A DNA stretch of 64,000 bases from positions 62,001 through 126,000 of IMG/VR virus record IMGVR_UViG_3300029787_005452; one strand, 5' to 3'. The notes under the pieces were generated by a model. The model made no database searches and had not been told where the DNA came from. It saw nothing but the letters and a program-made list of their open reading frames with translations. The position numbers and the translations under genes are program-made. This stretch comes from a virus. Positions 1 through 64,000 of the stretch are shown piece by piece; position 1 is the first letter of the stretch; every line of letters begins with the position of its first letter.

Positions 1-137
1 CCAATGGTAGGAGATATTTCTTTTGTAACCCATTGCCATACATAATATACAAAATAACCTAAACCTATTGCAGCTATAATTGGAAATCCAAAGTCATTAA
101 CTAACTTTGAAAAGTGGTCTATCATTTGATCATTCAT
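1..137 (-). CDS. Small membrane protein, truncated by the window edge
   Basis: The reading frame starts at an ATG at 137 and runs off the left edge, giving 45 residues. It begins MNDQMIDHFSKLVNDFGFPI and continues into a hydrophobic stretch (about residues 18-34) ending in a WQW segment. The N-terminus resembles that of the 93-residue protein at 403-684, which has 'EVGFPIAGAL' in the same place, so the two may be paralogues. A membrane role is inferred. The C-terminus is not in the window, so no family is assigned. Confidence 0.6.
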   Translation of the reverse strand, partial: MNDQMIDHFSKLVNDFGFPIIAAIGLGYFVYYVWQWVTKEISPTI

Positions 138-145
138 ATTTTTTA

Positions 146-403
146 TTATTTAGAAGCGAGACCACCACCCATTCTATTTTCTAAGAATTTTTTTATTTGC
201 TCTAGTCGTGAACGGTGTACCATAAGCGTGTCCATTTGACTACTAATTCTTACATCATGGTAACCAAGTTGTTTTTTTAAATCGTCAATTTGTATTTGTT
301 GTTCTTGTACTATTTGAGAATATTTATTTATATCTCTATCTAATAGATAAAAAGATGTTACTACAAGTAAACCTAATACGGTAAATATTATATTTTTTTT
401 CAT
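146..403 (-). CDS. Membrane-anchored coiled-coil small protein
   Basis: 85 residues with one N-terminal hydrophobic segment (about residues 5-21), followed by a polar, Gln/Lys-rich helix likely to form a coiled coil. The start overlaps the stop of the upstream gene in a TAATG arrangement, so the two are probably translationally coupled. A short anchored protein with a periplasmic-type helix next to a holin-like protein would fit a spanin or lysis accessory, but no lipobox or lysis motif is visible. Function unknown. Confidence 0.6.
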   Translation of the reverse strand: MKKNIIFTVLGLLVVTSFYLLDRDINKYSQIVQEQQIQIDDLKKQLGYHDVRISSQMDTLMVHRSRLEQIKKFLENRMGGGLASK

Positions 404-684
404 TAATCTTTTCTTGCGTCCTCCTTTCCTTCAGATGCTGCTATCCTATCTAAGTTTGGTTCAACATTAAATGCATGAGATATTAAAGTATCAATTTTAA
501 CTATTTCATTAGTCATAACATCGACTCTATTTTGTAAACTTGCTATCATTCCTCCTAGACCAGCTACACCGCCTTTTACCCCGTTTAATATAAATTTTAA
601 AATAATAAAAATAAATACACCACCAGATAATGCCCCTGCAATAGGAAAGCCAACCTCGGTAAGAAATCTAATAAAACCACTCAT
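403..684 (-). CDS. Small membrane protein, holin-like size
   Basis: 93 residues. A hydrophobic, glycine-rich segment at about residues 10-32 is followed by a short Gly-rich hinge and an amphipathic tail with acidic and basic residues at the end. Its N-terminus resembles the truncated protein at 1-137. Size and topology would suit a small holin or membrane-remodelling protein, but this is inference. AATAAATA lies 6 nt upstream of the start, so it is probably transcribed late. Confidence 0.6.
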   Translation of the reverse strand: MSGFIRFLTEVGFPIAGALSGGVFIFIILKFILNGVKGGVAGLGGMIASLQNRVDVMTNEIVKIDTLISHAFNVEPNLDRIAASEGKEDARKD

Positions 685-690
685 TAAAAA

Positions 691-698
691 TATTTATT
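691..698 (-). promoter_or_regulatory. Late-type promoter box for the gene starting at 684
   Basis: AATAAATA on the minus strand, 6 nt from the ATG. This is one base longer than the 5 nt seen at most late genes. Confidence 0.45.
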
Positions 699-710
699 AA
701 AAATAACATG

Positions 711-738
711 TTGAAATATATATTATTATAAGTAAATA
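711..738 (+). promoter_or_regulatory. Possible early promoter for the DUF3307 gene
   Basis: TTGAAA at 711-716, a 16-bp spacer and TAAATA at 733-738. Transcription would begin about 20 nt before the ATG at 765. Unlike most genes here, this one would have a short leader, which contains the G-rich stretch CCGGGGAT directly before the start. Confidence 0.35.
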
Positions 739-764
739 TAAAAGATAAATAATATACCGGGGAT

Positions 765-1145
765 ATGGAACAATTAATTTTACACTTGACAGGAGATTAC
801 CTGTTACAGAGTGACTGGATGGCTCTTAATAAGATTAAAAATAGTAGGGCCGCAGCTACCCATGCTTTTGTATATTCATTACCATTTTTATTGTTACAAC
901 CATCATGGGAAGCATGGTTTGTAATATTTTTTACACACTTTTTAATTGATCGTTTTGCTATTGCTAAATATATAGCATTTGCTAAAACTAAAATAGCTCC
1001 TAATAAATGGTGGCCATCATGGAAAGATTGTTCTGTAAATGGTTATAATAAAGATATACCTGTTTGGTTATCAACTTGGTTATTAATTATAACTGACAAT
1101 ACTATCCATCTTATTATAAATTACTTAGCTTTAAAGTATCTATAA
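765..1145 (+). CDS. DUF3307 family membrane protein
   Basis: 126 residues, rich in Trp and hydrophobic residues, with three or four probable membrane segments. It opens 'HLTGDYLLQSDWMA' and has a conserved-looking 'FFTHFLIDRFAIAKY' segment, the pattern of the DUF3307 family found in many phages and bacteria. The family's biochemical role is not established. It stands alone on the plus strand between minus-strand genes. It has a short G-rich Shine-Dalgarno-like element (GGGG) just before the ATG, unusual here because most starts have none. Confidence 0.75.
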   Translation: MEQLILHLTGDYLLQSDWMALNKIKNSRAAATHAFVYSLPFLLLQPSWEAWFVIFFTHFLIDRFAIAKYIAFAKTKIAPNKWWPSWKDCSVNGYNKDIPVWLSTWLLIITDNTIHLIINYLALKYL

Positions 1146-1170
1146 AAAAAGCCCTACCAAAGTAGAGCTT
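1144..1170 (-). terminator. Intrinsic terminator, minus strand
   Basis: A stem of 9 pairs (1149-1157 with 1162-1170) and a 4-nt loop. Read on the minus strand, the one C/A mismatch becomes a U-G wobble and a run of seven U follows, so it should stop transcription from the gene at 1197-1397. It also lies just past the stop of the convergent DUF3307 gene. Confidence 0.7.
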
Positions 1171-1196
1171 GTTATAATAATTAATTAATAATTAAA

Positions 1197-1397
1197 TTAT
1201 TTTTTTACAGTAGGTTTTCTACCTCTTTTTTTTGCAGTTGGCTTTGCCTTGCTTTTTAGTTCAGCTAATTCTTCTTCTGCTTTAGCAGCTAGCTCCTTAG
1301 CTTCAGTAACTAATAGATTGACTTTATCTAAATGTTTTCTTGCGACTAAAAGGCCAACAACAAAACCTACCACAAACGTTGCGATTAATGTTAACAT
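1197..1397 (-). CDS. Single-pass membrane protein with basic tail
   Basis: 66 residues from the ATG at 1397: a strongly hydrophobic N-terminal segment (MLTLIATFVVGFVVGLLVA), an Ala/Glu/Lys-rich helix and a basic end (KPTAKKRGRKPTVKK) with a GRKP element like an AT-hook core. An in-frame ATG at 1433 would add 12 residues, but it lies against the U-tract of the terminator at 1435-1463, so the downstream start is preferred. A membrane-anchored protein with a DNA- or RNA-binding tail is an inference. Function unknown. Confidence 0.55.
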   Translation of the reverse strand: MLTLIATFVVGFVVGLLVARKHLDKVNLLVTEAKELAAKAEEELAELKSKAKPTAKKRGRKPTVKK

Positions 1398-1434
1398 AAG
1401 AAAATTATTTAAACTAATTTTTATACATATCAAT

Positions 1435-1463
1435 AAAAAAAGCCACCTCTTTCGAGGTGACTT
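1435..1463 (-). terminator. Intrinsic terminator, minus strand
   Basis: A 10-position stem (1440-1449 with 1454-1463). On the minus strand it has a GAAA tetraloop (GNRA type), one U-G wobble in place of a C/A mismatch, and a following U-run (from the A-run at 1435-1441). It ends transcription of the gene at 1504-1731. Confidence 0.75.
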
Positions 1464-1503
1464 GAAAAATATTATAACTACCGCGGAGACTGTATAATAT
1501 TTT

Positions 1504-1731
1504 TTATTTCTTTAGTAATGCAACTAAAACAAAAAGAGCAACTAGCCCGATAAGACCGTTTTCTCCTCCTATAGAACCAACTAATGTGGTTATATTTCCA
1601 ATAACGTCTGCTCCAAAAAGAGCTCCTTTACCGAATAATATTTCAGCGAGTACACTAATAGAAACCAGTGCCACGCCTATGTCAGTGATAGCGGATGTAC
1701 CGCTTTTTATATATGTAATTATGTTATCCAT
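1504..1731 (-). CDS. Small two-helix membrane protein
   Basis: 75 residues with two hydrophobic segments (about 15-32 and 60-74) joined by a Gly-rich loop, ending in LKK. No charged cytoplasmic domain. The topology is compatible with a class II holin-type protein, but no sequence signature settles it. It lies between two hairpins and is followed by a strong terminator, so it is probably expressed as its own unit. Confidence 0.55.
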   Translation of the reverse strand: MDNIITYIKSGTSAITDIGVALVSISVLAEILFGKGALFGADVIGNITTLVGSIGGENGLIGLVALFVLVALLKK

Positions 1732-1738
1732 AGATAAG

Positions 1739-1746
1739 TATTTAAT
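1739..1746 (-). promoter_or_regulatory. Late-type box upstream of the gene starting at 1731
   Basis: ATTAAATA on the minus strand, 7 nt before the ATG. The spacing is looser than at most late genes, so the call is tentative. Confidence 0.3.
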
Positions 1747-1761
1747 CTTCTCGCGGAGATT

Positions 1762-2403
1762 TTACTTATCTTTTGTTTTCCAGAAATATTCATCAGTGTC
1801 TCCTAAACGGTATTCAAAACCATTTTCAACTTGATAAAATTCAGTACTAACCATAAAATCAGGTGTTTTAGGAGTTTGAGGCGTTAATGAATTATCATAA
1901 ACTCTCATTCTATTATTAGGGTATAAAGCATACTGTCCATTTTCTAATTCAATAACATTAAACGATTTATGTTCTGCAGGTACTTCAGCTGTGGAATAAT
2001 CAGGCTGATCTGTATTAACATGATAATTATCTAACGTAAACATATAAGTACCTTTTACTATATCATGCGTCCTAGTAAAGACTTCAAAATCCATACTACC
2101 TATAAATTGTTTATATAAACAAGTAACACCATAATCCATACAATTCCAAAATTGCAAATTAGGTAAATCATAATCAGGTGTTGGTGTTTCTGGAGAAGAA
2201 ACAAAAGCAGTAATAGGAAGTTTATCAAAAACTGCCCCGTATTCAGGTAAAAAAGTTTCAAAGTAAAAAGCTCTACCTGGAATACTTTTCGCAGTTACCC
2301 AATGACCTTCTACAAATTCTCCATGACCGTCTTTTCCATCTCGTAAAAATTCTTTTCTTACATAAACTTTTGTATTTGGTAAATTACATATTAATTGTGA
2401 CAT
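1762..2403 (-). CDS. Conserved marine T4-like phage protein, function unknown
   Basis: 213 residues, soluble, rich in aromatic residues and Pro. It opens MSQLICNLPNTKVYVRKEFL and carries segments such as 'FWNCMDYGVTCLYKQF' and 'PDFMVSTEFYQVENGFEYR'. From memory it matches a family of uncharacterised proteins common in cyanophages and pelagiphages. The start abuts the spermidine synthase stop (TAA then ATG), so it is the last gene of the polyamine operon. No catalytic motif is evident. Confidence 0.65.
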   Translation of the reverse strand: MSQLICNLPNTKVYVRKEFLRDGKDGHGEFVEGHWVTAKSIPGRAFYFETFLPEYGAVFDKLPITAFVSSPETPTPDYDLPNLQFWNCMDYGVTCLYKQFIGSMDFEVFTRTHDIVKGTYMFTLDNYHVNTDQPDYSTAEVPAEHKSFNVIELENGQYALYPNNRMRVYDNSLTPQTPKTPDFMVSTEFYQVENGFEYRLGDTDEYFWKTKDK

Positions 2404-3216
2404 TTAATTACTTACTCCGTTTGGTAATAAAAAACTACTGCTATGAATAAATTCATTATAATATTTTAAATTTTTTATTTCATTTTTATTATTATCAATT
2501 GGTAAATAATTACCATCTGAACAAAAATGAAAACCAATAGTACCAGAAGGGTAGGTTGGTACTAAAGTATAATAGTATCTTACCGCATTAAAATATTTCT
2601 TTTTAAAATTATACATATCATTAATAAGATCATTATTATAAAACATACTTTCAGATTGTGAAACTACTATACCGTTTTTCTTTAATGCTTTCTTTAAATT
2701 AGAATAAAAATTTTCTTTAAATAAAGATGCACCTACGCTAAAAGGATCAGTTGAGTCAATTATTATTATATCATAAAGATTTGTACAATTTTTAATATAT
2801 TCAGCACCGTCGTAATTCATAATAGTTACTCTACTATCTTTTAAACCGCATGATATATTTGGAAAATATTTTTTAGATATTTCTATAACATCATTATCTA
2901 TTTCTACAAGATTTATAGATTTAACCTTTTTATGTTTGACTACTTCTCTTACTATACCCCCATCTCCACCGCCTATAATTAATACATTATCTGGTTTATT
3001 ATGTACATTTAAAGGTACATGGGTTAACATTTCATGATAATTAGCTTCATCAAATTCGGTTAATTGAATGACACCGTCTAATTTTAAAAGTTTACCAAAA
3101 CGTTTAGTATCGTAAACTTCTATACGTTGATATTTAGAATTAATTAATTCAATTAATTCTCCTTCTATATAAATAGTACTACCGTTTTTTCTATCCCAAC
3201 TATCGTCTATATTCAT
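2404..3216 (-). CDS. speE: Spermidine synthase (polyamine aminopropyltransferase)
   Basis: 270 residues, the usual length. The Rossmann-fold binding site for decarboxylated S-adenosylmethionine is seen as IGGGDGG (residues 81-87) followed by LVEID (103-107), and the active-site DSTDP (154-158) is intact. It moves an aminopropyl group onto putrescine to make spermidine. Its start overlaps the stop of the adjacent SpeD-like gene (ATGA), and the other SpeD gene lies one step further upstream, so substrate and product enzymes are made together. Polyamines neutralise packaged DNA, which may be the benefit to a phage. Confidence 0.9.
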   Translation of the reverse strand: MNIDDSWDRKNGSTIYIEGELIELINSKYQRIEVYDTKRFGKLLKLDGVIQLTEFDEANYHEMLTHVPLNVHNKPDNVLIIGGGDGGIVREVVKHKKVKSINLVEIDNDVIEISKKYFPNISCGLKDSRVTIMNYDGAEYIKNCTNLYDIIIIDSTDPFSVGASLFKENFYSNLKKALKKNGIVVSQSESMFYNNDLINDMYNFKKKYFNAVRYYYTLVPTYPSGTIGFHFCSDGNYLPIDNNKNEIKNLKYYNEFIHSSSFLLPNGVSN

Positions 3217-3593
3217 TTACGTTTACACATTTTATATAAAACTGTTTCAGCTTTAAAAAAACTTTTACTAAATTCTGCCATTTTTTCTACGTCATACCAT
3301 TTGCATGAAAAAATATCTAAATATGCAGCATTAGTATTATTAGCAAAATGACCTGATACTAAAGAAGTTTCAATTAATTGTGTCATAGAAAACCCTGATA
3401 CTTTAGGATCATCCCCAAAATGGACTACTTGACATTCTCCAAACATTTTCATATCAATAACATCGTTACATAAAGTATTAACATACTCTTTTATTTTATC
3501 TGCATCTCTAATAATATCAGGATTACATTTATATAAATCTACAGAAGTAGACATACCCCATAATTTAGTATCTATAAATTTTTTTTCGTTCAT
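3213..3593 (-). CDS. SpeD-family paralogue (AdoMet decarboxylase-like)
   Basis: 126 residues. It carries the family core 'GECQVVHFG' (52-60) and 'NAAYLDIFSC' (88-97). At the self-cleavage site it reads E75-T76-S77 rather than the usual E-S-H, so the residue right after Glu is Thr, not the serine that becomes the pyruvoyl group. S77 could still serve if cleavage shifts by one. Related SpeD homologues are known to have become ornithine or arginine decarboxylases, which would supply the diamine substrate of SpeE. Alternatively it is a regulatory or inactive subunit. It abuts the canonical speD gene upstream (TAA then ATG). Confidence 0.7.
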   Translation of the reverse strand: MNEKKFIDTKLWGMSTSVDLYKCNPDIIRDADKIKEYVNTLCNDVIDMKMFGECQVVHFGDDPKVSGFSMTQLIETSLVSGHFANNTNAAYLDIFSCKWYDVEKMAEFSKSFFKAETVLYKMCKRK

Positions 3594-3935
3594 TTAACCT
3601 CTATTTATAATTTTTGTATAAACCTCTTTACTATTTAATTCTTTTTCTAAAATATCTTTAATTTTATTACCATCTAATTTATTATCACAGCTAAAAACAT
3701 CAACAGCTGCATAATTAAACTCTGGCCAAGTATGAATACTTAAATGACTTTCAGTTATTACTAAAACCCCAGTTAAACCATGAGGGTTAAATTCATGAAA
3801 TAAATCATTAACTATAGTTGCTTTACCTTTTTTTGCAGCTTTTATAAAAATATCTTTTACTTGATTAGAATCATTTAAAATTTTTGAATCACAATCAAAC
3901 AGTTCAATTAATAAATGAGTTGCTAAAGGTTTCAT
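3594..3935 (-). CDS. speD: S-adenosylmethionine decarboxylase proenzyme
   Basis: 113 residues from the ATG at 3935. With this start the self-cleavage site is E62-S63, with H68 and C83, matching the Thermotoga-type enzyme numbering. The motif is TESHLSIHTWPEFNYAAVD. It makes decarboxylated AdoMet, the aminopropyl donor for SpeE two genes downstream. The start overlaps the queE stop as TAATG. An upstream in-frame ATG at 3959 would add 8 residues inside queE and is less likely. All key residues are present, so it should be active. Confidence 0.88.
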   Translation of the reverse strand: MKPLATHLLIELFDCDSKILNDSNQVKDIFIKAAKKGKATIVNDLFHEFNPHGLTGVLVITESHLSIHTWPEFNYAAVDVFSCDNKLDGNKIKDILEKELNSKEVYTKIINRG

Positions 3936-4675
3936 TATACTTTCAATGCCATATCCCAAATGACTAATTGCAATCTTGGACTAAATTTAAAGTTATGTTT
4001 CTTACATAACTCAGCCACCATAGCTGATTTCTGAGTATGTTCCTCTCTACTACCACAACAAGGCATTAACCACACATTTTCAGGATTAACCAGTCCGTTA
4101 TCGATATACTTTTCAAAAAGTTCCTTTTCATCTTCTTTAGAATCGATAACAAATTTAAAACATTCATTATTACTATTATGATGAGCTATAACATCAGGTT
4201 TATATCGACGTTTTTCTGGATCACCATTATTACTCATTTTCGGTGATAAGGTAAAATCTGCATTAAAATCATCATACCACCTATCCATAGGTTTAAGAGT
4301 ACTATTAGATTCAAAATCTATTTTAGGTATAAACCCAAATCTTTCAACAAATGTATCCATCCATAATAATAATCTTTTCTGCTGTAAAAGAGGTTCACCA
4401 CCAGTAATTTTTAATAATGCACCTCTTTTTAACTCTTTATCAAAACCATTTTTTTCATAAAAATCATTAAGCTGGTCAAATGTATATCGATTTTTAATAG
4501 ACCAGGATACAAATGAATCACAACCATGGGGTGAATCTGGAGATGCAAAACCTTGACAAGTTAAATTACACATTGCAAGCCTCATAAAGACTGACGGCCA
4601 ACCAATATATTTACCTTCTCCTTCCACGGTATAAAATACATGATCATCACTTAAAGATAAAATATCGCTACTCAT
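3935..4675 (-). CDS. queE: 7-carboxy-7-deazaguanine synthase (radical SAM)
   Basis: 246 residues. The N-terminal 'YTVEGEGKYIGWPSVFMRLA' leads into the iron-sulphur site with C36, C40 and C52 (spacing C-x3-C-x11-C, an enlarged third interval), and TGGEP (91-95) binds the methionine carboxylate as in other radical-SAM enzymes. QueE turns 6-carboxytetrahydropterin from QueD into CDG, the step before QueC. Its own early promoter lies directly upstream. It heads an operon that continues into the polyamine genes. Confidence 0.88.
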   Translation of the reverse strand: MSSDILSLSDDHVFYTVEGEGKYIGWPSVFMRLAMCNLTCQGFASPDSPHGCDSFVSWSIKNRYTFDQLNDFYEKNGFDKELKRGALLKITGGEPLLQQKRLLLWMDTFVERFGFIPKIDFESNSTLKPMDRWYDDFNADFTLSPKMSNNGDPEKRRYKPDVIAHHNSNNECFKFVIDSKEDEKELFEKYIDNGLVNPENVWLMPCCGSREEHTQKSAMVAELCKKHNFKFSPRLQLVIWDMALKV

Positions 4676-4681
4676 AGTATA

Positions 4682-4710
4682 ATTATAGTATAGTTCCTCA
4701 TTATTATCAA
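4682..4710 (-). promoter_or_regulatory. Early promoter of queE
   Basis: On the minus strand, TTGATA (4710-4705), a 17-bp spacer and TATAAT (4687-4682), then 6 nt to the ATG at 4675. This places the expected transcript start at the start codon. Confidence 0.7.
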
Positions 4711-4775
4711 GATGGAGTATATTATTTATTGATTTTAACCTAATTTTTTTATGTAGTATTTTTTAAATATAGTGT

Positions 4776-4783
4776 TATAAATA
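4776..4783 (+). promoter_or_regulatory. Late-type promoter box of phoH
   Basis: A perfect TATAAATA, 6 nt before the ATG at 4790. No TTGA box was found at a fitting distance. Confidence 0.5.
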
Positions 4784-4789
4784 TTTTAT

Positions 4790-5560
4790 ATGTCAAAAAC
4801 AACCACTACCCGTAAAAGGGTAAAATCAGTGAAGAAACGAGTAAATCTTGTTGATTCGGTCTTAGATAGAACAGTCGAAGCTCCAGTTAATAATTGGGAT
4901 CTTGACTTTAAAATAAATGAAGAGTATAAATTAACTCCTAATCAGGTTGATTTTTTAGTAAAAGCTTTGCAAAAAACGACACGAATGTGTATGATTGACG
5001 GTCCAGCTGGGACAGCTAAGACTTATTTGGCTGTATTAACTGCTTTAAAAATGTTAAATAGAAAACAAATAGATAATATAATTTATATAAGATCTATAGT
5101 TGAAAGTGCTTCTCGGAGTATGGGAGCATTGCCTGGTGAACTAGAAGAAAAATTTGCACCATGGTCAATGCCTTTGATTGATAAACTAGAAGAAATAACA
5201 ACTGCAGGGGCTGGTGGTAATCTAATAAATAAAGGCTATATTAAATGTATACCGGTTAACTTTACAAGAGGTTTAACTTTTAAAAATGCTTGCGTTATTA
5301 TTGATGAAGCTCAAAACATGACTAACCCTGAATTAACTACTATTTTAACACGTTTCGGCGAGGATAGTAAATATCTTGTCGTTGGTGATACTCATCAAGC
5401 TGATATCGGGGTAAAAAGTGGGTTTAAAAACATATTAGAAGCTTTTAATGACCCTATATGTGAAGATGAAGGTATATTGACATTTAAATTTGATGAAGAA
5501 GATATAGTAAGAAGTAAAATTCTAAGATTTATCGTCGAGAGACTCAACACCGTTCAATAA
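4790..5560 (+). CDS. phoH: PhoH-like P-loop ATPase
   Basis: 256 residues. A basic N-terminus of about 20 residues precedes the PhoH core: the Q-motif-like 'LTPNQVDFLVKAL' (48-60), Walker A GPAGTAKT (71-78) and Walker B VIIDEAQN near residue 170, then 'VVGDTHQADIG'. PhoH ATPases are widespread in marine phages and are linked to RNA handling, but their phage role is unproven. The last 39 nt overlap tail-to-tail with the minus-strand gene at 5522-5791. Confidence 0.85.
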   Translation: MSKTTTTRKRVKSVKKRVNLVDSVLDRTVEAPVNNWDLDFKINEEYKLTPNQVDFLVKALQKTTRMCMIDGPAGTAKTYLAVLTALKMLNRKQIDNIIYIRSIVESASRSMGALPGELEEKFAPWSMPLIDKLEEITTAGAGGNLINKGYIKCIPVNFTRGLTFKNACVIIDEAQNMTNPELTTILTRFGEDSKYLVVGDTHQADIGVKSGFKNILEAFNDPICEDEGILTFKFDEEDIVRSKILRFIVERLNTVQ

Positions 5561-5791
5561 TTCCCTCATAGCTTGAGCAAGACCTACTTGTTGAATACTA
5601 ATATTAGGTAAATCTTTTTTTGGTTCCTGTTCTTTAGGTTGAGATACTTCTACCATTTTAGAAAATACATCTTGTTCCAGTTTAACTTGTTGCGGATCAC
5701 GTTCTCTAGTAGAAGGTACACCAGTTGATATACCAGTTTGTATGACAGGAGTTTTGTTTACATTATTCTGATAAACATCCCCTATATCCAT
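5522..5791 (-). CDS. Small hypothetical protein downstream of queD
   Basis: 89 residues from the ATG at 5791, which sits 1 nt after the queD stop. An in-frame start at 5830 would add 13 residues inside queD and is less likely. The sequence is polar with many Gln, Pro and Lys and no clear domain. The C-terminal half (SIQQVGLAQAMRELLNGVES) could form one helix. Its stop overlaps the end of phoH on the other strand. Expressed with queD; function unknown. Confidence 0.5.
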   Translation of the reverse strand: MDIGDVYQNNVNKTPVIQTGISTGVPSTRERDPQQVKLEQDVFSKMVEVSQPKEQEPKKDLPNISIQQVGLAQAMRELLNGVESLDDKS

Positions 5792-5792
5792 T

Positions 5793-6446
5793 TTAATTAC
5801 CCCATGATGTACCGGCAAATGGATTACCAATACCTTTTGATGTTTTATTATATAAAGGTGGTGTTTGTGGGCCCTGATCTGCTATTGGTTCATTTTTAAC
5901 TTCATCATTAATAATAGCTGAAGCTTCTATTTCCTTTTCTTTTAGGTCATGCAAATTTTTTGCAGTATCTTCATTTTGAATATGGCCTTGATCTTTAATA
6001 GTATTCAATAATTCTTCATATATTGCACTATTACCTTCATGCTCCCAAACTTCTACTTTAATAATTCTAACACGATTATTAGTTTGCTCAGTTACAAATT
6101 TATTAGCATTTTCATATACCCATTCTGCAGTTCTTTCAATACCAACACCTTTTTCTGCAATGCGTAAATCAATCATACCCTTTTCAGACATTAACTTAAA
6201 TGTATCTAACTCTGGATCATCAGCAGCTACTACAGTTGTATGGTCATATTGCTTCTCTAAGAGATTTTTAATCTCTTTACAGCCACCGAAATCATAAATC
6301 CAATTTTTATCATCTAATTCTTCTGCTGTAAACCATAACTTACATTGTAATCTATAGCCATGAATTAATTTACAATGACTATCTGCTCTCCACTGACGAA
6401 AGGCTGTACTACCCATCGGTATAATTTTTGTTGATACATATCTCAT
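5793..6446 (-). CDS. queD: QueD-like 6-carboxytetrahydropterin synthase
   Basis: 217 residues. Residues 1-150 are a QueD/PTPS fold: 'ADSHCKLIHGYRLQ' (21-34) with catalytic C25, 'YDHTTVVAADDPEL' (67-80) with D68-H69, and 'VEVWEHEGNSA' with the catalytic Glu. The usual HGH zinc motif reads HGY and the earlier AAH histidine is not evident, so zinc binding may differ. As far as I recall, phage QueD relatives share this. A Pro/Gly-rich tail of about 65 residues follows. It makes CPH4 from dihydroneopterin triphosphate, supplied by FolE2 encoded nearby. Confidence 0.8.
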   Translation of the reverse strand: MRYVSTKIIPMGSTAFRQWRADSHCKLIHGYRLQCKLWFTAEELDDKNWIYDFGGCKEIKNLLEKQYDHTTVVAADDPELDTFKLMSEKGMIDLRIAEKGVGIERTAEWVYENANKFVTEQTNNRVRIIKVEVWEHEGNSAIYEELLNTIKDQGHIQNEDTAKNLHDLKEKEIEASAIINDEVKNEPIADQGPQTPPLYNKTSKGIGNPFAGTSWGN

Positions 6447-6452
6447 ACTATT

Positions 6453-6480
6453 ATTATGATAACAATTTAATGAAAATCAA
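6453..6480 (-). promoter_or_regulatory. Early promoter of queD
   Basis: On the minus strand, TTGATT (6480-6475), a 16-bp spacer and CATAAT (6458-6453), then 6 nt to the ATG at 6446. The -35 box lies in the left arm of the hairpin at 6473-6506. Confidence 0.6.
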
Positions 6481-6506
6481 CTTTTTTAAAAATAATAGTT
6501 GATTTT
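6473..6506 (-). terminator. 10-bp perfect hairpin between two minus-strand genes
   Basis: AAAATCAACT (6473-6482) pairs perfectly with AGTTGATTTT (6497-6506) around a 14-nt A/T loop. It follows the gene at 6558-7643 and could end its transcript, although no U-run follows beyond the stem's own UUUU. It also overlaps the queD promoter. Confidence 0.4.
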
Positions 6507-6557
6507 ATAAAAAATAATTTTAAAATATCTTTAGATAAGAGAGAAGGGACGAGGTAA

Positions 6558-7643
6558 TCATCTATATCTTTTTACGATCTGCTCGAAACTTTCTTCGTTT
6601 GAATCTAATTTAAATTCTTTTTGATATATCTTCAAATCTCTAGCAAATTTTTTCGTCGTTTTTGGTTGTTTAGTTTGCGATCTTACCACTACAGTACCAG
6701 TTTTTCCATCTTTACCAGTTACTTTATGCAGACCACCAGCAGGACCGACAACTATTATACCAGTTTTAAATTTATCTGCTTCTTTATTTAATTTTATTAA
6801 TAAATCTTTAATTGGAATTCCTTCTTGTTTTGACATATTTTTTAAGTCTTGTTTTAAATCTTCATCCGCAACTTTTTTTCTAGTAGCTATTTTAGGTAAA
6901 TAATCTATAAATGATGCTTTATCCCCGTCAGATGCTTTACCATTTTTATTTATAACATCTTTAATACCAGCTAATTCTTTTTTATCATGCTGGGTTGTAC
7001 TAGTAATAGTTAAAGCTAAGGCTTTTAAAACATCTTGGGACAATTCATCACCAAGCATAAATTTTATAAAATTATCTTTTTGACCCTTTTGTCCTAATAA
7101 TGCTTTTTCAGTTTTTGGAGCTTTTTGTTTAATAAGATCGTCTATATCAGTAATAGCTTTATTTCTTATTTTTTCTTCAGCAGCTTTATCAATAGTACCC
7201 TTTTCAATATTAGCTTCTATTTGGTTATAATAATCAATATCTGAAGCTGATACATCTCTTTCTTTACCTTGTTTATATGCATCCCAAACTCTTTTATATC
7301 TAGCATCATTTTCATATCTTTGTTTTCTTACTGGATCTGTAGGTGTATCACCTTTAACACCATACTTTAAATCTTTTTCTGCTTGTTGAGCTTTTAGTTC
7401 TTCTTGTCTTGCTAAAGCTTCTTGTTTTCTGGCTTCAGCACTTCTCATTCTATAACCTCTCGTACCTGGAATAGCTGCAGCAGCTCTACTTAAAAAACCA
7501 CCAACATTAGCTCCCGGTGCTCGAGGCCCTCTTACTTCATTTAAAACTTTTTGAAAATTAGTTTTTTTAAATCTTTCTAATTTAAGAGATCTTTCAGGTA
7601 AAAATTCTTTTTCAACTTTTTCAAATAATTCTTTATCGGTCAT
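6558..7643 (-). CDS. Large Lys/Ala-rich late protein, internal-protein candidate
   Basis: 361 residues, highly charged (Lys, Asp, Gln) and likely helical. The N-terminus MTDKELFEKVEKEFLPE has an L-F-E triple at 6-8, as expected for a T4-type capsid-targeting peptide cut by the prohead protease. There is a Gly/Ala/Arg segment at about 38-66 and a glycine-rich 'IIVVGPAGGLHKVTGKDGKTG' region near 296-316 that looks like a small beta domain. It is read from a late promoter 5 nt before the start. No enzyme motif is seen. Packaging with the DNA is inferred. Confidence 0.6.
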   Translation of the reverse strand: MTDKELFEKVEKEFLPERSLKLERFKKTNFQKVLNEVRGPRAPGANVGGFLSRAAAAIPGTRGYRMRSAEARKQEALARQEELKAQQAEKDLKYGVKGDTPTDPVRKQRYENDARYKRVWDAYKQGKERDVSASDIDYYNQIEANIEKGTIDKAAEEKIRNKAITDIDDLIKQKAPKTEKALLGQKGQKDNFIKFMLGDELSQDVLKALALTITSTTQHDKKELAGIKDVINKNGKASDGDKASFIDYLPKIATRKKVADEDLKQDLKNMSKQEGIPIKDLLIKLNKEADKFKTGIIVVGPAGGLHKVTGKDGKTGTVVVRSQTKQPKTTKKFARDLKIYQKEFKLDSNEESFEQIVKRYR

Positions 7644-7670
7644 TGAAATATTTAATCTATATGGTATAAT
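7643..7670 (+). promoter_or_regulatory. Early promoter of folE2
   Basis: TTGAAA at 7643-7648, 16 bp, and TATAAT at 7665-7670 with an extended TGG upstream, then 6 nt to the ATG at 7677. It overlaps the divergent late promoter of the neighbouring minus-strand gene. Confidence 0.75.
7649..7656 (-). promoter_or_regulatory. Late promoter box for the gene starting at 7643
   Basis: ATTAAATA on the minus strand, then TTTCA (5 nt) and the ATG. Confidence 0.65.
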
Positions 7671-7676
7671 AGATAT

Positions 7677-8729
7677 ATGTCCGAAAAAAATAAAAGTTAT
7701 GAATGGTTAGGTGATGATGTAAGTGAAAGTGAACTTACCGGTGAAAAGGATATTATTGCAAAAGAACTAATGGGAGAAGAATATAGTAAAAGTTACTTTC
7801 CACCTATTAGAGTTTATGATAATAAAGTTAAAGCAGATAGAAAATATATTTCATCATTACCTGACTTACAAAACGGTCCATCAAGTTTAATTCAAGGTGC
7901 TGCGGTGCCTATTCAGCAAGTAGGTATACATAATTTTAAGTTACCTCTTACTTATAAAAAGAGAGACGGTAAGACTATTAATCTTGAAACTAGTGTAACT
8001 GGTAGTGTTAGTTTAGAAGCTCATAAGAAAGGTATTAATATGTCTCGTATTATGAGAAGTTTTTATGATCATAAGGATGATCTATTTAGTATTGATAATA
8101 TTAAAGATGTATTAGAATCATATAGAGAAAATCTTAAATGTTTTGATTCAAGAATTATGCTTAAGATTTCATACCCTATAAAGCAAACAAGTTTACGTAG
8201 TGGTTTAGAAGGTTATCAATATTACGATGTAGTGTTTGAAGGTGATATTACTAAGGATGGTGAGTTTAAGAAGTATATTCACTTTGATTTTGTATATTCA
8301 TCTGCATGCCCTTGTAGTTTTGAATTAAGTGAGCATGCTGAAAAGTATCGTAATCGTGCTACTGTACCTCATAGTCAACGTAGTGTTGCAAGAGTTAGTG
8401 TTAAGTTTGACGATATGTTATGGGTAGAAGATATACAAGAGTTATGTTTAGCTGCTTTGCAAACTGAGACCCAAGTTATGGTTAAGAGAGAAGATGAGCA
8501 AGCATTTGCTGAACTGAATGGTTCTAATCTAAAGTTTGTTGAAGATGCGGTACGTTTAATGTATGAAAAGCTTAGTAGTGAGTCTCGTATTAAAGACTTT
8601 AAGATTGTAGCATCTCATAATGAAAGTCTTCATAGCCATAACGCTATATCAGTTATAGTTAAAGGAGTTAAAGATGGCTTCTCTGCTGGAGTTGCTAGAG
8701 ATGTATTTGAAACTACAGGTTTAAGATAA
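7677..8729 (+). CDS. folE2: GTP cyclohydrolase IB (FolE2/MptA family)
   Basis: 350 residues, longer than typical FolE2 because of a ~60-residue charged N-terminal extension. Core motifs: 'PIQQVGIHNFKLPL' (78-91), 'GSVSLEAHKKGINMSR' (109-124), 'SYPIKQTSLRSGLEG' (165-179) and the metal/active-site SSACPCS (208-214). It opens GTP to dihydroneopterin triphosphate, the first step of preQ0 synthesis. QueD and QueE are encoded close by and QueC at 39537. The extension starts MSEKNKSYEWLGDD and is not part of the known fold. An early promoter lies directly upstream. Confidence 0.9.
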   Translation: MSEKNKSYEWLGDDVSESELTGEKDIIAKELMGEEYSKSYFPPIRVYDNKVKADRKYISSLPDLQNGPSSLIQGAAVPIQQVGIHNFKLPLTYKKRDGKTINLETSVTGSVSLEAHKKGINMSRIMRSFYDHKDDLFSIDNIKDVLESYRENLKCFDSRIMLKISYPIKQTSLRSGLEGYQYYDVVFEGDITKDGEFKKYIHFDFVYSSACPCSFELSEHAEKYRNRATVPHSQRSVARVSVKFDDMLWVEDIQELCLAALQTETQVMVKREDEQAFAELNGSNLKFVEDAVRLMYEKLSSESRIKDFKIVASHNESLHSHNAISVIVKGVKDGFSAGVARDVFETTGLR

Positions 8730-9161
8730 TTAGTCTAAATTACCTTCTTTACTTACATCAATTAAACCACCTAATTGTTCAATAAATTCTTTACCGACTA
8801 GTATTTTATATTCATTGTCTTCTCTTGAACCTATAGAAAATTTAGTATTAGGGTAAGTCTTACCACCTATTTCAATATCAAATTCGACAACAGGTCGATT
8901 ATCAATAGTAGGCTCTCCATCTGGACCTGAACCTACATTGATATCAATATATTCTTTAATAGGTTTAGTAACAGTTTTATTATTAACTGTATCGAAAGTT
9001 ACCTGTTCTTTATTGTCTTGAATATTAATACCGTGCAAGACATTATAAGCCCCATTACCGCTATCAATTTTAGCTTCAATGGGACCTAATTCTTCAAATG
9101 TTATAGTTTCTATTAAACCGAGAGGTTTATTAGACTCAAAGAATTTTTTAAAGGTAATCAC
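8730..9161 (-). CDS. Retropepsin-like aspartic protease fold protein
   Basis: 143 residues starting at GTG. After a targeting-like N-terminus (MITFKKFFESNKPLGLIE), 'ELGPIEAKIDSGNGAYNVLH' carries D33-S34-G35, the place of the catalytic D-T/S-G, and 'REDNEYKILVGKEFIEQ' follows as in the RimK-associated zinc-protease/retropepsin family (PF05618). That family is often annotated as a protease without proof. An L-I-E triple at 16-18 could be a prohead protease site. It could be a packaged or maturation protease. The GTG lies exactly 5 nt from a late box. Confidence 0.65.
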   Translation of the reverse strand: MITFKKFFESNKPLGLIETITFEELGPIEAKIDSGNGAYNVLHGINIQDNKEQVTFDTVNNKTVTKPIKEYIDINVGSGPDGEPTIDNRPVVEFDIEIGGKTYPNTKFSIGSREDNEYKILVGKEFIEQLGGLIDVSKEGNLD

Positions 9162-9166
9162 ATTAT

Positions 9167-9174
9167 TATTTATG
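9167..9174 (-). promoter_or_regulatory. Late promoter box for the retropepsin-like gene
   Basis: CATAAATA on the minus strand, then ATAAT (5 nt) and the GTG at 9161. The TAA inside the box is the stop codon of the upstream gene. Confidence 0.7.
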
Positions 9175-9358
9175 CTTTACCAGCGTTCTTTACATCTTGT
9201 ATATCTTTTCTAATAGCTTTTGTTAATTTAGCTATTTCCAATAATGCTTTTCTTGCTCGAGTACCTGCAGCTGCGATACCCTTTTCATTAAATTTTTGAA
9301 TTTCTTCTTCAAAAGAATTAAACTGCTCAGTTATATTTTTAATATTTTCTTCATTCAT
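9170..9358 (-). CDS. Hc1/histone H1-like small DNA-binding protein
   Basis: 62 residues. The core 'KGIAAAGTRARKALLEIAKL' followed by 'TKAIRKDIQDVKNAGKA' is the signature of the bacterial histone H1-like (Hc1) family found in Chlamydia and Bacteroidetes, where it compacts the nucleoid. The N-terminal half is a short acidic helix with an I-T-E triple at 9-11. The phage copy may coat phage DNA in the head or alter the host nucleoid. The box TTAAATA lies 7 nt upstream of the start. Assignment is by motif only. Confidence 0.65.
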   Translation of the reverse strand: MNEENIKNITEQFNSFEEEIQKFNEKGIAAAGTRARKALLEIAKLTKAIRKDIQDVKNAGKA

Positions 9359-9368
9359 AATAATCTAT

Positions 9369-10112
9369 TTAACCATTATAGTTAAAAATACCATACCATG
9401 AGTTTCTATAATCTCCTAAAAAACCATTTTTATACAAATAACATATATCGTGATCGGGATTATAACTTGAAAAAATATCAATTTCATAATCTCTGTATAA
9501 GTTGGTAATTTCATCTAAAATAGGTATAAATACTTTTCTATTAATATTTAAGTTTTCTTTACTTAAAGTATATGAATTTTCTGCTTGAAAATCTTTATAA
9601 AAAATACCATTTTTAATTTTTTCATTTATATATTTTTTATGTTTTACAGTTCCACAAAAAGCTAAATTTGTAACTATAGTTATTTTTGAAAATTTATTAG
9701 TTTTAATTTTTTCATTTATTTTCTTTTTATAATTAAAAAATAAATTGTTTTTTAATTTATTACTATACCAATTAACAATATGGTCTCCTAGTCTAAAATA
9801 AATTACTAATTCATTATCATCAGGTAATTGTAAACTATTTAAATTATTTTTAATATATTTATCAATACATAGTTTAAGTATAGGTCCTGAATAACCTGGT
9901 TCATATAATTTTTTCAATATATATGGATGTCTAAAATATATACCTAAAATAGTATTTTTATATTCCTCATTATATGCTAAATTTTTTCTATTTATTTTAG
10001 TATATGGATCGTAAGTTTTATTAAAATCACCTATCAATATATTAGCCACATTATAATCTAACATATCTTCAGTAATTTTAATTTTATTAAATAATTCTTC
10101 GCTTTTTTTCAT
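9369..10112 (-). CDS. Putative glycosyltransferase (fucosyltransferase-like)
   Basis: 247 residues from the ATG at 10112, which overlaps the stop of the upstream gene (ATGA). The ATG at 10121 is less likely. The segment 'ELVIYFRLGDHIVNWY' resembles the R-x-G-D loop of GT11/O-fucosyltransferase-like enzymes, and a late 'IDIFSSYNPDHDICYLYKNG' resembles their nucleotide-sugar region. The similarity is modest. It ends the 10.5-kb sugar cassette and so would act last or be a late addition. Very A+T-rich like its neighbours. Confidence 0.45.
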   Translation of the reverse strand: MKKSEELFNKIKITEDMLDYNVANILIGDFNKTYDPYTKINRKNLAYNEEYKNTILGIYFRHPYILKKLYEPGYSGPILKLCIDKYIKNNLNSLQLPDDNELVIYFRLGDHIVNWYSNKLKNNLFFNYKKKINEKIKTNKFSKITIVTNLAFCGTVKHKKYINEKIKNGIFYKDFQAENSYTLSKENLNINRKVFIPILDEITNLYRDYEIDIFSSYNPDHDICYLYKNGFLGDYRNSWYGIFNYNG

Positions 10113-10738
10113 ACTACCCAATTATTATCACATAAATGTATTCCGTAAATATTTTTATAAAAATTTTTATTTTTATTAGTTACTATTTTATTTTCAACCA
10201 ATAAAGTATCTTTATTTTCTTTATAATTATTTGTTAAAAAAGCTGGACCTGCTACTTCCATATTATCATATATATTATCATATTTTTTATTATCATAATT
10301 ATGCAATTTTTTAATTAATTTTTCTATAAATTTATTTTTAGGTGGAGAATATATTAACATAGGATCTATATATTTTTTATAATTTTTATTAGAAAAATAA
10401 TCATTTATTGCATTTTGAGAAAAAAGACAACATTTATTTTCAGACAATAAATTAGTTATATCTTTTTTAAAAATTATATCTAAATCCATATATAAACCAC
10501 CATACTCATACAAATAAAAATATCTAACTGCATCTACTTTATTAATATAATGATTATAACTTTCATAAATTTTATAAAAAGAAGGGTATTTACTTTTTAT
10601 AAAAAAATTATTTTCATCGTCAGTCCATAATTTATATTCCCAACCTTTAAAAAATTTTTTATTTTTTATTTTTAAAGTTAAATATTTCACTGGTAAAGTT
10701 TCAGTAGACCAACTTTGATGTATGGTTTTATATATCAT
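10109..10738 (-). CDS. GT32-type glycosyltransferase
   Basis: 209 residues. It opens 'IYKTIHQSWSTETLP', has 'GWEYKLWTDDEN' (32-43) and then 'KVDAVRYFYLYEYGGLYMDL' with the D-x-D metal site MDLD at about residues 84-87. This is the pattern of the GT32 (OCH1/capsular) transferases, which use nucleotide-sugars and a divalent metal. It overlaps its neighbours on both sides, so it is part of a single operon. The acceptor is unknown. Confidence 0.82.
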   Translation of the reverse strand: MIYKTIHQSWSTETLPVKYLTLKIKNKKFFKGWEYKLWTDDENNFFIKSKYPSFYKIYESYNHYINKVDAVRYFYLYEYGGLYMDLDIIFKKDITNLLSENKCCLFSQNAINDYFSNKNYKKYIDPMLIYSPPKNKFIEKLIKKLHNYDNKKYDNIYDNMEVAGPAFLTNNYKENKDTLLVENKIVTNKNKNFYKNIYGIHLCDNNWVV

Positions 10739-11264
10739 TTATATCAATCCTTTCTGAACCATAAAAATTTTTAATACCTTTATTACTTAATATTTCTCTA
10801 TATAAAGGAGTTTCATAATTATAAGGAAAACAAAAACTATCAGGAATAAAATTTAAATTTTTTAAAAAATTATTATTCATTAACCTATTATCCTCTATAA
10901 TACATTCAACACAATCAGCAGTTTTTATTTTATGAAAATGACTATGACATCCAATATAACAATTTTTATAATTTAAAATATTTTTTATTTGAGACCATTT
11001 CATATAATTAGTAAAATTATTTTTAAAAGCTTTTTTATGAGCATTATAACATGTTATAAAGGTATCATTTTGTATTTTATCTTCTTCACAAACTATACCA
11101 CTACTAATAAAAAAATATTTTTCAGTTTTAATTTTTAATATATCTTCCAAAAAAAGATATTGAGTATATAACCCATCATCAAATGTTAAAATATAATCTT
11201 CTAATGGTAAATTTAAAAACGATTCTTTAAATTCATGAATCATTAAAATTTTTTTACTACTCAT
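10728..11264 (-). CDS. Polysaccharide deacetylase (NodB/CE4-like)
   Basis: 178 residues, a short form of the fold. 'DYILTFDDGLYTQY' supplies the first Asp pair (TFDD), 'IGCHSHFH' is the H-S-x-x-H metal site and 'FCFPYN' is the third motif. It removes an acetyl group from an N-acetylated sugar. A second, unrelated deacetylase (PIG-L fold) follows directly, suggesting an amino-sugar substrate. Its start overlaps the PIG-L stop (ATGA). Confidence 0.78.
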   Translation of the reverse strand: MSSKKILMIHEFKESFLNLPLEDYILTFDDGLYTQYLFLEDILKIKTEKYFFISSGIVCEEDKIQNDTFITCYNAHKKAFKNNFTNYMKWSQIKNILNYKNCYIGCHSHFHKIKTADCVECIIEDNRLMNNNFLKNLNFIPDSFCFPYNYETPLYREILSNKGIKNFYGSERIDINDI

Positions 11265-11911
11265 ACTCTATTAAAAATACAAATAAAGGGTTCAGCTTGT
11301 CTATAACCTGAAATACTTCCGTAATATAAATCTCTATATTTAATATATTCAATACTAAGAGGATCAGGAGACTGTTTCAATTCAGTTGAATATCTATTAA
11401 TACATTTATATTTTACATTTATATTTTTTTCAATATTTACATATGTATTATAATCTATACCTTGAAAATTCCATTCACCGCTACCGGGTATAGAAAATTC
11501 ATATAACGTTGTAACAGGGCTATTATGTCTTGGTCTGCATGCAACTCTCACAGATTTAGATACTATTTGATGATCTATATGTATATCATTACTATAATTT
11601 GTATAAACTATATTCGGTTGTACCTGATTTATTATAGATGATATATAACTATTAATAGATAAATTAGAATGTTTATCTAGACTTACATCATCATATACAT
11701 GTTGAATTAATTTGGTAATACCTAAACTTTTAATATTTTCGTTAAGAGCATTTTTACGTAAATTTTCTACATTTAAATTACTACCTGGTCTATTACCTCT
11801 ACATAATACACATAATGTTATATTATTATCTTTAGATAATTTTGATATTGTACCACCCATACCAAACTCTGCATCGTCTGGATGGGCTGCGATTATTAAA
11901 ATTTTTTTCAT
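11261..11911 (-). CDS. PIG-L family N-acetylglucosaminyl deacetylase
   Basis: 216 residues, the usual length. The zinc site is complete: 'AAHPDDAEFGMGG' (8-20) and 'NDIHIDHQIVSKSV' (around 108-121). Members deacetylate GlcNAc-linked compounds, including lipid- and nucleotide-linked sugars. It overlaps the SDR gene upstream. Together with the CE4 enzyme it implies that a free amine on a sugar is wanted. Confidence 0.82.
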   Translation of the reverse strand: MKKILIIAAHPDDAEFGMGGTISKLSKDNNITLCVLCRGNRPGSNLNVENLRKNALNENIKSLGITKLIQHVYDDVSLDKHSNLSINSYISSIINQVQPNIVYTNYSNDIHIDHQIVSKSVRVACRPRHNSPVTTLYEFSIPGSGEWNFQGIDYNTYVNIEKNINVKYKCINRYSTELKQSPDPLSIEYIKYRDLYYGSISGYRQAEPFICIFNRV

Positions 11912-12495
11912 GTATATAACTTTTTAATATTAGTGATTGTTTCACACTTTAAATTATTATAATTATAAATTATATTTTGACTATTTACAACGTCTAAAGT
12001 TTGATTTATAAAACTATTTAAAGTTATAAATTTAATTTTTTTATCTAAATCTTTATCTGGAATATCATTTAATCTTATTTTTTTCATTAAACCTTTATTC
12101 CTGGTTTTATCATACACTCTAGGTATTCTCAATATTACCCAATTATCATAATTATTTTTTACATATTCCTCTATTAAAAATTTACTAGTGCAATATATGT
12201 TTTCAGTAGGAGTTTCAACACCTAATGTACTAGCAAATATAAATTTAGAATTATTTTTTTTAGCTAAATTTAATACATTTATAGTTCCATTAATAATAGT
12301 TTTTATAGTTTTAGTTTCATCTATAAAATCATAATCATCACTAGGACCAGCAAAATGAAAAACATTATCAATTTTTGAAGGTAAATAAAAATTATCAATT
12401 AAAATATCCCCATAATCGACATTCCAACCATTTATTTCCTTTTTAAGATTACTACCTAAAAATCCTTTTTCAGCCCCTGTAAATACATTTACCAT
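11908..12495 (-). CDS. Short SDR-family NAD-dependent epimerase/dehydratase
   Basis: 195 residues, about two thirds of a normal sugar epimerase. An NAD site is seen near the start as GAEKGFLGSNL, and the catalytic pair as IYCTSK (Y-x-x-x-K), with 'VFHFAG' before it. The C-terminal substrate domain is cut down, so the substrate may be small or the enzyme may need a partner. It overlaps the transketolase C-subunit gene by 7 nt. Confidence 0.7.
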   Translation of the reverse strand: MVNVFTGAEKGFLGSNLKKEINGWNVDYGDILIDNFYLPSKIDNVFHFAGPSDDYDFIDETKTIKTIINGTINVLNLAKKNNSKFIFASTLGVETPTENIYCTSKFLIEEYVKNNYDNWVILRIPRVYDKTRNKGLMKKIRLNDIPDKDLDKKIKFITLNSFINQTLDVVNSQNIIYNYNNLKCETITNIKKLYT

Positions 12496-12965
12496 TTACA
12501 ATCATCCCAACCTAATCTAATATAATATGAACCATTTTTTCTAATACAATTGCATAATATACTTATAAATTCTTTACCGGTATTAGGTTCAAATAAAGGT
12601 ATATCTAATAATTCCATTATTTCTTTATCATCATCTAGGGTATGTCCAACACCTAAATGATCATAACAACCGTTTGCACCGGCATTTACAAAAATTAAAT
12701 TATCACCAAAAGTTTTTCTATAAAATTTTAATTGTTCATAACCTTTATATATATTAAATCCAGCAACACCATATATAATAACTTTTTTACCTTGACTTGC
12801 TAAACCTAAAGCTATATTAATCATGTTAGGTTCTTGTACACCGACATTTATACATCTATTAGTATTTTTTTCGTTAAACAATTCAAATCTCCACATATCA
12901 GCATGCAGAAAATACAAGCTATCATTATTATATTTTTTTAAAAATCTGTCAAGTATTTTTCTCAT
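12489..12965 (-). CDS. Transketolase-like C-terminal (pyrimidine-binding) subunit
   Basis: 158 residues. 'NVGVQEPNMINIALGLASQG' holds the glutamate that activates thiamine diphosphate (E in GVQE), and 'FVNAGANGCYDHLGVGHTLD' matches the second half of the Pyr domain. The C-terminal transketolase domain is absent. The partner PP subunit is the next gene upstream, so the enzyme is split into two chains as in some bacterial and archaeal transketolases. It probably transfers a two-carbon ketol unit to build an unusual sugar. Confidence 0.75.
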   Translation of the reverse strand: MRKILDRFLKKYNNDSLYFLHADMWRFELFNEKNTNRCINVGVQEPNMINIALGLASQGKKVIIYGVAGFNIYKGYEQLKFYRKTFGDNLIFVNAGANGCYDHLGVGHTLDDDKEIMELLDIPLFEPNTGKEFISILCNCIRKNGSYYIRLGWDDCKW

Positions 12966-12970
12966 TTTAA

Positions 12971-13642
12971 TTATATTTTTTTATAGTGCCACTCATGGGG
13001 GTTTTCTTCCATTTCTTTTATACCATAACCTTTTATTGTGTTATAAAAGATAACAGTAGGTTTTTTATAATTTATTTTTTTAAAATTATTTTTAATTTCA
13101 TTATAATTATGACCATTAACAATGTGAACTTCCCAATTATAATTTCTAAACATATCTATTACTGGTTTAACATCTATAATATCATTTACATTACCGGTTA
13201 CCTGACTGTTATTATAATCGACTGTTACTAAAATATTTTTTATTTGTTTTTGGCCGATAAATTGTATACCTTCTAATTCACTACCCATTTGCAAAGCAGC
13301 ATCAGATAAATTAACCCAAGTAATTTTATCGCTAGCTAAAGATATACCAGCAGCAACCCCTAATGTATTTCCTAAAGATTCACCGGAAAAATTTACAAAA
13401 TCTATTTCTGAATGTTTTAAAATATTATGATATTCATTAATGTTTTTATCAAGATAACCTAGTTTTTTCCAAGGTATATAATATGCCTGGCTACCAAAAG
13501 GCTTACCTATAACAAAATTATGTTTATATGGTTTAATAAATTTTTCATTAAATAAACATTCTATATAAGTAGACATTGATAATGCAGATGGTATATGTTT
13601 AAAACCGTATTTTTTAGATTCATTATATATTTCATTAAACAT
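12971..13642 (-). CDS. Transketolase-like N-terminal (thiamine diphosphate-binding) subunit
   Basis: 223 residues. 'GESLGNTLGVAAGISLA' matches the cofactor loop, and 'VNLSDAALQMGSELEGIQ' leads to 'ILVTVDYNNSQ', the G-D-G...N cofactor motif in altered form (SDA for GDG). The end 'IFYNTIKGYGIKEMEENPHE' is typical of transketolase PP domains. It pairs with the C-subunit gene 5 nt downstream. Its start overlaps the stop of the radical-SAM gene upstream. The altered GDG makes a specialised substrate likely. Confidence 0.75.
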   Translation of the reverse strand: MFNEIYNESKKYGFKHIPSALSMSTYIECLFNEKFIKPYKHNFVIGKPFGSQAYYIPWKKLGYLDKNINEYHNILKHSEIDFVNFSGESLGNTLGVAAGISLASDKITWVNLSDAALQMGSELEGIQFIGQKQIKNILVTVDYNNSQVTGNVNDIIDVKPVIDMFRNYNWEVHIVNGHNYNEIKNNFKKINYKKPTVIFYNTIKGYGIKEMEENPHEWHYKKI

Positions 13643-14751
13643 TATACTTTTATTTTTTTATGATTTAACATTAAATCACATCTACATCCATTACTGACTG
13701 GACATATAACACAATCATTAAATTTTTTATTTAATAAATCTAGTTCTTCGTTAGTACAATCGTGGGTAAATTTACCCTTTGGATCAATTCCCCATACTTT
13801 AGCAGTACATTTCCAACCTTTAAATCTATCTAACTTTAATGATCTTAAAAAAATTTCAGGTATATATACTGTGTTGTTATCTTTATCTTTTAATCTTATT
13901 TGTCTTTGTATATTATTTTCTAATAAATTAAAACCTTTATAATTTTTTGAATAGTTTATAATTTTTTTTAATATTTCGATAGTTTTATTAGTATCAGTTT
14001 TAAAATTAAAACCATTATAAGTAGATGTAGGGTGTAACAAATTTATATGAAATATTAAGTTATTTTTATTTAATTCTTCCATGAAACTAAATATTTTATC
14101 CCATTTTTCTTCTTCTGCCGGAAAATTTATATTTGTATAAAAATTACAATTTTTCATGTTGTGAAGTTCAATACATTTTTTTAAAAATATATCATTTTTA
14201 GCATATTCATTATGATAAGAACCACTAATATAAAGTTTATTGTATTTTTGATTATCAAATTTTTTATAAAATGAAGCAGGTTTTGTCAAATTAGTAACTA
14301 ATTCAACCCTTTTACATTTTTTATTTTTATTTAATTCCTCAATAATATTAAAAATTTTTGGATGAGTCGTTGGCTCTCCACCTAAAACCTCTACATTAAA
14401 ATTTGGAGTATTTCTTAATTTTAGTTTATTAAGTACAATTTTATAATGATTTAATAGAGAATTATCAAATTTATCTGTAAGTGTATCTTCCATATAACAG
14501 TAAGAACATCTATATTGACAAAAATAAGTTACTTCCCAACATAAATTTAACAATTCTCTATCTTTTTCATCTCCAGCTTCAATAAAATTATCTATAGATA
14601 AATTTTTATTTGTTTTTAAAAAATTTTCAAAACTATTAAAATTATTATACGCAAAACTATTAAAACTACCCTCATTGTATATTTTTCTTGTATTTGTCAA
14701 CATTGATATCGTTGGCGCGCTACTTAGGATTTTATTATCTGTGGTGTTCAT
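13642..14751 (-). CDS. Radical SAM enzyme with C-terminal Cys cluster
   Basis: 369 residues. C78-x3-C82-x2-C85 binds the catalytic cluster, and 'VEVLGGEPTTHPKIFNIIEE' is the GGE motif. The C-terminus 'CVICPVSNGCRCDL' and an earlier C form a SPASM/twitch-like auxiliary cluster site. It is a paralogue of the protein at 16270-17262, sharing the LGGEPT(T/L)HP and CPV..GC.C elements. Such enzymes act on peptides or carbohydrates. In this cassette of sugar genes a dehydrogenation or epimerisation of a sugar is plausible. No peptide precursor is visible. Confidence 0.82.
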   Translation of the reverse strand: MNTTDNKILSSAPTISMLTNTRKIYNEGSFNSFAYNNFNSFENFLKTNKNLSIDNFIEAGDEKDRELLNLCWEVTYFCQYRCSYCYMEDTLTDKFDNSLLNHYKIVLNKLKLRNTPNFNVEVLGGEPTTHPKIFNIIEELNKNKKCKRVELVTNLTKPASFYKKFDNQKYNKLYISGSYHNEYAKNDIFLKKCIELHNMKNCNFYTNINFPAEEEKWDKIFSFMEELNKNNLIFHINLLHPTSTYNGFNFKTDTNKTIEILKKIINYSKNYKGFNLLENNIQRQIRLKDKDNNTVYIPEIFLRSLKLDRFKGWKCTAKVWGIDPKGKFTHDCTNEELDLLNKKFNDCVICPVSNGCRCDLMLNHKKIKV

Positions 14752-15259
14752 ATTTTTTTATTATTTTATTAATAATTCTTTTTATCTTATTTTCTTTTCT
14801 TATTAATTTTTGGCTACTACCATCAAAAGAAATATATATATTTTTTGAATCTCTATAAATTATATTTATATTTTTTGTTTTGAATATAAACTTACTACTA
14901 ATTTTACTAATATTGTTTTTATATATTTTAAAAGCTTTTATTAAACCGGAATTTCTATTTATTAAGTAAATTTTAAATGATAAAATTTTACCTATATGGT
15001 TTAGATCTATACCAACAAGAATATAGTTACTACCTATATCAAATAATCTATAGTAAAATATTAATTTATTTTTTTGTATACTAAAATGAAAATATTTTGT
15101 TTTATAAAAAAATTTTTGATAATTATAAAAATTTTTTTTATCTATATAATTTTTTATTAAATTATATTTAAAGTTATCTAAATTATAATATTCATATGAA
15201 TAATAAAAATTACCATTATCATAATCAATAGTGGTTGTATCTTGATATAAATCTATCAT
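14735..15259 (-). CDS. Unknown protein, very Tyr/Lys/Ile/Asn-rich
   Basis: 174 residues with strong A+T-driven composition: Asn, Lys, Ile, Tyr and Phe dominate. Alternating hydrophobic and polar residues suggest beta strands. No motif is recognised. It overlaps both neighbours (radical-SAM gene and P-loop kinase gene), so it belongs to the operon and may be a binding or acceptor protein. Function unknown. Confidence 0.5.
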   Translation of the reverse strand: MIDLYQDTTTIDYDNGNFYYSYEYYNLDNFKYNLIKNYIDKKNFYNYQKFFYKTKYFHFSIQKNKLIFYYRLFDIGSNYILVGIDLNHIGKILSFKIYLINRNSGLIKAFKIYKNNISKISSKFIFKTKNINIIYRDSKNIYISFDGSSQKLIRKENKIKRIINKIIKKYEHHR

Positions 15260-15687
15260 ATATATTTTTGTATTATTTTATCTAGGTCCGAAAAACTATT
15301 AAAAATAATAGAATCCTTATTTAAATACCAAGTGATTAATGTTATATCATTGTGAAAAAAATCATTACCTTTTTTTCTATCATTTAGTATTTTTTCTAGA
15401 TTGTCTCTAGATAATTTATAATTACCAATTATTTTAAGTTGATATTTTTCGGCTTGAATAGGGTGATTAGTTAATAAAATTAATTCATCATTTAAATTTT
15501 TTATTCTATTTTTAAGAATATTATATTCTTTTTCTAAATGTTTTTCAAAATTACCATTTATAAAATGTTTTTTTAAAAAAATTTTTTCATTTTTTGTTAA
15601 TAAACTATCTATATCAATTAATTTTTTATATTTTTTACTTAGAGTAGTTTTACCGCAACCAGGAGATATTATTATAGTTTTTTTCAT
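15256..15687 (-). CDS. Small P-loop kinase-like protein
   Basis: 143 residues. 'IIISPGCGKTTLSKKY' near the N-terminus is a Walker A loop of the SPGxGKTT kind used by small nucleoside and sugar kinases. 'LIDIDSLL' follows where such kinases place an Asp, and 'ILLTNHP' may be the second strand. The lid is reduced. It could phosphorylate a sugar precursor for the cassette. Overlaps neighbours at both ends. Confidence 0.6.
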   Translation of the reverse strand: MKKTIIISPGCGKTTLSKKYKKLIDIDSLLTKNEKIFLKKHFINGNFEKHLEKEYNILKNRIKNLNDELILLTNHPIQAEKYQLKIIGNYKLSRDNLEKILNDRKKGNDFFHNDITLITWYLNKDSIIFNSFSDLDKIIQKYI

Positions 15688-16277
15688 TAAAAAATTAAAG
15701 TAGGTTTATCTGTAGATGGTATAACTAAATTCATATCAATAAAATTTAATTTATCGCTATCATAACAAAAAGAATTAACATTAACTTGGTTTATAAATAG
15801 ATTTTGTTTAGGTTCAATTATTTTACTATAATAAATACTACTTATTTCATGTTTTAATTTATTATATATGTTATTATAAATTTTTTTATTAGTGTTTAAT
15901 AACATATTTTGTAATATACATTTTTTAGTTAAGAAATAATTTATATCAGTTATATTTATTTCTTTAACAGACAATTCAAAAATAAAAATATTATTATGTC
16001 TAGAAATACATTTTGGAAAAAAATAATGCTTTAAATTGAAATAATTGTATATTTTTTTATAATATTCAAGTGATTTATATTTACCGAATATATTAAGTAA
16101 TTCTGGGTCTATTTTATCAATATAAAATATTAGATATAATTTTTTATTACTCTTTATTATATATGATAAAGACTTTTGATAATTACTATTTTTAAGATTA
16201 TCAATAATTTTTACTATTTTATAATTTTTATAAATTTTATGTGTAAAATTATATAATTCTTTATAAATTTTATCCAT
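15687..16277 (-). CDS. Unknown protein, possible degenerate kinase-like fold
   Basis: 196 residues, rich in Lys, Ile, Asn and Tyr. Near the end 'NVNSFCYDSDKLNFIDMNLV' is laid out like the N....D..iID segment of aminoglycoside-phosphotransferase-type kinases, but the catalytic H-x-D is missing (it reads QVN), so the link is weak. Encoded between the radical-SAM and P-loop kinase genes with overlapping ends. Function not assigned. Confidence 0.4.
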   Translation of the reverse strand: MDKIYKELYNFTHKIYKNYKIVKIIDNLKNSNYQKSLSYIIKSNKKLYLIFYIDKIDPELLNIFGKYKSLEYYKKIYNYFNLKHYFFPKCISRHNNIFIFELSVKEINITDINYFLTKKCILQNMLLNTNKKIYNNIYNKLKHEISSIYYSKIIEPKQNLFINQVNVNSFCYDSDKLNFIDMNLVIPSTDKPTLIF

Positions 16278-17262
16278 CTATTGGTCTTTTAGGGTATTTA
16301 AACATTGAATTACATGTACAACCACCCTTTACAGGGCAAATAATTTCTTTACCGCAATTTCTAAATAAAGGGTCTAAAACTTCTCCTGAACAAACGTTTT
16401 TAAAAATTCCTAAATGATCAACATTCCATGACCAAGCAGGGCAATAAAATTTATTATAAAAATTATCTAAATGATTGCCTCTTATTTCTAATTCATTTAA
16501 ATAATGCTCTTTACCGCATTTTTCTACATATTTAATTTTGTCTTTAATACTATATTTTTCGTAAAAATCATTTAAACCAAATTTATCTAAAAAATTATAA
16601 ACTATATTCATTTGTTTTTTACTTTCTTCGATAGTATTTTTTGGTATATTACCCATATTAAAACCTTCATAATTTTTTGTACTTTGTAAAAGATTTAAAT
16701 CAAATACTATACCCTCATGAAGTAATTGTTTCATTAAATTAGCAGTTTGTTCGTGATATTTTTCTTCATTTATTATATTAACATTAACATAGAATTGTAA
16801 ATCATTTTTAAATAATTCTACACATTTATTTCCAAACTTTCCATCTTTATCGTATTGAGGGTGGTATGAAAACCCTCCATATATTCTTTTTTTTATATCT
16901 AAATCATTTATTTTTAAATAAAAATCAATTGGAGCGGTTAAATTGGTGTAATATATACTTTCATGTAATTTATCTAACTTTGATATTTCTTCAATTATAT
17001 CTAAAAAATTAGGATGTAAGGTAGGTTCCCCTCCTAATATTTCTAATTTAAATAATGGAGTATTTTTTAGTTTAAGTCTTTTTATTACCGTTTTCCACAT
17101 ATGGTAATAATTATTTTTTATATCAGATCTAATATAATCATAAGCATAGCAATACTTACACCTATAATTACATTTGTGCAATAAACTCCACCATATTTCT
17201 AAACATTCAAAATCTTCTTCCCCAGTAAATTTTACATTATTTAATTTAAGTTTAGAAGACAT
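16270..17262 (-). CDS. Radical SAM enzyme with C-terminal Cys cluster, paralogue
   Basis: 330 residues. C31-x3-C35-x2-C38, then 'LEILGGEPTLHPNFLDIIEE', and 'CPVKGGCTCNSMF' at the end as an auxiliary cluster site. It shares its order of motifs with the enzyme at 13642-14751, so one gene probably arose by duplication. A perfect late box lies 5 nt before its ATG, making it the first gene of a late transcript through the cassette. Sugar or peptide modification is inferred. Confidence 0.82.
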   Translation of the reverse strand: MSSKLKLNNVKFTGEEDFECLEIWWSLLHKCNYRCKYCYAYDYIRSDIKNNYYHMWKTVIKRLKLKNTPLFKLEILGGEPTLHPNFLDIIEEISKLDKLHESIYYTNLTAPIDFYLKINDLDIKKRIYGGFSYHPQYDKDGKFGNKCVELFKNDLQFYVNVNIINEEKYHEQTANLMKQLLHEGIVFDLNLLQSTKNYEGFNMGNIPKNTIEESKKQMNIVYNFLDKFGLNDFYEKYSIKDKIKYVEKCGKEHYLNELEIRGNHLDNFYNKFYCPAWSWNVDHLGIFKNVCSGEVLDPLFRNCGKEIICPVKGGCTCNSMFKYPKRPIDG

Positions 17263-17267
17263 AATGT

Positions 17268-17275
17268 TATTTATA
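17268..17275 (-). promoter_or_regulatory. Late promoter inside the sugar cassette
   Basis: TATAAATA on the minus strand, then ACATT (5 nt) and the ATG at 17262. The stop codon of the upstream GT2 gene lies inside the box. Confidence 0.75.
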
Positions 17276-17909
17276 AACTAATATTATCATTACCATCTGT
17301 TGTCTGTATATAACAACTATCTTTAATATAATTTATTTTACAATTTTTTAAACATTTTAAAAAAAATATTTCATCATTTTCGACATAATTATCATCTATT
17401 ATGTATTTGTTTATTAAATTATAGTTTATAATTTTTTTATCAAAAATTATTTGAGATAACTGAAAATCTATAAAATTATTATTAATAATAAAATCATTAT
17501 AGTATTTATATGGTTTTTTGCAGCATGATTTAACATATTCTTTCATAGAATTTTCATTTATATATTTGCGTATAAATTTTTTATCTTTTTCATATTCTAT
17601 AAAATTTAAATCATAATTTAAATCTATATTTTTAAAAAACTTAGGGGTTATATAATCATCATCTTCTAAAAAAAAGACTTTATTATAGTTAGATAAATTT
17701 ATTAACTTAAAATATAAATTTTTTAAAGTATCTTTAATATAAAAATACTTTATTTCCACGTTTTTATTGTAAATTTCTTCTATATCGTTACTATCATTAT
17801 TGACTATTATTTCTATATTGTTATTTTTACAGTTATCTATAACACTTTCAATACATCTTTTAAAAAGTTTAGGTCTTTTATGGGTTAAAATTAAAATTGA
17901 TAAATTCAT
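17271..17909 (-). CDS. GT2-family glycosyltransferase
   Basis: 212 residues. It opens 'NLSILILTHKRPKLFKRCIE', the GT-A nucleotide-sugar fold, with 'IIVNNDSND' following and the metal site FFLEDDDYI at about residues 80-88. The second half is reduced and Asn/Lys-rich. It adds a sugar to an unknown acceptor. It is followed closely by the radical-SAM gene whose late promoter overlaps its stop codon. Confidence 0.78.
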   Translation of the reverse strand: MNLSILILTHKRPKLFKRCIESVIDNCKNNNIEIIVNNDSNDIEEIYNKNVEIKYFYIKDTLKNLYFKLINLSNYNKVFFLEDDDYITPKFFKNIDLNYDLNFIEYEKDKKFIRKYINENSMKEYVKSCCKKPYKYYNDFIINNNFIDFQLSQIIFDKKIINYNLINKYIIDDNYVENDEIFFLKCLKNCKINYIKDSCYIQTTDGNDNISL

Positions 17910-18871
17910 ATTTTTTTCTTTAAAATATCAATAATTTTATCGTTTTTCTTTAATATTATACTATTAAAATCGTTTTCTATGTCTAATTTTCTATATTTTA
18001 AACCAGTATCTACGTTTAAATAGTTTTTATCAATATTATGGTATATAATATCTTTATTATAATACTTACATTCAGCTATAAATCTTGGACTGCAGTCAAA
18101 ACAACCTAATTCTTGTTTAGTTACCGAATATGTTGGGGTATATATGTAAGAATCAAACTTTTCAAATATATTATCCAAGGGCATAGCTGGAAAAGTTACA
18201 TTTTTTATATTTTTAAATTGTTCCCTATACAATTCTGGCTGATTAGTTAAAATTATATAATTTTTAAACTTATACTGCATAACTACATCAAGTAAATAAT
18301 TACTACACAGTTTTCTACAGTTTGTAGTTACATATAATAGTGCAGTTTCAGTTTTTACCTTTTTTATATCATTATAGATGTCAAACTTTATTTTTTTCTT
18401 ATAATCTATGGCTATTTCATTATCTTTATCATTATAAACCCTTTGATCTTGCAGTAAAGTTATATTTTTATAAGGTAAATTATAGTGAAAATCTTTATTT
18501 GAACATCTAAATGAAAATATATTATCAAAAGATATAACTATACCATCTCTTAATGAGGTTCTAGTAAACCCTCCATCGACAAATAATATATTTTTACCTG
18601 ATATAAACTTAGGTCGGTGATGAAAAATGGTATTATCTTTAATTTCATTAATTATATTATTTTTTATATTATATTTCGATATAATAGCTTTTTCTATTAT
18701 ATTCCAATCCATATCTTCGCATATTAATATACCAATTTTCATATGCTGGCTTAATAACAAGTAATATTCTAATATTTCATATAAATGACCAGATATTCCG
18801 TGATTATTATCATTATTCCATGTCATTGTTAAGAATAAATCATAACTTTTATCCAATTTTAAATATCTCAC
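17906..18871 (-). CDS. Putative glycosyltransferase (GT-B-like)
   Basis: 321 residues. There is no strong motif, but the pattern of a Rossmann-like half with 'NILFVDGGFTRTS' and a C-terminal 'FDCSPRFIAECKYYNKDIIY' resembles the donor site of GT-B transferases, where an E follows a Pro/Arg segment. Both ends overlap neighbours (GT2 gene and radical-SAM gene). The glycosyltransferase call leans on context. Confidence 0.45.
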   Translation of the reverse strand: MRYLKLDKSYDLFLTMTWNNDNNHGISGHLYEILEYYLLLSQHMKIGILICEDMDWNIIEKAIISKYNIKNNIINEIKDNTIFHHRPKFISGKNILFVDGGFTRTSLRDGIVISFDNIFSFRCSNKDFHYNLPYKNITLLQDQRVYNDKDNEIAIDYKKKIKFDIYNDIKKVKTETALLYVTTNCRKLCSNYLLDVVMQYKFKNYIILTNQPELYREQFKNIKNVTFPAMPLDNIFEKFDSYIYTPTYSVTKQELGCFDCSPRFIAECKYYNKDIIYHNIDKNYLNVDTGLKYRKLDIENDFNSIILKKNDKIIDILKKKI

Positions 18872-19896
18872 AAGTAAAAATCTTTCCTATAATGGTTAAC
18901 ATCACGTATTTTATCACCAGGTTCAGGATATACTTCCATATCTAATTGTTTTTCGATACCATCACAAATATAAAAATATTTGCACTTAAAACATGCTAAA
19001 GATTTTTTATAATCAGTGAGTCTATCATGTCTAGCTTTAGCATACCCTAATTCTATTTTTTGATTGTGTGTATATGTCTTAGTTACATCAATATCATAGT
19101 CATATATTTCTTTATTCCAGTCATATACATCATATACATGTTGATATTGGTTACATACATATTTTTCATAACCTTTCATAAAGCAATAAGGTGTGTATCT
19201 AACGTTAATATATTTTACATCGTCGACTATTAAATCTATACATTTTTTTATATTATCAGTTAGTTTATTATAGTCATCTATAGGTTCAAATGTTTTATTA
19301 TCATCCCAATAGTTTAAAGTTAAAAAGTTTACTTGAAAAGGTTTAATTTTTTTAATAATATCAGCATAAGCTACTAAACCTGAATAATTTTTTTGATAAA
19401 CTGTACAGTTAATTCTAACTCGTATGTTATGTTTGTTACAAAGGTCTATTGCTTTATTGATTTTCTTCCAACCATTCTTTCTCCCTACTATATCATCATG
19501 AACTTCTTCATTATAACCATGTAAACTAAATAAAATTTCTTTTAACCCGTGTTCTTTTGATTTTAATAAAAACTTTTCATTAGAAAATACTGAACCGTTA
19601 CTTAAACAGCTTATATTTTTAAATTTATCATTACAATAATCTAATATTTTAAACCAATCTTTATGTATGGAGCTTTCTCCTCCTGATAAATCTACTTCAT
19701 CTATACCATATGAGTGCAAAATATCTATACGCTTTTTAATAGTGTCGTATGACGTTTTCTGGTCTAATTTATCAAGATAATAACAAAATTCACAATGGTA
19801 ATTACAATGAAACCCGGTATCTAACTTTGCTCTATTATTTCTTTTAGTGGTATAATCAACATTAAATCTATTGATACTAATTTTATTAATATCCAT
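18868..19896 (-). CDS. Radical SAM/SPASM-like enzyme
   Basis: 342 residues. C31-x3-C35-x2-C38 ('CNYHCEFCYY') and 'VDLSGGESSIHKDW' (SGGE motif). The C-terminus has 'CFKCKYFYICDG', a SPASM-type cluster. It is closer to peptide- and carbohydrate-modifying radical-SAM proteins than to the other two in the cassette, which it does not closely resemble outside the cluster. It is the first gene of the overlapping set. No late box at the standard distance and no Shine-Dalgarno were found before it. Confidence 0.82.
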   Translation of the reverse strand: MDINKISINRFNVDYTTKRNNRAKLDTGFHCNYHCEFCYYLDKLDQKTSYDTIKKRIDILHSYGIDEVDLSGGESSIHKDWFKILDYCNDKFKNISCLSNGSVFSNEKFLLKSKEHGLKEILFSLHGYNEEVHDDIVGRKNGWKKINKAIDLCNKHNIRVRINCTVYQKNYSGLVAYADIIKKIKPFQVNFLTLNYWDDNKTFEPIDDYNKLTDNIKKCIDLIVDDVKYINVRYTPYCFMKGYEKYVCNQYQHVYDVYDWNKEIYDYDIDVTKTYTHNQKIELGYAKARHDRLTDYKKSLACFKCKYFYICDGIEKQLDMEVYPEPGDKIRDVNHYRKDFYL

Positions 19897-19908
19897 TGTA
19901 TAATTTGT

Positions 19909-20775
19909 TTATTGATTATTTTTATCAAGAATTTCTTTTATTTTGTTTATTACTTTTGTAACAACATAATTTGTATCCTTTATTTCAGATATTTCATCAT
20001 AAATTTCCTTTAACTCATCGTATGTCATCGTTTCAACCAGTGAAAGAGCAGCATCTAAGGTATTATCATCATTACCATTAATTTTATCTTTAATACTTGT
20101 CAATTCATCAGGTAATGGTAAGAGCAGTGGTGGGTAAGTATCGATTACATCGATTAAATTCTTACAATCGGTCAAATCTATATCATTAAGTGTTTCGCAA
20201 AACATTTCTATAATAGAATTAATATCTTCTATATCTTCCTCATCAGATTCTTTTTTAATTTCATTTAATTCATTAATATTTTCATCTATTTTATGTTTTA
20301 CTATTTTATTCCAAACTTTTGATATATTATTTTTATTAGAAATAGTATTTGCTTTTATTTCATAATCTCTTACAGTAAATTCAAATTTTTTACATATATC
20401 AAATATTTCTTTTTCTGAATTAACTTTATAAACTTCGTTTTTTAAATAGTATTCTAATAATTCTTCTTTAGATATATATTCTAAACTACAATCTTCTAAA
20501 TCTGAATTTATTTTATCAATATAGCCTAAATTAATTTCTATATTATTATCTACCCCATGGACTGTTATTTCTTGAATTTCACTATATAATATGTTTTCTA
20601 TTTTTTTTGATAATATATTATATACCCTTATTTTATCAATTTTATCAGAATTTTTTATTGTTATTTTACAGATATCTTTTAAAGTGGTATATGGTTTACT
20701 AATTCCTTCAATTTTCAGAAAACATATATTATCAGATAGTTGTTTTATGGTATAATTTTTAGTTTCGCTATCCAT
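19909..20775 (-). CDS. Unknown late protein, acidic C-terminal half
   Basis: 288 residues. The first 100 residues alternate like beta strands; the rest is helical and rich in Glu, Asp, Ile and Asn. No known motif. A late box lies 5 nt before its start and it sits directly after the fibre-like gene at 20784, so a role as fibre chaperone or tail-associated protein is possible. Not recognised. Confidence 0.5.
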   Translation of the reverse strand: MDSETKNYTIKQLSDNICFLKIEGISKPYTTLKDICKITIKNSDKIDKIRVYNILSKKIENILYSEIQEITVHGVDNNIEINLGYIDKINSDLEDCSLEYISKEELLEYYLKNEVYKVNSEKEIFDICKKFEFTVRDYEIKANTISNKNNISKVWNKIVKHKIDENINELNEIKKESDEEDIEDINSIIEMFCETLNDIDLTDCKNLIDVIDTYPPLLLPLPDELTSIKDKINGNDDNTLDAALSLVETMTYDELKEIYDEISEIKDTNYVVTKVINKIKEILDKNNQ

Positions 20776-20780
20776 TTACT

Positions 20781-20788
20781 TATTTATG
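20781..20788 (-). promoter_or_regulatory. Late promoter box for the gene starting at 20775
   Basis: CATAAATA on the minus strand, then AGTAA (5 nt) and the ATG. The TAA of the box is the stop codon of the upstream fibre-like gene. Confidence 0.7.
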
Positions 20789-21515
20789 GGTAAGTCATTG
20801 AAGGTCCATAGGTTCTACCACTAGGATCTTGTATACCCTGTAACAAATATAATGCGTTAGATGTTTTACCTCTACCAGCACCTCCTGAATATGTAAAATT
20901 TATAGAGGTGGTATCACCAAATGAACCGACCCCGGTGGCATTCATACCTCTAACTTTTGCAGCTCCATCATATCCAGGTGTTATTCTAAATCGTGCCTCC
21001 GGTTGAGCGTTGGTTGTTTTTGGTGTTAGCTGATCGAAATCAAGAGTTTTAAAGGCCTGAACTGTAACAGTATATTCAGTACCACCGTTTAAACCAGTGA
21101 AAGTTACACTTTCTCCATGAGCAGCGAGTTTACTTTGATTATTCATTTCATACCTGTATGAGTTTTTTTCACTAAATATACCTTGTAGTGAGACTTTTGC
21201 ATTATTATTAGTACCATATGTAGAAGATGTTTCATTTATAGTAGAAACTCCTATTCCAAGAATAGTTGTACCATGGAAATCACTTAAATTAATTTGTTGA
21301 CCAGAACTTTTTTTATTACTAAAATTACCTGTTGTACCTACATAAGTTCTAAACCAATTTCTTAAAGAATTTATACTACTATTAACTTCAGTTCGACTAG
21401 TACTAGTTTTTATATTTTTAAGCAAATTTATACTTCTATCTTCCCCAGTATTTCCAGGGCTTACTTCTCCTGATGTTGGTATTCCTTTGGGTGCTGAACT
21501 ATCATTTACGGCCAT
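20784..21515 (-). CDS. Virion surface or fibre-associated protein with Fn3-like domain
   Basis: 243 residues, rich in Ser, Thr, Gly and Asn with few charges, as in phage fibres. Residues 60-85 carry 'GTTGNFSNKKSSGQQINLSD', ending in an INLSDFHG element like the ISLSDF motif of marine T4-like structural proteins. 'HGESVTFTGLNGGTEYTVTV' matches a fibronectin type III strand pair. Probably displayed on tail or head. A late box precedes it by 5 nt. Confidence 0.6.
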   Translation of the reverse strand: MAVNDSSAPKGIPTSGEVSPGNTGEDRSINLLKNIKTSTSRTEVNSSINSLRNWFRTYVGTTGNFSNKKSSGQQINLSDFHGTTILGIGVSTINETSSTYGTNNNAKVSLQGIFSEKNSYRYEMNNQSKLAAHGESVTFTGLNGGTEYTVTVQAFKTLDFDQLTPKTTNAQPEARFRITPGYDGAAKVRGMNATGVGSFGDTTSINFTYSGGAGRGKTSNALYLLQGIQDPSGRTYGPSMTYP

Positions 21516-21520
21516 ACTAT

Positions 21521-21528
21521 TATTTAAT
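21521..21528 (-). promoter_or_regulatory. Late promoter box for the fibre-like gene
   Basis: ATTAAATA on the minus strand, then ATAGT (5 nt) and the ATG at 21515. Confidence 0.7.
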
Positions 21529-21803
21529 TATTTACCTTTTTTCTTCCATGATACCCGTTTAGAGCTTTTCTTTTTATACATTTTACCTTTTATTTTATTA
21601 CAAGCTGCTTTCGTAGGTCTACATGCTGGGTAACTACCGCCTGATTTTTTGGATTTTCTACCACAAGGTCCACCGGTTTTACAATTTATCCAACCGCTAA
21701 ACTTTTTACCCGTCTTAGGGTCTTTACCACCGCGTTTAAACCATTGATGGAGACCATCACTAGCTTCATTTACATAAAACTCAAATAGGTCATCAAATTT
21801 CAT
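21528..21803 (-). CDS. DUF5872-like basic Cys protein, internal-protein candidate
   Basis: 91 residues. N-terminus MKFDDLFEFYVNEASDG fits a capsid-targeting peptide (L-F-E at 6-8, V-N-E at 11-13). The body 'GLHQWFKRGGKDPKTGKKFS' then 'GWINCKTGGPCGRK' and 'YPACRPTKAACNK' matches the DUF5872 family with four Cys, possibly zinc-binding, and ends in a very basic tail. Its ATG overlaps the stop of the small gene upstream (TAATG). DNA binding inside the head is inferred. Confidence 0.72.
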   Translation of the reverse strand: MKFDDLFEFYVNEASDGLHQWFKRGGKDPKTGKKFSGWINCKTGGPCGRKSKKSGGSYPACRPTKAACNKIKGKMYKKKSSKRVSWKKKGK

Positions 21804-21970
21804 TACTTTCCTTTTGCTTCTTTAGATGCGTGTAATTTATCACCAGCTTTTTTTGCTGCTTTATAGGCTTTACTACCTTTTCTAGCTGATTTATGTCCAG
21901 ATTTTTTCTTTTTATTAATATTTGCCCATAAGCTTTCAACTAATTGATCAAATGTTATTTTTTCTTCCAT
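21803..21970 (-). CDS. Lys-rich 55-residue protein, internal-protein candidate
   Basis: A short gene easily missed by length filters. It opens MEEKITFDQLVESLWANINK, with an L-V-E triple at 10-12 inside an amphipathic start, followed by a Lys/Ala/Ser-rich basic body (GHKSARKGSKAYKAAKKAGD) like a small histone or internal protein. Its ATG lies inside the end of the upstream gene (16-nt overlap) with AAAGGT about 6 nt before it, and its TAA overlaps the next ATG (TAATG). Both overlaps support real coding. Confidence 0.7.
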   Translation of the reverse strand: MEEKITFDQLVESLWANINKKKKSGHKSARKGSKAYKAAKKAGDKLHASKEAKGK

Positions 21971-22275
21971 ATTTTACCTTTCCTGCATCTTACTATAGCA
22001 CCTGACTTATATGCAGAAGTTTTTTTACCATAAACTTGATCAGCTTTACGTTTACATCTATCTTGAGCATCTTCTTCTTTTTTAGGTGAATAACTTTCAA
22101 GATCATGTTGACGGAGACCTATTAATTTTGTTGCTTTACCCCTAAGCATCTGTACATATTTGTCACCACCGTACATAGCAACCATTCTAGGATCAGGATC
22201 TTTAATCATAGCTTGTAATTCTTTAATTTGTTTTACACGCTCAGCATTTTCATAATATAGTTTAAATGTTTTCAT
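21955..22275 (-). CDS. Basic Cys-containing conserved phage protein
   Basis: 106 residues. The C-terminal 'DRCKRKADQVYGKKTSAYKS' then 'GAIVRCRKGKIWKKK' is a short module seen repeatedly in T4-like marine phages, with two Cys and many Lys/Arg. The N-terminus MKTFKLYYENAERVKQ is like the targeting peptides of neighbouring genes, although the E follows Y-Y rather than L/I. Likely nucleic-acid binding and packaged. It overlaps the small basic gene downstream. Confidence 0.62.
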   Translation of the reverse strand: MKTFKLYYENAERVKQIKELQAMIKDPDPRMVAMYGGDKYVQMLRGKATKLIGLRQHDLESYSPKKEEDAQDRCKRKADQVYGKKTSAYKSGAIVRCRKGKIWKKK

Positions 22276-22281
22276 AATAAA

Positions 22282-22602
22282 TTACCATTTTCTGCAAGAC
22301 CAATATCTAGCTTTTGTTTTAGGACCAGGATTATCACAATTATGTCTAGCTCTAAAAGATTTACGAGCTTTAGGATTACTTTTTCTTATTTTCATAGTTT
22401 TTTCACCGCGTCGTTTAGCTGATGAACCACCATGTCCAAAATTAACTTTTCTTACATTACCTGACTTAGGATCTTTTACGTATACTTTAAATTTTTTTAC
22501 ATCCCCTCGAGTCGGTTTATTAAGAGTTACTTTTCTACCTCTGTATTCAGCATCTTCATCAAATGCTTCCATAAGAGAAGAGTATAGTTTATCGAATGTC
22601 AT
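22282..22602 (-). CDS. Conserved basic phage protein, internal-protein candidate
   Basis: 106 residues. N-terminus MTFDKLYSSLMEAFDED holds an L-M-E triple at 10-12. The rest, 'KVYVKDPKSGNVRKVNFGHG', 'MKIRKSNPKARKSFRARHNC' and 'PGPKTKARYWSCRKW', matches a family common in cyanophages and other T4-like phages, with two or three Cys and strong positive charge. It is the first gene of a late operon of four basic proteins (22602 to 21528). Function in the head or injected cell is inferred. Confidence 0.7.
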   Translation of the reverse strand: MTFDKLYSSLMEAFDEDAEYRGRKVTLNKPTRGDVKKFKVYVKDPKSGNVRKVNFGHGGSSAKRRGEKTMKIRKSNPKARKSFRARHNCDNPGPKTKARYWSCRKW

Positions 22603-22607
22603 GTAAT

Positions 22608-22615
22608 TATTTATT
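22608..22615 (-). promoter_or_regulatory. Late promoter of the basic-protein operon
   Basis: AATAAATA on the minus strand, then ATTAC (5 nt) and the ATG at 22602. It overlaps the divergent late box at 22613-22620. Confidence 0.7.
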
Positions 22616-22620
22616 AAATA
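22613..22620 (+). promoter_or_regulatory. Late promoter for the gene starting at 22626
   Basis: ATTAAATA on the plus strand, then TTAAT (5 nt) and the ATG at 22626. The box picks this start over an in-frame ATG at 22596. Confidence 0.7.
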
Positions 22621-22625
22621 TTAAT

Positions 22626-23213
22626 ATGGATAATGAATCTAATCTAATATTTGAACAATATAAATCTGTAAACGAAATGATTGGTCTCGGACCTAGGGTC
22701 AGTAAAATGGTAAAAATACCTGGTCCTGGTTCTCAAAATGCTACCCCTAAAGTAGTAATAATGAAAATAAGTGACGAAGAATCTTGTAGTAATGAAGAGT
22801 TACCTAATGAACAAGAAATTGTTCGAATACAAGCTGGTGAACCAGAAGAATCAGATTGCGGAGGTGATGATTGTGGCTGCAATAAAGAAGGGGACAGTAG
22901 TGGTAAAACAATTTATGATGGTGAATTAGATATGGCTAGATTAGAATTATTAAAAGCTAATGAATATGCTGCTAAATTATTTCATCATATAGGTAATCAT
23001 CCTGAAAGTGATTATTTAGAAGGTTGGGTAGCAAGTAAAATAACTAAAGCAGCTGATTACCTATCATCAGTTTATCATTATCTAGATTATGAAGATAATT
23101 TTCCTACCAGAGAACCTTGCTATAGTGATGAAGAAGATAAAGAGGATGAAAGTATAGAATTAGATGATGATGAAATGACTAAAACTGCTAAAGAGACCGG
23201 TTTTGGAGCTTAA
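22626..23213 (+). CDS. Acidic Cys-containing late protein, internal-protein candidate
   Basis: 195 residues from the ATG fixed by the late box. The start MDNESNLIFEQYKSVNEM has I-F-E at 8-10. There is a Cys-rich acidic segment 'SDCGGDDCGCNKEGDSSG' that could bind metal, a helical middle ('LLKANEYAAKLFHHIGNHPE'), and a very acidic end. It is the only plus-strand gene in a 15-kb minus-strand late region and its stop overlaps the DUF6267 gene on the other strand. Function unknown. Confidence 0.62.
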   Translation: MDNESNLIFEQYKSVNEMIGLGPRVSKMVKIPGPGSQNATPKVVIMKISDEESCSNEELPNEQEIVRIQAGEPEESDCGGDDCGCNKEGDSSGKTIYDGELDMARLELLKANEYAAKLFHHIGNHPESDYLEGWVASKITKAADYLSSVYHYLDYEDNFPTREPCYSDEEDKEDESIELDDDEMTKTAKETGFGA

Positions 23214-25207
23214 ACTAATTTATTATCAAATATACGTTTAACTTCTTCGTCCATCGAACCATATAGATCTTGTATAAGATCTTTTCTTTCTTGTTCATCT
23301 AAACTTTTGTATAATTCTCTTATTTGAGATGCACTTCTAATATCTTTACCAAGAATACTAAAATCCATAGTAGGTAAAGTTGTTATATAACCATGTTTAC
23401 TACCGCTAGTTATTTTTTTAGACTTATCATATGGTTGAAAATAACTTGGCGTACCATCTTTTTTTAAACCGAATTTAAAGCGAGGTTTATCACCTTCCAT
23501 ATCTTTTTCAGAAACTGCAAATATAACTTTAGTTTTATCTAAATCATATCTTTCAGTAATCTCATTAGCTAAATATGGATTTTTTGTCATTTCTACAAAA
23601 CTAGGATCAATACCAGCACTTTGAATCATTTTTTTCTTTTCTTCAAATTCAAATGGGGAATTATCGTCATTAGTTTTACCAGATGTAGAAATAAATATAT
23701 CAGCTGTTGGAAATTGTTGTTTTAATTTATTGTAAACCGATGCATGTCCTTTATGAAATGGGTGAAATCTACCTGGGTATATAACTACCGTTTTTGTTAA
23801 ATCTTCTGCCTCTTCAAATTCATTTAACATTTCATACATTTCATTAAAAGCTCCAATTTTTTTACTTCCTGTTGGGTGGGTTTGTAATCTTGTACCTTCA
23901 CCTTTATTAAACACTGGTGGGTTATTAATATATGATTCTTGATTCTCAGGTGTTGAGGGTTTACCAGTTCCAAAATTAGCGCGACTAAATTCTTCTCTAT
24001 CAACTAATTTAGTAATTTCTGCCCCTGCTGCTGTAACTTTAGATAATGCAAAACCTTCAGGAGCAGTTGTTTGCCAATTGTTAGAGCTTTCTTCTAGATA
24101 TGTACCTAATAGATCATTTTTTGTTATTTCATTAAAAATTTTAATTAAATTATTTTTTAAATTAGCTATAATTTTAGTAATTTCAAAAGCATTTTTTATA
24201 GAAGGTTTAAGCTTTTGTAAAGCTTTTAAAGTTACTTTCATTTGCTCAGTTTTTTTAGCTTTACCTTTTTCACTTTTCAGCTTTTCTAACTCTTTTGTAA
24301 AACGATTTGAAATATAATTAACATATTCTTCGGTAGACATCGATGTATCTTGCAAAAATCTCCCAGATCTTATTTCAGAGTTTATATAAGATTTTAAAGT
24401 ACTAGTGTAATCATCTAACGCACTAAAATCGACTTTATCAGCTAACTTAAGTACTTGCTTCTTTTTAACCTTAACATCTTTTAAAAGTAATTTACTAAAG
24501 GATGATTTACTATTTTTAGGCTTATTAGCTAATACATTAAAAACAAATACTGTATTTGATGAGGTAAACTCATCGGGGGAAGAAGTGTATTTTTTTACTT
24601 TTAATATACCGTTACGTACCATATATTCAATATGAACTGCAACTCCTATTTTTGATTTAGCTATTTGATCACCATAAGGGCTATTTTCGGTAACTGCATA
24701 CTTAATAGTATTAGGGGTAAAAGTTAAAAATTTATTTTCATTTTTTACACCATCGATAGTTTCTGGAGTTTCAAAAGTTTTCATTTGCGGATCAAACATA
24801 TAATCCATTTGATAAATACCTTTAAGATTTAAAGATGGTAAATAACGTAAAGCTAATTTTAATTTATCTGCTAAACCACCAGTACCGTGATTTGTGGCAA
24901 TATCCTCCTCAGTATAATTTATTTTAGGGTTTTTAGCAAAAGCTGATTTACTTGCTACAAAAAATTTATTATTAGTATCTATACCCGCAACAATAGCAGG
25001 TGCCCCATCAAACTTTGTAGATATTTTATAATCAGATTCATCTACAAAATACGATATAGAAGATTCTATTTGGTTAATAGCTTCTATAACACCTTGCTTA
25101 CCTTTATTAAGTATATTTTCTTCTAAATGATCAATATGCTTTACTGCCCCATCAATTGCATCAAAGAATTCTAATAATACTTTATGGTGTTGTTTAAAGT
25201 TTATCAT
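23210..25207 (-). CDS. DUF6267-type ligase-like domain fused to HxGH nucleotidyltransferase
   Basis: 665 residues. A targeting-like start MINFKQHHKVLLEFFDAIDG (L-L-E at 11-13) leads to a DUF6267-like domain with K65-F-D-G68 in 'YKISTKFDGAPAIVAGID', the covalent-lysine pattern of nucleotidyltransferase/ligase folds. After a helical linker, 'VVIYPGRFHPFHKGHASVYN' (about 474-493) is a full class I nucleotidyltransferase HxGH site as in NadM-type NMN adenylyltransferases, with 'FISTSGKTNDDNSPF' behind it. Two nucleotide-transfer chemistries in one late, perhaps packaged, protein suggest nucleic-acid or NAD repair on entry. The substrate is unknown. Confidence 0.72.
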   Translation of the reverse strand: MINFKQHHKVLLEFFDAIDGAVKHIDHLEENILNKGKQGVIEAINQIESSISYFVDESDYKISTKFDGAPAIVAGIDTNNKFFVASKSAFAKNPKINYTEEDIATNHGTGGLADKLKLALRYLPSLNLKGIYQMDYMFDPQMKTFETPETIDGVKNENKFLTFTPNTIKYAVTENSPYGDQIAKSKIGVAVHIEYMVRNGILKVKKYTSSPDEFTSSNTVFVFNVLANKPKNSKSSFSKLLLKDVKVKKKQVLKLADKVDFSALDDYTSTLKSYINSEIRSGRFLQDTSMSTEEYVNYISNRFTKELEKLKSEKGKAKKTEQMKVTLKALQKLKPSIKNAFEITKIIANLKNNLIKIFNEITKNDLLGTYLEESSNNWQTTAPEGFALSKVTAAGAEITKLVDREEFSRANFGTGKPSTPENQESYINNPPVFNKGEGTRLQTHPTGSKKIGAFNEMYEMLNEFEEAEDLTKTVVIYPGRFHPFHKGHASVYNKLKQQFPTADIFISTSGKTNDDNSPFEFEEKKKMIQSAGIDPSFVEMTKNPYLANEITERYDLDKTKVIFAVSEKDMEGDKPRFKFGLKKDGTPSYFQPYDKSKKITSGSKHGYITTLPTMDFSILGKDIRSASQIRELYKSLDEQERKDLIQDLYGSMDEEVKRIFDNKLV

Positions 25208-26286
25208 GATATTTTTAAATCCTTTTTAAACTTTGCATTTACATTACTTCCTGGATAACCTATATAAACCCCATCACCATCAAAATCAAAAGCTATAAAA
25301 TTATTATTAATAGCATTTAAAATATTTGAATAACTAGTAACATTTAAATAACGAGCTTTGTCAAATGTACCTTCACCAGCAACACTTCCTGCTTTTCTAG
25401 TAAAACCTTTTTGATAAACATATAATACAATATCAAAACCTTCGCTACCGTATTCATTTAACATTATACCTGCAAAATGCTGCATACGTTTAACTGGATC
25501 AGTAATATTTTGATCAATAAACTGTTGTAAAACAGAACTATTAGCAAAAGCTTTTTTCATTACATCGCCGGTAAATTTAGCTTGTTGTAAATCTTCTATA
25601 GATAAATCAGGTTTAGCTGCAAACTCTTTGAGTTTATTAAGATCATTTTTAAACCCTCCACCTCTAGCGCTAATAATTCTTCCTTTACCTACTTTTAATT
25701 CAATATTTAACCCGCTTGGAGTTTTTAAATCTCCAACATCTCCTTTAAAACATTCAGTAAATAAACTTAATAGTAACTCACCATCACCAACACTAACATT
25801 GCCTTCAGAAAAACTTTTAACAAATAATGAATTATAAAACTGTTCTAATTTTTCTGGTGTTTCGTTAGCTAATATTTTTTTTAAGACTGGAAAAACTGCT
25901 TCATGTAAACTTAACTCTCCTTGAACACTACTTATTTTACCGGTAATACTATTTAATTTTTGCTTAATTTGTGATAACATTTCTATTTCACCATAATTTA
26001 CATCAAAATCAGCAAAATAGTTTTTAATATAGCGAGTTTGATCTTCAAAACCAGATTGTCGAACGAGGTCTTCAACTGATTTATTACCTTCCTTTTTAAC
26101 TATATTAACTATCTTTCTATAATCTTTATCATCAACAGCACCTACAAATTCATAATTATTATCTTGATCACCTCTAAACAAATTAGTATCTTCATAAAAC
26201 AAATTTATCTTTTGACGGGGTAGTTTTCCTACCTTTTTATTAGCAGATTCATTTAAGTATACTTGATCTAATGGTTTCCAGCTCAT
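25204..26286 (-). CDS. Possible PD-(D/E)xK-fold protein, internal-protein candidate
   Basis: 360 residues. The start MSWKPLDQVYLNES has L-N-E at 11-13. In the middle, E170 ('SVGDGELLLSLF'), D186 ('GDVGDLKTPSG') and E196-x-K198 ('NIELKVGKGR') are spaced like the metal site of PD-(D/E)xK nucleases. The C-terminal half has a beta-rich 'FIAFDFDGDGVYIGYPGSN' segment. Its ATG lies close to the previous stop and its stop overlaps the DUF6267 gene start (ATGA), so the two are made together: a cutter and a joiner is one reading. Not tested. Confidence 0.5.
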   Translation of the reverse strand: MSWKPLDQVYLNESANKKVGKLPRQKINLFYEDTNLFRGDQDNNYEFVGAVDDKDYRKIVNIVKKEGNKSVEDLVRQSGFEDQTRYIKNYFADFDVNYGEIEMLSQIKQKLNSITGKISSVQGELSLHEAVFPVLKKILANETPEKLEQFYNSLFVKSFSEGNVSVGDGELLLSLFTECFKGDVGDLKTPSGLNIELKVGKGRIISARGGGFKNDLNKLKEFAAKPDLSIEDLQQAKFTGDVMKKAFANSSVLQQFIDQNITDPVKRMQHFAGIMLNEYGSEGFDIVLYVYQKGFTRKAGSVAGEGTFDKARYLNVTSYSNILNAINNNFIAFDFDGDGVYIGYPGSNVNAKFKKDLKIS

Positions 26287-26609
26287 GTTGCAACATCAAT
26301 ATCTTGTGAATATTTTTTCATCATATTAATTAATTTTTCTAAAGAAGCTTTAGCATTTACTTCATTAATATCTGATAATTCACTTAACGTATCAATATCA
26401 CTTGGCTCTATTTTTGTAACTAAAGCTTTTTTAATTAACCTTATAAGCAATACTTCACCTTCAGGGGATAATTTTTGAACTTCAGGTTCAGGCTCTGGAG
26501 CTGGTTCTGGTTCCGCTACCGGTTCTTCAACTGGTGCTTCAACCGGAGCCTCCATTTCTGTTTCATCTTGTTCTAAGATATTATTATATGCTTTTAAAAA
26601 TTTTTTCAT
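26283..26609 (-). CDS. Pro/Glu-rich small late protein, internal-protein candidate
   Basis: 108 residues. The start MKKFLKAYNNILEQDE fits the targeting pattern (I-L-E at 11-13). A run of Pro-Glu-Ala-Val repeats (about 20-45) forms an extended acidic spacer. The last 60 residues are helical ('GEVLLIRLIKKALVTKIEPS'). It overlaps the next gene by 4 nt. A scaffold-like or spacer role is possible. Function unknown. Confidence 0.6.
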   Translation of the reverse strand: MKKFLKAYNNILEQDETEMEAPVEAPVEEPVAEPEPAPEPEPEVQKLSPEGEVLLIRLIKKALVTKIEPSDIDTLSELSDINEVNAKASLEKLINMMKKYSQDIDVAT

Positions 26610-26615
26610 TTTATA

Positions 26616-26623
26616 TATTTAAG
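26616..26623 (-). promoter_or_regulatory. Late promoter box for the gene starting at 26609
   Basis: CTTAAATA on the minus strand, then 6 nt and the ATG. Confidence 0.5.
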
Positions 26624-26626
26624 AGA

Positions 26627-27508
26627 TTATTTCTGAGGTTTAGATAGTGCTGCATAAGCATCTGCCATATCTTTGGTAGCTTTATTATATGCAGGAATAG
26701 CTTGCAAATAGACTTTAGATCGAGCTTTTAAAGCTTTTTTAGCTTGTCTTGCTGAACGATTCATAAGTTTACCTATAGGTCCCACCATAACATCATCTGC
26801 AGTAGCGGCCAAACGCGTAAGACCTTTTTCAGCGTCAGCTAAACTAACATTTAATTTACCTTCTTGATCTTCTATACTACTTCCTCTCATAGAATTAATT
26901 TTGTTATACAGATTTTCAAGCTCTTTAAATTCATCGCTTCCATCATTAACTATTTCACCTTGTTCAATAGGTCTATTATGATATTCGTGAACATCTGCAT
27001 CTTCTTTCTTATATAGAGCTCTTCTTGCTTCAGCATATTCACTGTTATTTCTGAAAGCATTCTTTTTTTGTCTTAATTCAGCTTTTTTTTCAGGGTCATC
27101 TTCTGTCATACTTTGACGAAATAAATCTCTACGTTCTTTTTCCCTTTCAAGATGACCTTCATAATCATACTTGTTTTTAAACTCATCAGTTTCTGCTGCT
27201 CCTGAACGTAATTTTGTAATATCCTGATTAACGTAATCTCCAAACTTAGATAAAAATCTACTTAGTAGTACTGCAGGGGCTTCTGGTGAGTTCTTATTAC
27301 CACCTATACCGTGCATGTTCATAGAATATAATCTTGCAAAACTTCCTGAATCTAAAATATCTTTTCTAGACTTACCTACAAGACTTCTTAAAAAATCTCC
27401 AAATGATTTTCCTGATTTCATTTGTACCATTATTTCATTATCTTCTTTAATAGTAACGCTATCTATTTTTTTCAAGATACTATTAGCTAGCTGGTTAAAC
27501 ATGTCCAT
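26627..27508 (-). CDS. Helical late protein, internal-protein candidate
   Basis: 293 residues, almost all predicted helix, strongly charged, with Arg/Glu-rich segments ('EGHLEREKERRDLFRQSM') and an Ala/Lys-rich end. N-terminus MDMFNQLANSILKKIDSVTI with an I-K-E triple at 20-22. There is no enzyme motif. A late box ending in the previous gene's stop precedes it. A packaged or core structural role is inferred. Confidence 0.6.
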   Translation of the reverse strand: MDMFNQLANSILKKIDSVTIKEDNEIMVQMKSGKSFGDFLRSLVGKSRKDILDSGSFARLYSMNMHGIGGNKNSPEAPAVLLSRFLSKFGDYVNQDITKLRSGAAETDEFKNKYDYEGHLEREKERRDLFRQSMTEDDPEKKAELRQKKNAFRNNSEYAEARRALYKKEDADVHEYHNRPIEQGEIVNDGSDEFKELENLYNKINSMRGSSIEDQEGKLNVSLADAEKGLTRLAATADDVMVGPIGKLMNRSARQAKKALKARSKVYLQAIPAYNKATKDMADAYAALSKPQK

Positions 27509-27513
27509 ATTAT

Positions 27514-27521
27514 TATTTATC
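27514..27521 (-). promoter_or_regulatory. Late promoter box for the gene starting at 27508
   Basis: GATAAATA on the minus strand, then ATAAT (5 nt) and the ATG. The stop codon TAA of the upstream gene lies within it. Confidence 0.7.
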
Positions 27522-28077
27522 TAATTAGAAGTAGTTTTGTAGATAGTCTATTAAAGTAATCCTTATTTAAAAAAGTTAATTCATAACGTTTAGTAAATTT
27601 CTTCACACCAGAAAACGTATATTTACCAATATCCATATTATTGATCTTGCTTATCATAGAATTTATAGTAGTTTGGGCCTTACCATCGTTAATATCAATA
27701 AGGTGGTCTAGATATATTAATGAATATTTACTAATGAATATTTTTATTGGTAATATTTTATCCACTCTACGTAAAAAATTAGTAAAAAACACTAATATTT
27801 CATTTTCCTTAAAGTATTTTGTTAGTTCGCAGTCATCTAACTGGGTATTATTAAAGTATATAATAGATTTTGACTTACAGTTAAGTAATCTTTGACATAT
27901 ATTGTATATAGTATAGTGATATATGAACTTCTTTACTTGTAAATTATTAATACTCTTATCTAATAGGTTAAATTCATGTAATGAATTAATTATTTGAGGT
28001 TGTATGTCGTTTATTAATAACTCATTAAAGTCAATTATAGTAAAATCATAATTTTCTATATGTAAGTCAGCCATCAT
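27517..28077 (-). CDS. Unknown conserved-looking protein
   Basis: 186 residues with two adjacent ATG codons at the start (28077 and 28074); either could be used, with AAAGGT just upstream. Alternating hydrophobic residues ('YDFTIIDFNELLINDIQ', 'KSIIYFNNTQLDD') suggest an alpha/beta fold. No motif is recognised. The start overlaps the GIY-YIG-like gene by 11 nt, so both are expressed together. In other T4-like phages small proteins beside such genes are uncharacterised. Confidence 0.5.
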   Translation of the reverse strand: MMADLHIENYDFTIIDFNELLINDIQPQIINSLHEFNLLDKSINNLQVKKFIYHYTIYNICQRLLNCKSKSIIYFNNTQLDDCELTKYFKENEILVFFTNFLRRVDKILPIKIFISKYSLIYLDHLIDINDGKAQTTINSMISKINNMDIGKYTFSGVKKFTKRYELTFLNKDYFNRLSTKLLLIR

Positions 28078-28501
28078 TACCTTTATTATAGTACTGTTCC
28101 AAAAACAACTTTGGTGCTTTACCTATTCTACAGTTTATAATACCATTATAATAATTTTCACTTAATAGGACATCCATTTCGAACTGCATTTTAGCTTCAA
28201 AATATGATAATTCAAATTTACTATTGCAAAATTTTAATATTTTAAATATAAATTTATCTAAACCTAATAAAGATATATCATTATTCAAAGCATCGGACGA
28301 ACCTGTATATGTTTTCCAGTCACTTTCAATAAAATCAATACGTTTACGTTTTTTACCTTTTAAAGGTTTACGTCTAATTTTGCGGACCATTTGTTTTTTA
28401 CCAATATATTTTTTACCACTAATGGTATTAGTAATTTCATATATAAAACCGAAAGAGTCTTTAGGTATCGGTTTACATACTTCCCATATACCTGTATCCA
28501 T
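28067..28501 (-). CDS. GIY-YIG-like endonuclease family protein
   Basis: 144 residues. 'FGFIYEITNTISGKKYIGKK' contains an altered GIY...YIG pair (FIY and YIG), followed by a basic loop 'RKIRRKPLKGKKRKR', 'YTGSSDALNNDI' and 'ELSYFEAKMQFEMDV' with the conserved Glu. This matches a small nuclease-like family frequent in T4-like phages, near Seg-type homing enzymes. It could cut DNA during packaging or act as a free-standing homing nuclease. A late box (AGTAAATA) lies 5 nt before the ATG. Confidence 0.68.
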   Translation of the reverse strand: MDTGIWEVCKPIPKDSFGFIYEITNTISGKKYIGKKQMVRKIRRKPLKGKKRKRIDFIESDWKTYTGSSDALNNDISLLGLDKFIFKILKFCNSKFELSYFEAKMQFEMDVLLSENYYNGIINCRIGKAPKLFLEQYYNKGNDG

Positions 28502-28506
28502 TAAGA

Positions 28507-28514
28507 TATTTACT
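28507..28514 (-). promoter_or_regulatory. Late promoter box for the GIY-YIG-like gene
   Basis: AGTAAATA on the minus strand, then TCTTA (5 nt) and the ATG at 28501. It overlaps the stop codon of the upstream gene. Confidence 0.6.
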
Positions 28515-28776
28515 TTTTATTTTTTAATTTTCTAGTTTTTTTCTTCTTACCCACTTTACCTTTTCTAGAATACATTGCACCTAAGGCTGTAGGTCTTCTA
28601 AAATCACCAGGTGCATACGCATCAGTACCCGGTGTACCACTTACTGTCGTGCCATAGCCAGTAGCAGCTGCAGAGCCTAGCACCCCTCCACCGACTGTAT
28701 TTTCATCTTCTTCTGGTGGTTTTTTCTTTTTAAGGCTTTTTTTAAATGCTTTTTCAAATAAAGTTGTTTTCTTCAT
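28510..28776 (-). CDS. Gly-rich protein with basic ends, internal-protein candidate
   Basis: 88 residues in three parts: a targeting-like start MKKTTLFEKAFKKSLKKKKP (L-F-E at 6-8), a Gly/Ala/Thr-rich middle ('VGGGVLGSAAATGYGTTVSG'), and a very basic tail (SRKGKVGKKKKTRKLKNKK). The build is like small internal or DNA-binding head proteins. A perfect late box precedes it by 5 nt. Function unknown. Confidence 0.6.
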   Translation of the reverse strand: MKKTTLFEKAFKKSLKKKKPPEEDENTVGGGVLGSAAATGYGTTVSGTPGTDAYAPGDFRRPTALGAMYSRKGKVGKKKKTRKLKNKK

Positions 28777-28791
28777 ATTAGTATTTATAAT
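28764..28791 (+). promoter_or_regulatory. Early promoter of uvsY
   Basis: TTGTTT at 28764-28769, 16 bp, and TATAAT at 28786-28791, then 6 nt to the GTG at 28798. Confidence 0.65.
28782..28789 (-). promoter_or_regulatory. Late promoter box for the gene starting at 28776
   Basis: A perfect TATAAATA on the minus strand, then CTAAT (5 nt) and the ATG. It overlaps the plus-strand -10 box of uvsY. Confidence 0.75.
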
Positions 28792-28797
28792 TAATAT

Positions 28798-29193
28798 GTG
28801 AGTTTATTAGATCAATATATAGATGAAATAGAAAAAGATTTACAAATTAATGAATTTAATCTTAAAGACTCATCGATGAAAACCCCGGCTCGTAAACATT
28901 ACTGGGTAGCTAAATTAATAAGACATAAACAAAATCTATTGAAACTTAGAATACTTAGAGATTCAGTAAAGAAAGAAGTAGTTCAAAAAATTGTTGAAGA
29001 AAGCCCAGTTAAAGTAACTATACCAGTAGCAGAAAAAGCAAGTTATAAGCATGAAAAAATGAAAGAGATATCTGAAAAAATTAGCAATGAAGAGTTAATT
29101 ATTGAGTTTTTAGAAAAAACTGAAAAAACATTTAGTGCTGTTGGGTTTGATATAAAAAATATTATTGAAATAATGAAAATGGAACAATTATAA
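28798..29193 (+). CDS. uvsY: UvsY-like recombination mediator
   Basis: 131 residues, close to T4 UvsY (137). Helical throughout, with 'MKTPARKHYWVAKLIRHKQN' in the first half and 'FLEKTEKTFSAVGFDIKNII' at the end, matching the layout of UvsY, which loads UvsX onto gp32-coated ssDNA. The neighbour is uvsW, as in T4. It starts at GTG. An ATG two bases earlier is out of frame and followed directly by TGA, so it cannot be the start. Confidence 0.72.
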   Translation: MSLLDQYIDEIEKDLQINEFNLKDSSMKTPARKHYWVAKLIRHKQNLLKLRILRDSVKKEVVQKIVEESPVKVTIPVAEKASYKHEKMKEISEKISNEELIIEFLEKTEKTFSAVGFDIKNIIEIMKMEQL

Positions 29194-30611
29194 TGAAATT
29201 TGAATTAGCTAAGGAAAAAATTAGATTAATAACAGATGATTTAGACAATATACGAGAACATTTTAGTGTTAAAGATGAAACAGCTCGTTTTCGAATGAGG
29301 GGGAGGGCAAGATTTTATTCTAATCCTCGTATATACGGTATCACACCGACAGGTCTGTTTGAACCAGGTCTTTTTTTTGATATTTTAAGTCATATAAAAC
29401 TAGAATATCCAAATACAGATTATCAAATAGATCAAGATATTTTACCTATAGTCAAACCGACATATAATGAAGAAAGAGCATATGATAATCTAAAATTTCC
29501 ATTAAGAGATTATCAATTAGATTCAGTAAAAGAAGCATTAAAATTTGGAAGAGGTATTATAAAACTAGGTACAGGTGGAGGTAAAACTTTAACGATTGCA
29601 TCATTGTTAATGAGTTTATATTCTAATAACCCTAAAATTAAAATTTTAATATTGGTACCTGACCTAGGACTAGTTAATCAAACTTATAATGATTTTATAG
29701 AATATAATGTATTATTTAAATTTACAAGGTGGACAGGAAAAATAAAACCTGATTTAACTGCTAACTGTATTATAGCTAATAGAGGTATATTACAGAGTCA
29801 GTTTGATAATAATGATTGGATTCAATATATCGACGTTTTAGTGGTTGACGAATGCCATACGATTAAAAAATCTAATAAAGTAAGTAAGATGGTTAATAAA
29901 ATCCATACTTTTAATAAATTTGGATTAACTGGTACTTTACCAGATGATAAACCAGAGCAATGGAATGTTATTGGTAAATTAGGTAAAGTCATATATGATA
30001 AGGATAGCTATCAACTTAGGTTAGAGAGCTATTTAACTAACGTAGACATTAAGGTTATTAACATAGGATATAAAGATAAACCTCTTGTAGTAAGTGGTAG
30101 TAACAACTTTAAAACTGAATTAGATTTTATATATACAAATAATTTTAGAAATAATGTTATTAAGAATATATGTTCAAATTTTAACAATAATTCTCTTATA
30201 TTGGTTAACCATTTAGCTCATGGAGATGCATTATTTGATGACTTATCTCAAATTGAAAATAAAAAAGTTTATTTTGTTAAAGGAGAAGTAGAGGTGGAAG
30301 AAAGAGATAAAATTAAAAAGATAATGGAAACTAATAATGACGTTATCTGTATTGCAATGAGTTCTATTTTTAGTACTGGTATTAATATTAAAAATATACA
30401 TATGATTATGTTTGCCTCTGGTGGTAAAAGTTTTATAAGAACAATACAATCGATTGGTAGGGGTTTGCGACTGCATGAAAGCAAAAATAAACTAATTATT
30501 ATAGATCTTGCTGATAAGTTAAAATACGGTACACGTCATTCTGATAAAAGGAAAGAAATTTATAAATCAGAAAAAATAAATTTTACGTCAACTGATATAG
30601 TTGAAAAATAA
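29193..30611 (+). CDS. uvsW: UvsW-like recombination DNA helicase
   Basis: 472 residues. An N-terminal 100-residue region precedes the SF2 helicase core: 'LRDYQLDSVKEALKFG' (104-119), Walker A GTGGGKT (126-132), DECH (219-222), 'GLTGTLPDD' (motif III) and 'SIGRGLRLHE' (motif VI). UvsW unwinds branched structures and R-loops and helps the late switch in T4. Its start overlaps the uvsY stop (TAATG). All helicase motifs look intact. Confidence 0.88.
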   Translation: MKFELAKEKIRLITDDLDNIREHFSVKDETARFRMRGRARFYSNPRIYGITPTGLFEPGLFFDILSHIKLEYPNTDYQIDQDILPIVKPTYNEERAYDNLKFPLRDYQLDSVKEALKFGRGIIKLGTGGGKTLTIASLLMSLYSNNPKIKILILVPDLGLVNQTYNDFIEYNVLFKFTRWTGKIKPDLTANCIIANRGILQSQFDNNDWIQYIDVLVVDECHTIKKSNKVSKMVNKIHTFNKFGLTGTLPDDKPEQWNVIGKLGKVIYDKDSYQLRLESYLTNVDIKVINIGYKDKPLVVSGSNNFKTELDFIYTNNFRNNVIKNICSNFNNNSLILVNHLAHGDALFDDLSQIENKKVYFVKGEVEVEERDKIKKIMETNNDVICIAMSSIFSTGINIKNIHMIMFASGGKSFIRTIQSIGRGLRLHESKNKLIIIDLADKLKYGTRHSDKRKEIYKSEKINFTSTDIVEK

Positions 30612-30628
30612 GTTTTATATATTATAAT
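30601..30628 (+). promoter_or_regulatory. Early promoter of the gp55-like gene
   Basis: TTGAAA at 30601-30606 (still inside uvsW), 16 bp, and TATAAT at 30623-30628, then 6 nt to the ATG at 30635. Confidence 0.75.
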
Positions 30629-30634
30629 TAGTTT

Positions 30635-31108
30635 ATGGCTAATACTAAAAAAACTACTGGTAAGCGTAGAGGACCTAAACCTAAAAAGACAGAATACTAT
30701 GTAGATCCACGAGAATTAAAAAAAGAATTAATAGCATATTATAAAAGCGAAGATTGTACACCTGCATTAGGAGATATGATTCATAAAATTGCACACGGTT
30801 TAAGTTATTCATCTAATTTTATTAACTATACCTATCGCGACGAAATGGTAGGAGATGCTTTAGTTAAGATGTACACAGCAGTTACTAATAAAAAGTTTAA
30901 TGTAGATTCAGAATACAACCCTTTTTCGTATTTTACCACGATTGCCTTTCATGCCTTTATTAATAGAATTAAAAAAGAGAAAAAACATGCTGAAACCTTA
31001 AGTCAGTATAAAGAAAAAATATATGAGCAAGAAATGTTAGATTCGATGGACGGTAGAGTTTACGTTAAACCGATGAGTGATGATGTAGATACAGAGCCGA
31101 ATGAATAA
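30635..31108 (+). CDS. 55: Late-transcription sigma factor, gp55-like
   Basis: 157 residues. A basic N-terminus (KRRGPKPKK) is followed by region-2-like 'YRDEMVGDALVKMYTAVTNK' and 'NPFSYFTTIAFHAFINRIKK', the pattern of T4 gp55 that binds core RNA polymerase and reads the TATAAATA box. Region 4 is absent, as expected. Over twenty TAAATA boxes in this window are its likely targets. The C-terminus is acidic (DDVDTEPNE), and I do not see the clamp-binding tail of T4 gp55. Confidence 0.82.
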   Translation: MANTKKTTGKRRGPKPKKTEYYVDPRELKKELIAYYKSEDCTPALGDMIHKIAHGLSYSSNFINYTYRDEMVGDALVKMYTAVTNKKFNVDSEYNPFSYFTTIAFHAFINRIKKEKKHAETLSQYKEKIYEQEMLDSMDGRVYVKPMSDDVDTEPNE

Positions 31109-32141
31109 AATAGCTATATTTTCTGATATACATTTAGGTGTGCACCAGAATAATGATTTCTGGCTTGGTATAGCTAATAAGTGGGCTGATTGGTATATAA
31201 AAGAACTTAATGAAAAAAATATTACTGATATTATTTTTTGCGGAGACTTCTTTCATTATAGGGATGAAATTTCAGTAAAGACTTTAAATTTTGCTAAAGA
31301 TATTCTAGATAAATTTAAAGATTTTAAAATTACTATGATAACTGGTAACCACGACGCATGGTATAAAGACACATCAGAGATTAATAGTTTAAGTATCCTT
31401 AAAGGTTATAAAAATTTAACAGTATATGATAAACTTGCTACTGTAGATTATAAAGGTAAATTAATATCATTTTGCCCATGGGGTACAAAAATAGATGATA
31501 TACCGGATAGCGATTTAATATTTGGTCATTTTGAATTAGAAAATTTTAAAATGAATATGTTTAAAATATGTGACCATGGTGATGATCCAGATGTATTAGT
31601 TGAAAAATCTAAATTAATCTTTACCGGACACTTCCATGCAAGAGATGAAAAACATTATAAGAAGCAAGATAGTTCTATCATCTATGTTGGCAATCCATAC
31701 GAAATGGACTTTGGTGATACAATGCAAACGAAAGGGTATTATATTCTAGATCTAGATAATATGTCTTATGAATTTTTTGAAAATAATATTACCCCTAAAC
31801 ATATTAAAATAATTTTATCTAAACTAATCAATTTAACTGATGTTGAAAATGTCTTTAAAGGTTCGTTACCAGGCAATATTATTAAATTGATTATTGATAA
31901 AAATATTAGCACGGACCATTTAGATGCTTTAGTTACCAAATTGACTACGTATAAGCCAGTAGAATTAAGAATTGATTATGATGTAAATTATAATAAACTT
32001 AAGATAGAAAACGATGAAGATTATGATTTATCAGGAGTTGATATTAAACATGCGATAGAAGAGTTTGTTAATATGTTAGATATAGAAAATAAAAAAGATG
32101 TAGTAAATTATTCTACATCTTTATATGAAAGAGTTAAATGA
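31101..32141 (+). CDS. 47: Recombination nuclease subunit gp47 (Mre11/SbcD-like)
   Basis: 346 residues. The calcineurin-type phosphoesterase motifs are in order: 'IFSDIHLGVH' (near 5), 'IIFCGDFFHYRDE' (48-60), 'MITGNHDAW' (80-88) and 'FTGHFHARDE' (174-183). With gp46 it resects DNA ends for recombination-dependent replication. The start overlaps the gp55 stop and the end overlaps gp46, as usual for this pair. Confidence 0.9.
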   Translation: MNKIAIFSDIHLGVHQNNDFWLGIANKWADWYIKELNEKNITDIIFCGDFFHYRDEISVKTLNFAKDILDKFKDFKITMITGNHDAWYKDTSEINSLSILKGYKNLTVYDKLATVDYKGKLISFCPWGTKIDDIPDSDLIFGHFELENFKMNMFKICDHGDDPDVLVEKSKLIFTGHFHARDEKHYKKQDSSIIYVGNPYEMDFGDTMQTKGYYILDLDNMSYEFFENNITPKHIKIILSKLINLTDVENVFKGSLPGNIIKLIIDKNISTDHLDALVTKLTTYKPVELRIDYDVNYNKLKIENDEDYDLSGVDIKHAIEEFVNMLDIENKKDVVNYSTSLYERVK

Positions 32142-33943
32142 AATACGTATGCTTTAAAGAGTTAAAGATAAAAAACTTCCTGTCTATTGGTGAGGAGTTT
32201 GTAACTGTAAATTTTGAAAAAGGTTTGCATATTGTAACAGGTATCAATAGAGATAAAGAAGATAGGAGAAACGGTGTCGGTAAAAGTACGATAGCTGATG
32301 GTTTATATTTTGCTATATTTGGTCAAACTTTAAGAGATATTAAGAAGAACTTTATAGCTAATAATTTAACTTCAGGCACATGCGAGGTGCAATTATCATT
32401 TACTGTTGATGACCCTAAGCATGGTGTAAATGAATTTGATATTATACGAACTTTAAATCCGAGTAAAGTTTATGTATATAAAAATGGTAATGATAAAACT
32501 CGAGATAGTATATCTAATACTAATGAATATATTAATACAGTTTTATCATCAACACCTGAAATATTTCAAAACTGTGTTATAATGACCCTTAATAATCATG
32601 TACCTTTTATGGGTAAGAGTAAAACAGAAAAACGTAAGTTTATAGAGCAAATATTTAACTTAGAAATTTTTAGTAAAATGTTAGGAGAGCTACGGAATGA
32701 ACATAATGAAATAAAACGTAATTTTGACATTGAAATAACTAGATTAGAAGAGACTAATAATCATTTAAATACCCAACAGCAGCAAGTTGATAATTTTGAA
32801 GAAAATAAAAATCAAAGAATTAATAGAATTAAAGATCAGATAAGTGCAAAAAATACAGACTTAAAAAATTATAAAGAAGAAAAAGATACAGTAGAATCGT
32901 TAGATGAAACCCCTTATGTTGATAAATCTGATAAACTAAACGATGAAATAGTAGATTTAAAAAATATTAAAAATGAAAAGTATGAAAAAATTGTACAATT
33001 AAAAACTAATTTAACTACTAATAAAAGTACATTAACAAAAATTGGTACGGATGAAGCTACATGTCCTATGTGTTTAAGACCTTTAGAAGACCATGATAAA
33101 GATTTAATTGAAGAAGAAAAAGGAAAAATTAATATTATATTAGACAATATTTTAAATGATATAAAATATAACAAAGAAGATTATGAAAATACAGTTAGAG
33201 AAATTAATAGTTATTCTGCGGCTAAAACAAAAATAGATAATAAACTTTTAAGTATAAAAACTCAGAAGGATAATATTTCTTATCTTGAACGCAATATATC
33301 TGATATTGAAAATATTATTAAACAATATCAAACTGATATTGATAGTATTAAAAATGAAACTAATTCCTTCGATGATCTAATAAGTAATACAACTGATAAG
33401 ATTAATAGTATTAAGCAAGAGATAGATTCTCTTAAAAAGGTTATAAATCTTATGGACGTGGTCAAGTTCGTAGTAAGTGAAGAAGGGGTAAAAAGTTTTA
33501 TTGTTAAAAAAATATTATCTCATTTTAACGGTAAGTTAACTCATTTCTTAAAAAAATTAGATAGTAATTGCGTATGCGTTTTTAATGAATATTTTGAAGA
33601 AGAAATTATAAATGAAAAAGGTAAGATTTGTTTATATAATAACTTCTCTGGAGCTGAAAGAAAGGCTATTGATTTAGCTTGTTTATTCTCATTTATGGAT
33701 ATGAGAAAGTCGCAGGGTGATGTATATTATAATATTAGTTTTTACGATGAATTATTTGATAGTAGCCTGGATGAAAAGGGGGTTGATTTAGTTCTAGAAA
33801 TATTAAATGAAAGAGTAGAAAAATATAACGAATGTGTTATGGTTATAAGTCACCGTAAAGAGAGTATAAAATCAGCTAACGGAGACGTTATATTTTTAGA
33901 AAAACACAATGGCATCACTAGAAGAGTAAATTTTATTGATTAA
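32138..33943 (+). CDS. 46: Recombination nuclease ATPase gp46 (Rad50/SbcC-like)
   Basis: 601 residues. Walker A 'NGVGKSTIADGLYFAIFG' (45-62), two long coiled coils, a zinc-hook CPMC at about 308-311, the signature 'FSGAERKAIDLACLFSF' and Walker B 'YDELFDSSLDEKG' near 535. It forms the ATP-driven clamp of the gp46/47 nuclease. The coiled coils are short, as in phage versions. No damage is seen. Confidence 0.9.
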   Translation: MKYVCFKELKIKNFLSIGEEFVTVNFEKGLHIVTGINRDKEDRRNGVGKSTIADGLYFAIFGQTLRDIKKNFIANNLTSGTCEVQLSFTVDDPKHGVNEFDIIRTLNPSKVYVYKNGNDKTRDSISNTNEYINTVLSSTPEIFQNCVIMTLNNHVPFMGKSKTEKRKFIEQIFNLEIFSKMLGELRNEHNEIKRNFDIEITRLEETNNHLNTQQQQVDNFEENKNQRINRIKDQISAKNTDLKNYKEEKDTVESLDETPYVDKSDKLNDEIVDLKNIKNEKYEKIVQLKTNLTTNKSTLTKIGTDEATCPMCLRPLEDHDKDLIEEEKGKINIILDNILNDIKYNKEDYENTVREINSYSAAKTKIDNKLLSIKTQKDNISYLERNISDIENIIKQYQTDIDSIKNETNSFDDLISNTTDKINSIKQEIDSLKKVINLMDVVKFVVSEEGVKSFIVKKILSHFNGKLTHFLKKLDSNCVCVFNEYFEEEIINEKGKICLYNNFSGAERKAIDLACLFSFMDMRKSQGDVYYNISFYDELFDSSLDEKGVDLVLEILNERVEKYNECVMVISHRKESIKSANGDVIFLEKHNGITRRVNFID

Positions 33944-33951
33944 TTAATATT

Positions 33952-35160
33952 ATGCTAATACAAGGTAACAGACCATTCCAACAAGGTAACCCGTTTCAAC
34001 CGATGCAAAATCAACCGATACAGTTTCAGCAGCCGGCACCACCTCCGCAACCAAAAGAAAATGAATTACCGCGATTTTTAAATTATTATGCAGATTATTC
34101 TGGTTGCGGTCATTGGAGAATGATATGGCCTGAACAGATTATGAACGCTCATAGTAAAGCTTGTGTACACGGGACAACAGTGATGAATTTAGATGAGCGA
34201 TATTATGTTCAAACGAAAGGTGTTCGTATTCAAAGACAAGCTACTCCTCAGCAATTACAATTTGTAAAGTGGTTAAGACAATTAGCAGATAAAAATAATT
34301 TTAGATTAATTTATGAAATTGATGATATATGTTTTTCTGAAGATATACCAGACTATAACAAATATAAAACGGCATTTACCGACCCTACTATTAGACAATC
34401 AGCTCAAGAAATGATGTCTATATGCGATGAAATTACTGTTACATGCCCGTTTATGAGAGATTATTATAGAGATAAAACTGGTAATAAAAATGTTACAGTT
34501 GTACCAAATTTTATGCCAAAGTTTTGGATTGACAGATTCTATGATAATTCTAGATCAATGGAAAGCTATGATCGTAATAAAAGAAAACCGAGAATTTTAT
34601 ATGCAGGCTCCGGAGCTCATTTTGATGTTGAACAAAGAGTTAAATTTAAAGATGATTTCCACCATGTTAATGATGTTATAAGAAAAACAGTTGATAAGTT
34701 TCAATGGGTGTTTTTAGGGGCTCACCCTTTACCGTTGATAGATTTAGTTCGGTCTGGTAAAGTAGAATTCCATCCATGGAAAAAACTATATGAATACGGT
34801 AAAGGTTTATATGATTTAAATGTTAATATGTTAGTTGCGCCTTTACAAGATAATATTTTTAACCGTTCGAAATCAGATTTAAAATATATAGAATCTTGTG
34901 CATTAGGATTACCCATTGCTTGTCAAGATATGTGTACATATGAAAACGCTCCTATAAAATTTAAAACCGGAGATGAAATGATTAATCAAATAGAGCACAC
35001 TCTGCAAGATAGAAAACGTTATAAAGCTCTTTGCAGAAAAGGTCGTCAATATGCCGATACAAGGTGGTTGGAAGATGATAAAAATATTGATTGTTATTTA
35101 GAATTATATCAATATGGAGTTAATGACTCAAAAAGGGTTAATTTATCTAGATATAATTAG
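33952..35160 (+). CDS. GT-B glycosyltransferase with Pro/Gln-rich N-terminus
   Basis: 402 residues. A 35-residue low-complexity start rich in Gln, Pro and Phe precedes a GT-B fold: acceptor half 'YYADYSGCGHWRMIWPEQIM', 'LIYEIDDICFSEDIPDY' and 'TVVPNFMPKFWID', then donor half 'ILYAGSGAHFDVE' and 'SDLKYIESCALGLPIACQD' with the E-x7-E-like nucleotide-sugar site. It lies between gp46 and the DNA polymerase. A DNA-modifying or virion glycosylation role is possible. Neither donor nor acceptor can be read from sequence. Confidence 0.8.
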   Translation: MLIQGNRPFQQGNPFQPMQNQPIQFQQPAPPPQPKENELPRFLNYYADYSGCGHWRMIWPEQIMNAHSKACVHGTTVMNLDERYYVQTKGVRIQRQATPQQLQFVKWLRQLADKNNFRLIYEIDDICFSEDIPDYNKYKTAFTDPTIRQSAQEMMSICDEITVTCPFMRDYYRDKTGNKNVTVVPNFMPKFWIDRFYDNSRSMESYDRNKRKPRILYAGSGAHFDVEQRVKFKDDFHHVNDVIRKTVDKFQWVFLGAHPLPLIDLVRSGKVEFHPWKKLYEYGKGLYDLNVNMLVAPLQDNIFNRSKSDLKYIESCALGLPIACQDMCTYENAPIKFKTGDEMINQIEHTLQDRKRYKALCRKGRQYADTRWLEDDKNIDCYLELYQYGVNDSKRVNLSRYN

Positions 35161-35175
35161 GAACTGTTATATAAT
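35148..35175 (+). promoter_or_regulatory. Early promoter of gp43
   Basis: TAGATA at 35148-35153 (a weak -35), 16 bp, and TATAAT at 35170-35175, then 6 nt to the GTG at 35182. Confidence 0.55.
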
Positions 35176-35181
35176 TAATGG

Positions 35182-37737
35182 GTGAGTTACCGTAATATAT
35201 ATTATGATCCCCGTGAAAGATGTATTAATTTATTTACCTGGGATACTGATGGTAAAAGAATTAAAGTAACTACATCTTATGATCCATATCTTTACGTTGA
35301 AGGTAAAGGTGAATATGAATCTATATTCGGTACTAAGTTAGTTAAAAAGAGTTTTAGAACTCAGTACGATAGATACAAGTATATTAAGGATACAGGAATT
35401 AAAAGGGTGTTTGAAAATCAACCTGCAGTCCAGCAATACTTGATTGATACATTTTGGAAGGTTAATGAAATGTCTGACTTTAGTAAGAATCCTATTAAAG
35501 TAATGTTTTTAGATATTGAGACTTATTCACCAGATGAATTTCCTAATCCTCAAGACCCGACCCATACTTGTAATGTTATAACTTGTTTTGATTCCCTAAA
35601 TCGTCATTATCATACGTTTGGTTTAGGTGAGTTTATTAATAAAGATACTGATGTAACTTATGTTAAATGCTCTTCTGAAAGGGAGTTATTTATGAAATTT
35701 GTTGAGTATGTTGAAAAGGATTACCCTGATATTATGTCAGGTTGGAATAGTGAGTTTTTTGATTTACCGTATATATTAAATAGATGTACTCGTATACTTG
35801 GAGAAGAATGGACTAATAGAATATCACCATCTGGTAATGTTTATAGTAGAACTATACGTGGTCAGTTTGGTCAAGAGCAAACAAGATGGTATGTTGAAGG
35901 TATTTCATTGATTGACTATTTAGACGTATATAAACGTTTCTCAGTAGGTATTAAAGAAAGTTATAAACTTGATGCAATTGGTGAGGCTGAGTTAGGTGAA
36001 AAGAAAGTAGATTTCGGTAATATGAATCTTGCAACTCTGGCTGATACTGATTGGCAAACGTTTGTTGAATATAATATTCAAGACGTTAGACTGCTAACTA
36101 ACTTAGAAGATAAACTAAAGTATACAGAACTAATCAAGATGTTAGCTTATGTAGGTTTAACTACCTTTGAAGCTGCTATGGGTTCTTTGTCAGTAATTAA
36201 TGGTGCAACTGCAGTTATATCAAGAAAGCGTGGTCAGTGTGTACCATCATTTATTAGGAATGAAGATACAGGTAAAAACCCCGGTGCTTTTGTTGGTGAA
36301 CCTTTAAAAGGTTTTCAAGAAAATATTATATCGTTTGATGCTAACTCTCTATATCCTAATGTTATGATATCTCTTAATATGTCTCCGGAGACTAAAGTGG
36401 GTAAGATTGAAGATAAGAATAATAATGAAATAGTTATACGACATGCCAATGGTCAGGTCTTTACTTTAACACATGAAAAGTTTTTAAAGTTCTGTAAAAA
36501 GGAAGAAATAGCTATTAGTAAAGCAAACGTATTATTTACTCAAAGGTTTAAAGGGGTAATGCCTGAAATTTTAGACTACTATTATGATAAGAGAGTTGCA
36601 GTTAAAACTAAACTCGGTAAACTAAAAAGACAATATAGTAAAAATAAAAATAAAGAACTTAAATTTGAGATAGAACAATTAGATGCAAAGCAGTTATGTA
36701 TTAAAGTTTTGATTAATTCTATTTACGGTTACTTTGGTAACAAGCATGCACCTTTTGGTGATGATGATATTGCAGCTTCAATTACATTGACCGGTCAAGC
36801 AGTTATTAAACAATCAAATGAATTACTAAAAAGGTACATAAAGGAAAAAGCTAATATTGAAGATGAAAAAACTCTTAATGATTGTATCATTTATAACGAT
36901 ACTGATAGTAGTTATATTTCAGTTAAACCTCTCGTTAAAGCAGGTTTAACTTTTACTGATGAAAATGGTAAATTAACTCAAGCATTTCATGATGAAGTAC
37001 AGAATATTGAAGATTTCTTAAATGATGAAATTAAAGTATGGGGTGGTAAAAACTTAAATTCTAAAGACTGTAGATTTATCTTTAAACGTGAGGTTATAGC
37101 TGATACCGGTATATTCTTACAGAAAAAACGTTACGTGATGCATATATTAGATGATGAAGGTATACCAATGGATAAGTATAAGTATACTGGGGTTGAGGTT
37201 GTTAGAAGTACAATGCCTGATGCTATTAAACCTCATGTAAAAGGTATAATTGAGACGATGCTATCAACTCAAAATATAGCTAAAACTAATGCTGTACTTG
37301 ATAAAACGTATAAAATATTTAAAGACTTACCAGTTGAAGATATTACGTTTGTATCAGGGTTAAAAGGTTATGAAAAATATGCAGGTCAATGTGATGGTTG
37401 GAAGACTGCAAAGGGTATGCCTATCCATGTTAAAGCTGCTTACTACCATAATTTGTTACTTGAAAAGTTTGATATAGAAAAAAAATATGAAACTATTAGT
37501 TCAGGTGATAAGGTTAGATACTTTTATTTACAACAACCAAACCCGTATAATTTACCAAGTTTAGCATACAAGTATTATTACCCAGAAGAGTTTAAAAAGA
37601 TATTTCACGTTGATTATGATAAAATGTTTGAAAAAAATTTATATGCAGTTATAGAAAGATTTTATGAAAACGTTAAATGGTCTATTCAAAAGCCAGGTAA
37701 TGCAGTTCAAACTAATTTATTTGATTTATTAAGTTGA
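35182..37737 (+). CDS. 43: DNA polymerase, family B (gp43)
   Basis: 851 residues. Exonuclease motifs: 'VMFLDIETYSPDEF' (DxE near 111-113), 'MSGWNSEFFDLPYILNR', 'YNIQDVRLL'. Polymerase motifs: A 'FDANSLYPNVMISL' (near 386), B 'KVLINSIYGYFGN' (near 511), C 'YNDTDSSYIS' (near 573). It replicates the phage genome with gp45 as clamp. It starts at GTG; an ATG 4 nt earlier is out of frame. No intein or split is seen. Confidence 0.95.
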   Translation: MSYRNIYYDPRERCINLFTWDTDGKRIKVTTSYDPYLYVEGKGEYESIFGTKLVKKSFRTQYDRYKYIKDTGIKRVFENQPAVQQYLIDTFWKVNEMSDFSKNPIKVMFLDIETYSPDEFPNPQDPTHTCNVITCFDSLNRHYHTFGLGEFINKDTDVTYVKCSSERELFMKFVEYVEKDYPDIMSGWNSEFFDLPYILNRCTRILGEEWTNRISPSGNVYSRTIRGQFGQEQTRWYVEGISLIDYLDVYKRFSVGIKESYKLDAIGEAELGEKKVDFGNMNLATLADTDWQTFVEYNIQDVRLLTNLEDKLKYTELIKMLAYVGLTTFEAAMGSLSVINGATAVISRKRGQCVPSFIRNEDTGKNPGAFVGEPLKGFQENIISFDANSLYPNVMISLNMSPETKVGKIEDKNNNEIVIRHANGQVFTLTHEKFLKFCKKEEIAISKANVLFTQRFKGVMPEILDYYYDKRVAVKTKLGKLKRQYSKNKNKELKFEIEQLDAKQLCIKVLINSIYGYFGNKHAPFGDDDIAASITLTGQAVIKQSNELLKRYIKEKANIEDEKTLNDCIIYNDTDSSYISVKPLVKAGLTFTDENGKLTQAFHDEVQNIEDFLNDEIKVWGGKNLNSKDCRFIFKREVIADTGIFLQKKRYVMHILDDEGIPMDKYKYTGVEVVRSTMPDAIKPHVKGIIETMLSTQNIAKTNAVLDKTYKIFKDLPVEDITFVSGLKGYEKYAGQCDGWKTAKGMPIHVKAAYYHNLLLEKFDIEKKYETISSGDKVRYFYLQQPNPYNLPSLAYKYYYPEEFKKIFHVDYDKMFEKNLYAVIERFYENVKWSIQKPGNAVQTNLFDLLS

Positions 37738-37761
37738 TTTATATAAAATAGATAATAAAAT
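37734..37761 (+). promoter_or_regulatory. Early promoter downstream of gp43
   Basis: TTGATT at 37734-37739, 16 bp, and TAAAAT at 37756-37761, then 6 nt to the ATG at 37768. The -35 box overlaps the gp43 stop. Confidence 0.65.
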
Positions 37762-37767
37762 ATTGGT

Positions 37768-38145
37768 ATGGCAGAAAAAAATTATATTACATTTATTGAT
37801 AACGCTGGTCGAGCTATTTTTGGCGAGGTAGATACTGAAACTGATGTTTCATTGAAGGTTAAAAACCCTGTTATGATTACAGTTCAACAGCAACAAAACG
37901 GTCAAATGGCAGTACAGCTATTTCCATTATTTTTCCAAGAATTTGTAGTACCAGGTGAAGGAGACGTTAGAAATAATTTCTTCACATATCCAAAGAGTGG
38001 TATTGCAGTGGGTTCAGATTTTGAAATCGAACCAAGAATCGTTGAGCAATATCAACGTATTGTAACACCACAATTGGTAGCAGCAGATACTCCTAATAAC
38101 GAAGGTGGGGAACCGGAAGTCATTAAGCTTTTTGATGACGAATAA
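37768..38145 (+). CDS. Conserved protein next to gp43, function unknown
   Basis: 125 residues, beta-rich: 'YITFIDNAGRAIFGEVD', 'VKNPVMITVQQQQNGQMAVQ' and 'LFPLFFQEFV'. I recall close relatives beside gp43 in cyanophages. The strand pattern and the NPVMITVQ segment suggest a small beta-barrel, perhaps Sm-like, but that is a guess. The C-terminal 30 residues are acidic. Expressed from its own early promoter and followed by a hairpin. Confidence 0.62.
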   Translation: MAEKNYITFIDNAGRAIFGEVDTETDVSLKVKNPVMITVQQQQNGQMAVQLFPLFFQEFVVPGEGDVRNNFFTYPKSGIAVGSDFEIEPRIVEQYQRIVTPQLVAADTPNNEGGEPEVIKLFDDE

Positions 38146-38169
38146 AAGAAATAAAATGTAATTATTATT

Positions 38170-38198
38170 AGCCTCTCATATTAAAAGTATGAGAGGCT
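38170..38198 (+). promoter_or_regulatory. 11-bp perfect hairpin before a small gene
   Basis: AGCCTCTCATA (38170-38180) pairs with TATGAGAGGCT (38188-38198), with a 7-nt loop. It is G+C-rich for this genome and has no U-run, so it may be an RNA-stability or processing element rather than a terminator. It ends 8 nt before the ATG at 38207. Confidence 0.55.
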
Positions 38199-38206
38199 TA
38201 CTATGT

Positions 38207-38431
38207 ATGACTCCTCAAGAAATATTTGATTATAAATTAGGATGGAAATCTTATGGTTTTTCCATCCCATTTCATTCTGATTGGGAAATGGAATATACGG
38301 ATTTTTGTAAAGAAAATTTTAATAAATGGCAATGGGATATATACAGATGGACAAATGTTTATGAGCATACAATGTTGTTTGAAAAAATAAAAGATGCTGA
38401 TAAGTTTAAGGAATTCATTGATAAACGTTAA
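38207..38431 (+). CDS. Small conserved phage protein upstream of uvsX
   Basis: 74 residues from the ATG at 38207. The in-frame ATG at 38189 lies inside the hairpin stem and is unlikely. 'MTPQEIFDYKLGWKSYGFSI' then 'FHSDWEMEYTDFCKENFNKW' and 'TNVYEHTMLFEKIKDADKF' match a small Trp/His-rich family that I recall from cyanophage recombination regions. No known role. Confidence 0.6.
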   Translation: MTPQEIFDYKLGWKSYGFSIPFHSDWEMEYTDFCKENFNKWQWDIYRWTNVYEHTMLFEKIKDADKFKEFIDKR

Positions 38432-38445
38432 ACATATACTATAAT
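38418..38445 (+). promoter_or_regulatory. Early promoter of uvsX
   Basis: TTGATA at 38418-38423, 16 bp, and TATAAT at 38440-38445, then 7 nt to the ATG at 38453. Confidence 0.72.
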
Positions 38446-38452
38446 AGTATAT

Positions 38453-39553
38453 ATGAGTAAAGAAATTGATGATATTTTATCTGTAATTGATAAATCTAAT
38501 CCTTATGCATCTTTCTTAAACGAAAGTGCTATTAGTAATGTAGATGGTTGGTTAGATACTGGATCGATGGTACTAAATGGTATCGTATCAGGTTCATTAT
38601 TTGGTGGTATACCTAAAAATAGAATGACCTTATTAGCTGGTCCAAGTATGACGGGTAAGAGTTTTATATTACAGAAAATATTAGCTAATGCTCAAAAGGA
38701 AGGTTTAATACCAGTTATATTTGATAGTGAAAATGCTATTGATAGAGATGGTGCTGCTGCTTTGGGGTTAGATGTTAGTAAAGTAAAATATGTACCTGTA
38801 TTTAGTATTGAAGAATGTCGTAATACTATTTTTGACTTCTTAACTAAAGTGAAAGAAAATGGTCAAGAAGGTAAATTTATTATAGCTATTGATTCATTAG
38901 GTAATATGGAAAGTCAATTACAAATTAATCGCCAGACTAAGGGTAATGTAAGTGCTGATATGGGTAGTAGAGCTAAAGCTATGAAATCTTTATTACGTAC
39001 CTTAACCCAGTTATCAGGGTTAACCAAAACTACTATTTTAGCCACTAATCATATATATGAAGATCCAGCTGCATTATTTCCTTCTTTAGTTAAAGCAATG
39101 CCTGGTGGTACCGCTACCGTTTACCTACCTTCAGTAACTATTCAGTTGGCTCGTAAACCTGTTAAAGAAGATAAAAATACCGATGGTAAGTTAGCCGTAG
39201 GTCAGAAAAATTATTCAGGAGTTATTCTGAGAGCGTTAACTGTAAAGAATAGATTTGTTAAGCAATACTTGCAAGGTGAAATGTATCTATCATTCGATAA
39301 AGGTCTAAACAAGTATTATGGTTTATTAGATCTTGCAGTAGGTTTAGGTGCAGTTATACAAACAGGATCTACTTATACGTTACCAGATGGTAAAAAACTT
39401 GGATATTATAGTAAGTGGAAAGATGATACGGAACTTTGGGATAATACTATTATACCGGTAGTTGAAGAAAAAATTAAGCAAGAATGGAAATATAGTAATA
39501 AGTCATATGAAGAAGAAATTATACCAGACGAAGTAAATGATGAAGAAGACTAA
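38453..39553 (+). CDS. uvsX: UvsX RecA-like recombinase
   Basis: 366 residues, near T4 UvsX (391). Walker A 'LLAGPSMTGKSFILQKIL' (from about 61), 'PVIFDSENAIDRDGAAALG', Walker B-like 'IIAIDSLGNMESQ', a DNA-loop segment with 'QTKGNVSADMGSRAKAMK', and 'LATNHIYEDP'. It drives strand exchange with UvsY and gp32. Its end overlaps queC by 17 nt, so recombination and preQ0 genes share a transcript. Confidence 0.93.
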   Translation: MSKEIDDILSVIDKSNPYASFLNESAISNVDGWLDTGSMVLNGIVSGSLFGGIPKNRMTLLAGPSMTGKSFILQKILANAQKEGLIPVIFDSENAIDRDGAAALGLDVSKVKYVPVFSIEECRNTIFDFLTKVKENGQEGKFIIAIDSLGNMESQLQINRQTKGNVSADMGSRAKAMKSLLRTLTQLSGLTKTTILATNHIYEDPAALFPSLVKAMPGGTATVYLPSVTIQLARKPVKEDKNTDGKLAVGQKNYSGVILRALTVKNRFVKQYLQGEMYLSFDKGLNKYYGLLDLAVGLGAVIQTGSTYTLPDGKKLGYYSKWKDDTELWDNTIIPVVEEKIKQEWKYSNKSYEEEIIPDEVNDEED

Positions 39554-40286
39554 AATAGTAATAACATTATCAGGCGGTATGGATTCGTCTGTACTATTAT
39601 ATAAAGCAGCTAAACAATATAAAGAAGTTCATACTGTAACGTTCGATTACGGTCAAAGACATGATTTAGAGTTGCAAGCAGCAGAAAGACAATTAGTTAA
39701 TGTTAAGCATGATTTTCCTAATGTATTATTTACTAATAAATTATTAGATGTAAAATATATTAAGGATATAGCTGATACATCTTCTTTAACTAATGATAAT
39801 ATTGATACACCCGACGTAAAAGATGTAATGGGCGAAGCTCAACCTAAGTCATATGTACCTTTTCGTAACATGATGTTTTTAAGTATCTTACTATCGTATG
39901 CTGAAAAATTAAAAGCTGAAGAAGTATGGTATGGTGCTGCTGAAGCAGATAGTTTAGCAGGTTACTGGGATGGTTCAGTACAATTTGTAGATAAAATGAA
40001 TCAAATATGTTTGTTAAATAGGGAAATTGATGTAAGTGTTAGAGCCCCTCTTCTAGAAATGAGTAAAAAAGATATTATTTTACATGGAGTTGAATTAGGA
40101 GTTAATTTTGGTGATACTTATACTTGTTATTCCGGAGAATATCCGTGTGATGCAAATAGTGCAAGCAGTGCATTAAGATTAAAGGGGTTTGTAGATGCGG
40201 GTTTACGAGACCCGTTACCTTATAAACAGCAAGACAAATTAGATTCAGTTTATAGGGATAATAACTGTAAGTCTATTATAGCCTAA
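39537..40286 (+). CDS. queC: 7-cyano-7-deazaguanine synthase
   Basis: 249 residues. PP-loop SGGMDS (12-17) in 'IVITLSGGMDSSVLLYKAAK', 'FDYGQRHDLEL' (38-48), 'VPFRNMMFLSILLSYAEK', and a C-terminal zinc site 'CYSGEYPCDAN'. It converts CDG to preQ0 using ATP and ammonia. It is not fused to an amidotransferase, but a class II amidotransferase gene lies 2.7 kb downstream. Two adjacent ATG codons begin the gene. Confidence 0.92.
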   Translation: MMKKTKIVITLSGGMDSSVLLYKAAKQYKEVHTVTFDYGQRHDLELQAAERQLVNVKHDFPNVLFTNKLLDVKYIKDIADTSSLTNDNIDTPDVKDVMGEAQPKSYVPFRNMMFLSILLSYAEKLKAEEVWYGAAEADSLAGYWDGSVQFVDKMNQICLLNREIDVSVRAPLLEMSKKDIILHGVELGVNFGDTYTCYSGEYPCDANSASSALRLKGFVDAGLRDPLPYKQQDKLDSVYRDNNCKSIIA

Positions 40287-40299
40287 TAAAAATACCTTA

Positions 40300-41667
40300 C
40301 TAGCTACCCGTAGCTGCTGCTTTTGCAAGCTTTAAATATTTTCTATAAGCAGTAGCGTCTTTACCACTTAACCTATTAATAGCTGATCTAGTCATATTTG
40401 CAAATTTTCTACCAAGCATATCTTGACCTCTTTCAGCAGCACCTTGTACAGTTCTAGCACTTGGCATTGTATCTTTTATATCTTTTATACGTTGAGCTTG
40501 GTCAGCAGCCATTTGTGTTGTTTGTTTAACTGCATCAGCATTAGCTGCTACCTCTTTAGCTGCTGAAGCAGCTTGTAATTTATTCGTTATAGCTCCAGTT
40601 ACTCCACCAGCAACACCACCAGCAGCTGCGCCTGCTAATCCTTTGGTTAATGCCCCTTTACCGGCTGCTTTTGCAACTGCTTTAAATCTATCCTTTCCTG
40701 TCAATTCACCTTTAGTATCTTTCATACCTTTAATCGTACCGGTTACAGCTCCAGTTGCTGCACCAATACCACCGCCTTTTAATGCACCGGCTAAAATCAT
40801 TGGTGCAACTGCTGGCGCTGCCGCGGCTACTACACCTAGAATTGCTAAAGCACCAACTGATGTTTTTATTGGATTTGCTTTTACATAATTATATGCTTTC
40901 TTAATAAACCCACCAACGTCAACGGTTTTGCTACCTAAACCGGTTTTGAACCCATCCCCTTGTTGTGGTTGAGCAGGTGCTTGTTGTGGTTGCGCCCCAC
41001 CTTGTTGTGGTTGAGCAGGTGCTTGTTGAGCTGCAGCAAAATTTTGTGCAATACTCTTACTAGGATCATAATTTACAATTTTAGCTTTATCTGGATTTTT
41101 TTGAAAGTATTGTGCTACACCACCAGCTTGACGATATGCATTTCTAAATTCATCTCTATTTTTAAAACCTAAACTTTTAGCATAACTAGCCTCGCTATCT
41201 TCATCATTATATTTTTCTATAATTAAATTTGCTTTATCTTCTGATACAATACCTTCATTAAATACAATTTGTGAAAATATATAATGATTGGTATAATATT
41301 CATTACTTTCATTTGTTGTACTAATACCTTGTTGAATTTTTTGTTGCTCTTGTTTACCTTGAGCTAAAATAGCATCCATTGCAGCTTTATCACCTTGTGC
41401 TGCTTGAAGTTTCTTTAAGGTTTCAGGGTCATTTTTAGATAAAAACTGTATTGCTTTATTAATTATAGGTTGTAATAATTTTTTAGTTGCAAAATCTTTA
41501 ACCCCTTTACCAGCAGCGGCCGCTTTTTGTTTAAATTTATCAAAAAGACCTTCTTTAATAAGAAATTTTTCAAATTCAACTAGATCAGCTTCTAATAAAG
41601 ATTCTAGATCATTATTATGTATTTTTTTAAAATAATTTTCAAAAATTAATTCAGTATCTTTATTCAT
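40300..41667 (-). CDS. Large late protein with glycine-zipper segments
   Basis: 455 residues. A targeting-like start MNKDTELIFENYFKKIHNND (I-F-E at 8-10) and a helical first half. A Gln/Pro/Ala repeat (about 214-236) leads to hydrophobic Gly/Ala stretches at about 267-305 and 335-365 ('VGALAILGVVAAAAPAVAPM', 'GLAGAAAGGVAGGVTGA') typical of membrane-inserting glycine zippers, and a basic helical end follows. A packaged protein that enters the inner membrane during DNA ejection is a reasonable idea. No homologue is named. Confidence 0.62.
   Translation of the reverse strand: MNKDTELIFENYFKKIHNNDLESLLEADLVEFEKFLIKEGLFDKFKQKAAAAGKGVKDFATKKLLQPIINKAIQFLSKNDPETLKKLQAAQGDKAAMDAILAQGKQEQQKIQQGISTTNESNEYYTNHYIFSQIVFNEGIVSEDKANLIIEKYNDEDSEASYAKSLGFKNRDEFRNAYRQAGGVAQYFQKNPDKAKIVNYDPSKSIAQNFAAAQQAPAQPQQGGAQPQQAPAQPQQGDGFKTGLGSKTVDVGGFIKKAYNYVKANPIKTSVGALAILGVVAAAAPAVAPMILAGALKGGGIGAATGAVTGTIKGMKDTKGELTGKDRFKAVAKAAGKGALTKGLAGAAAGGVAGGVTGAITNKLQAASAAKEVAANADAVKQTTQMAADQAQRIKDIKDTMPSARTVQGAAERGQDMLGRKFANMTRSAINRLSGKDATAYRKYLKLAKAAATGS
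40959..41028 (-). repeat. 28-nt direct repeat with 42-nt period inside a coding region
   Basis: Identical 28-nt copies at 40959-40986 and 41001-41028 encode the repeated Gln/Ala/Pro linker (QQAPAQPQQ) of the glycine-zipper protein. This is an in-frame tandem duplication, not a CRISPR array. Confidence 0.8.
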
Positions 41668-41672
41668 AATAT

Positions 41673-41680
41673 TATTTAAT
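41673..41680 (-). promoter_or_regulatory. Late promoter box for the glycine-zipper protein
   Basis: ATTAAATA on the minus strand, then ATATT (5 nt) and the ATG at 41667. Confidence 0.7.
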
Positions 41681-42902
41681 ACCCGTGTCTATAATTTCTT
41701 TCGTGGGTATGAGCATTTTGCATTCTTTGTCTGTACTGATTAAGCAGGTAATTATTTATTTCTTGTTGAGACATTGCAACTTGCTCTTCTTCTTCTGATT
41801 CTGATTTTTTTCTAAGCTTACCTGTAACTGGGCATCTTTCTGCATCTTCAGCAGGTTCGTCTTCATCCTCATAATGATCAGCAACTGCTCTTGCATGAGC
41901 TTGACCAGCTCTTTCTTGCTCTTTCTTCATAGCGTTATCAATAGCCTCTTTTCTTGCTTTTCCATATTCTTTAATTTCACCATCATCATCTAAATCTTTA
42001 TCTAAAGGATGAACTTGTTTTGGATCATTTTCCTCATCACTCATTGGGCAGTCTTCAGCATCTTCATCATCATCATCTCCGAAAGCTGCTTTAGCACGAG
42101 CATGTTCATATTCAGAAACTTTACCATCTTTATCAAGATCAGCTTTCTTATAATCTATTTCATCTTCAGGAGCTACACCAAACTGATCTCTTTGACTCAT
42201 ATGCATAACAGCGTTTATTGCATTTGACATACCATCTTCCTCACCTTCAGGAAAATCAGCAACTAATTTTTCTCTATCACCCATTTCAATTTCACCACCA
42301 AATTTATCAACTTTTTCCGTTTCACTAGGTTTGACAATAACAACCGATACTACATCATCTTGGGATATATCGTCTAAATTAATTTTAGTACCTTTAAAAG
42401 TATTAAGTGTAACTCTATACTTTAAACCATCACTCACGACTGTATAAAGATCATTATCACCGACACCGCCCTCAGATTTTAATGTTGTATCATCACCTAA
42501 ATTTAATTGTAACGTCTCAAAACCAGTATCACCTTTCTTGAGACCTTCTTTAGCAGCCCCTCTTTCTCTTGTTGTAATTTTTACATCTGATCTACCTGCT
42601 AAAGGTTTAGAAACTTGTGAGACTACATTTATTGCATTTTGAATATCATCATTTGATAAATTTTCTAAGTCTAATTCAGGGTTTTCTTTTTGTAAAAATC
42701 TAATTACTTTAGTTGCAAAATATCTAGGTGTCATTGTACCTTTTAAATCCCGGATATCTTCCATTCCCATTAGTTTAGCTCTAATAGGGTCCACAATTTT
42801 TTTACCCCTAGCTTCTTCAACGATATCAAAATCTTCATTATCCATGTAACTTGATGTATTTTCAGTTATTATTTTTCTATTTGACCAGTTATTTAAACTC
42901 AT
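41676..42902 (-). CDS. Acidic EF-hand-like late protein, internal-protein candidate
   Basis: 408 residues. The start MSLNNWSNRKIITENTSS has I-T-E at 12-14. Two calcium-loop-like segments lie in the second half: DLDKDGKVSEYE near 254 (all ligand positions of a 12-residue EF loop) and DLDDDGEIKEYG near 303 (last ligand is Gly). The surrounding sequence is very acidic, with C-P-M and C-P-V pairs. It could be a calcium-sensing or scaffold-like protein. The late box 5 nt before the ATG fits the internal-protein set. Confidence 0.62.
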   Translation of the reverse strand: MSLNNWSNRKIITENTSSYMDNEDFDIVEEARGKKIVDPIRAKLMGMEDIRDLKGTMTPRYFATKVIRFLQKENPELDLENLSNDDIQNAINVVSQVSKPLAGRSDVKITTRERGAAKEGLKKGDTGFETLQLNLGDDTTLKSEGGVGDNDLYTVVSDGLKYRVTLNTFKGTKINLDDISQDDVVSVVIVKPSETEKVDKFGGEIEMGDREKLVADFPEGEEDGMSNAINAVMHMSQRDQFGVAPEDEIDYKKADLDKDGKVSEYEHARAKAAFGDDDDEDAEDCPMSDEENDPKQVHPLDKDLDDDGEIKEYGKARKEAIDNAMKKEQERAGQAHARAVADHYEDEDEPAEDAERCPVTGKLRKKSESEEEEQVAMSQQEINNYLLNQYRQRMQNAHTHERNYRHGY

Positions 42903-42907
42903 ATTAT

Positions 42908-42915
42908 TATTTATT
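42908..42915 (-). promoter_or_regulatory. Late promoter box for the EF-hand-like protein
   Basis: AATAAATA on the minus strand, then ATAAT (5 nt) and the ATG at 42902. Confidence 0.7.
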
Positions 42916-42941
42916 GATTTTTTTTAATTTTATACTATAAT
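42914..42941 (+). promoter_or_regulatory. Early promoter of the amidotransferase gene
   Basis: TTGATT at 42914-42919, 16 bp, and TATAAT at 42936-42941, then 8 nt to the ATG at 42950. It lies back to back with the late box of the minus-strand neighbour. Confidence 0.65.
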
Positions 42942-42949
42942 ATAGATAT

Positions 42950-43621
42950 ATGTGTGGTATTTACTGTAGTAATGATTTAACTTCTTTTGAAGTCTTACAA
43001 CAAGCTAATAAAGAAAGGGGTAACTTTTCCTCAGGTATATTTTATTGTTATAATAAAGCAAATTATAATATAGTCAAAGAAAAAGGTAATATAGACTGGG
43101 AAAAAACTGTATTACCTAGTGAAAAAGGACATTTATATCTTGGCCATAATCAGGCCCCGACGGAAACCGGTAGGGACTGGGAAGAAGAAACATCTCACCC
43201 GTTCTGGATCGGGGATTGGATAGTAGCTCATAACGGTGTATTAACAAATTTTAATGAATTAATCGATGAATATGTACCTATGCATGATAACCCTGTTGAT
43301 AGTAGTATAATACCAGCATTATTGGATGAATTCGAATATACGCACGGTCCTTGTGAGGATGCTGAAACTGAAGTACAGAATATTTTATACACTATAGAAA
43401 AACTTAAAGGTACTTTTGCTCTTTGGATAGTAAACATAAAAACGATGAATGTTTATATAGCAAGACAAGGTAGTACGTTGTTTTATAAAGACGCTAATAT
43501 ATCATCAATTAAAGGTCAAGGTTATAAAGAAGTATTACAGGGTGTGCTTTATAACTTTTCATATGAAGGTCTAACAGAGTTAGATGGATTCGTATATGAC
43601 TCACCATTTTTAACATTATGA
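42950..43621 (+). CDS. Class II glutamine amidotransferase
   Basis: 223 residues. It begins M-C-G-I, giving an N-terminal nucleophile Cys after Met removal, with 'HLYLGHNQAPTETGRDWEEE' then 'HPFWIGDWIVAHNGVLTNF', the glutamine-binding loops of GATase II. 'NPVDSSIIPALLDEFE' matches the D-S/T site. There is no synthetase domain. In some phages this domain is fused to QueC (Gat-QueC) and makes amidated 7-deazaguanine in DNA. Here it may do the same job as a separate chain. It starts an operon that runs to the helicase. Confidence 0.8.
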   Translation: MCGIYCSNDLTSFEVLQQANKERGNFSSGIFYCYNKANYNIVKEKGNIDWEKTVLPSEKGHLYLGHNQAPTETGRDWEEETSHPFWIGDWIVAHNGVLTNFNELIDEYVPMHDNPVDSSIIPALLDEFEYTHGPCEDAETEVQNILYTIEKLKGTFALWIVNIKTMNVYIARQGSTLFYKDANISSIKGQGYKEVLQGVLYNFSYEGLTELDGFVYDSPFLTL

Positions 43622-44094
43622 ATATAAATTACGTTACAATTAATGAATTAACTGAAATAGATAAGTTAAGATTTATAAAATTTATCTATGATAATACTAA
43701 TTCTTTTATTTTAAATACTTTTGGACATACTTGGTCAGGTAGAGACTGGTGGTCAAAGTATCCGATTGAAGTATGTGTTGATGATGAAGGTAAAGTACTA
43801 GGTTTACATGCATATACAGTGAATGATAAATTTGAAGATACTTTAAAGACTTATTATATAGTAACTTCTAAAGGTAGTAGAGGTAAAGGTATTGCTAAAA
43901 TATTAATAAAAAATGCTATCTATAAAAATAAAGATAAAATAAATTTTTATTATGTTAATTCAGATACAAAAAGCGAAGGGGCTATTTTTTATAAAAAATG
44001 GTTAGGTGAAAATTTTACTCTTGAAGATAATGATTTTAATTCCCAAGATATAATCTTTAAGGAACCTATTTATAATATAATAGATGAAGTATAG
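43618..44094 (+). CDS. GNAT-like N-acetyltransferase
   Basis: 158 residues. 'YYIVTSKGSRGKGIAKILIK' contains the acetyl-CoA loop (R-G-K-G-I-A) and 'VNSDTKSEGAIFYKKWLGEN' the later motif B. The acetyl acceptor is unknown; a modified base, sugar or host protein are all possible. It overlaps the amidotransferase stop (ATGA), so the two may act together. Confidence 0.72.
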   Translation: MNINYVTINELTEIDKLRFIKFIYDNTNSFILNTFGHTWSGRDWWSKYPIEVCVDDEGKVLGLHAYTVNDKFEDTLKTYYIVTSKGSRGKGIAKILIKNAIYKNKDKINFYYVNSDTKSEGAIFYKKWLGENFTLEDNDFNSQDIIFKEPIYNIIDEV

Positions 44095-44431
44095 CAAACA
44101 ACTTAAAAAAACCGGTAAACCTCGTCAATTTGAAACTGGTGCCCAAAGAGATAATGCAGATAATAAGTTACGTATGAGTTTAGTACCTCATAAAGCTTTA
44201 AATGACGTAATGGTTAGATATCTGCAAGGTGCAGATGCTTACGGAGAAAATAATTGGAAGAAAGGTATGAAGCATTCAGTCTTATATGATAGTACTATGA
44301 GACATTTAATGCAAGATTTTACAGGTGATAATACAGAAGATCATTTAGGAGCAGCTTTATGGAATATTATGGGTATGATTTGGAATAGAGATAATAAACC
44401 AGAAATGGATGATAGAAAAGATTATAAATGA
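44084..44431 (+). CDS. DUF5664 / dNTP pyrophosphohydrolase-like protein
   Basis: 115 residues, mostly helical: 'DNADNKLRMSLVPHKALNDV', 'GADAYGENNWKKGMKHSVLY' and 'DHLGAALWNIMGM'. This is the pattern of a phage family annotated as dATP/dGTP diphosphohydrolase-like (MazG-type all-alpha) or DUF5664. The metal-binding Glu/Asp positions are E-D-H. A role in tuning nucleotide pools, for instance removing unmodified dGTP, would fit its neighbours but is not shown. Confidence 0.65.
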   Translation: MKYSKQLKKTGKPRQFETGAQRDNADNKLRMSLVPHKALNDVMVRYLQGADAYGENNWKKGMKHSVLYDSTMRHLMQDFTGDNTEDHLGAALWNIMGMIWNRDNKPEMDDRKDYK

Positions 44432-45084
44432 AATGCAAAATATATACAGCTACAAAAGGGTTAAAAGAAGATACGTTACTATATAAATCCCTTAATATAA
44501 AATATTACGATATACCAGTACATTATGAAGAAAAAAATACTAAAAGTTTGCAAAGCTGTTATAACAGCTTTTTGGAGGACGCTCGTAATAATAACGTTGA
44601 TATCTGCGTATTTGTTCATGATGACGTTTTTATTAATTGCAGGGATTTGTTGCATAGGTTGGACGATTATGGAAAAATGTATACAGTTTTTGGTCTCGCA
44701 GGGGCTAGCACATGCAAGGTTAAAGAACCTGCTTTATGGCATCTTATGTCCGAAAGAAAAGACCAAAGAGGAAATGTTGCTCACGGACATCCTGTCCAAT
44801 ATCAGTATACTTCGTTTGGTCCTATTCCAGGTCGTGTTTTGGTTATTGATGGGGTCTTTATCGGTATTAATATACGAAATTTACCAACTAATGTAAAATT
44901 TGATGAGTCTTACCCGTCTAAGTTTCATTACTATGATTTAGATTTTAGTCTGGAATGCAATAAAAATAGTGTTAAAATAGGTGTAGTGGATATACCAATA
45001 ATACATTCAAGTCCAGGGTTAACTAACCCTACCAAAGAATTCTATGAAGGTCAAAAATATTTTATAAACAAATGGAAGAAGTAG
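44428..45084 (+). CDS. GT-A glycosyltransferase-like protein
   Basis: 218 residues. 'DICVFVHDDVFINCRDLLHR' carries the D-D-x metal site and 'FDESYPSKFHYYDLDFSLEC' matches the acceptor side of the GT2-like family PF13712 often seen in phages. It overlaps both the DUF5664 gene and the helicase gene. Whether it acts on DNA, on the virion or on a small molecule cannot be told. Confidence 0.68.
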   Translation: MKCKIYTATKGLKEDTLLYKSLNIKYYDIPVHYEEKNTKSLQSCYNSFLEDARNNNVDICVFVHDDVFINCRDLLHRLDDYGKMYTVFGLAGASTCKVKEPALWHLMSERKDQRGNVAHGHPVQYQYTSFGPIPGRVLVIDGVFIGINIRNLPTNVKFDESYPSKFHYYDLDFSLECNKNSVKIGVVDIPIIHSSPGLTNPTKEFYEGQKYFINKWKK

Positions 45085-46412
45085 GAAGATTAAATTTAGA
45101 TTATTATGAGCAGGTTATAATTTATAAGAGTTTAACTAATGAAAGTTATTTAACTCAAATTATAGAACACGTAAAACCTGAATATTTTAATGATAAAAAT
45201 ATTAAGACTGTATTTAGTTTAATAACTAATTTCTATATTAAGAGGCAGAGTATACCTACTATTACTGAATTAAAATCATACTTAATTAATGATGAACTTA
45301 AGGAAAGTTTTAGATCAGTTGTAAAGAATTTTCCTAATATTGATAAGAATTTTAATGATGAAGAATTAACTTCTAATACTGAACGTTTCTTAAAAGAAAG
45401 GGCAATTTATAATACAATGTTATCTGTTGCTGAGGATGTCAGTAAAGGTGAAGTAAACACGAGTTTTATTTTAGATAGTTTCGAAAAAAGTTGTAATGTT
45501 AATTTAAAGGAAGATATAGGTTTAGATTTATTTGAAAATATTGATAAAGTCGTAGAAGATCTAAATATAGATCAACCTACTATACCTTCAGGTTGGAAAT
45601 GGTTAGATGATAAAATAGATGGAGGTTTCTTAGAAAATGGTAGGTCGTTATATGTATTTGCTGGTGAATCAAACGTCGGTAAATCTATATTTTTAGGTAA
45701 TATAGCCTGTAATATAGCCTCTAAAGGTAAGACAGTTTTAGTTATAAGTCTTGAAATGTCAGAGATGATATATGCAAGAAGATTATCATCTAATATAACT
45801 AGAATACCGATGAAAGAGTTAAAAGGAGCTGGTCAATCTTTATCAGCTCAAATAAAAAGTTACAATAATGGTAAACCTAATAGTAAAATTTTAATTAAAG
45901 AGTTTCCTCCTAGTACTGTTACACCGCAGAATATACAAGGTTATATTACTGAACTAAAAAATAGAGGTATTAAAGTAGATGCAGTAGTTCTTGATTATTT
46001 AAATCTATTAAAAAGTCCTCTCGGTGATAATTCTTATGAAAGGGTAAAGCATGTTGCTGAAGGTATACGAGCATTGAGTTATGTTTTTGAATGTCCGTTT
46101 ATTTCTGCTACTCAGTTAAATAGATCTGGTTATGATGAAGAGAATCCTGGTTTAGATACTATATCTGAATCTATTGGAATGGCTGCTACTGCTGACTGTA
46201 TCTTTAGTATATTTCAAGATGATGAAGATAAGGAGTTAGGTATAGTTAAAATGGGTATGATGAAAAATAGATATGGTGCTAATTATGGTTATACCGCATT
46301 AAGGTTAAATTACGATACGTTGACTATTTCAGAAGATGAAACGTTAAACGTTGATGATGAAGGTAGCGAGATGTCTGATTTAACTAATACTCTTAACTTG
46401 TTGAGTAATTAA
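45072..46412 (+). CDS. 41: Replicative helicase gp41 (DnaB-like)
   Basis: 446 residues. An N-terminal helical domain (about 1-150), then the RecA-type core: 'SLYVFAGESNVGKSIFLGNI' with Walker A near 197-205, 'VLVISLEMSEMIYARRLSSN' (motif 1a), Walker B-like 'VDAVVLDYLNLLKSP', and 'ISATQLNRSGYDEENP'. It unwinds the fork 5' to 3' with primase gp61, encoded at 55637. Its start overlaps the glycosyltransferase-like gene. Confidence 0.92.
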   Translation: MEEVGRLNLDYYEQVIIYKSLTNESYLTQIIEHVKPEYFNDKNIKTVFSLITNFYIKRQSIPTITELKSYLINDELKESFRSVVKNFPNIDKNFNDEELTSNTERFLKERAIYNTMLSVAEDVSKGEVNTSFILDSFEKSCNVNLKEDIGLDLFENIDKVVEDLNIDQPTIPSGWKWLDDKIDGGFLENGRSLYVFAGESNVGKSIFLGNIACNIASKGKTVLVISLEMSEMIYARRLSSNITRIPMKELKGAGQSLSAQIKSYNNGKPNSKILIKEFPPSTVTPQNIQGYITELKNRGIKVDAVVLDYLNLLKSPLGDNSYERVKHVAEGIRALSYVFECPFISATQLNRSGYDEENPGLDTISESIGMAATADCIFSIFQDDEDKELGIVKMGMMKNRYGANYGYTALRLNYDTLTISEDETLNVDDEGSEMSDLTNTLNLLSN

Positions 46413-46428
46413 AAAGAGGAACTAAATA
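46401..46428 (+). promoter_or_regulatory. Possible promoter of the DHH phosphoesterase gene
   Basis: TTGAGT at 46401-46406, 16 bp, and TAAATA at 46423-46428, then 6 nt to the ATG at 46435. An AAGAGGA Shine-Dalgarno-like element lies in the spacer, so the start could be read either way. Confidence 0.45.
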
Positions 46429-46434
46429 AAATAA

Positions 46435-47310
46435 ATGCCTAAGATCCATATAATTACAGATGCAGATCTCGATGGAGCTGGTTCATACCTTTGTTTAAAG
46501 CAAGCATATAAAGATACTACATTAACATATTCAGTAACTACAGAAAAAAAGTTTATTAATGATATAGCATACTTTAAATTTGAAGATTACGATCTAGTAA
46601 TTATTAGTGATTTAAATTTAAAAGAAAGTGAAATTAGACTATGTGATCTTAAAAATGTAATTGTAATAGACCATCATGCTGAACATATGCAGCTAATAGA
46701 TAATTATAAAAATGCAAAACCTATAATAAAAGATTATACATCTTGTACAAAATTAATATATGATACTTTTAAGTTAGAAAATAAGTTAAATAAAAATCAA
46801 AAATTATTGGTCAAATTAGTTGATGATTATGACAGTTATACTCTAAATTTACCATTTAGTAAACCATTAAATCAAGTATTTTGGTCTTATACTGGTGATA
46901 GAGTTAGTAAATTTGAAAATGATTTTAAAAATGGTTTCTTTGGTTTTAATCAGTTTCAAAAAAATGCTTTAAAAATTATAGAAAATAAAATTGAAAGGTT
47001 TTTTAAAGAAGAAACGATACATAGAGGTAACTTAAAAATAGGCGACAAAAATTATGACGTTGCAGGGGTTGTGGTAACTTTTAGTCCTAATGAAATAGCA
47101 GAGCGAATAATTAATAATTATGGGGTAGATTTTGTAATAATGGTCAACCTTGCTGGTAAAAGTGTTTATATGAGACGTAGTGAGTGTTGCTCTTTAAATA
47201 TGGGTAAAATAGCTGCAAAATTGATGAACGGTGGAGGTCATGCAGATGCTGCTGGGGGAACTTTAAATGATACGGTCATTAATATTACTAAATTACTTAA
47301 TAAAATTTAA
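46435..47310 (+). CDS. DHH-family phosphoesterase (RecJ/NrnA-like)
   Basis: 291 residues. 'HIITDADLDGAGSYLCLKQA' (D9, D11, D13), 'NVIVIDHHAEHMQL' (DHH near 79-81) and C-terminal DHHA1 'MNGGGHADAAGGTL' (near 263-276). Members are RecJ exonucleases, oligoribonucleases or pAp phosphatases. The short length favours the NrnA/oligoribonuclease side. Placed between gp41 and gp32, it may recycle short nucleotides made during replication. Confidence 0.82.
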   Translation: MPKIHIITDADLDGAGSYLCLKQAYKDTTLTYSVTTEKKFINDIAYFKFEDYDLVIISDLNLKESEIRLCDLKNVIVIDHHAEHMQLIDNYKNAKPIIKDYTSCTKLIYDTFKLENKLNKNQKLLVKLVDDYDSYTLNLPFSKPLNQVFWSYTGDRVSKFENDFKNGFFGFNQFQKNALKIIENKIERFFKEETIHRGNLKIGDKNYDVAGVVVTFSPNEIAERIINNYGVDFVIMVNLAGKSVYMRRSECCSLNMGKIAAKLMNGGGHADAAGGTLNDTVINITKLLNKI

Positions 47311-47595
47311 ATGCGAAATAATATACCATACGAGAGAATACAGGTAAATGAATATGAACGTTCTTTTTATTCATTTTGTACTTTTGTTGCTCTTTTACAC
47401 GATAAAAAGATGAATTTTGCAACTGTTTTTCTTAAAATACTTGAAAATAAAGCTTTACGTGATATATTCATTAGTATTATAGAAGAAGAAAATGAATTTA
47501 CTGCTATAAAAAAATATATAGAGACTGAACCTTCAGTTACTAAAAGTAAGTACGTTACTAAATTTTTAAATAGGTTCGACGGGTTTGATGACTGA
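47311..47595 (+). CDS. Small protein in the gp33 position
   Basis: 94 residues, helical, with hydrophobic 'YSFCTFVALLHDKKMNFATV' and 'RDIFISIIEEENEFTAI' segments and a final 'KFLNRFDGFDD' that could be a clamp-binding tail. T4 has the order 33-59-32, and this gene takes the place of the late co-activator gp33. Sequence similarity is too weak to name it. Because late boxes are abundant here, a gp33 equivalent is expected somewhere. It starts 1 nt after the DHH stop. Confidence 0.5.
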   Translation: MRNNIPYERIQVNEYERSFYSFCTFVALLHDKKMNFATVFLKILENKALRDIFISIIEEENEFTAIKKYIETEPSVTKSKYVTKFLNRFDGFDD

Positions 47596-48220
47596 AATAC
47601 AAAAAATAATTTATAATAATTTTTTAGAAGTTAGTAAAAAGATCAATAACAAACCAGTAAAGTATAGAAAGAATTTTGATAATTTTCCGGATGAAAATTA
47701 TATTATTATCAATAAATTAAGTAATTTTTTCTATAAATTTAAACATTTAAAAATAAAAGATTTTTTTGAAGCTCCATATTTTGTATATGATGAAAATTAT
47801 TTTGATTTAAAATTTTATTTAGGACCTAAAGCAATAAAAGCTTATACTCTATACAATGATAAGTTTCTTTTAAATAATCCAGATGATGATAAAACATTAT
47901 CTAAAATGCAAGAATCGATAAAATTTATTTACAATTACTGTAAAGATAAAAATATTAATATTAAAGATTACCTTACAATAAAAGAAGGTGAATATAACGT
48001 TTTTCTTAAACATATTAAAAATAGAGATATTATAATCTTTATATTATTTGCTTTTAGTAATTTTGAAAAGGTAATTGGTTCTATAGATACCGAGATAAAA
48101 ACTATGTATAGTTCTAATTTTTCTCGTTTAAATTATATTAGAACAAAATACTATTCTAGCTCTAAAGCAAAGAAAATAATTAATAATTTTAGAATATTCG
48201 TTGATAATCAAAAAGTATAG
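47588..48220 (+). CDS. gp59-like helicase loader
   Basis: 210 residues from the ATG at 47588, overlapping the previous gene by 8 nt. All-helical and basic. The segment 'EYNVFLKHIKNRDIIIFILF' with 'AFSNFEKVIGSID' and the ending 'KYYSSSKAKKIINNFRIF' follow the layout of T4 gp59 (217 residues), which loads gp41 on gp32-covered DNA. The synteny (directly before gp32) supports it. Identity is low, so the call is tentative. Confidence 0.55.
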   Translation: MTEIQKIIYNNFLEVSKKINNKPVKYRKNFDNFPDENYIIINKLSNFFYKFKHLKIKDFFEAPYFVYDENYFDLKFYLGPKAIKAYTLYNDKFLLNNPDDDKTLSKMQESIKFIYNYCKDKNINIKDYLTIKEGEYNVFLKHIKNRDIIIFILFAFSNFEKVIGSIDTEIKTMYSSNFSRLNYIRTKYYSSSKAKKIINNFRIFVDNQKV

Positions 48221-48228
48221 TCTATAAT
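48201..48228 (+). promoter_or_regulatory. Early promoter of gp32
   Basis: TTGATA at 48201-48206, 16 bp, and TATAAT at 48223-48228, then 6 nt to the ATG at 48235. Confidence 0.75.
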
Positions 48229-48234
48229 AAAAAT

Positions 48235-49092
48235 ATGAGTAATATAACAAGTTCAATGTTCGATAGTATTAAGTCTGCATTAGCAGCAGATAATGATAAT
48301 AATAAAAGTGCAATAGGTGATATCTTAAAGACGCCTCCTGGTAATACCTTTACTGTAAGGCTACTACCATATGCTAAAGATCCTTCTAAGACGTTCTTTC
48401 ATTATTATCAGCATGGTTGGAATAGTTTTGCTACTGGTCAATATACTAGTGCAATCTCTCTTCAAACCTTTGGTGAAAGGGATCCAATAGCTGAAGAACG
48501 TTATAAGATTCTTCGTACTGGTAATGAAGAAGAAAAAGAAAAGGCTAAGGCAATTGTGCGTTCTGAGAAATGGTTAGTTAACGTATATGTTGTTAATGAC
48601 CCTGTTAATCCTGAAAATAATGGTAAGGTTAAAATGCTTCGTTATGGTAAGCAAATTCATAATATTATTACCGATGCAATTGAAGGTGAAGATGCAGCTG
48701 AATTAGGTCCTCGTATATTTGATCTAGGTCCAGACGGAGTTAACTTTAGAGTTAAGGTTGAGAAGCAAGGTGACTTTCCGACTTATGTATCTTCTAAGTT
48801 TGGTATGCCGAGTGCAATTGATAATCTAGATGAAGATCGTCATAACGAAATTTATAAAAATGTATTCGAACTATCTAGTGTATTTAGCGTTAAGAGTGCA
48901 AATGAACTCAAGACGATGATGGATGAGCATTATTATGTTAGAGATTCATCAACTGATAATAACGTAGTTGTTGATAATCCTATAGAAGAAACCCCGGCGA
49001 CGACTCCGGTGGCAGCTCCTGTTGTTGAAACTAAAAAGGATGATAACGAAGATGAAGTTCTGAAAGAATTGCTTGAAGGTTTAGACGTTTAG
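48235..49092 (+). CDS. 32: Single-stranded DNA-binding protein gp32
   Basis: 285 residues. A short N-terminal cooperativity segment, then an OB-fold with 'NTFTVRLLPYAKDPSKTFFH' and 'SEKWLVNVYVVNDPVNPENN', and an acidic C-terminal tail (ETKKDDNEDEVLKELLEGLD) that in T4 binds partner proteins. The classical zinc Cys set is not obvious. It coats ssDNA at forks and in recombination. A leaderless early promoter precedes it. Confidence 0.88.
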   Translation: MSNITSSMFDSIKSALAADNDNNKSAIGDILKTPPGNTFTVRLLPYAKDPSKTFFHYYQHGWNSFATGQYTSAISLQTFGERDPIAEERYKILRTGNEEEKEKAKAIVRSEKWLVNVYVVNDPVNPENNGKVKMLRYGKQIHNIITDAIEGEDAAELGPRIFDLGPDGVNFRVKVEKQGDFPTYVSSKFGMPSAIDNLDEDRHNEIYKNVFELSSVFSVKSANELKTMMDEHYYVRDSSTDNNVVVDNPIEETPATTPVAAPVVETKKDDNEDEVLKELLEGLDV

Positions 49093-49096
49093 TAAA

Positions 49097-49678
49097 ATGA
49101 GCGATCAAATGCCAGAAATGATTCCTGTACCCGAGAATCAACCTTCAGGTGAGGCTGTTCCTGAAATGACCAGGCAACTATCACCTGACGAGGAAAGAGC
49201 TACATTACTTAATTTTATGGGTAATATGTATGGGGAAGCTAAAAAAATGGATAGCAATATTATTGCACCCTCTACTACTTTACAAAGAGGTAAAAGTGAG
49301 GAGTTAAAAAAACAAATTGAACAAGTTTATACTCAGCCTCAGCAATCTGCGCAACCAGCCCCATTGGAAGCGCAGGTTGCTAAACATGAACCTTTACAAT
49401 CAAATCCTAATGAAGCTCAACCTAATAAAGTAACTATAAATCAACCTGTTGATACACTTATTGAAACTCCTGTTGATATAAATCAACTAACTTTAAATTT
49501 TAACACTAGTGAAAAAGATGAATTATTTTTAATGGTAGAAAAAATGTTGAATAGATTAGATAAGTTGCATATAAAAGTTGATAATATAAGCAAAAGTATT
49601 GAAAATAATAATGTAACATCCTTACCAATTAAAAAGATTGCAAAAAAAAAATCAGTTAAATCGAAAGAGGAAATATAA
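49097..49678 (+). CDS. Unknown protein between gp32 and gp45
   Basis: 193 residues. The first 130 are low complexity (Pro, Gln, Glu, Ala), with an 'LSPDEERATLLNFMGNMYGE' helix near 28-47. The last 60 form a probable coiled coil ('KDELFLMVEKMLNRLDKLHI') and end in a Lys-rich tail. It starts 4 nt after the gp32 stop. An adaptor that binds replication proteins is possible. Not recognised. Confidence 0.5.
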   Translation: MSDQMPEMIPVPENQPSGEAVPEMTRQLSPDEERATLLNFMGNMYGEAKKMDSNIIAPSTTLQRGKSEELKKQIEQVYTQPQQSAQPAPLEAQVAKHEPLQSNPNEAQPNKVTINQPVDTLIETPVDINQLTLNFNTSEKDELFLMVEKMLNRLDKLHIKVDNISKSIENNNVTSLPIKKIAKKKSVKSKEEI

Positions 49679-49695
49679 TATAATAGACTTAGTAT

Positions 49696-50430
49696 ATGGG
49701 TTATTTAAAAATAAAAAATAAAAAAGATTTCGTTTCTAACTTTCTTGTACCGGTATCAAATTTAAATGATGCATGTATTCTATCGATAGAAGGTGATAAT
49801 ATTTGTTGTACGTTGGCATCAGCAGATGCAACTATTGTGTGTAAGACTAGTATTGCAATAGATACAGATTTAAAAGATAGTATGACTTTAAACTTACCGG
49901 ATATTAAAAAACTTATTCGGGTTTTAGATATTATACCTTCTGTTGATATTGAATTACAAATTAATGAAAATAATATTTCTTTCAATAAAGATGGTTATAA
50001 ATTTAAGTATCATTTATTAGATGATGGTATAATTAAGCAACCTTCGTTAAATGTAGAAAAAATTAAAAAGTTAGAATTTAATACTAAGTTTGTAGTAAAA
50101 GAAAAAGAGTTAAATACTCTATTTAAAGGTAGTACGTTTGCTACTGAAACATCAAAGGTCTATCTTTTCGAGGAAGGTAATAAAATTTTTAGTGAATTAG
50201 GGGATAGATCTAGACATAATTCAGATAACTTTGTTTGTCTATTAAGTGATACCTATCAAGGTAATATACAAAAGCCGTTACCAGTTAATTTTGATTCATT
50301 TAGACTTGTTAGTTTTAATGGCAGTAATGAAGTAAATTTCAGTATTAATACTGATATGGGTGTTATAACTTGTAACTTTGAAAAAGGTGAAACCCAATTG
50401 ATTTATATTATTTCTGCATTAATTAATTAA
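49696..50430 (+). CDS. 45: Sliding clamp gp45-like
   Basis: 244 residues, similar to T4 gp45 (228). A repeat of beta-rich halves: 'NDACILSIEGDNICCTLASA', 'MTLNLPDIKKLIRVLDII' and 'GYKFKYHLLDDGI', then 'KVYLFEEGNKIFSELGDRS'. These are the strands and the helix pairs of a toroidal clamp. It would tether gp43 and, as in T4, activate late transcription with gp55. The clamp loader genes (44/62) are not in this window. Confidence 0.78.
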   Translation: MGYLKIKNKKDFVSNFLVPVSNLNDACILSIEGDNICCTLASADATIVCKTSIAIDTDLKDSMTLNLPDIKKLIRVLDIIPSVDIELQINENNISFNKDGYKFKYHLLDDGIIKQPSLNVEKIKKLEFNTKFVVKEKELNTLFKGSTFATETSKVYLFEEGNKIFSELGDRSRHNSDNFVCLLSDTYQGNIQKPLPVNFDSFRLVSFNGSNEVNFSINTDMGVITCNFEKGETQLIYIISALIN

Positions 50431-50431
50431 T

Positions 50432-50785
50432 ATGAAAGATTGGTCAGAACATAAAGTAAAAAATAAAATTAAGACCCCTGGTTATTTTATAAAAAGGTTA
50501 AAAGATAGTGGTTTCGTAGTTTTAAAAATGTTTAATGCTTATAGTCAAGCTGACCCGAGAAGATGGTCATGTTTGATCGACCCCGGGGTATCGAGTGTTT
50601 ACGTTACATGTTTTACTAATAAGGATGAAAAAGGTGAAGTTTTATTTGAATTTGATGATGGTGGTAATAACTTTAAAAAAGGATTTTATTTAAAAACTGA
50701 TAGCATTGAAGTAATAATTAATCAATTAATTGAAAAAGGTATAAGTAATGACCCCAAAGAAAACCCATTTGGTAGACTTAAATAA
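50432..50785 (+). CDS. Conserved phage protein next to gp45
   Basis: 117 residues, mixed alpha/beta: 'GYFIKRLKDSGFVVLKMFNA', 'DPRRWSCLIDPGVSSVYVTC' and 'LFEFDDGGNNFKKGFYLKTD'. I recall near relatives behind gp45 in marine T4-like phages, without a known role. It starts 1 nt after the clamp stop, so the two are co-translated. RpbA-like position in T4, but no similarity is seen. Confidence 0.6.
   Translation: MKDWSEHKVKNKIKTPGYFIKRLKDSGFVVLKMFNAYSQADPRRWSCLIDPGVSSVYVTCFTNKDEKGEVLFEFDDGGNNFKKGFYLKTDSIEVIINQLIEKGISNDPKENPFGRLK
50777..50784 (+). promoter_or_regulatory. Late promoter box for the gene starting at 50790
   Basis: CTTAAATA, then ATATT (5 nt) and the ATG at 50790. The TAA stop of the previous gene lies at its right edge. 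The box favours this ATG over an earlier in-frame start at 50748. Confidence 0.6.
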
Positions 50786-50789
50786 TATT

Positions 50790-51098
50790 ATGAATGAGGA
50801 TAGTAAAGACGATAAAAAAGAAGAAGAAATCGTCAATAAGTCTATTGATCTACAAACTGAAAAGGTGATAAGAGAAGCTCTAAAAACGTTTGTAAATGAA
50901 AAATTAAAAGATAGAAAAACTGATGATGAGATTGAAGCTATGGTTTCTACTTGTGCAGAGTTTATGAAATGTTTTGTAATTATGGGTTATGATTTTGAAG
51001 GTAAAGCTATTAAACCTATTTTTTATGCTAAAAATGATTTGGATGGAGATGCTTTAGGTCAGTACATTCAAAAGTTTATAATGAATTCTATATATTGA
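50790..51098 (+). CDS. Small helical protein
   Basis: 102 residues. A charged N-terminus (MNEDSKDDKKEEEIVNKS) precedes a helical domain 'EKVIREALKTFVNEKLKDRK' and 'MVSTCAEFMKCFVIMGYDF'. No motif known. Placed between replication and nucleotide-sugar genes. A late box directly before it means it may be made later than the clamp. Function unknown. Confidence 0.55.
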   Translation: MNEDSKDDKKEEEIVNKSIDLQTEKVIREALKTFVNEKLKDRKTDDEIEAMVSTCAEFMKCFVIMGYDFEGKAIKPIFYAKNDLDGDALGQYIQKFIMNSIY

Positions 51099-51122
51099 TT
51101 TTTAGATTTTATAAGCTAAAAT
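51095..51122 (+). promoter_or_regulatory. Early promoter of the nucleotide-sugar block
   Basis: TTGATT at 51095-51100, 16 bp, and TAAAAT at 51117-51122, then 6 nt to the ATG at 51129. Confidence 0.65.
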
Positions 51123-51128
51123 ATATAT

Positions 51129-52001
51129 ATGAATGTATTAATTCTTGGGAAGGGTTATGTAGGTAATCATCTTAAAAAATATCTATCTGAGCAATGGTTA
51201 CCAGATAATGATATATTTTTTAAATCAAAAAAAGATTTAGACTATACAAACCCGGAAGTGTTATATAACTTTTGTCTTTCTGAAGATATCGATACAGTAA
51301 TTAATACATCAGGTTATACAGGTGCACCTAATGTAGATGGTTGTGAAGATAATAAAGAAGATTGTTTTTATTATAATGTAAATGTACCGGTAACCGTGGA
51401 AGGCATTTGCAAATCTTTAGATATAAATTTTATCCATATAGGGTCAGGTTGTATTTATGGTGGTTATGATAAAGAATATACCGAAGATGATAAACCTAAT
51501 TTTGGTGTATTTGAAAAAGAATCAAGTTTTTATAGTAAAACGAAACATATATCTGAAATGTTGCTTGATACAAATTTTACTAATATTATTAGAATTAGAA
51601 TGCCGATTGAAAGTAAATTAACTAAGAAAAATTTGTTAACTAAACTTATTAATTACCCAAATTTAGTTGATTTTGTTAATAGTAAAACAGATATGGTAGT
51701 TTTATGTAAATTTATTGAAACTGTAATAAAAAATTTTAAAGCTGGTATATATAATGCAGTTCACCATGGTTCATTAGGTACCGATGAAGTTATTGACATT
51801 TTAAAAGAATACGGTATTCAAAATAATAATTGGAAGTTTATACCTTACGATGAATTAGAAATAAAATGCAATAGGAGTAATTGTATATTATCTAATCAAA
51901 AAGCCAAAGATGATTTTAATTTTGACTTTGGTGATGAAGAATACTATTTAAGATTAAACGCATCTTTAATTGAGAAGGAATCAAAATGGAAAAAGAATTA
52001 G
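51129..52001 (+). CDS. SDR family nucleotide-sugar reductase (RmlD-like)
   Basis: 290 residues. The NAD(P) site is 'VLILGKGYVGNHLKKYL', then 'IDTVINTSGYTGAPNVDGCE' (the RmlD-type N-x-x-A-Y-T region), and catalytic 'FYSKTKHISEML' (Y-x-x-x-K). It would reduce a 4-keto sugar made by the RmlB-like enzyme three genes on. It is followed, with overlap, by a cytidylyl- or adenylyltransferase gene. Confidence 0.75.
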   Translation: MNVLILGKGYVGNHLKKYLSEQWLPDNDIFFKSKKDLDYTNPEVLYNFCLSEDIDTVINTSGYTGAPNVDGCEDNKEDCFYYNVNVPVTVEGICKSLDINFIHIGSGCIYGGYDKEYTEDDKPNFGVFEKESSFYSKTKHISEMLLDTNFTNIIRIRMPIESKLTKKNLLTKLINYPNLVDFVNSKTDMVVLCKFIETVIKNFKAGIYNAVHHGSLGTDEVIDILKEYGIQNNNWKFIPYDELEIKCNRSNCILSNQKAKDDFNFDFGDEEYYLRLNASLIEKESKWKKN

Positions 52002-52429
52002 TGGGGTTTACAGCTGGTAACTTTGATTTATTACACCCAGGTTACATATACACTTTTGAAGAAGCAAAAAAACACTGTGATAGATTTTTAGTTTTCTTGC
52101 AAAAAGATCCATCAGCTACAAGATACACAAAATATAAACCTGTTATACCTTATTATGAAAGATATAAGACTTTAATGGCAATTCAGTATGTCGACGATGT
52201 TTATATGTACCAAACAGAAGAAGAATTAATAGAATTAATTAAATTCTTCAAACCTGATATCAGAATATTAGGTGAAGATTACATCGGTAAATCATTTACA
52301 GGGGATGACCTACCACCAAAAGTTATATATACAACTCGTTCACATGAATGGTCCACGACTAGAATAAAAGATTTAATTACTAAGCAAACAATTAAACAGA
52401 ATCCTAATATTATTAATAATGGAAAATAA
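51986..52429 (+). CDS. Cytidylyltransferase-like protein (TagD/HldE-type)
   Basis: 147 residues. 'GFTAGNFDLLHPGYIYTFEE' is the HxGH site in altered form (H-P-G-Y), 'ATRYTKYKPVIPYYERYKTL' gives the R-Y-x3-R-like loop and 'RSHEWSTTRIKDLI' is the S-T-T-R motif. It activates a sugar- or glycerol-phosphate with CTP or ATP. The Y for the last H also occurs in some relatives, as far as I recall. Shine-Dalgarno-like AAGGA lies before its start. Confidence 0.78.
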   Translation: MEKELVGFTAGNFDLLHPGYIYTFEEAKKHCDRFLVFLQKDPSATRYTKYKPVIPYYERYKTLMAIQYVDDVYMYQTEEELIELIKFFKPDIRILGEDYIGKSFTGDDLPPKVIYTTRSHEWSTTRIKDLITKQTIKQNPNIINNGK

Positions 52430-53282
52430 AAAAGTTTTAGTAACAGGAGGGGCTGGGTTTATAGGTAGTCATTTATGTGAAAGACTAGTAAATGATGGGA
52501 ATGAAGTAACTTCACTTGATAATTATTTTACAGGGGATTATAACAATCACATTAAAGGGGTTAATTATATTGACGCGCCAACAAATGATATACGTTGGTG
52601 TGTTGAAGAAAAACCTGAAATTGTGTATCACTTAGGAGAGTACTCACGGGTAGAACAAAGCTTTGATGATGTGAGTCTTGTCCATGAATATAATACTCAA
52701 GGTACATTTCAAGTATTAGAATTTATTAAAGAAACTGGTGCTAAGCTTATTTACGCTGGTAGTAGTACAAAGTTTAGTGACAATGGTGCAGATGCATCTC
52801 CTTATGCCTTTACAAAGGCTCAGAATACACAACTTGTTATGAACTATGGTGAATGGTTTAACATTGATTATGCAATCACTTATTTTTATAATGTTTATGG
52901 TGGAAGAGAAATTTCAGAAGGTAAGTACGCTACATTAATTGCTTTGTTCAAAGAAAAAGTTAAAAAGGGTGAAAATTTACAGGTTGTTTTACCCGGTACG
53001 CAGCAAAGAAATTTTACACACGTGGATGATATAGTAGATGGCTTAATATTAGTTGGAGATAACGGTAGCGGTGATGGATATGGTATAGGCCATGATGAAT
53101 CTTATTCAGTTATTGACGTCGCTATGATGTTTTCAAATTATGGTAAAGTACAAATAGATGAATTGCCTGAAAGAAAGGGTAATAGAATGTCTGGTAATTT
53201 AATTACTAAAGATATAAAACTTTTAGGGTGGTCTCCTAAGAAAAATTTAAAAGACTATATAAAAAATGAAACAAAAAAGTAA
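52419..53282 (+). CDS. NAD-dependent sugar epimerase/dehydratase
   Basis: 287 residues, a standard extended SDR: 'VLVTGGAGFIGSHLCERLVN', 'VTSLDNYFTGDYNNHIKGVN', 'EIVYHLGEYSRVEQSF', catalytic 'SPYAFTKAQ' (Y-x-x-x-K), and C-terminal 'QRNFTHVDDIVDGLIL'. UDP-glucose 4-epimerase-like or GDP-sugar dehydratase-like. The substrate cannot be fixed by motif. Overlaps both neighbours. Confidence 0.8.
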   Translation: MENKKVLVTGGAGFIGSHLCERLVNDGNEVTSLDNYFTGDYNNHIKGVNYIDAPTNDIRWCVEEKPEIVYHLGEYSRVEQSFDDVSLVHEYNTQGTFQVLEFIKETGAKLIYAGSSTKFSDNGADASPYAFTKAQNTQLVMNYGEWFNIDYAITYFYNVYGGREISEGKYATLIALFKEKVKKGENLQVVLPGTQQRNFTHVDDIVDGLILVGDNGSGDGYGIGHDESYSVIDVAMMFSNYGKVQIDELPERKGNRMSGNLITKDIKLLGWSPKKNLKDYIKNETKK

Positions 53283-54219
53283 AAATATTTTAGTAACAGG
53301 TGGTTACGGGTTTATAGGTGGAAATTTTATACGATTCTTAAGAGATAACTTTCCGCAGCATAAGATAACATGTATAGATAAGGATGGTTATGCTTCAAAT
53401 AAAGACTATGTAAAGGGTTTATGTGATAAAGAGTATAAATTAGATATTTCAAAAAGTTTAGAGCTAGAAAATGTATTTCTTACAAATAATAAGTTTGATT
53501 ATATCTTTCATTTTGCGGCTGAATCCCATGTGGATAATAGTATTAGTGGTCCTAAAGTTTTTATTGAATCTAATGTATTAGGGACACAAAATATGTTAGA
53601 ATGCTTCCGGAAAATTAATAACAATTACGGTAGATTTATACATATTAGTACTGATGAAGTTTATGGACATTTAGGGTTTAACGACCCCTCATTTACTGAG
53701 TTAACCCCTATTGCACCTCGTTCTCCCTATGCTGCAAGTAAAGCATCAAGCGATCTCTTATGTATGTCATACATTAAAACATTCGATAGTAATATAAGTA
53801 TAACCAGGTGTTGTAATAACTACGGTCCTAATCAGCATAGTGAAAAATTTATACCTACAATTATAAAATCTTTAAGTGCTGGTAAAAAAGTTCCCATATA
53901 TGGGGAAGGTTTAAACATACGTGAATGGATTCATGTATATGATCATATTTTAGCAGTATGGGCCGTAGCAACAAAAGGTAAAAATGAAGTATATAACATA
54001 GGTTCTGGTTTAGAATTATCAAATATTGAGTTAGTGGATAAGATATGTTCAATAATGGGTAAAGATTTAGATAAAAATGCTATATTTGTTAAAGATCGAT
54101 TAGGTCATGACTTTAGATATAGTATCAATAGTAGTAAAATAGAAAATGAATTATTGTATGAACCATTATATAAAGATTTTGATGAACAATTAATTGAATT
54201 AGTAAAAATTTATGAGTAA
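53266..54219 (+). CDS. rmlB: dTDP-glucose 4,6-dehydratase-like (RmlB)
   Basis: 317 residues. 'ILVTGGYGFIGGNFIRFLRD', 'IFHFAAESHVDNSISGP', 'FIHISTDEVYG' (the D-E pair of RmlB), 'SPYAASKASSDLL', 'CCNNYGPNQHSEKFIPTIIK' and 'IREWIHVYDHI' are all typical of RmlB. It makes a 4-keto-6-deoxy sugar nucleotide. Together with the RmlD-like gene it could build a deoxysugar for virion or DNA decoration. Confidence 0.85.
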   Translation: MKQKSKNILVTGGYGFIGGNFIRFLRDNFPQHKITCIDKDGYASNKDYVKGLCDKEYKLDISKSLELENVFLTNNKFDYIFHFAAESHVDNSISGPKVFIESNVLGTQNMLECFRKINNNYGRFIHISTDEVYGHLGFNDPSFTELTPIAPRSPYAASKASSDLLCMSYIKTFDSNISITRCCNNYGPNQHSEKFIPTIIKSLSAGKKVPIYGEGLNIREWIHVYDHILAVWAVATKGKNEVYNIGSGLELSNIELVDKICSIMGKDLDKNAIFVKDRLGHDFRYSINSSKIENELLYEPLYKDFDEQLIELVKIYE

Positions 54220-54490
54220 AGCTAAGATTAGAGTAGGAGAAATATATGCATGCCATCACGGTGAGTATGCCGGTCAATTATTTGCATTTATTTGCCGAGA
54301 TAAAAAGGAACTGACGTATAATTTTCTTAGAATGCCTGAAATGATTACAACTAAAATACCTCAAAAAGATTTCGATGAAGGTTTAGATAGAGATATAATT
54401 AAATTTGTTGAAAAGGTTCCAAAATACGTCCATAAAGTTATAATGGCACAATATAAAAAGAATGAAATTACTAACGATAGACGGAAATAA
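54212..54490 (+). CDS. Small conserved phage protein
   Basis: 92 residues, beta-rich at the start: 'RVGEIYACHHGEYAGQLFAF', 'LTYNFLRMPEM', then 'QKDFDEGLDRDIIKFVEKVP' and a basic end. It overlaps the sugar dehydratase and the RNase H gene. I recall similar small proteins beside rnh in marine phages. No known function. Confidence 0.55.
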   Translation: MSKAKIRVGEIYACHHGEYAGQLFAFICRDKKELTYNFLRMPEMITTKIPQKDFDEGLDRDIIKFVEKVPKYVHKVIMAQYKKNEITNDRRK

Positions 54491-55346
54491 TTTAGTACAT
54501 CGAGTGTATTGGGTTGCAAATAACATTAAAAATGTTTCTGAAAACTACCATGTTTATATGTTTCTCAATAGTGTTAAGAGTTATGTGGAAATGTACCAAC
54601 CAGATAAAGTCATATGCGTGTGGGATGAAAAACCTGATTATAGACCCAATAAACGTAAGGAACTTTTAGAAGAATATAAAGGAAATCGTGACCCTGAGTA
54701 TGGTAAAGAAGTACATGGTAAGAATGAAATAATAAAAGAGATGCTTAATACAATAGGTATACCATCAATATTCCCTAGATCATATGAAGCTGATGATGTT
54801 ATCAAGATTGTTAACGATGCATATGATAAAATGAGCACAACTAAATTTTATTTAACTAAAAAATTATTCAGACATGTCATTGTTACTGTAGATAAAGACT
54901 TATGCCAGTTAATTTCTAGTAAAGTTTCGGTATACGACCCTATAAGAAAGGTGGAAATTAATAAAGAAAACTTTAATGAAATATTAAAATATAATAAAAA
55001 AGATTTTATTAAAGTAAAAGCGTTAACTGGTGATAAAAGTGATAATATTCCCGGCTTAAAAGGTTTTGGTAAAGTAAAAATAGATAAGTTCCTTAACGGT
55101 GAAGTAGTTTTAACAGAAGAAGAAAACGTTATATATAATAGAAATTTAGATTTAGTCACGTTAACTAATGATAAAGATGAAAAGGAGTATGTTATGAATC
55201 AATTATCAGAAATTAAAAATGAAACTGACTATGAACAGTTTAAAAAATTAAGTAAAGATTATAATTTAAGTCAAATTGTTAAAAATGATACTAAATGGTA
55301 TACTACATTTTTCCAGAAAAATAGATTATTAGAGTTACTATCTTAA
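54462..55346 (+). CDS. rnh: RNase H / 5'-3' exonuclease (T4 Rnh-like)
   Basis: 294 residues, near T4 Rnh (305). 'LLTIDGNNLVHRVYWVANNI' (first Asp), 'VICVWDEKPDYRPNKRKELL' then 'EEYKGNR', 'SYEADDVIKI' (E-x-D-D), 'IVTVDKDLCQLIS' and 'ALTGDKSDNIPGLKGFGKVK' are the FEN-1-type metal and helix-hairpin sites. It removes RNA primers from lagging strands. All acid residues seem present. Confidence 0.87.
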   Translation: MKLLTIDGNNLVHRVYWVANNIKNVSENYHVYMFLNSVKSYVEMYQPDKVICVWDEKPDYRPNKRKELLEEYKGNRDPEYGKEVHGKNEIIKEMLNTIGIPSIFPRSYEADDVIKIVNDAYDKMSTTKFYLTKKLFRHVIVTVDKDLCQLISSKVSVYDPIRKVEINKENFNEILKYNKKDFIKVKALTGDKSDNIPGLKGFGKVKIDKFLNGEVVLTEEENVIYNRNLDLVTLTNDKDEKEYVMNQLSEIKNETDYEQFKKLSKDYNLSQIVKNDTKWYTTFFQKNRLLELLS

Positions 55347-55349
55347 ATA
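55342..55349 (+). promoter_or_regulatory. Late promoter box for the gene starting at 55355
   Basis: CTTAAATA, then TTAAT (5 nt) and the ATG at 55355. The RNase H stop codon TAA is inside the box. Confidence 0.65.
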
Positions 55350-55354
55350 TTAAT

Positions 55355-55600
55355 ATGGAAGATCAATTTATTAATCCTCAGCAAATACGTTCCCCATATA
55401 CCGGGGAAACAGTTAGACCAGTTTTTAATACCTACGTTAATAATGGTAAAACGTATGAACAAGCAGTTATGTCTGACCCAGTTACAGGTCATATAATTAA
55501 AAAAGGTTTAGTATCTATTAAAGATTCTAAAACTGGTGAAGTAATACAAGATTATAATTCAGCACTATCTCAAAGTAATACTACTCAAAGTAGAGGTTAG
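55355..55600 (+). CDS. Small late protein between rnh and gp61
   Basis: 81 residues, polar, Gly/Asn/Gln-rich, beta-like: 'IRSPYTGETVRPVFNTYVNN', 'VTGHIIKKGLVSIKDSKTGE'. The 'SPYTG' and 'GE' elements recall small head- or capsid-associated proteins, but this is only an impression. It has its own late box, unlike its replication neighbours. Function unknown. Confidence 0.55.
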   Translation: MEDQFINPQQIRSPYTGETVRPVFNTYVNNGKTYEQAVMSDPVTGHIIKKGLVSIKDSKTGEVIQDYNSALSQSNTTQSRG

Positions 55601-55602
55601 GC

Positions 55603-55630
55603 TTGAAATATAGTATATTGCATTTATAAT
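55603..55630 (+). promoter_or_regulatory. Early promoter of primase
   Basis: TTGAAA at 55603-55608, 16 bp, and TATAAT at 55625-55630, then 6 nt to the GTG at 55637. Confidence 0.75.
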
Positions 55631-55636
55631 TATAAT

Positions 55637-56671
55637 GTGATAATTATACCAGAGCAGTATGTTGTAAACGTTTTGTATGAGAATGTCTATAAAATCTCAT
55701 ATAATAAATATACAAAAACGTATAATGGTTGCTGCCCTATCTGTAAAGAAGGTGGTTCATGGGGTAAGAAAAAGCGATTTTATTATATACCGAATAAAGA
55801 GTTGGCTTATTGTCATAACTGCGGTTATAGTAAAAAGGCTCTTACCTTTATAACTGAGGTAACTAATAAACCGTTACATACTATTGTTAATGATATAAAA
55901 GGTTTTGATGTTGAAATCTTACCTACCGAAGAACCAAAGGAAGTTAAAAAAGTTATAGATAAAAGTTTACCTGAAGATTGTATTAATTTATCTGATATTA
56001 GTCAAATAGAATACTATAAAGATAATACTACAGTAAAACTAGCTTTACAGTTAATTAAAGATAGAAAACTAGATAAAGGTGTTAATAAACCTAAAACGTT
56101 TTATTTATCTTTAAAAGACCCGGTGCATAAGAATAGATTAATATTACCATTCTACGATGAAAATGATGATATTATATTTTATCAATCAAGAGGGTTAACT
56201 AAAAAGGATTTGTTTGAAAGACCAAAATATCTTAGTAAGGTAGGTGCAGAAAGAAGCTTATACGGTATGCAAAATATAAATTCAGATTTAGATAACGTGT
56301 TTATATTTGAAGGACCTATTGACAGTTACTTTGTTGAAAATGGTTTAGCTACTTGTGGTATTACTGAAAAGAGTAATAAGATGTTTACAACATTACAATT
56401 ACAACAGATCAATAAACTAAACTTATATGAAAAGGTTTATGTATTAGATAACCAGTACTGTGATAAAGCTGCTTTAAGTAAAAGTATTATATTAGCTGAT
56501 AATAATGAAAAGGTTTTTATATGGCCTAAAGAGTTAAAGCGTTTTAAAGACTTTAACGATATATGCGTAGCTGGTAATAAAGACAAAATAAAACCTGAAT
56601 TTATATTAAAAAATACTCATTCAGGTCTTAAAGCTAAATTATTATTAACTGATATTAAAAATAATAGTTAA
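55637..56671 (+). CDS. 61: DNA primase gp61
   Basis: 344 residues, near T4 gp61 (342). Zinc ribbon C33-P-I-C36 and C59-H-N-C62, then a TOPRIM core with 'VFIFEGPIDSYFV' (Glu near 225) and 'YVLDNQYCDKAALSKSIILA' (D-x-Q in place of D-x-D). It makes primers together with helicase gp41. It starts at GTG; an ATG two bases upstream is out of frame and followed by TGA. The last codons overlap the minus-strand gene at 56668. Confidence 0.88.
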   Translation: MIIIPEQYVVNVLYENVYKISYNKYTKTYNGCCPICKEGGSWGKKKRFYYIPNKELAYCHNCGYSKKALTFITEVTNKPLHTIVNDIKGFDVEILPTEEPKEVKKVIDKSLPEDCINLSDISQIEYYKDNTTVKLALQLIKDRKLDKGVNKPKTFYLSLKDPVHKNRLILPFYDENDDIIFYQSRGLTKKDLFERPKYLSKVGAERSLYGMQNINSDLDNVFIFEGPIDSYFVENGLATCGITEKSNKMFTTLQLQQINKLNLYEKVYVLDNQYCDKAALSKSIILADNNEKVFIWPKELKRFKDFNDICVAGNKDKIKPEFILKNTHSGLKAKLLLTDIKNNS

Positions 56672-56946
56672 GATTTTGTTACACCACCGGCAAATCCTTG
56701 AGCTCTTGTACCAGTTGTCATAAAATCAGCATACTGATTTAAAGTTTTCAATTCATCTGCAATTCTTTCTAAAGATGCTTCTATTTTAGATAAATCGTTT
56801 TCTTCATTTTCTCCGTCTAAAGGTTCCATTTCACCTAATTGATCATCGGCCGCGGCTTCTTCAGGAGCAAACTCATCATTATCATCTTGTTCAACTTCAT
56901 CATTATTAATGTATGCTTCAAAAATTAAATCTTGGTCTGTTTTCAT
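56668..56946 (-). CDS. Acidic late protein, internal-protein candidate
   Basis: 92 residues. The start MKTDQDLIFEAYINNDEVEQ (I-F-E at 8-10) is followed by a very acidic middle and a helix ('LSKIEASLERIADELKTLNQ') with a Gly/Thr-rich end. It is small and acidic, like scaffold or core fragments of T4. A late box lies 5 nt before the ATG. It converges with primase. Confidence 0.6.
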   Translation of the reverse strand: MKTDQDLIFEAYINNDEVEQDDNDEFAPEEAAADDQLGEMEPLDGENEENDLSKIEASLERIADELKTLNQYADFMTTGTRAQGFAGGVTKS

Positions 56947-56951
56947 ATTAT

Positions 56952-56959
56952 TATTTAGT
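56952..56959 (-). promoter_or_regulatory. Late promoter box for the gene starting at 56946
   Basis: ACTAAATA on the minus strand, then ATAAT (5 nt) and the ATG. It contains the stop codon of the gene upstream. Confidence 0.7.
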
Positions 56960-57371
56960 TAAATTTGTATTTAGGGTCATTTGCACCTGCTAAATAACCT
57001 TTAAGTATTTCACTTAATGAAGAAACTTCCATTGCTACTCTTGCAATCTTTTTAGTTTCAGCATTTGAAATACTATCAAAGATTGTATCTGGTTCAGCAG
57101 AGTTTAAAGAAGTTTGAATACTATCAGTAGTTCCATTTAAGTAATCACCAAATTCATCCATTTTATCAATCCAGCTACTTAACTCTTCAAACATTTGCCT
57201 TGATTGAGAACTAACTGGATCTTCACCACCTGCTGGTGCATCAACATCAAAATCTTCTGGAGATGTCTCAGGCTCTAAAGTAGAAGCCATTGCTTCTTGG
57301 TCAGTTAACTCGGTATTTTCATCATCTTGTTCAGATAGAAATTTTTTAAATCGTTTTTGGTATAAGCTCAT
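56955..57371 (-). CDS. Acidic helical late protein, internal-protein candidate
   Basis: 138 residues. N-terminus MSLYQKRFKKFLSEQDDENT with L-S-E at 12-14 is an almost textbook targeting peptide (basic, aromatic, then the cut triple). A Glu/Asp/Pro linker leads to a helical domain 'SRQMFEELSSWIDKMDEFGD'. No enzyme motif. It shares a promoter region with the gene at 57394 on the other strand. Confidence 0.62.
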   Translation of the reverse strand: MSLYQKRFKKFLSEQDDENTELTDQEAMASTLEPETSPEDFDVDAPAGGEDPVSSQSRQMFEELSSWIDKMDEFGDYLNGTTDSIQTSLNSAEPDTIFDSISNAETKKIARVAMEVSSLSEILKGYLAGANDPKYKFN

Positions 57372-57376
57372 ACTAT

Positions 57377-57384
57377 TATTTATA
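57377..57384 (-). promoter_or_regulatory. Late promoter, minus arm of a divergent pair
   Basis: A perfect TATAAATA, then ATAGT (5 nt) and the ATG at 57371. It overlaps the plus-strand box by 4 bp. Confidence 0.8.
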
Positions 57385-57388
57385 AATA
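57381..57388 (+). promoter_or_regulatory. Late promoter, plus arm of a divergent pair
   Basis: A perfect TATAAATA, then TTTAT (5 nt) and the ATG at 57394. Confidence 0.8.
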
Positions 57389-57393
57389 TTTAT

Positions 57394-57774
57394 ATGCAAT
57401 CTACCACAAAATTTGAAGACTTCGTAAAAGTACTTGAAGAAGACTATGGACAAGAAATGATGCCTGATGTTGTTAGAGACCAATCTGGCCAAAAAACAGA
57501 GTATCCATCTGAACCATCAAGTGTTAGAGACATATTTAATAAACAGAATAGAACAGATATAGCTCCTGAAAATATACCATACCCGTTAAATGAATTTGAC
57601 GACGTTGTTGCTAATGCATTTGTAAATTTACAAAATTTAGAAGAGTTATTAAAGCATGCAGGAACTAACACAGTTATTAAAGATAAAAAACCATTAGATA
57701 GTATCGGTAAAGAAATTGTTGAATTAAAAGGTAAGCTAGTTGATATTAGTAGGAAAGTTAGTAAAATAAAATAA
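57394..57774 (+). CDS. Helical late protein, internal-protein candidate
   Basis: 126 residues. N-terminus MQSTTKFEDFVKVLEEDYGQ has the aromatic/amphipathic pattern and an L-E-E triple at 14-16. The middle is Pro/Asp-rich and the C-terminal part is a helix 'NAFVNLQNLEELLKHAGTN' with a basic end. It is the first of a plus-strand run reaching 58980. The next gene overlaps by TAATG. Function unknown. Confidence 0.6.
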   Translation: MQSTTKFEDFVKVLEEDYGQEMMPDVVRDQSGQKTEYPSEPSSVRDIFNKQNRTDIAPENIPYPLNEFDDVVANAFVNLQNLEELLKHAGTNTVIKDKKPLDSIGKEIVELKGKLVDISRKVSKIK

Positions 57775-58160
57775 TGAAGAAAGTTTTATTATCCTTATCA
57801 TTAACTTTATTAGTTAGTGGTTTATTTGGTATAATTTTTAGAGATTGGTTAGTGTTTGGTCTTGCAACTATATTACAAATTTTATTTTTTTATTTTTTTA
57901 ATACAGTTTATGAAAATTTTCTCATAAAAAGAGCAGTCGAACTAAATGGAGAAATAGAAAAAGAAATTTTAAAAAATACTGTACAGGTTACATGCCCGTG
58001 CGGAGCAAAACAAGATGTTGTACTTTCAATGACTGAAGATACGATATATCGTTGTAAAGAGTGTAAGAATGAAATTAGAGCCACGACCAATATTGGTACC
58101 GCATTAGTTACCACGCCTATAAGTACAGCAGCAACTGCTCCAACTATATCTAAAGTATAA
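57774..58160 (+). CDS. Two-helix membrane protein with zinc-ribbon-like tail
   Basis: 128 residues. Two hydrophobic segments (about 3-20 and 25-45), then a charged helix and 'VTCPCGAKQDVVL' with 'YRCKECKNEI', giving C-P-C and C-x2-C pairs likely to bind one zinc. A Thr/Ala-rich end follows. It could tether a nucleic acid or protein to the membrane. I do not recognise the family. It overlaps both neighbours. Confidence 0.55.
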   Translation: MKKVLLSLSLTLLVSGLFGIIFRDWLVFGLATILQILFFYFFNTVYENFLIKRAVELNGEIEKEILKNTVQVTCPCGAKQDVVLSMTEDTIYRCKECKNEIRATTNIGTALVTTPISTAATAPTISKV

Positions 58161-58555
58161 TGGACAAATTAAAAGATATTACTAAAGAGGTAGATAATAG
58201 CCTAAAAGAAGATAATACAATTAAAGAAATTAGTATAGAAGACGTAATAAAGTATATAGTTAATAATGATACCGATACAAAAGCTCGGGTTACAGCTGGT
58301 AGAGTTTTTCAGACCAATAAAAACCCTAATTTTATAGAAACTTTATTTAAATTAATAGAAGAAGAAATAGGAAAGATGGAATCTAAAAATAATAGAGATT
58401 CTGATAATTCATTTTTTAGTTTAAATAAAAAAATTCTTTCTAATAATTTATTCATTATAAAGGAAATTATTAAACAATATAATTTAGATGAAAAAAGAAT
58501 ATCAGATTTTGTTTTAGGAACTCTGATACAATCTATATATGATTCAAAAAGATAG
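58160..58555 (+). CDS. Small helical protein
   Basis: 131 residues, all helical and charged: 'IEDVIKYIVNNDTDTKARVT', 'NKNPNFIETLFKLIEEEIGK'. No motif. Starts at the stop of the zinc-ribbon membrane protein and overlaps the next gene by 17 nt, so all are one operon. Not recognised. Confidence 0.5.
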   Translation: MDKLKDITKEVDNSLKEDNTIKEISIEDVIKYIVNNDTDTKARVTAGRVFQTNKNPNFIETLFKLIEEEIGKMESKNNRDSDNSFFSLNKKILSNNLFIIKEIIKQYNLDEKRISDFVLGTLIQSIYDSKR

Positions 58556-58805
58556 AGATATTATTCAAGAGTATGGTATAGATTTTGTTGCAAGATTTGC
58601 ATGCTTATATGAAGGAGTTAACGTAGCTTGTAGTAGAGCTGAAAGAATAGGTTATGATACTGAGCATAGTACTGCATGGGTTAAACCTACAGCTTTTCAA
58701 AAATATGTCGATGAACGATATTTAGATATGAAGCACGATATACAGCTTTATTTAAAAGGAATAGACACTGATGAAATTTATCCCTGGGACGAAATTTATA
58801 AATAA
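58539..58805 (+). CDS. Small conserved-looking protein
   Basis: 88 residues. 'IIQEYGIDFVARFACLYEGV' and 'CSRAERIGYDTEHSTAWVKP' then 'FQKYVDERYLDMKHDIQLYL' suggest a compact helical domain with two Cys. The ending contains a late box for the next gene. Function unknown. Confidence 0.5.
   Translation: MIQKDRDIIQEYGIDFVARFACLYEGVNVACSRAERIGYDTEHSTAWVKPTAFQKYVDERYLDMKHDIQLYLKGIDTDEIYPWDEIYK
58797..58804 (+). promoter_or_regulatory. Late promoter box for the gene starting at 58810
   Basis: A perfect TATAAATA, then ATACA (5 nt) and the ATG at 58810. Its right end coincides with the previous stop codon. Confidence 0.75.
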
Positions 58806-58809
58806 TACA

Positions 58810-58980
58810 ATGACTAACACCAAACTCTTTAAAAGAGGTGTATTATATACGTTGAACAATATTAAACCATTAGAGGGTAATATTGTGTATACATTTAAAG
58901 TTGGTAATAAACTAAAAGAAGTGACGTTTAAGAACGTAGAACAAGCAGATCAATGGTTAGAAAAAATTATAGTAAATTAA
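58810..58980 (+). CDS. Small late protein, 56 residues
   Basis: The late box picks the ATG at 58810 over an in-frame ATG at 58771 inside the previous gene. 'LFKRGVLYTLNNIKPLEGNI' then 'YTFKVGNKLKEVTFKNVEQA' suggest a small beta-sheet domain closed by a helix (ADQWLEKIIVN). The stop overlaps the convergent gp14-like gene by 4 nt. Function unknown. Confidence 0.55.
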   Translation: MTNTKLFKRGVLYTLNNIKPLEGNIVYTFKVGNKLKEVTFKNVEQADQWLEKIIVN

Positions 58981-59765
58981 TAATAATCCCCATATACATC
59001 AGTATCGTTTACTGACATATCAAAAACATCTTTCTTACTAATAGCGTCAACGTCATATTGGTTATAGTTATCTTTTTTACCTTGACTTTCTTCATTGGCT
59101 CCTCCAGATAATCTACCTGCAAACGATTCTTCATAAATTTGACTATTGCCTGATATACCACTAGTTAAATTATTGAAAGGTATATTAGGTTCAAAGCTAT
59201 AATCTAATCGTTTTGCTTTTATTAAAAATACATAATGACCTTGTAAAGGGTTAATTTGAGCTATATCTTGATCTAATTTTTCAGTTATTTCAAAATATTT
59301 CGGTTGTCTATCACTAGGTCTATCATCTCCATACTCACTTAACTGGAATACATCACCGGCCTTAGGTTCTATAACATTAAATTGCTTTTCATATACTGAA
59401 CTTAAAGTAAAGAAGTTATCATAGAATGAAGATATATGAATATAAGCAGTTACCTCATCATCACTTTCAAAACCAAATTTAGAAAGCTGTATTGCATTTT
59501 CATTTAAAGTTACTGCTAAAATAATTTCTCTTGGTTGAGCAAATATTTTAGTGGTTTCTTCTCCGTAAAAATTATCAGCACTTAATAAGTTGTATGTATT
59601 AACAAAGTAATTTACTTTAGTTCCGTATAAATTTATTTGCTCTCTCCAATAATTAGAAAAAAGAGTACGTTCATTCGATTGTATAGACTTATCTGTGAAT
59701 CTAAAACAAGTTTCATCAGTCTGTACAATTCCTGGAAAATCACAATTATAATTAGGTTGACTCAT
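58977..59765 (-). CDS. Neck protein gp14-like
   Basis: 262 residues, close to T4 gp14 (256). 'WREQINLYGTKVNYFVNTYN', 'NFYGEETTKIFAQPREIILA' and 'FQLSEYGDDRPSDRQPKYFE' follow the marine T4-like neck-protein layout (oligomer contact, then a flat beta domain and an 'FEI' element). The C-terminal 70 residues are flexible and Asn/Asp-rich. It would close the head after packaging by the nearby gp17. Recognition is moderate. Confidence 0.62.
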   Translation of the reverse strand: MSQPNYNCDFPGIVQTDETCFRFTDKSIQSNERTLFSNYWREQINLYGTKVNYFVNTYNLLSADNFYGEETTKIFAQPREIILAVTLNENAIQLSKFGFESDDEVTAYIHISSFYDNFFTLSSVYEKQFNVIEPKAGDVFQLSEYGDDRPSDRQPKYFEITEKLDQDIAQINPLQGHYVFLIKAKRLDYSFEPNIPFNNLTSGISGNSQIYEESFAGRLSGGANEESQGKKDNYNQYDVDAISKKDVFDMSVNDTDVYGDYY

Positions 59766-60103
59766 TTTTCAATAACGAATTTTTTTAATTTTTCATCAAA
59801 ATATAACTTAATACCAGTACTACCCAATTTTTTTACTTCACCTTTGAAAGGTATTACATTATATTCTTTTCTTATATATTCAAGATCAGGGGTACCGCAA
59901 ACTTTTTTACCTGAGCCTTGTCTTAAAAGTTCAATATTTGAATTTTTAGTTGGGTCTGTTTTAACATAATCAGGTACTATGTTTTGATGAATTCTCATAT
60001 AATGGGGATCACCAGCACCTGGTATAGCCCTTCTATGTCTATGATTTATTCCAGGTTTAGCCCCCTGATATTTATTTTCATAAAATTTGCAAAATCTTAA
60101 CAT
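59762..60103 (-). CDS. Small protein next to the neck gene
   Basis: 113 residues, basic with several His: 'KPGINHRHRRAIPGAGDPHY', 'LLRQGSGKKVCGTPDLEYIR', and a beta hairpin at the end. It overlaps the gp14-like gene (ATGA), so the pair is co-translated. It may be a head-completion or neck accessory protein by position. A late box lies 5 nt before its start. Confidence 0.55.
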   Translation of the reverse strand: MLRFCKFYENKYQGAKPGINHRHRRAIPGAGDPHYMRIHQNIVPDYVKTDPTKNSNIELLRQGSGKKVCGTPDLEYIRKEYNVIPFKGEVKKLGSTGIKLYFDEKLKKFVIEK

Positions 60104-60108
60104 AATTA

Positions 60109-60116
60109 TATTTAAG
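60109..60116 (-). promoter_or_regulatory. Late promoter of the neck operon
   Basis: CTTAAATA on the minus strand, then TAATT (5 nt) and the ATG at 60103. Confidence 0.7.
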
Positions 60117-60117
60117 C

Positions 60118-60148
60118 AAAAAAAAGCGCAACCAAATTAATGGTTACG
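60118..60148 (-). terminator. Intrinsic terminator, minus strand
   Basis: Stem 60125-60132 with 60141-60148, 8-nt loop. Read on the minus strand, the one mismatch is a U-G wobble, and a run of seven U follows. It ends transcription of the gene at 60173-61063 just before the neck operon's own promoter. Confidence 0.7.
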
Positions 60149-60172
60149 CAATTTAAATTGAAATCTAATCTT

Positions 60173-60733
60173 TTATTGTATGAAATCTGCCCCAGCTTGT
60201 AATGCTACTTTATTTGCTTTACTTTGGAGCTTGCCTTTAGCATCAGCTAATGGTTTTGGTTCTGCTTCAACATACTTCTTAGTTGAATCGGATGCTTTAC
60301 CACTTTTTGGTTTAACCTTACCAACTTTATTATTACCACCGTGTGTTAAACCTGAATCCTTTTGATTAACCAATGCGTGACCCATTTCTTCAGCATCTAC
60401 TGCTTCTTTATGTGTATCGTCTTCGTCTTCGTCTTCTCCATCTTCTTCAGCTTCTTCAAAGCTTTCAAATCCATTTTCTTCCATTTCAGCAGAATAATCT
60501 TCTTCACCATCTGCATCATCATCATCACCATCTTCTTCTTCGCCCATTGCTGCTTGCAGCATGTCGCAAAGTGACTTGGCCATATCACGATCTAACGTAA
60601 TTGTAACTTCGTCTGATTCGGTGTCTGCTACTTCGGTATCAATACCAAGTGCATCCAATTCTTGTGTTTCTTGATCTGAGTGCATTTCTTCACCCATAAC
60701 GTTTTCAAAGAGTTTGTCAAAAGTTGATTTCAT
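60173..60733 (-). CDS. Nested late gene with own promoter (C-terminal module)
   Basis: 186 residues if started at the ATG at 60733. This ATG has a perfect TATAAATA at 60739-60746 and the standard 5-nt gap. The start MKSTFDKLFENVMGEEMHSD carries L-F-E at 8-10. The box itself is translated as part of the longer frame (S-I-N-N-N). Either two products are made from one frame or a former stop codon was lost. The acidic body and basic end suggest a scaffold or core role. Confidence 0.55.
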   Translation of the reverse strand: MKSTFDKLFENVMGEEMHSDQETQELDALGIDTEVADTESDEVTITLDRDMAKSLCDMLQAAMGEEEDGDDDDADGEEDYSAEMEENGFESFEEAEEDGEDEDEDDTHKEAVDAEEMGHALVNQKDSGLTHGGNNKVGKVKPKSGKASDSTKKYVEAEPKPLADAKGKLQSKANKVALQAGADFIQ

Positions 60734-61063
60734 ATTATTATTTATACTCTCTTTTACCTTTTTCTCTAGTTTTTTATTTTTTTTGTTATATTCTTGTGAA
60801 GAATATATCTCACTATTATATAATTCATCTTCTACACCGTTATGTTTAGGGTCTATAACGTTGCTATATATTTCCCCCTTATCAGCATTTTCTGGACCAG
60901 AACTATTATCATTAGCAAAGCCATGTTTAACGTCGTTAGGTTTCACCGGCGGTTTACCTACTTTTGTTCCCATTTTAGCTGCTTTTACACCTGGTGCGTT
61001 TTCAGATAGAATGCTATTATTATATGTATTCCATATTTCGGTTAGAGTATTTGATCTAGACAT
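60173..61063 (-). CDS. Long acidic late protein, two modules joined in frame
   Basis: 296 residues from the ATG at 61063 set by a perfect late box. An earlier in-frame ATG at 61099 is unlikely. Residues 1-110 (MSRSNTLTEIWNTYNNSILS..., L-T-E at 7-9, L-S-E at 19-21) form one module. Residues 111-296 begin like a second internal protein (MKSTFDKLFENVMGEE) and contain an acidic core ('VTITLDRDMAKSLCDMLQAA'), a long Asp/Glu run and a conserved-looking basic end ('GNNKVGKVKPKSGKASDSTK'), as in marine T4-like prohead-core-type proteins. No stop separates them. Confidence 0.6.
   Translation of the reverse strand: MSRSNTLTEIWNTYNNSILSENAPGVKAAKMGTKVGKPPVKPNDVKHGFANDNSSGPENADKGEIYSNVIDPKHNGVEDELYNSEIYSSQEYNKKNKKLEKKVKESINNNMKSTFDKLFENVMGEEMHSDQETQELDALGIDTEVADTESDEVTITLDRDMAKSLCDMLQAAMGEEEDGDDDDADGEEDYSAEMEENGFESFEEAEEDGEDEDEDDTHKEAVDAEEMGHALVNQKDSGLTHGGNNKVGKVKPKSGKASDSTKKYVEAEPKPLADAKGKLQSKANKVALQAGADFIQ
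60739..60746 (-). promoter_or_regulatory. Late promoter inside a longer reading frame
   Basis: A perfect TATAAATA on the minus strand, then ATAAT (5 nt) and the ATG at 60733. Confidence 0.75.
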
Positions 61064-61068
61064 GTAAA

Positions 61069-61076
61069 TATTTATA
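61069..61076 (-). promoter_or_regulatory. Late promoter, shared by two divergent genes
   Basis: A perfect TATAAATA on the minus strand, then TTTAC (5 nt) and the ATG at 61063. Read on the plus strand the same 8 bp are TATTTATA and lie 5 nt (GCAAA) before the terminase ATG at 61082, so it may serve both. Confidence 0.72.
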
Positions 61077-61081
61077 GCAAA

Positions 61082-62767
61082 ATGCCTAAAGATAAACAAA
61101 ATTATATGAACAACCCAAATCTCCCTACAACTGGGGCTGAATTTGAATATACTCCAGCAATGGTAAAAGAGTTAAAAAAATGTGAAAAAAATATTTTACA
61201 TTTTGCTGAAAAGTTTTTTTACATTATATCATTAGATGAAGGTAAGAAGACTATCAACTTACATTATTGTCAAAAAAGAGCTTTACGTAAAATGAGAGAT
61301 AATAGATTTTTTATATTATTAGCTTCTAGACAGATTGGTAAGACCACAATGATGACGATATATGCTTTATGGGTTGCATGCTTTAATAATGACCAGCGCA
61401 TACTTATTGTAGCTAATAAGGAAGGTACTGCTTTAGAAATAATGAGTAGAATTAGACTAGCATATGAAGAATTACCAAATTGGTTGAAACCCGGTGTAAA
61501 AGAATATGGTAAAACATCTATTGTATTAGCTAACGGTACGAGAATAGGTATATCTACTACTACCGGTACAGCTGCTCGTGGTCAATCAGTTAACTGTTTA
61601 ATACTTGATGAGTTGGCGTTTATTGAACCTCATTTAGTGGAAGATTTCTGGAAATCAGTATACCCTATTGTTTCATCGTCTAAAAAATCAAAAATCTTTA
61701 TAGCATCTACCGCTAATGGTACTGATAACCTATTTTATAAATTATATTCAGGCGCTGAATCAGATGAAAACGGGTGGGCTTCAGATAAAATTTTATGGAA
61801 TGAAATACCTGGTAGAAATGAAAGATGGAAGCAAGAAACTATTAATAGCATTGGTAGTTTTGAAGCTTTTCAGCAAGAATTTAACTGTGAATTTATTTCT
61901 AATAGTGAAAGTTCATTGGATGATGAGCTTTTTCAAAAATTAAAGAGTAAAACCAATGAACCGGCATTTGTATTTGATGACGGTAAATATCTTTTATGGG
62001 ATGAACCTAAAGAAGATAGAATATATGTAGTAAGTGTAGATACTAGTGAGGGTCTAGGTAAAGATGCTTCAGTTGTACAAGTTTTAGATTATACTGATCT
62101 TACCCATATTAATCAAGTTGCAGTTTATCATAATAATGAAATATCTCCATATAATTTTACTGAAAAGGTTTATGAAATATTGCAACATTGGGGTAACCCT
62201 TTAGTTTGCGTTGAAAGAAATAATAGTGGTGGTCAAATAGTTGATATTTTAAAAAATACCCATGATTATGAAAATATAGTTTCATGGGGCGGTGCAATAG
62301 CAAATAGAAAAAAACAACAATTAGGTATAATATCTCATACTAATACTAAATATAAAGCAGTAACTAACATGAGGTATTGGATAAATGAGCTTGAGTCAGT
62401 TCAAATAAATGATTCAAGGACTATTAAAGAATTAAAAAACTATGTAAAGGCACCAAACGGTACATGGAATGCAAAGAAAGGTTATCATGATGATTTAGTC
62501 ACCTCTCTCATGTGGAACCTTATTATATTATTAGATGATATAGTTGAACAGTATTTTGAAGTAATAAAAAGAGACACAAATAATAGACCATTAGAGTTGC
62601 AACAAATGGATTTTGGTATTAAATATTTTATGAACCCGACTTCTATTTATACAAATGAAAAATCAGGTTCACCCAATACATTACCAGTTATTATAGGCAA
62701 CGCTTCAAATACAGATAGTGAAATAGATTATTTACAAAATCAAGGTTTTAAAATATGGCAGCAATAA
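61082..62767 (+). CDS. 17: Large terminase subunit gp17
   Basis: 561 residues, close to T4 gp17 (610). ATPase: 'LLASRQIGKTTMMTIYALW' with Walker A near 82-90, 'CLILDELAFIEPH' as Walker B near 171-178, 'FIASTANGTDNLFY' as coupling motif. Nuclease (RNase H fold): 'VVSVDTSEGLGKDASVVQVL' near 316, 'LVCVERNNSGGQIVDIL' and 'YHDDLVTSLMW'. It cuts and pumps DNA. The small subunit gp16 is not seen adjacent. Its stop overlaps the next gene. Confidence 0.94.
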   Translation: MPKDKQNYMNNPNLPTTGAEFEYTPAMVKELKKCEKNILHFAEKFFYIISLDEGKKTINLHYCQKRALRKMRDNRFFILLASRQIGKTTMMTIYALWVACFNNDQRILIVANKEGTALEIMSRIRLAYEELPNWLKPGVKEYGKTSIVLANGTRIGISTTTGTAARGQSVNCLILDELAFIEPHLVEDFWKSVYPIVSSSKKSKIFIASTANGTDNLFYKLYSGAESDENGWASDKILWNEIPGRNERWKQETINSIGSFEAFQQEFNCEFISNSESSLDDELFQKLKSKTNEPAFVFDDGKYLLWDEPKEDRIYVVSVDTSEGLGKDASVVQVLDYTDLTHINQVAVYHNNEISPYNFTEKVYEILQHWGNPLVCVERNNSGGQIVDILKNTHDYENIVSWGGAIANRKKQQLGIISHTNTKYKAVTNMRYWINELESVQINDSRTIKELKNYVKAPNGTWNAKKGYHDDLVTSLMWNLIILLDDIVEQYFEVIKRDTNNRPLELQQMDFGIKYFMNPTSIYTNEKSGSPNTLPVIIGNASNTDSEIDYLQNQGFKIWQQ

Positions 62768-63369
62768 ATCAATCACAGTTTAATAAAAGTAGATTAGATA
62801 AGTTTTTACTTATATTAAATTTACCCCCTGTTCTTAAAGACATAAGTAAAAAAGATCTTGGAAGTAGAGATAATAAAGTTGTTATAGAAAATAGCTTACA
62901 ATTTTCAGTATACGGTGCTGTTGTACCATCTGTTCAAGTACCTGCTGAAGATCTTTTCTACGGGGGACAATCACTTAAAGTATCTAAACATACTAGACCG
63001 GTTTATGAAAACGTAACGGTAAATTTTACTGTAGATAATGAATTTAATAATTATTGGGTATTATATAAATGGTTAGATTTACTTAATGATGAAGAATTAT
63101 CTAAATTTAACGGTAAAGATGTAGCTAATACAGTTAAAATGGAGCCAGTAAATAATAGAAATGGTAAAAGTTTAAGTCCGCAATCATTATATCAAGCTGA
63201 TATAACTTTATTAGCATTAGACGAGTTTGATAAAAGTAAAGTAAAATTCATTTATACGAAAGCTTTTCCTATTAGTTTAGGAGGGCTTAATTTTAATTAT
63301 AGGACCGCAGGTGAAATTGAAACTACCTTTGAATTTGCGTTTTCTCAATTAAAAGTTGAACTGCTTTAG
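62755..63369 (+). CDS. Tail tube protein gp19-like
   Basis: 204 residues. 'LQFSVYGAVVPSVQVPAEDL', 'PVYENVTVNFTVDNEFNNYW', 'VLYKWLDLLNDEELSKF', and 'TKAFPISLGGLNFNYRTAGE' match the tube fold (two beta sheets with an alpha loop) of T4-like gp19 and related tube-end proteins. Placed between gp17 and gp18, where tube genes often lie. It could instead be a tube-initiator (gp54-like). It overlaps the gp17 end by 13 nt. Confidence 0.65.
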   Translation: MAAINQSQFNKSRLDKFLLILNLPPVLKDISKKDLGSRDNKVVIENSLQFSVYGAVVPSVQVPAEDLFYGGQSLKVSKHTRPVYENVTVNFTVDNEFNNYWVLYKWLDLLNDEELSKFNGKDVANTVKMEPVNNRNGKSLSPQSLYQADITLLALDEFDKSKVKFIYTKAFPISLGGLNFNYRTAGEIETTFEFAFSQLKVELL

Positions 63370-63411
63370 TCTATATTTATAATTTCATTTAAAAAAAATA
63401 GCATTAAAACC

Positions 63412-63419
63412 ATTAAATA
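63412..63419 (+). promoter_or_regulatory. Late promoter of the tail sheath gene
   Basis: ATTAAATA, then ATTGT (5 nt) and the ATG at 63425. Confidence 0.7.
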
Positions 63420-63424
63420 ATTGT

Positions 63425-64000
63425 ATGCGTACGATACAATCTCCAGGGGTAGAAATAAAAGAAGTCGATTTAAGTTTGAGACCTGTTTTTCCAACAGGTA
63501 CAAACATTATGGTTGCTGGTTATTCTGATAAAGGTCCAACAGACGAAGTTATTCAAGTAACAAGTCAGAGTGAATTTGAACAGATTTATGGGGTTCCATC
63601 TACTCCAGCAGAAAGATATTTTTACCATACGGTAAGACCATTATTTCAATCTCCAGCTAACATTTTAACGTATAGATTACCATATGGTTCAGAATCCGGT
63701 AACGGTTTTGGTAACGATTACGGGGTTTTAGCCTATCCAGTAAGTGCTATTAATATTGGTAATACAATAACAGAAGGAGATGACATTCCATATGGTGGGG
63801 GCCTTAGAACATTGAATCAATCACCATCAGGGGTAATGTATACACTTGGTAGACCAAAACATTTCTCCTTAACACAAAAGCAATATAATCAGATTTTACA
63901 AAAAGATGGTTTTGATTTTAGTAATATCGGTACCAAAGCAGAAGAATTATCTTCATTTGAAACTTTAGGTAAAGCAGGTTTATTAGTCCTTAATAAAGGA
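63425..64000 (+). CDS. 18: Tail sheath protein gp18, N-terminal part
   Basis: 192 codons to the right edge with no stop. It opens MRTIQSPGVEIKEVDLSLRP, then 'AGYSDKGPTDEVIQVTSQSE' and 'FEQIYGVPSTPAERYFYHTV', the N-terminal domain of T4-like contractile sheaths ('SPGVEIxExDLS' and 'GPxxxVxxVxSxxxFxxxYG'). The rest of the gene lies beyond the window. A late box precedes it by 5 nt. Confidence 0.9.
   Translation, partial: MRTIQSPGVEIKEVDLSLRPVFPTGTNIMVAGYSDKGPTDEVIQVTSQSEFEQIYGVPSTPAERYFYHTVRPLFQSPANILTYRLPYGSESGNGFGNDYGVLAYPVSAINIGNTITEGDDIPYGGGLRTLNQSPSGVMYTLGRPKHFSLTQKQYNQILQKDGFDFSNIGTKAEELSSFETLGKAGLLVLNKG

What the first reader, a model, noticed from the sequence alone, without database searches (positions are those of the whole stretch)
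4673..55639. Early promoters also end on the start codon
A second class has TTGAWW - 16 or 17 bp - TATAAT/TAAAAT/CATAAT - 6 nt - start codon: queE 4675 (17 bp), queD 6446, folE2 7677, uvsY 28798, gp55 30635, gp43 35182 (weak -35), 37768, gp32 48235, 51129, gp61 55637. uvsX (38453) has 7 nt and the amidotransferase (42950) has 8 nt. The -10 to +1 distance of sigma-70 promoters puts the transcript start at the start codon. Both promoter classes therefore give leaderless messages by different spacing (6 nt from the -10 box, 5 nt from the late box). It also provides a temporal map: nucleotide, replication and preQ0 genes early, virion and internal genes late.
Basis: partly seen in the sequence, partly recalled or inferred. 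Interest (0 to 1): 0.78.

Follow-up and report, generated by a model that had tools for sequence, protein, structure and literature searches.

The report
Phage promoters flush with start codons

Summary
The window is part of a 185-kb virus record of an uncultured T4-like phage. Genome-wide, 28 genes have TTGA-N18..20-TATAAT and 13 have GGAAC-N4..7-TATAAT (boxes within one mismatch), mostly 6 nt (5-8) before ATG/GTG. A further 69-74 have the late box TAAATA, mostly 5-6 nt before ATG. TATAAT sits at exactly 6 nt in 20 of 226 starts against 0.59 per position elsewhere. T is favoured at -1 (78% and 70% against 35%), as expected if the ATG is the transcription start. With T4 and sigma-70 geometry both spacings put +1 on the start codon. 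Shine-Dalgarno sequences are at background (8% against 6%; T4 57%). Genes without a promoter mostly overlap or abut an upstream gene. The pattern is conserved in five relatives while spacer sequence is lost. The early/late map holds with exceptions. Transcription starts and the host are unproven. Leaderless architecture is known in bacteria; I found no report of it for a whole T4-like programme.

The parts
4682..4710 (-). queE promoter: TTGATA, 17 bp, TATAAT, 6 nt to ATG 4675; also GGAAC at 4693-4697 (middle-like class)
   Evidence: ortholog upstreams
6453..6480 (-). queD promoter: TTGATT, 16 bp, CATAAT, 6 nt to ATG 6446
   Evidence: gene by Pfam PTPS
7643..7670 (+). folE2 promoter: TTGAAA, 16 bp, TATAAT, 6 nt to ATG 7677
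   Evidence: Pfam GCHY-1
28085..28100 (-).
   Evidence: conserved in G003 and G007
28764..28791 (+). uvsY promoter: TTGTTT, 16 bp, TATAAT, 6 nt to GTG 28798
   Evidence: PHROG
30601..30628 (+). gp55 (late sigma) promoter: TTGAAA, 16 bp, TATAAT, 6 nt to ATG 30635
   Evidence: PHROG
35160..35175 (+). gp43 promoter, middle-like: GGAAC (35160-35164), 5 bp, TATAAT (35170-35175), 6 nt to GTG 35182; no TTGA
   Evidence: GGAAC and TATAAT kept in nearly all of about 45 relatives listed
37734..37761 (+). promoter of ORF 37768: TTGATT, 16 bp, TAAAAT, 6 nt
38418..38445 (+). uvsX promoter: TTGATA, 16 bp, TATAAT, 7 nt to ATG 38453
   Evidence: PHROG
42914..42941 (+). amidotransferase promoter: TTGATT, 16 bp, TATAAT, 8 nt to ATG 42950
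44061..44076 (+).
48201..48228 (+). gp32 promoter: TTGATA, 16 bp, TATAAT, 6 nt to ATG 48235
   Evidence: only TTGA, TATAAT and ATG kept at 58-60% protein identity
51095..51122 (+). promoter of RmlD/epimerase-like ORF 51129: TTGATT, 16 bp, TAAAAT, 6 nt
   Evidence: Pfam
55603..55630 (+). gp61 primase promoter: TTGAAA, 16 bp, TATAAT, 6 nt to GTG 55637
   Evidence: PHROG
   Evidence: TTGA and TAAAAT kept in five relatives
58517..58532 (+).

Best explanation
This is the promoter system of an uncultured T4-like phage in which host-type sigma-70 promoters are placed so that RNA polymerase starts at, or within one or two bases of, the A or G of the start codon, giving leaderless messages. Shown by sequence: fixed spacing from the -10 and late boxes to the start codon, T at -1, no Shine-Dalgarno signal anywhere, and promoter-less genes that mostly overlap or abut an upstream gene. 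Inferred: the transcription start at the start codon; leaderless initiation by host ribosomes for first genes, with translational coupling for distal genes; early use of the TTGA class by host sigma-70, later use of the GGAAC class by host sigma-70 plus an unidentified factor that replaces the -35 contact, and late use of TAAATA boxes by phage gp55. Why the lineage does this is not known; the simplest reading is a host that itself does not rely on Shine-Dalgarno.
For: Spacing peaks far above background. T at -1 in 78% (TATAAT class) and 70% (late class) against 35% in other genes of this record; pooled over six genomes 66% against 39%, p 2e-15. Published geometry: sigma-70 -10 is -12 to -7 (PMC2988021) and the T4 late box is 8 bp with its first base at -13 (PMC2988020), so 6 nt and 5 nt gaps put +1 on the start codon. 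Shine-Dalgarno-like motifs at 8% against 6% at control positions, and 1-9% in relatives, against 57% in T4 and 50% in HTVC008M. 101 of 128 starts not abutting an upstream gene have a promoter against 14 of 98 abutting ones, p 3e-23; T4 shows nothing (p 0.58). Orthologs keep promoter class and usually alignment from residue 1 while the spacer changes. In IMG/VR, AGGAACT-N3-ATATAAT-N6-ATG has 196 matches in 119 stretches, 179 opening an ORF of at least 40 codons (91% against 21% of all ATGs there).
Against: No RNA 5'-end data. In the more distant relatives (gp43 57-60% identical) the TATAAT gap is spread over 5-7 nt, and 8 nt for gp43, so some leaders of 1-2 nt are likely. 27 starts of this record that do not abut an upstream gene lack a recognised promoter, and a few promoters lie 14-112 nt from a start. 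The host is unknown, so its translation mode could not be tested.
Confidence: 0.85

Rival explanations
1. The boxes are real promoters but the true translation starts are further downstream, so messages have ordinary leaders.
For: Start codons were called by coding potential only.
Against: Orthologs align from residue 1 for most genes; no Shine-Dalgarno signal at the called starts, though internal starts were not scanned for one; GTG starts are conserved for gp43 in close relatives and for uvsY and gp61 in both close relatives, G003 and G007.
Confidence: 0.04
2. AT-rich sequence before start codons (29.5% GC) creates TATAAT and TAAATA by chance or through a translation-related AT preference.
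For: The genome is very AT-rich and has hundreds of TATAAT hexamers.
Against: Dinucleotide shuffles give 0.97 against 29; TTGA pairs at the right distance; GGAAC, which is not AT-rich, sits at 17 nt; P-SSM2 and T4, also AT-rich, show no such peak by called starts.
Confidence: 0.02
3. Transcription starts 1-3 nt upstream of the start codon, so messages have tiny leaders rather than none.
For: RNA polymerase chooses among several positions (general knowledge); gaps of 7-8 nt occur (uvsX, amidotransferase, distant gp43 genes).
Against: The modal gap is 6 nt in this record and T is favoured specifically at -1.
Confidence: 0.09

Closest known systems
Leaderless genes of bacteria with a Pribnow box about 12 bp upstream of the start (Zheng 2011, PMC3160421; Deinococcus-Thermus, PMC12340547)
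   Same: -10 element placed so that +1 coincides with the start codon; no Shine-Dalgarno
   Different: Those are cellular genomes using one housekeeping promoter type; here it is a lytic phage with three promoter classes, one likely read by a phage sigma factor, with a clear -35 in the early class
T4 early, middle and late promoters (PMC2988021, PMC2988020)
   Same: sigma-70-type early promoters, a class in which a phage-specific element replaces the -35, and a gp55-type late box; gp55 homolog present
   Different: T4 uses leaders with Shine-Dalgarno; the T4 MotA box (TGCTT) lies 12 bp from the -10, whereas GGAAC here lies mostly 5 bp from it
Pelagimyophages HTVC008M and Mosig
   Same: Ten genes in 100 kb of HTVC008M and four in the Mosig stretch have TAAATA exactly 5 nt before ATG
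   Different: They use Shine-Dalgarno for many other genes and show no early or GGAAC class at start codons
Leaderless lambda cI message
   Same: a phage gene translated without a leader (general knowledge; PMC3160421 notes lambda)
   Different: A single gene, not the whole programme

Membership tests
Leaderless gene architecture (Zheng-type) | -10 box at the distance that places +1 on the start codon | tested here: met
Leaderless gene architecture (Zheng-type) | no Shine-Dalgarno upstream | tested here: met
Leaderless gene architecture (Zheng-type) | RNA 5' end at the start codon | not testable with these tools
   no transcript data
T4-like phage transcription scheme | gp55 late sigma and TATAAATA-type late boxes | tested here: met
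   PHROG late sigma; late-box peak
T4-like phage transcription scheme | sigma-70 early promoters | tested here: met
T4-like phage transcription scheme | MotA box 12 bp from the -10 in middle promoters | tested here: not met
   the middle-like class has GGAAC mostly 5 bp from the -10 instead; a MotA-box pattern was not searched for separately
T4-like phage transcription scheme | MotA and AsiA proteins | tested here: inconclusive
   no Pfam match in three records, but no positive control rang

The most novel reading that the evidence does not exclude
The whole lytic programme of this phage lineage is free of Shine-Dalgarno, with three temporal promoter classes each firing at the start codon, so that phage messages could be translated by a route the host's own Shine-Dalgarno-led messages do not use. 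If the host does use Shine-Dalgarno, this would be a translational takeover strategy; the GGAAC class would be a new sigma-70 co-activated middle promoter.
Probability: 0.15. Interest if true: 0.85.

Novelty: new variant of a known kind. Interest (0 to 1): 0.72.

Why it matters
Leaderless messages are usually treated as a minor or ancestral mode in bacteria. A T4-like lineage found in many virus contigs that appears to depend on them throughout would be a natural system for leaderless initiation, would let promoters and temporal class be read directly from uncultured genomes, and would fix start-codon annotation for many virus contigs. It also supplies a candidate middle-promoter element in a T4-like lineage, where Melnitz had no identifiable middle promoters (PMC9004378), and late boxes in pelagimyophages, where a published search for middle and late promoters failed (PMC7029224).

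Tried and rejected
Host: a scan of GTDB genomes with a gp43 alignment gave two distant hits (27-30% identity) on contigs binned as archaea, not informative. WhiB, bS21, S1 and IF3 families were not found in the phage records searched. No close isolate: best gp43 match 32%. A single-cell marine virus (AG-345-L05) and phage C48C1 do not share the architecture in the stretches read. I considered that the pattern was AT-richness or wrong start calls and rejected both on shuffles, a caller-free count and ortholog alignments. Ten paper searches gave no report of a leaderless T4-like programme; the library holds open-licence papers only.

Full report
What was checked. The window is bases 62001-126000 of a 185,197-base virus record. 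I read the rest of the record in stretches, called 226 genes by coding potential and start-codon type, without using promoters, and measured where promoter-like boxes lie relative to the starts. All twelve sites of the finding are present. Ten have a 6-nt gap, uvsX 7 and the amidotransferase 8.

More than chance. TATAAT ends 6 nt before the start in 20 genes against 0.59 per position elsewhere; TTGA peaks at the matching distance; TAAATA is at 5 nt in 43 genes against 0.35. Sites matching TTGA plus TATAAT at 9 or 10 of 10 positions end 5-8 nt before a start in 29 genes, against 0.97 in shuffles. Counting only hexamers followed by an open frame, with no gene calls, gives the same peaks. T4, P-SSM2 and the pelagiphage HTVC008M do not show the TATAAT peak.

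Three classes, not two. Genome-wide I classify 28 starts as TTGA class, 13 as GGAAC class and 69 (74 with weaker boxes) as late class. GGAAC sits mostly 5 bp upstream of the -10; in 11 of these 13 genes the TTGA position matches 3 or fewer of 4 bases, and only queE and the gene starting at record position 42131 have a full TTGA, so the element appears to take the place of the -35. T4 middle promoters also replace the -35 with a phage element, but the MotA box lies 12 bp from the -10 (PMC2988021), so this is a different element. Calling it a middle promoter is inference from that analogy and from the genes it serves.

Why leaderless. The sigma-70 -10 element spans -12 to -7 and the T4 late box is 8 bp with its first base at -13; gaps of 6 and 5 nt therefore put +1 on the start codon. 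T at -1, a pyrimidine before a starting purine as is usual for bacterial starts (general knowledge), is found in 78% of TATAAT-class and 70% of late-class starts against 35% of the rest. Shine-Dalgarno motifs are at background in this record and five relatives, but at 57% in T4 and 50% in HTVC008M. Of 98 genes that overlap or lie within 5 nt of an upstream gene, 84 have no promoter; of 128 others, 101 have one. This fits leaderless initiation of first genes and coupling for distal ones. The transcription start itself is inferred.

Conservation. Between this record and relatives, class is kept in most orthologs and TTGA-class genes almost never become late-class. For gp32 and uvsX at 58-64% protein identity, little beyond TTGA, TATAAT and the start survives in the upstream region.

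Temporal map. Among annotated genes, 0 of 19 TATAAT-class and 12 of 17 late-class genes are virion genes (Fisher p 5e-6; annotations). The exceptions in the late class are NrdA, PhoH, a radical SAM gene, a homing-endonuclease-like gene and a DHH gene; three of these five have a 6- or 7-nt gap rather than 5. Genes were chosen for annotation by class and size, not at random, and I sorted the annotations by hand.

Relation to known systems. Placing a -10 box to give leaderless messages is known in bacteria (PMC3160421, PMC12340547), and late boxes 5 nt from ATG also occur in the pelagiphages HTVC008M and Mosig, which otherwise use Shine-Dalgarno. I found no report of a whole T4-like programme built this way. 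The host remains unknown, so whether this mirrors a leaderless host or is a phage strategy is open.

Noticed in passing
late-class genes across the 185-kb record, e.g. window 26627-27508(-): In 14 of 38 late-class genes with a same-strand upstream neighbour, the gap places the neighbour's stop codon on the first TAA of the TAAATA box (also 10 of 41, 6 of 29 and 8 of 20 in three relatives).
   Followed up: partly
gp43 upstream in L057, L058, L060, L076, L081, L088, L089, L041: The -10 region of several gp43 promoters lies in a long inverted repeat (for example CTATCTTATTATAATAAGATAG) whose arms differ between relatives but stay complementary; it could be an operator or an RNA element on read-through messages.
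   Followed up: partly
HTVC008M (L122, L123) and Mosig (L250): Late boxes 5 nt before ATG in ten HTVC008M genes and four in the Mosig stretch; a published middle and late promoter search in pelagimyophages was unsuccessful.
   Followed up: partly
L181, L188, L147: Metagenomic virus contigs with 7 to 12 GGAAC-type promoters in about 12 kb, nearly all before a short ORF.
   Followed up: no
window 3935-8729: queE, queD and folE2 homologs clustered, suggesting phage-encoded preQ0 synthesis.
   Followed up: no
start codons of the 185-kb record: GTG is more frequent at TATAAT-class starts (7 of 41) than at promoter-less starts (1 of 111).
   Followed up: no
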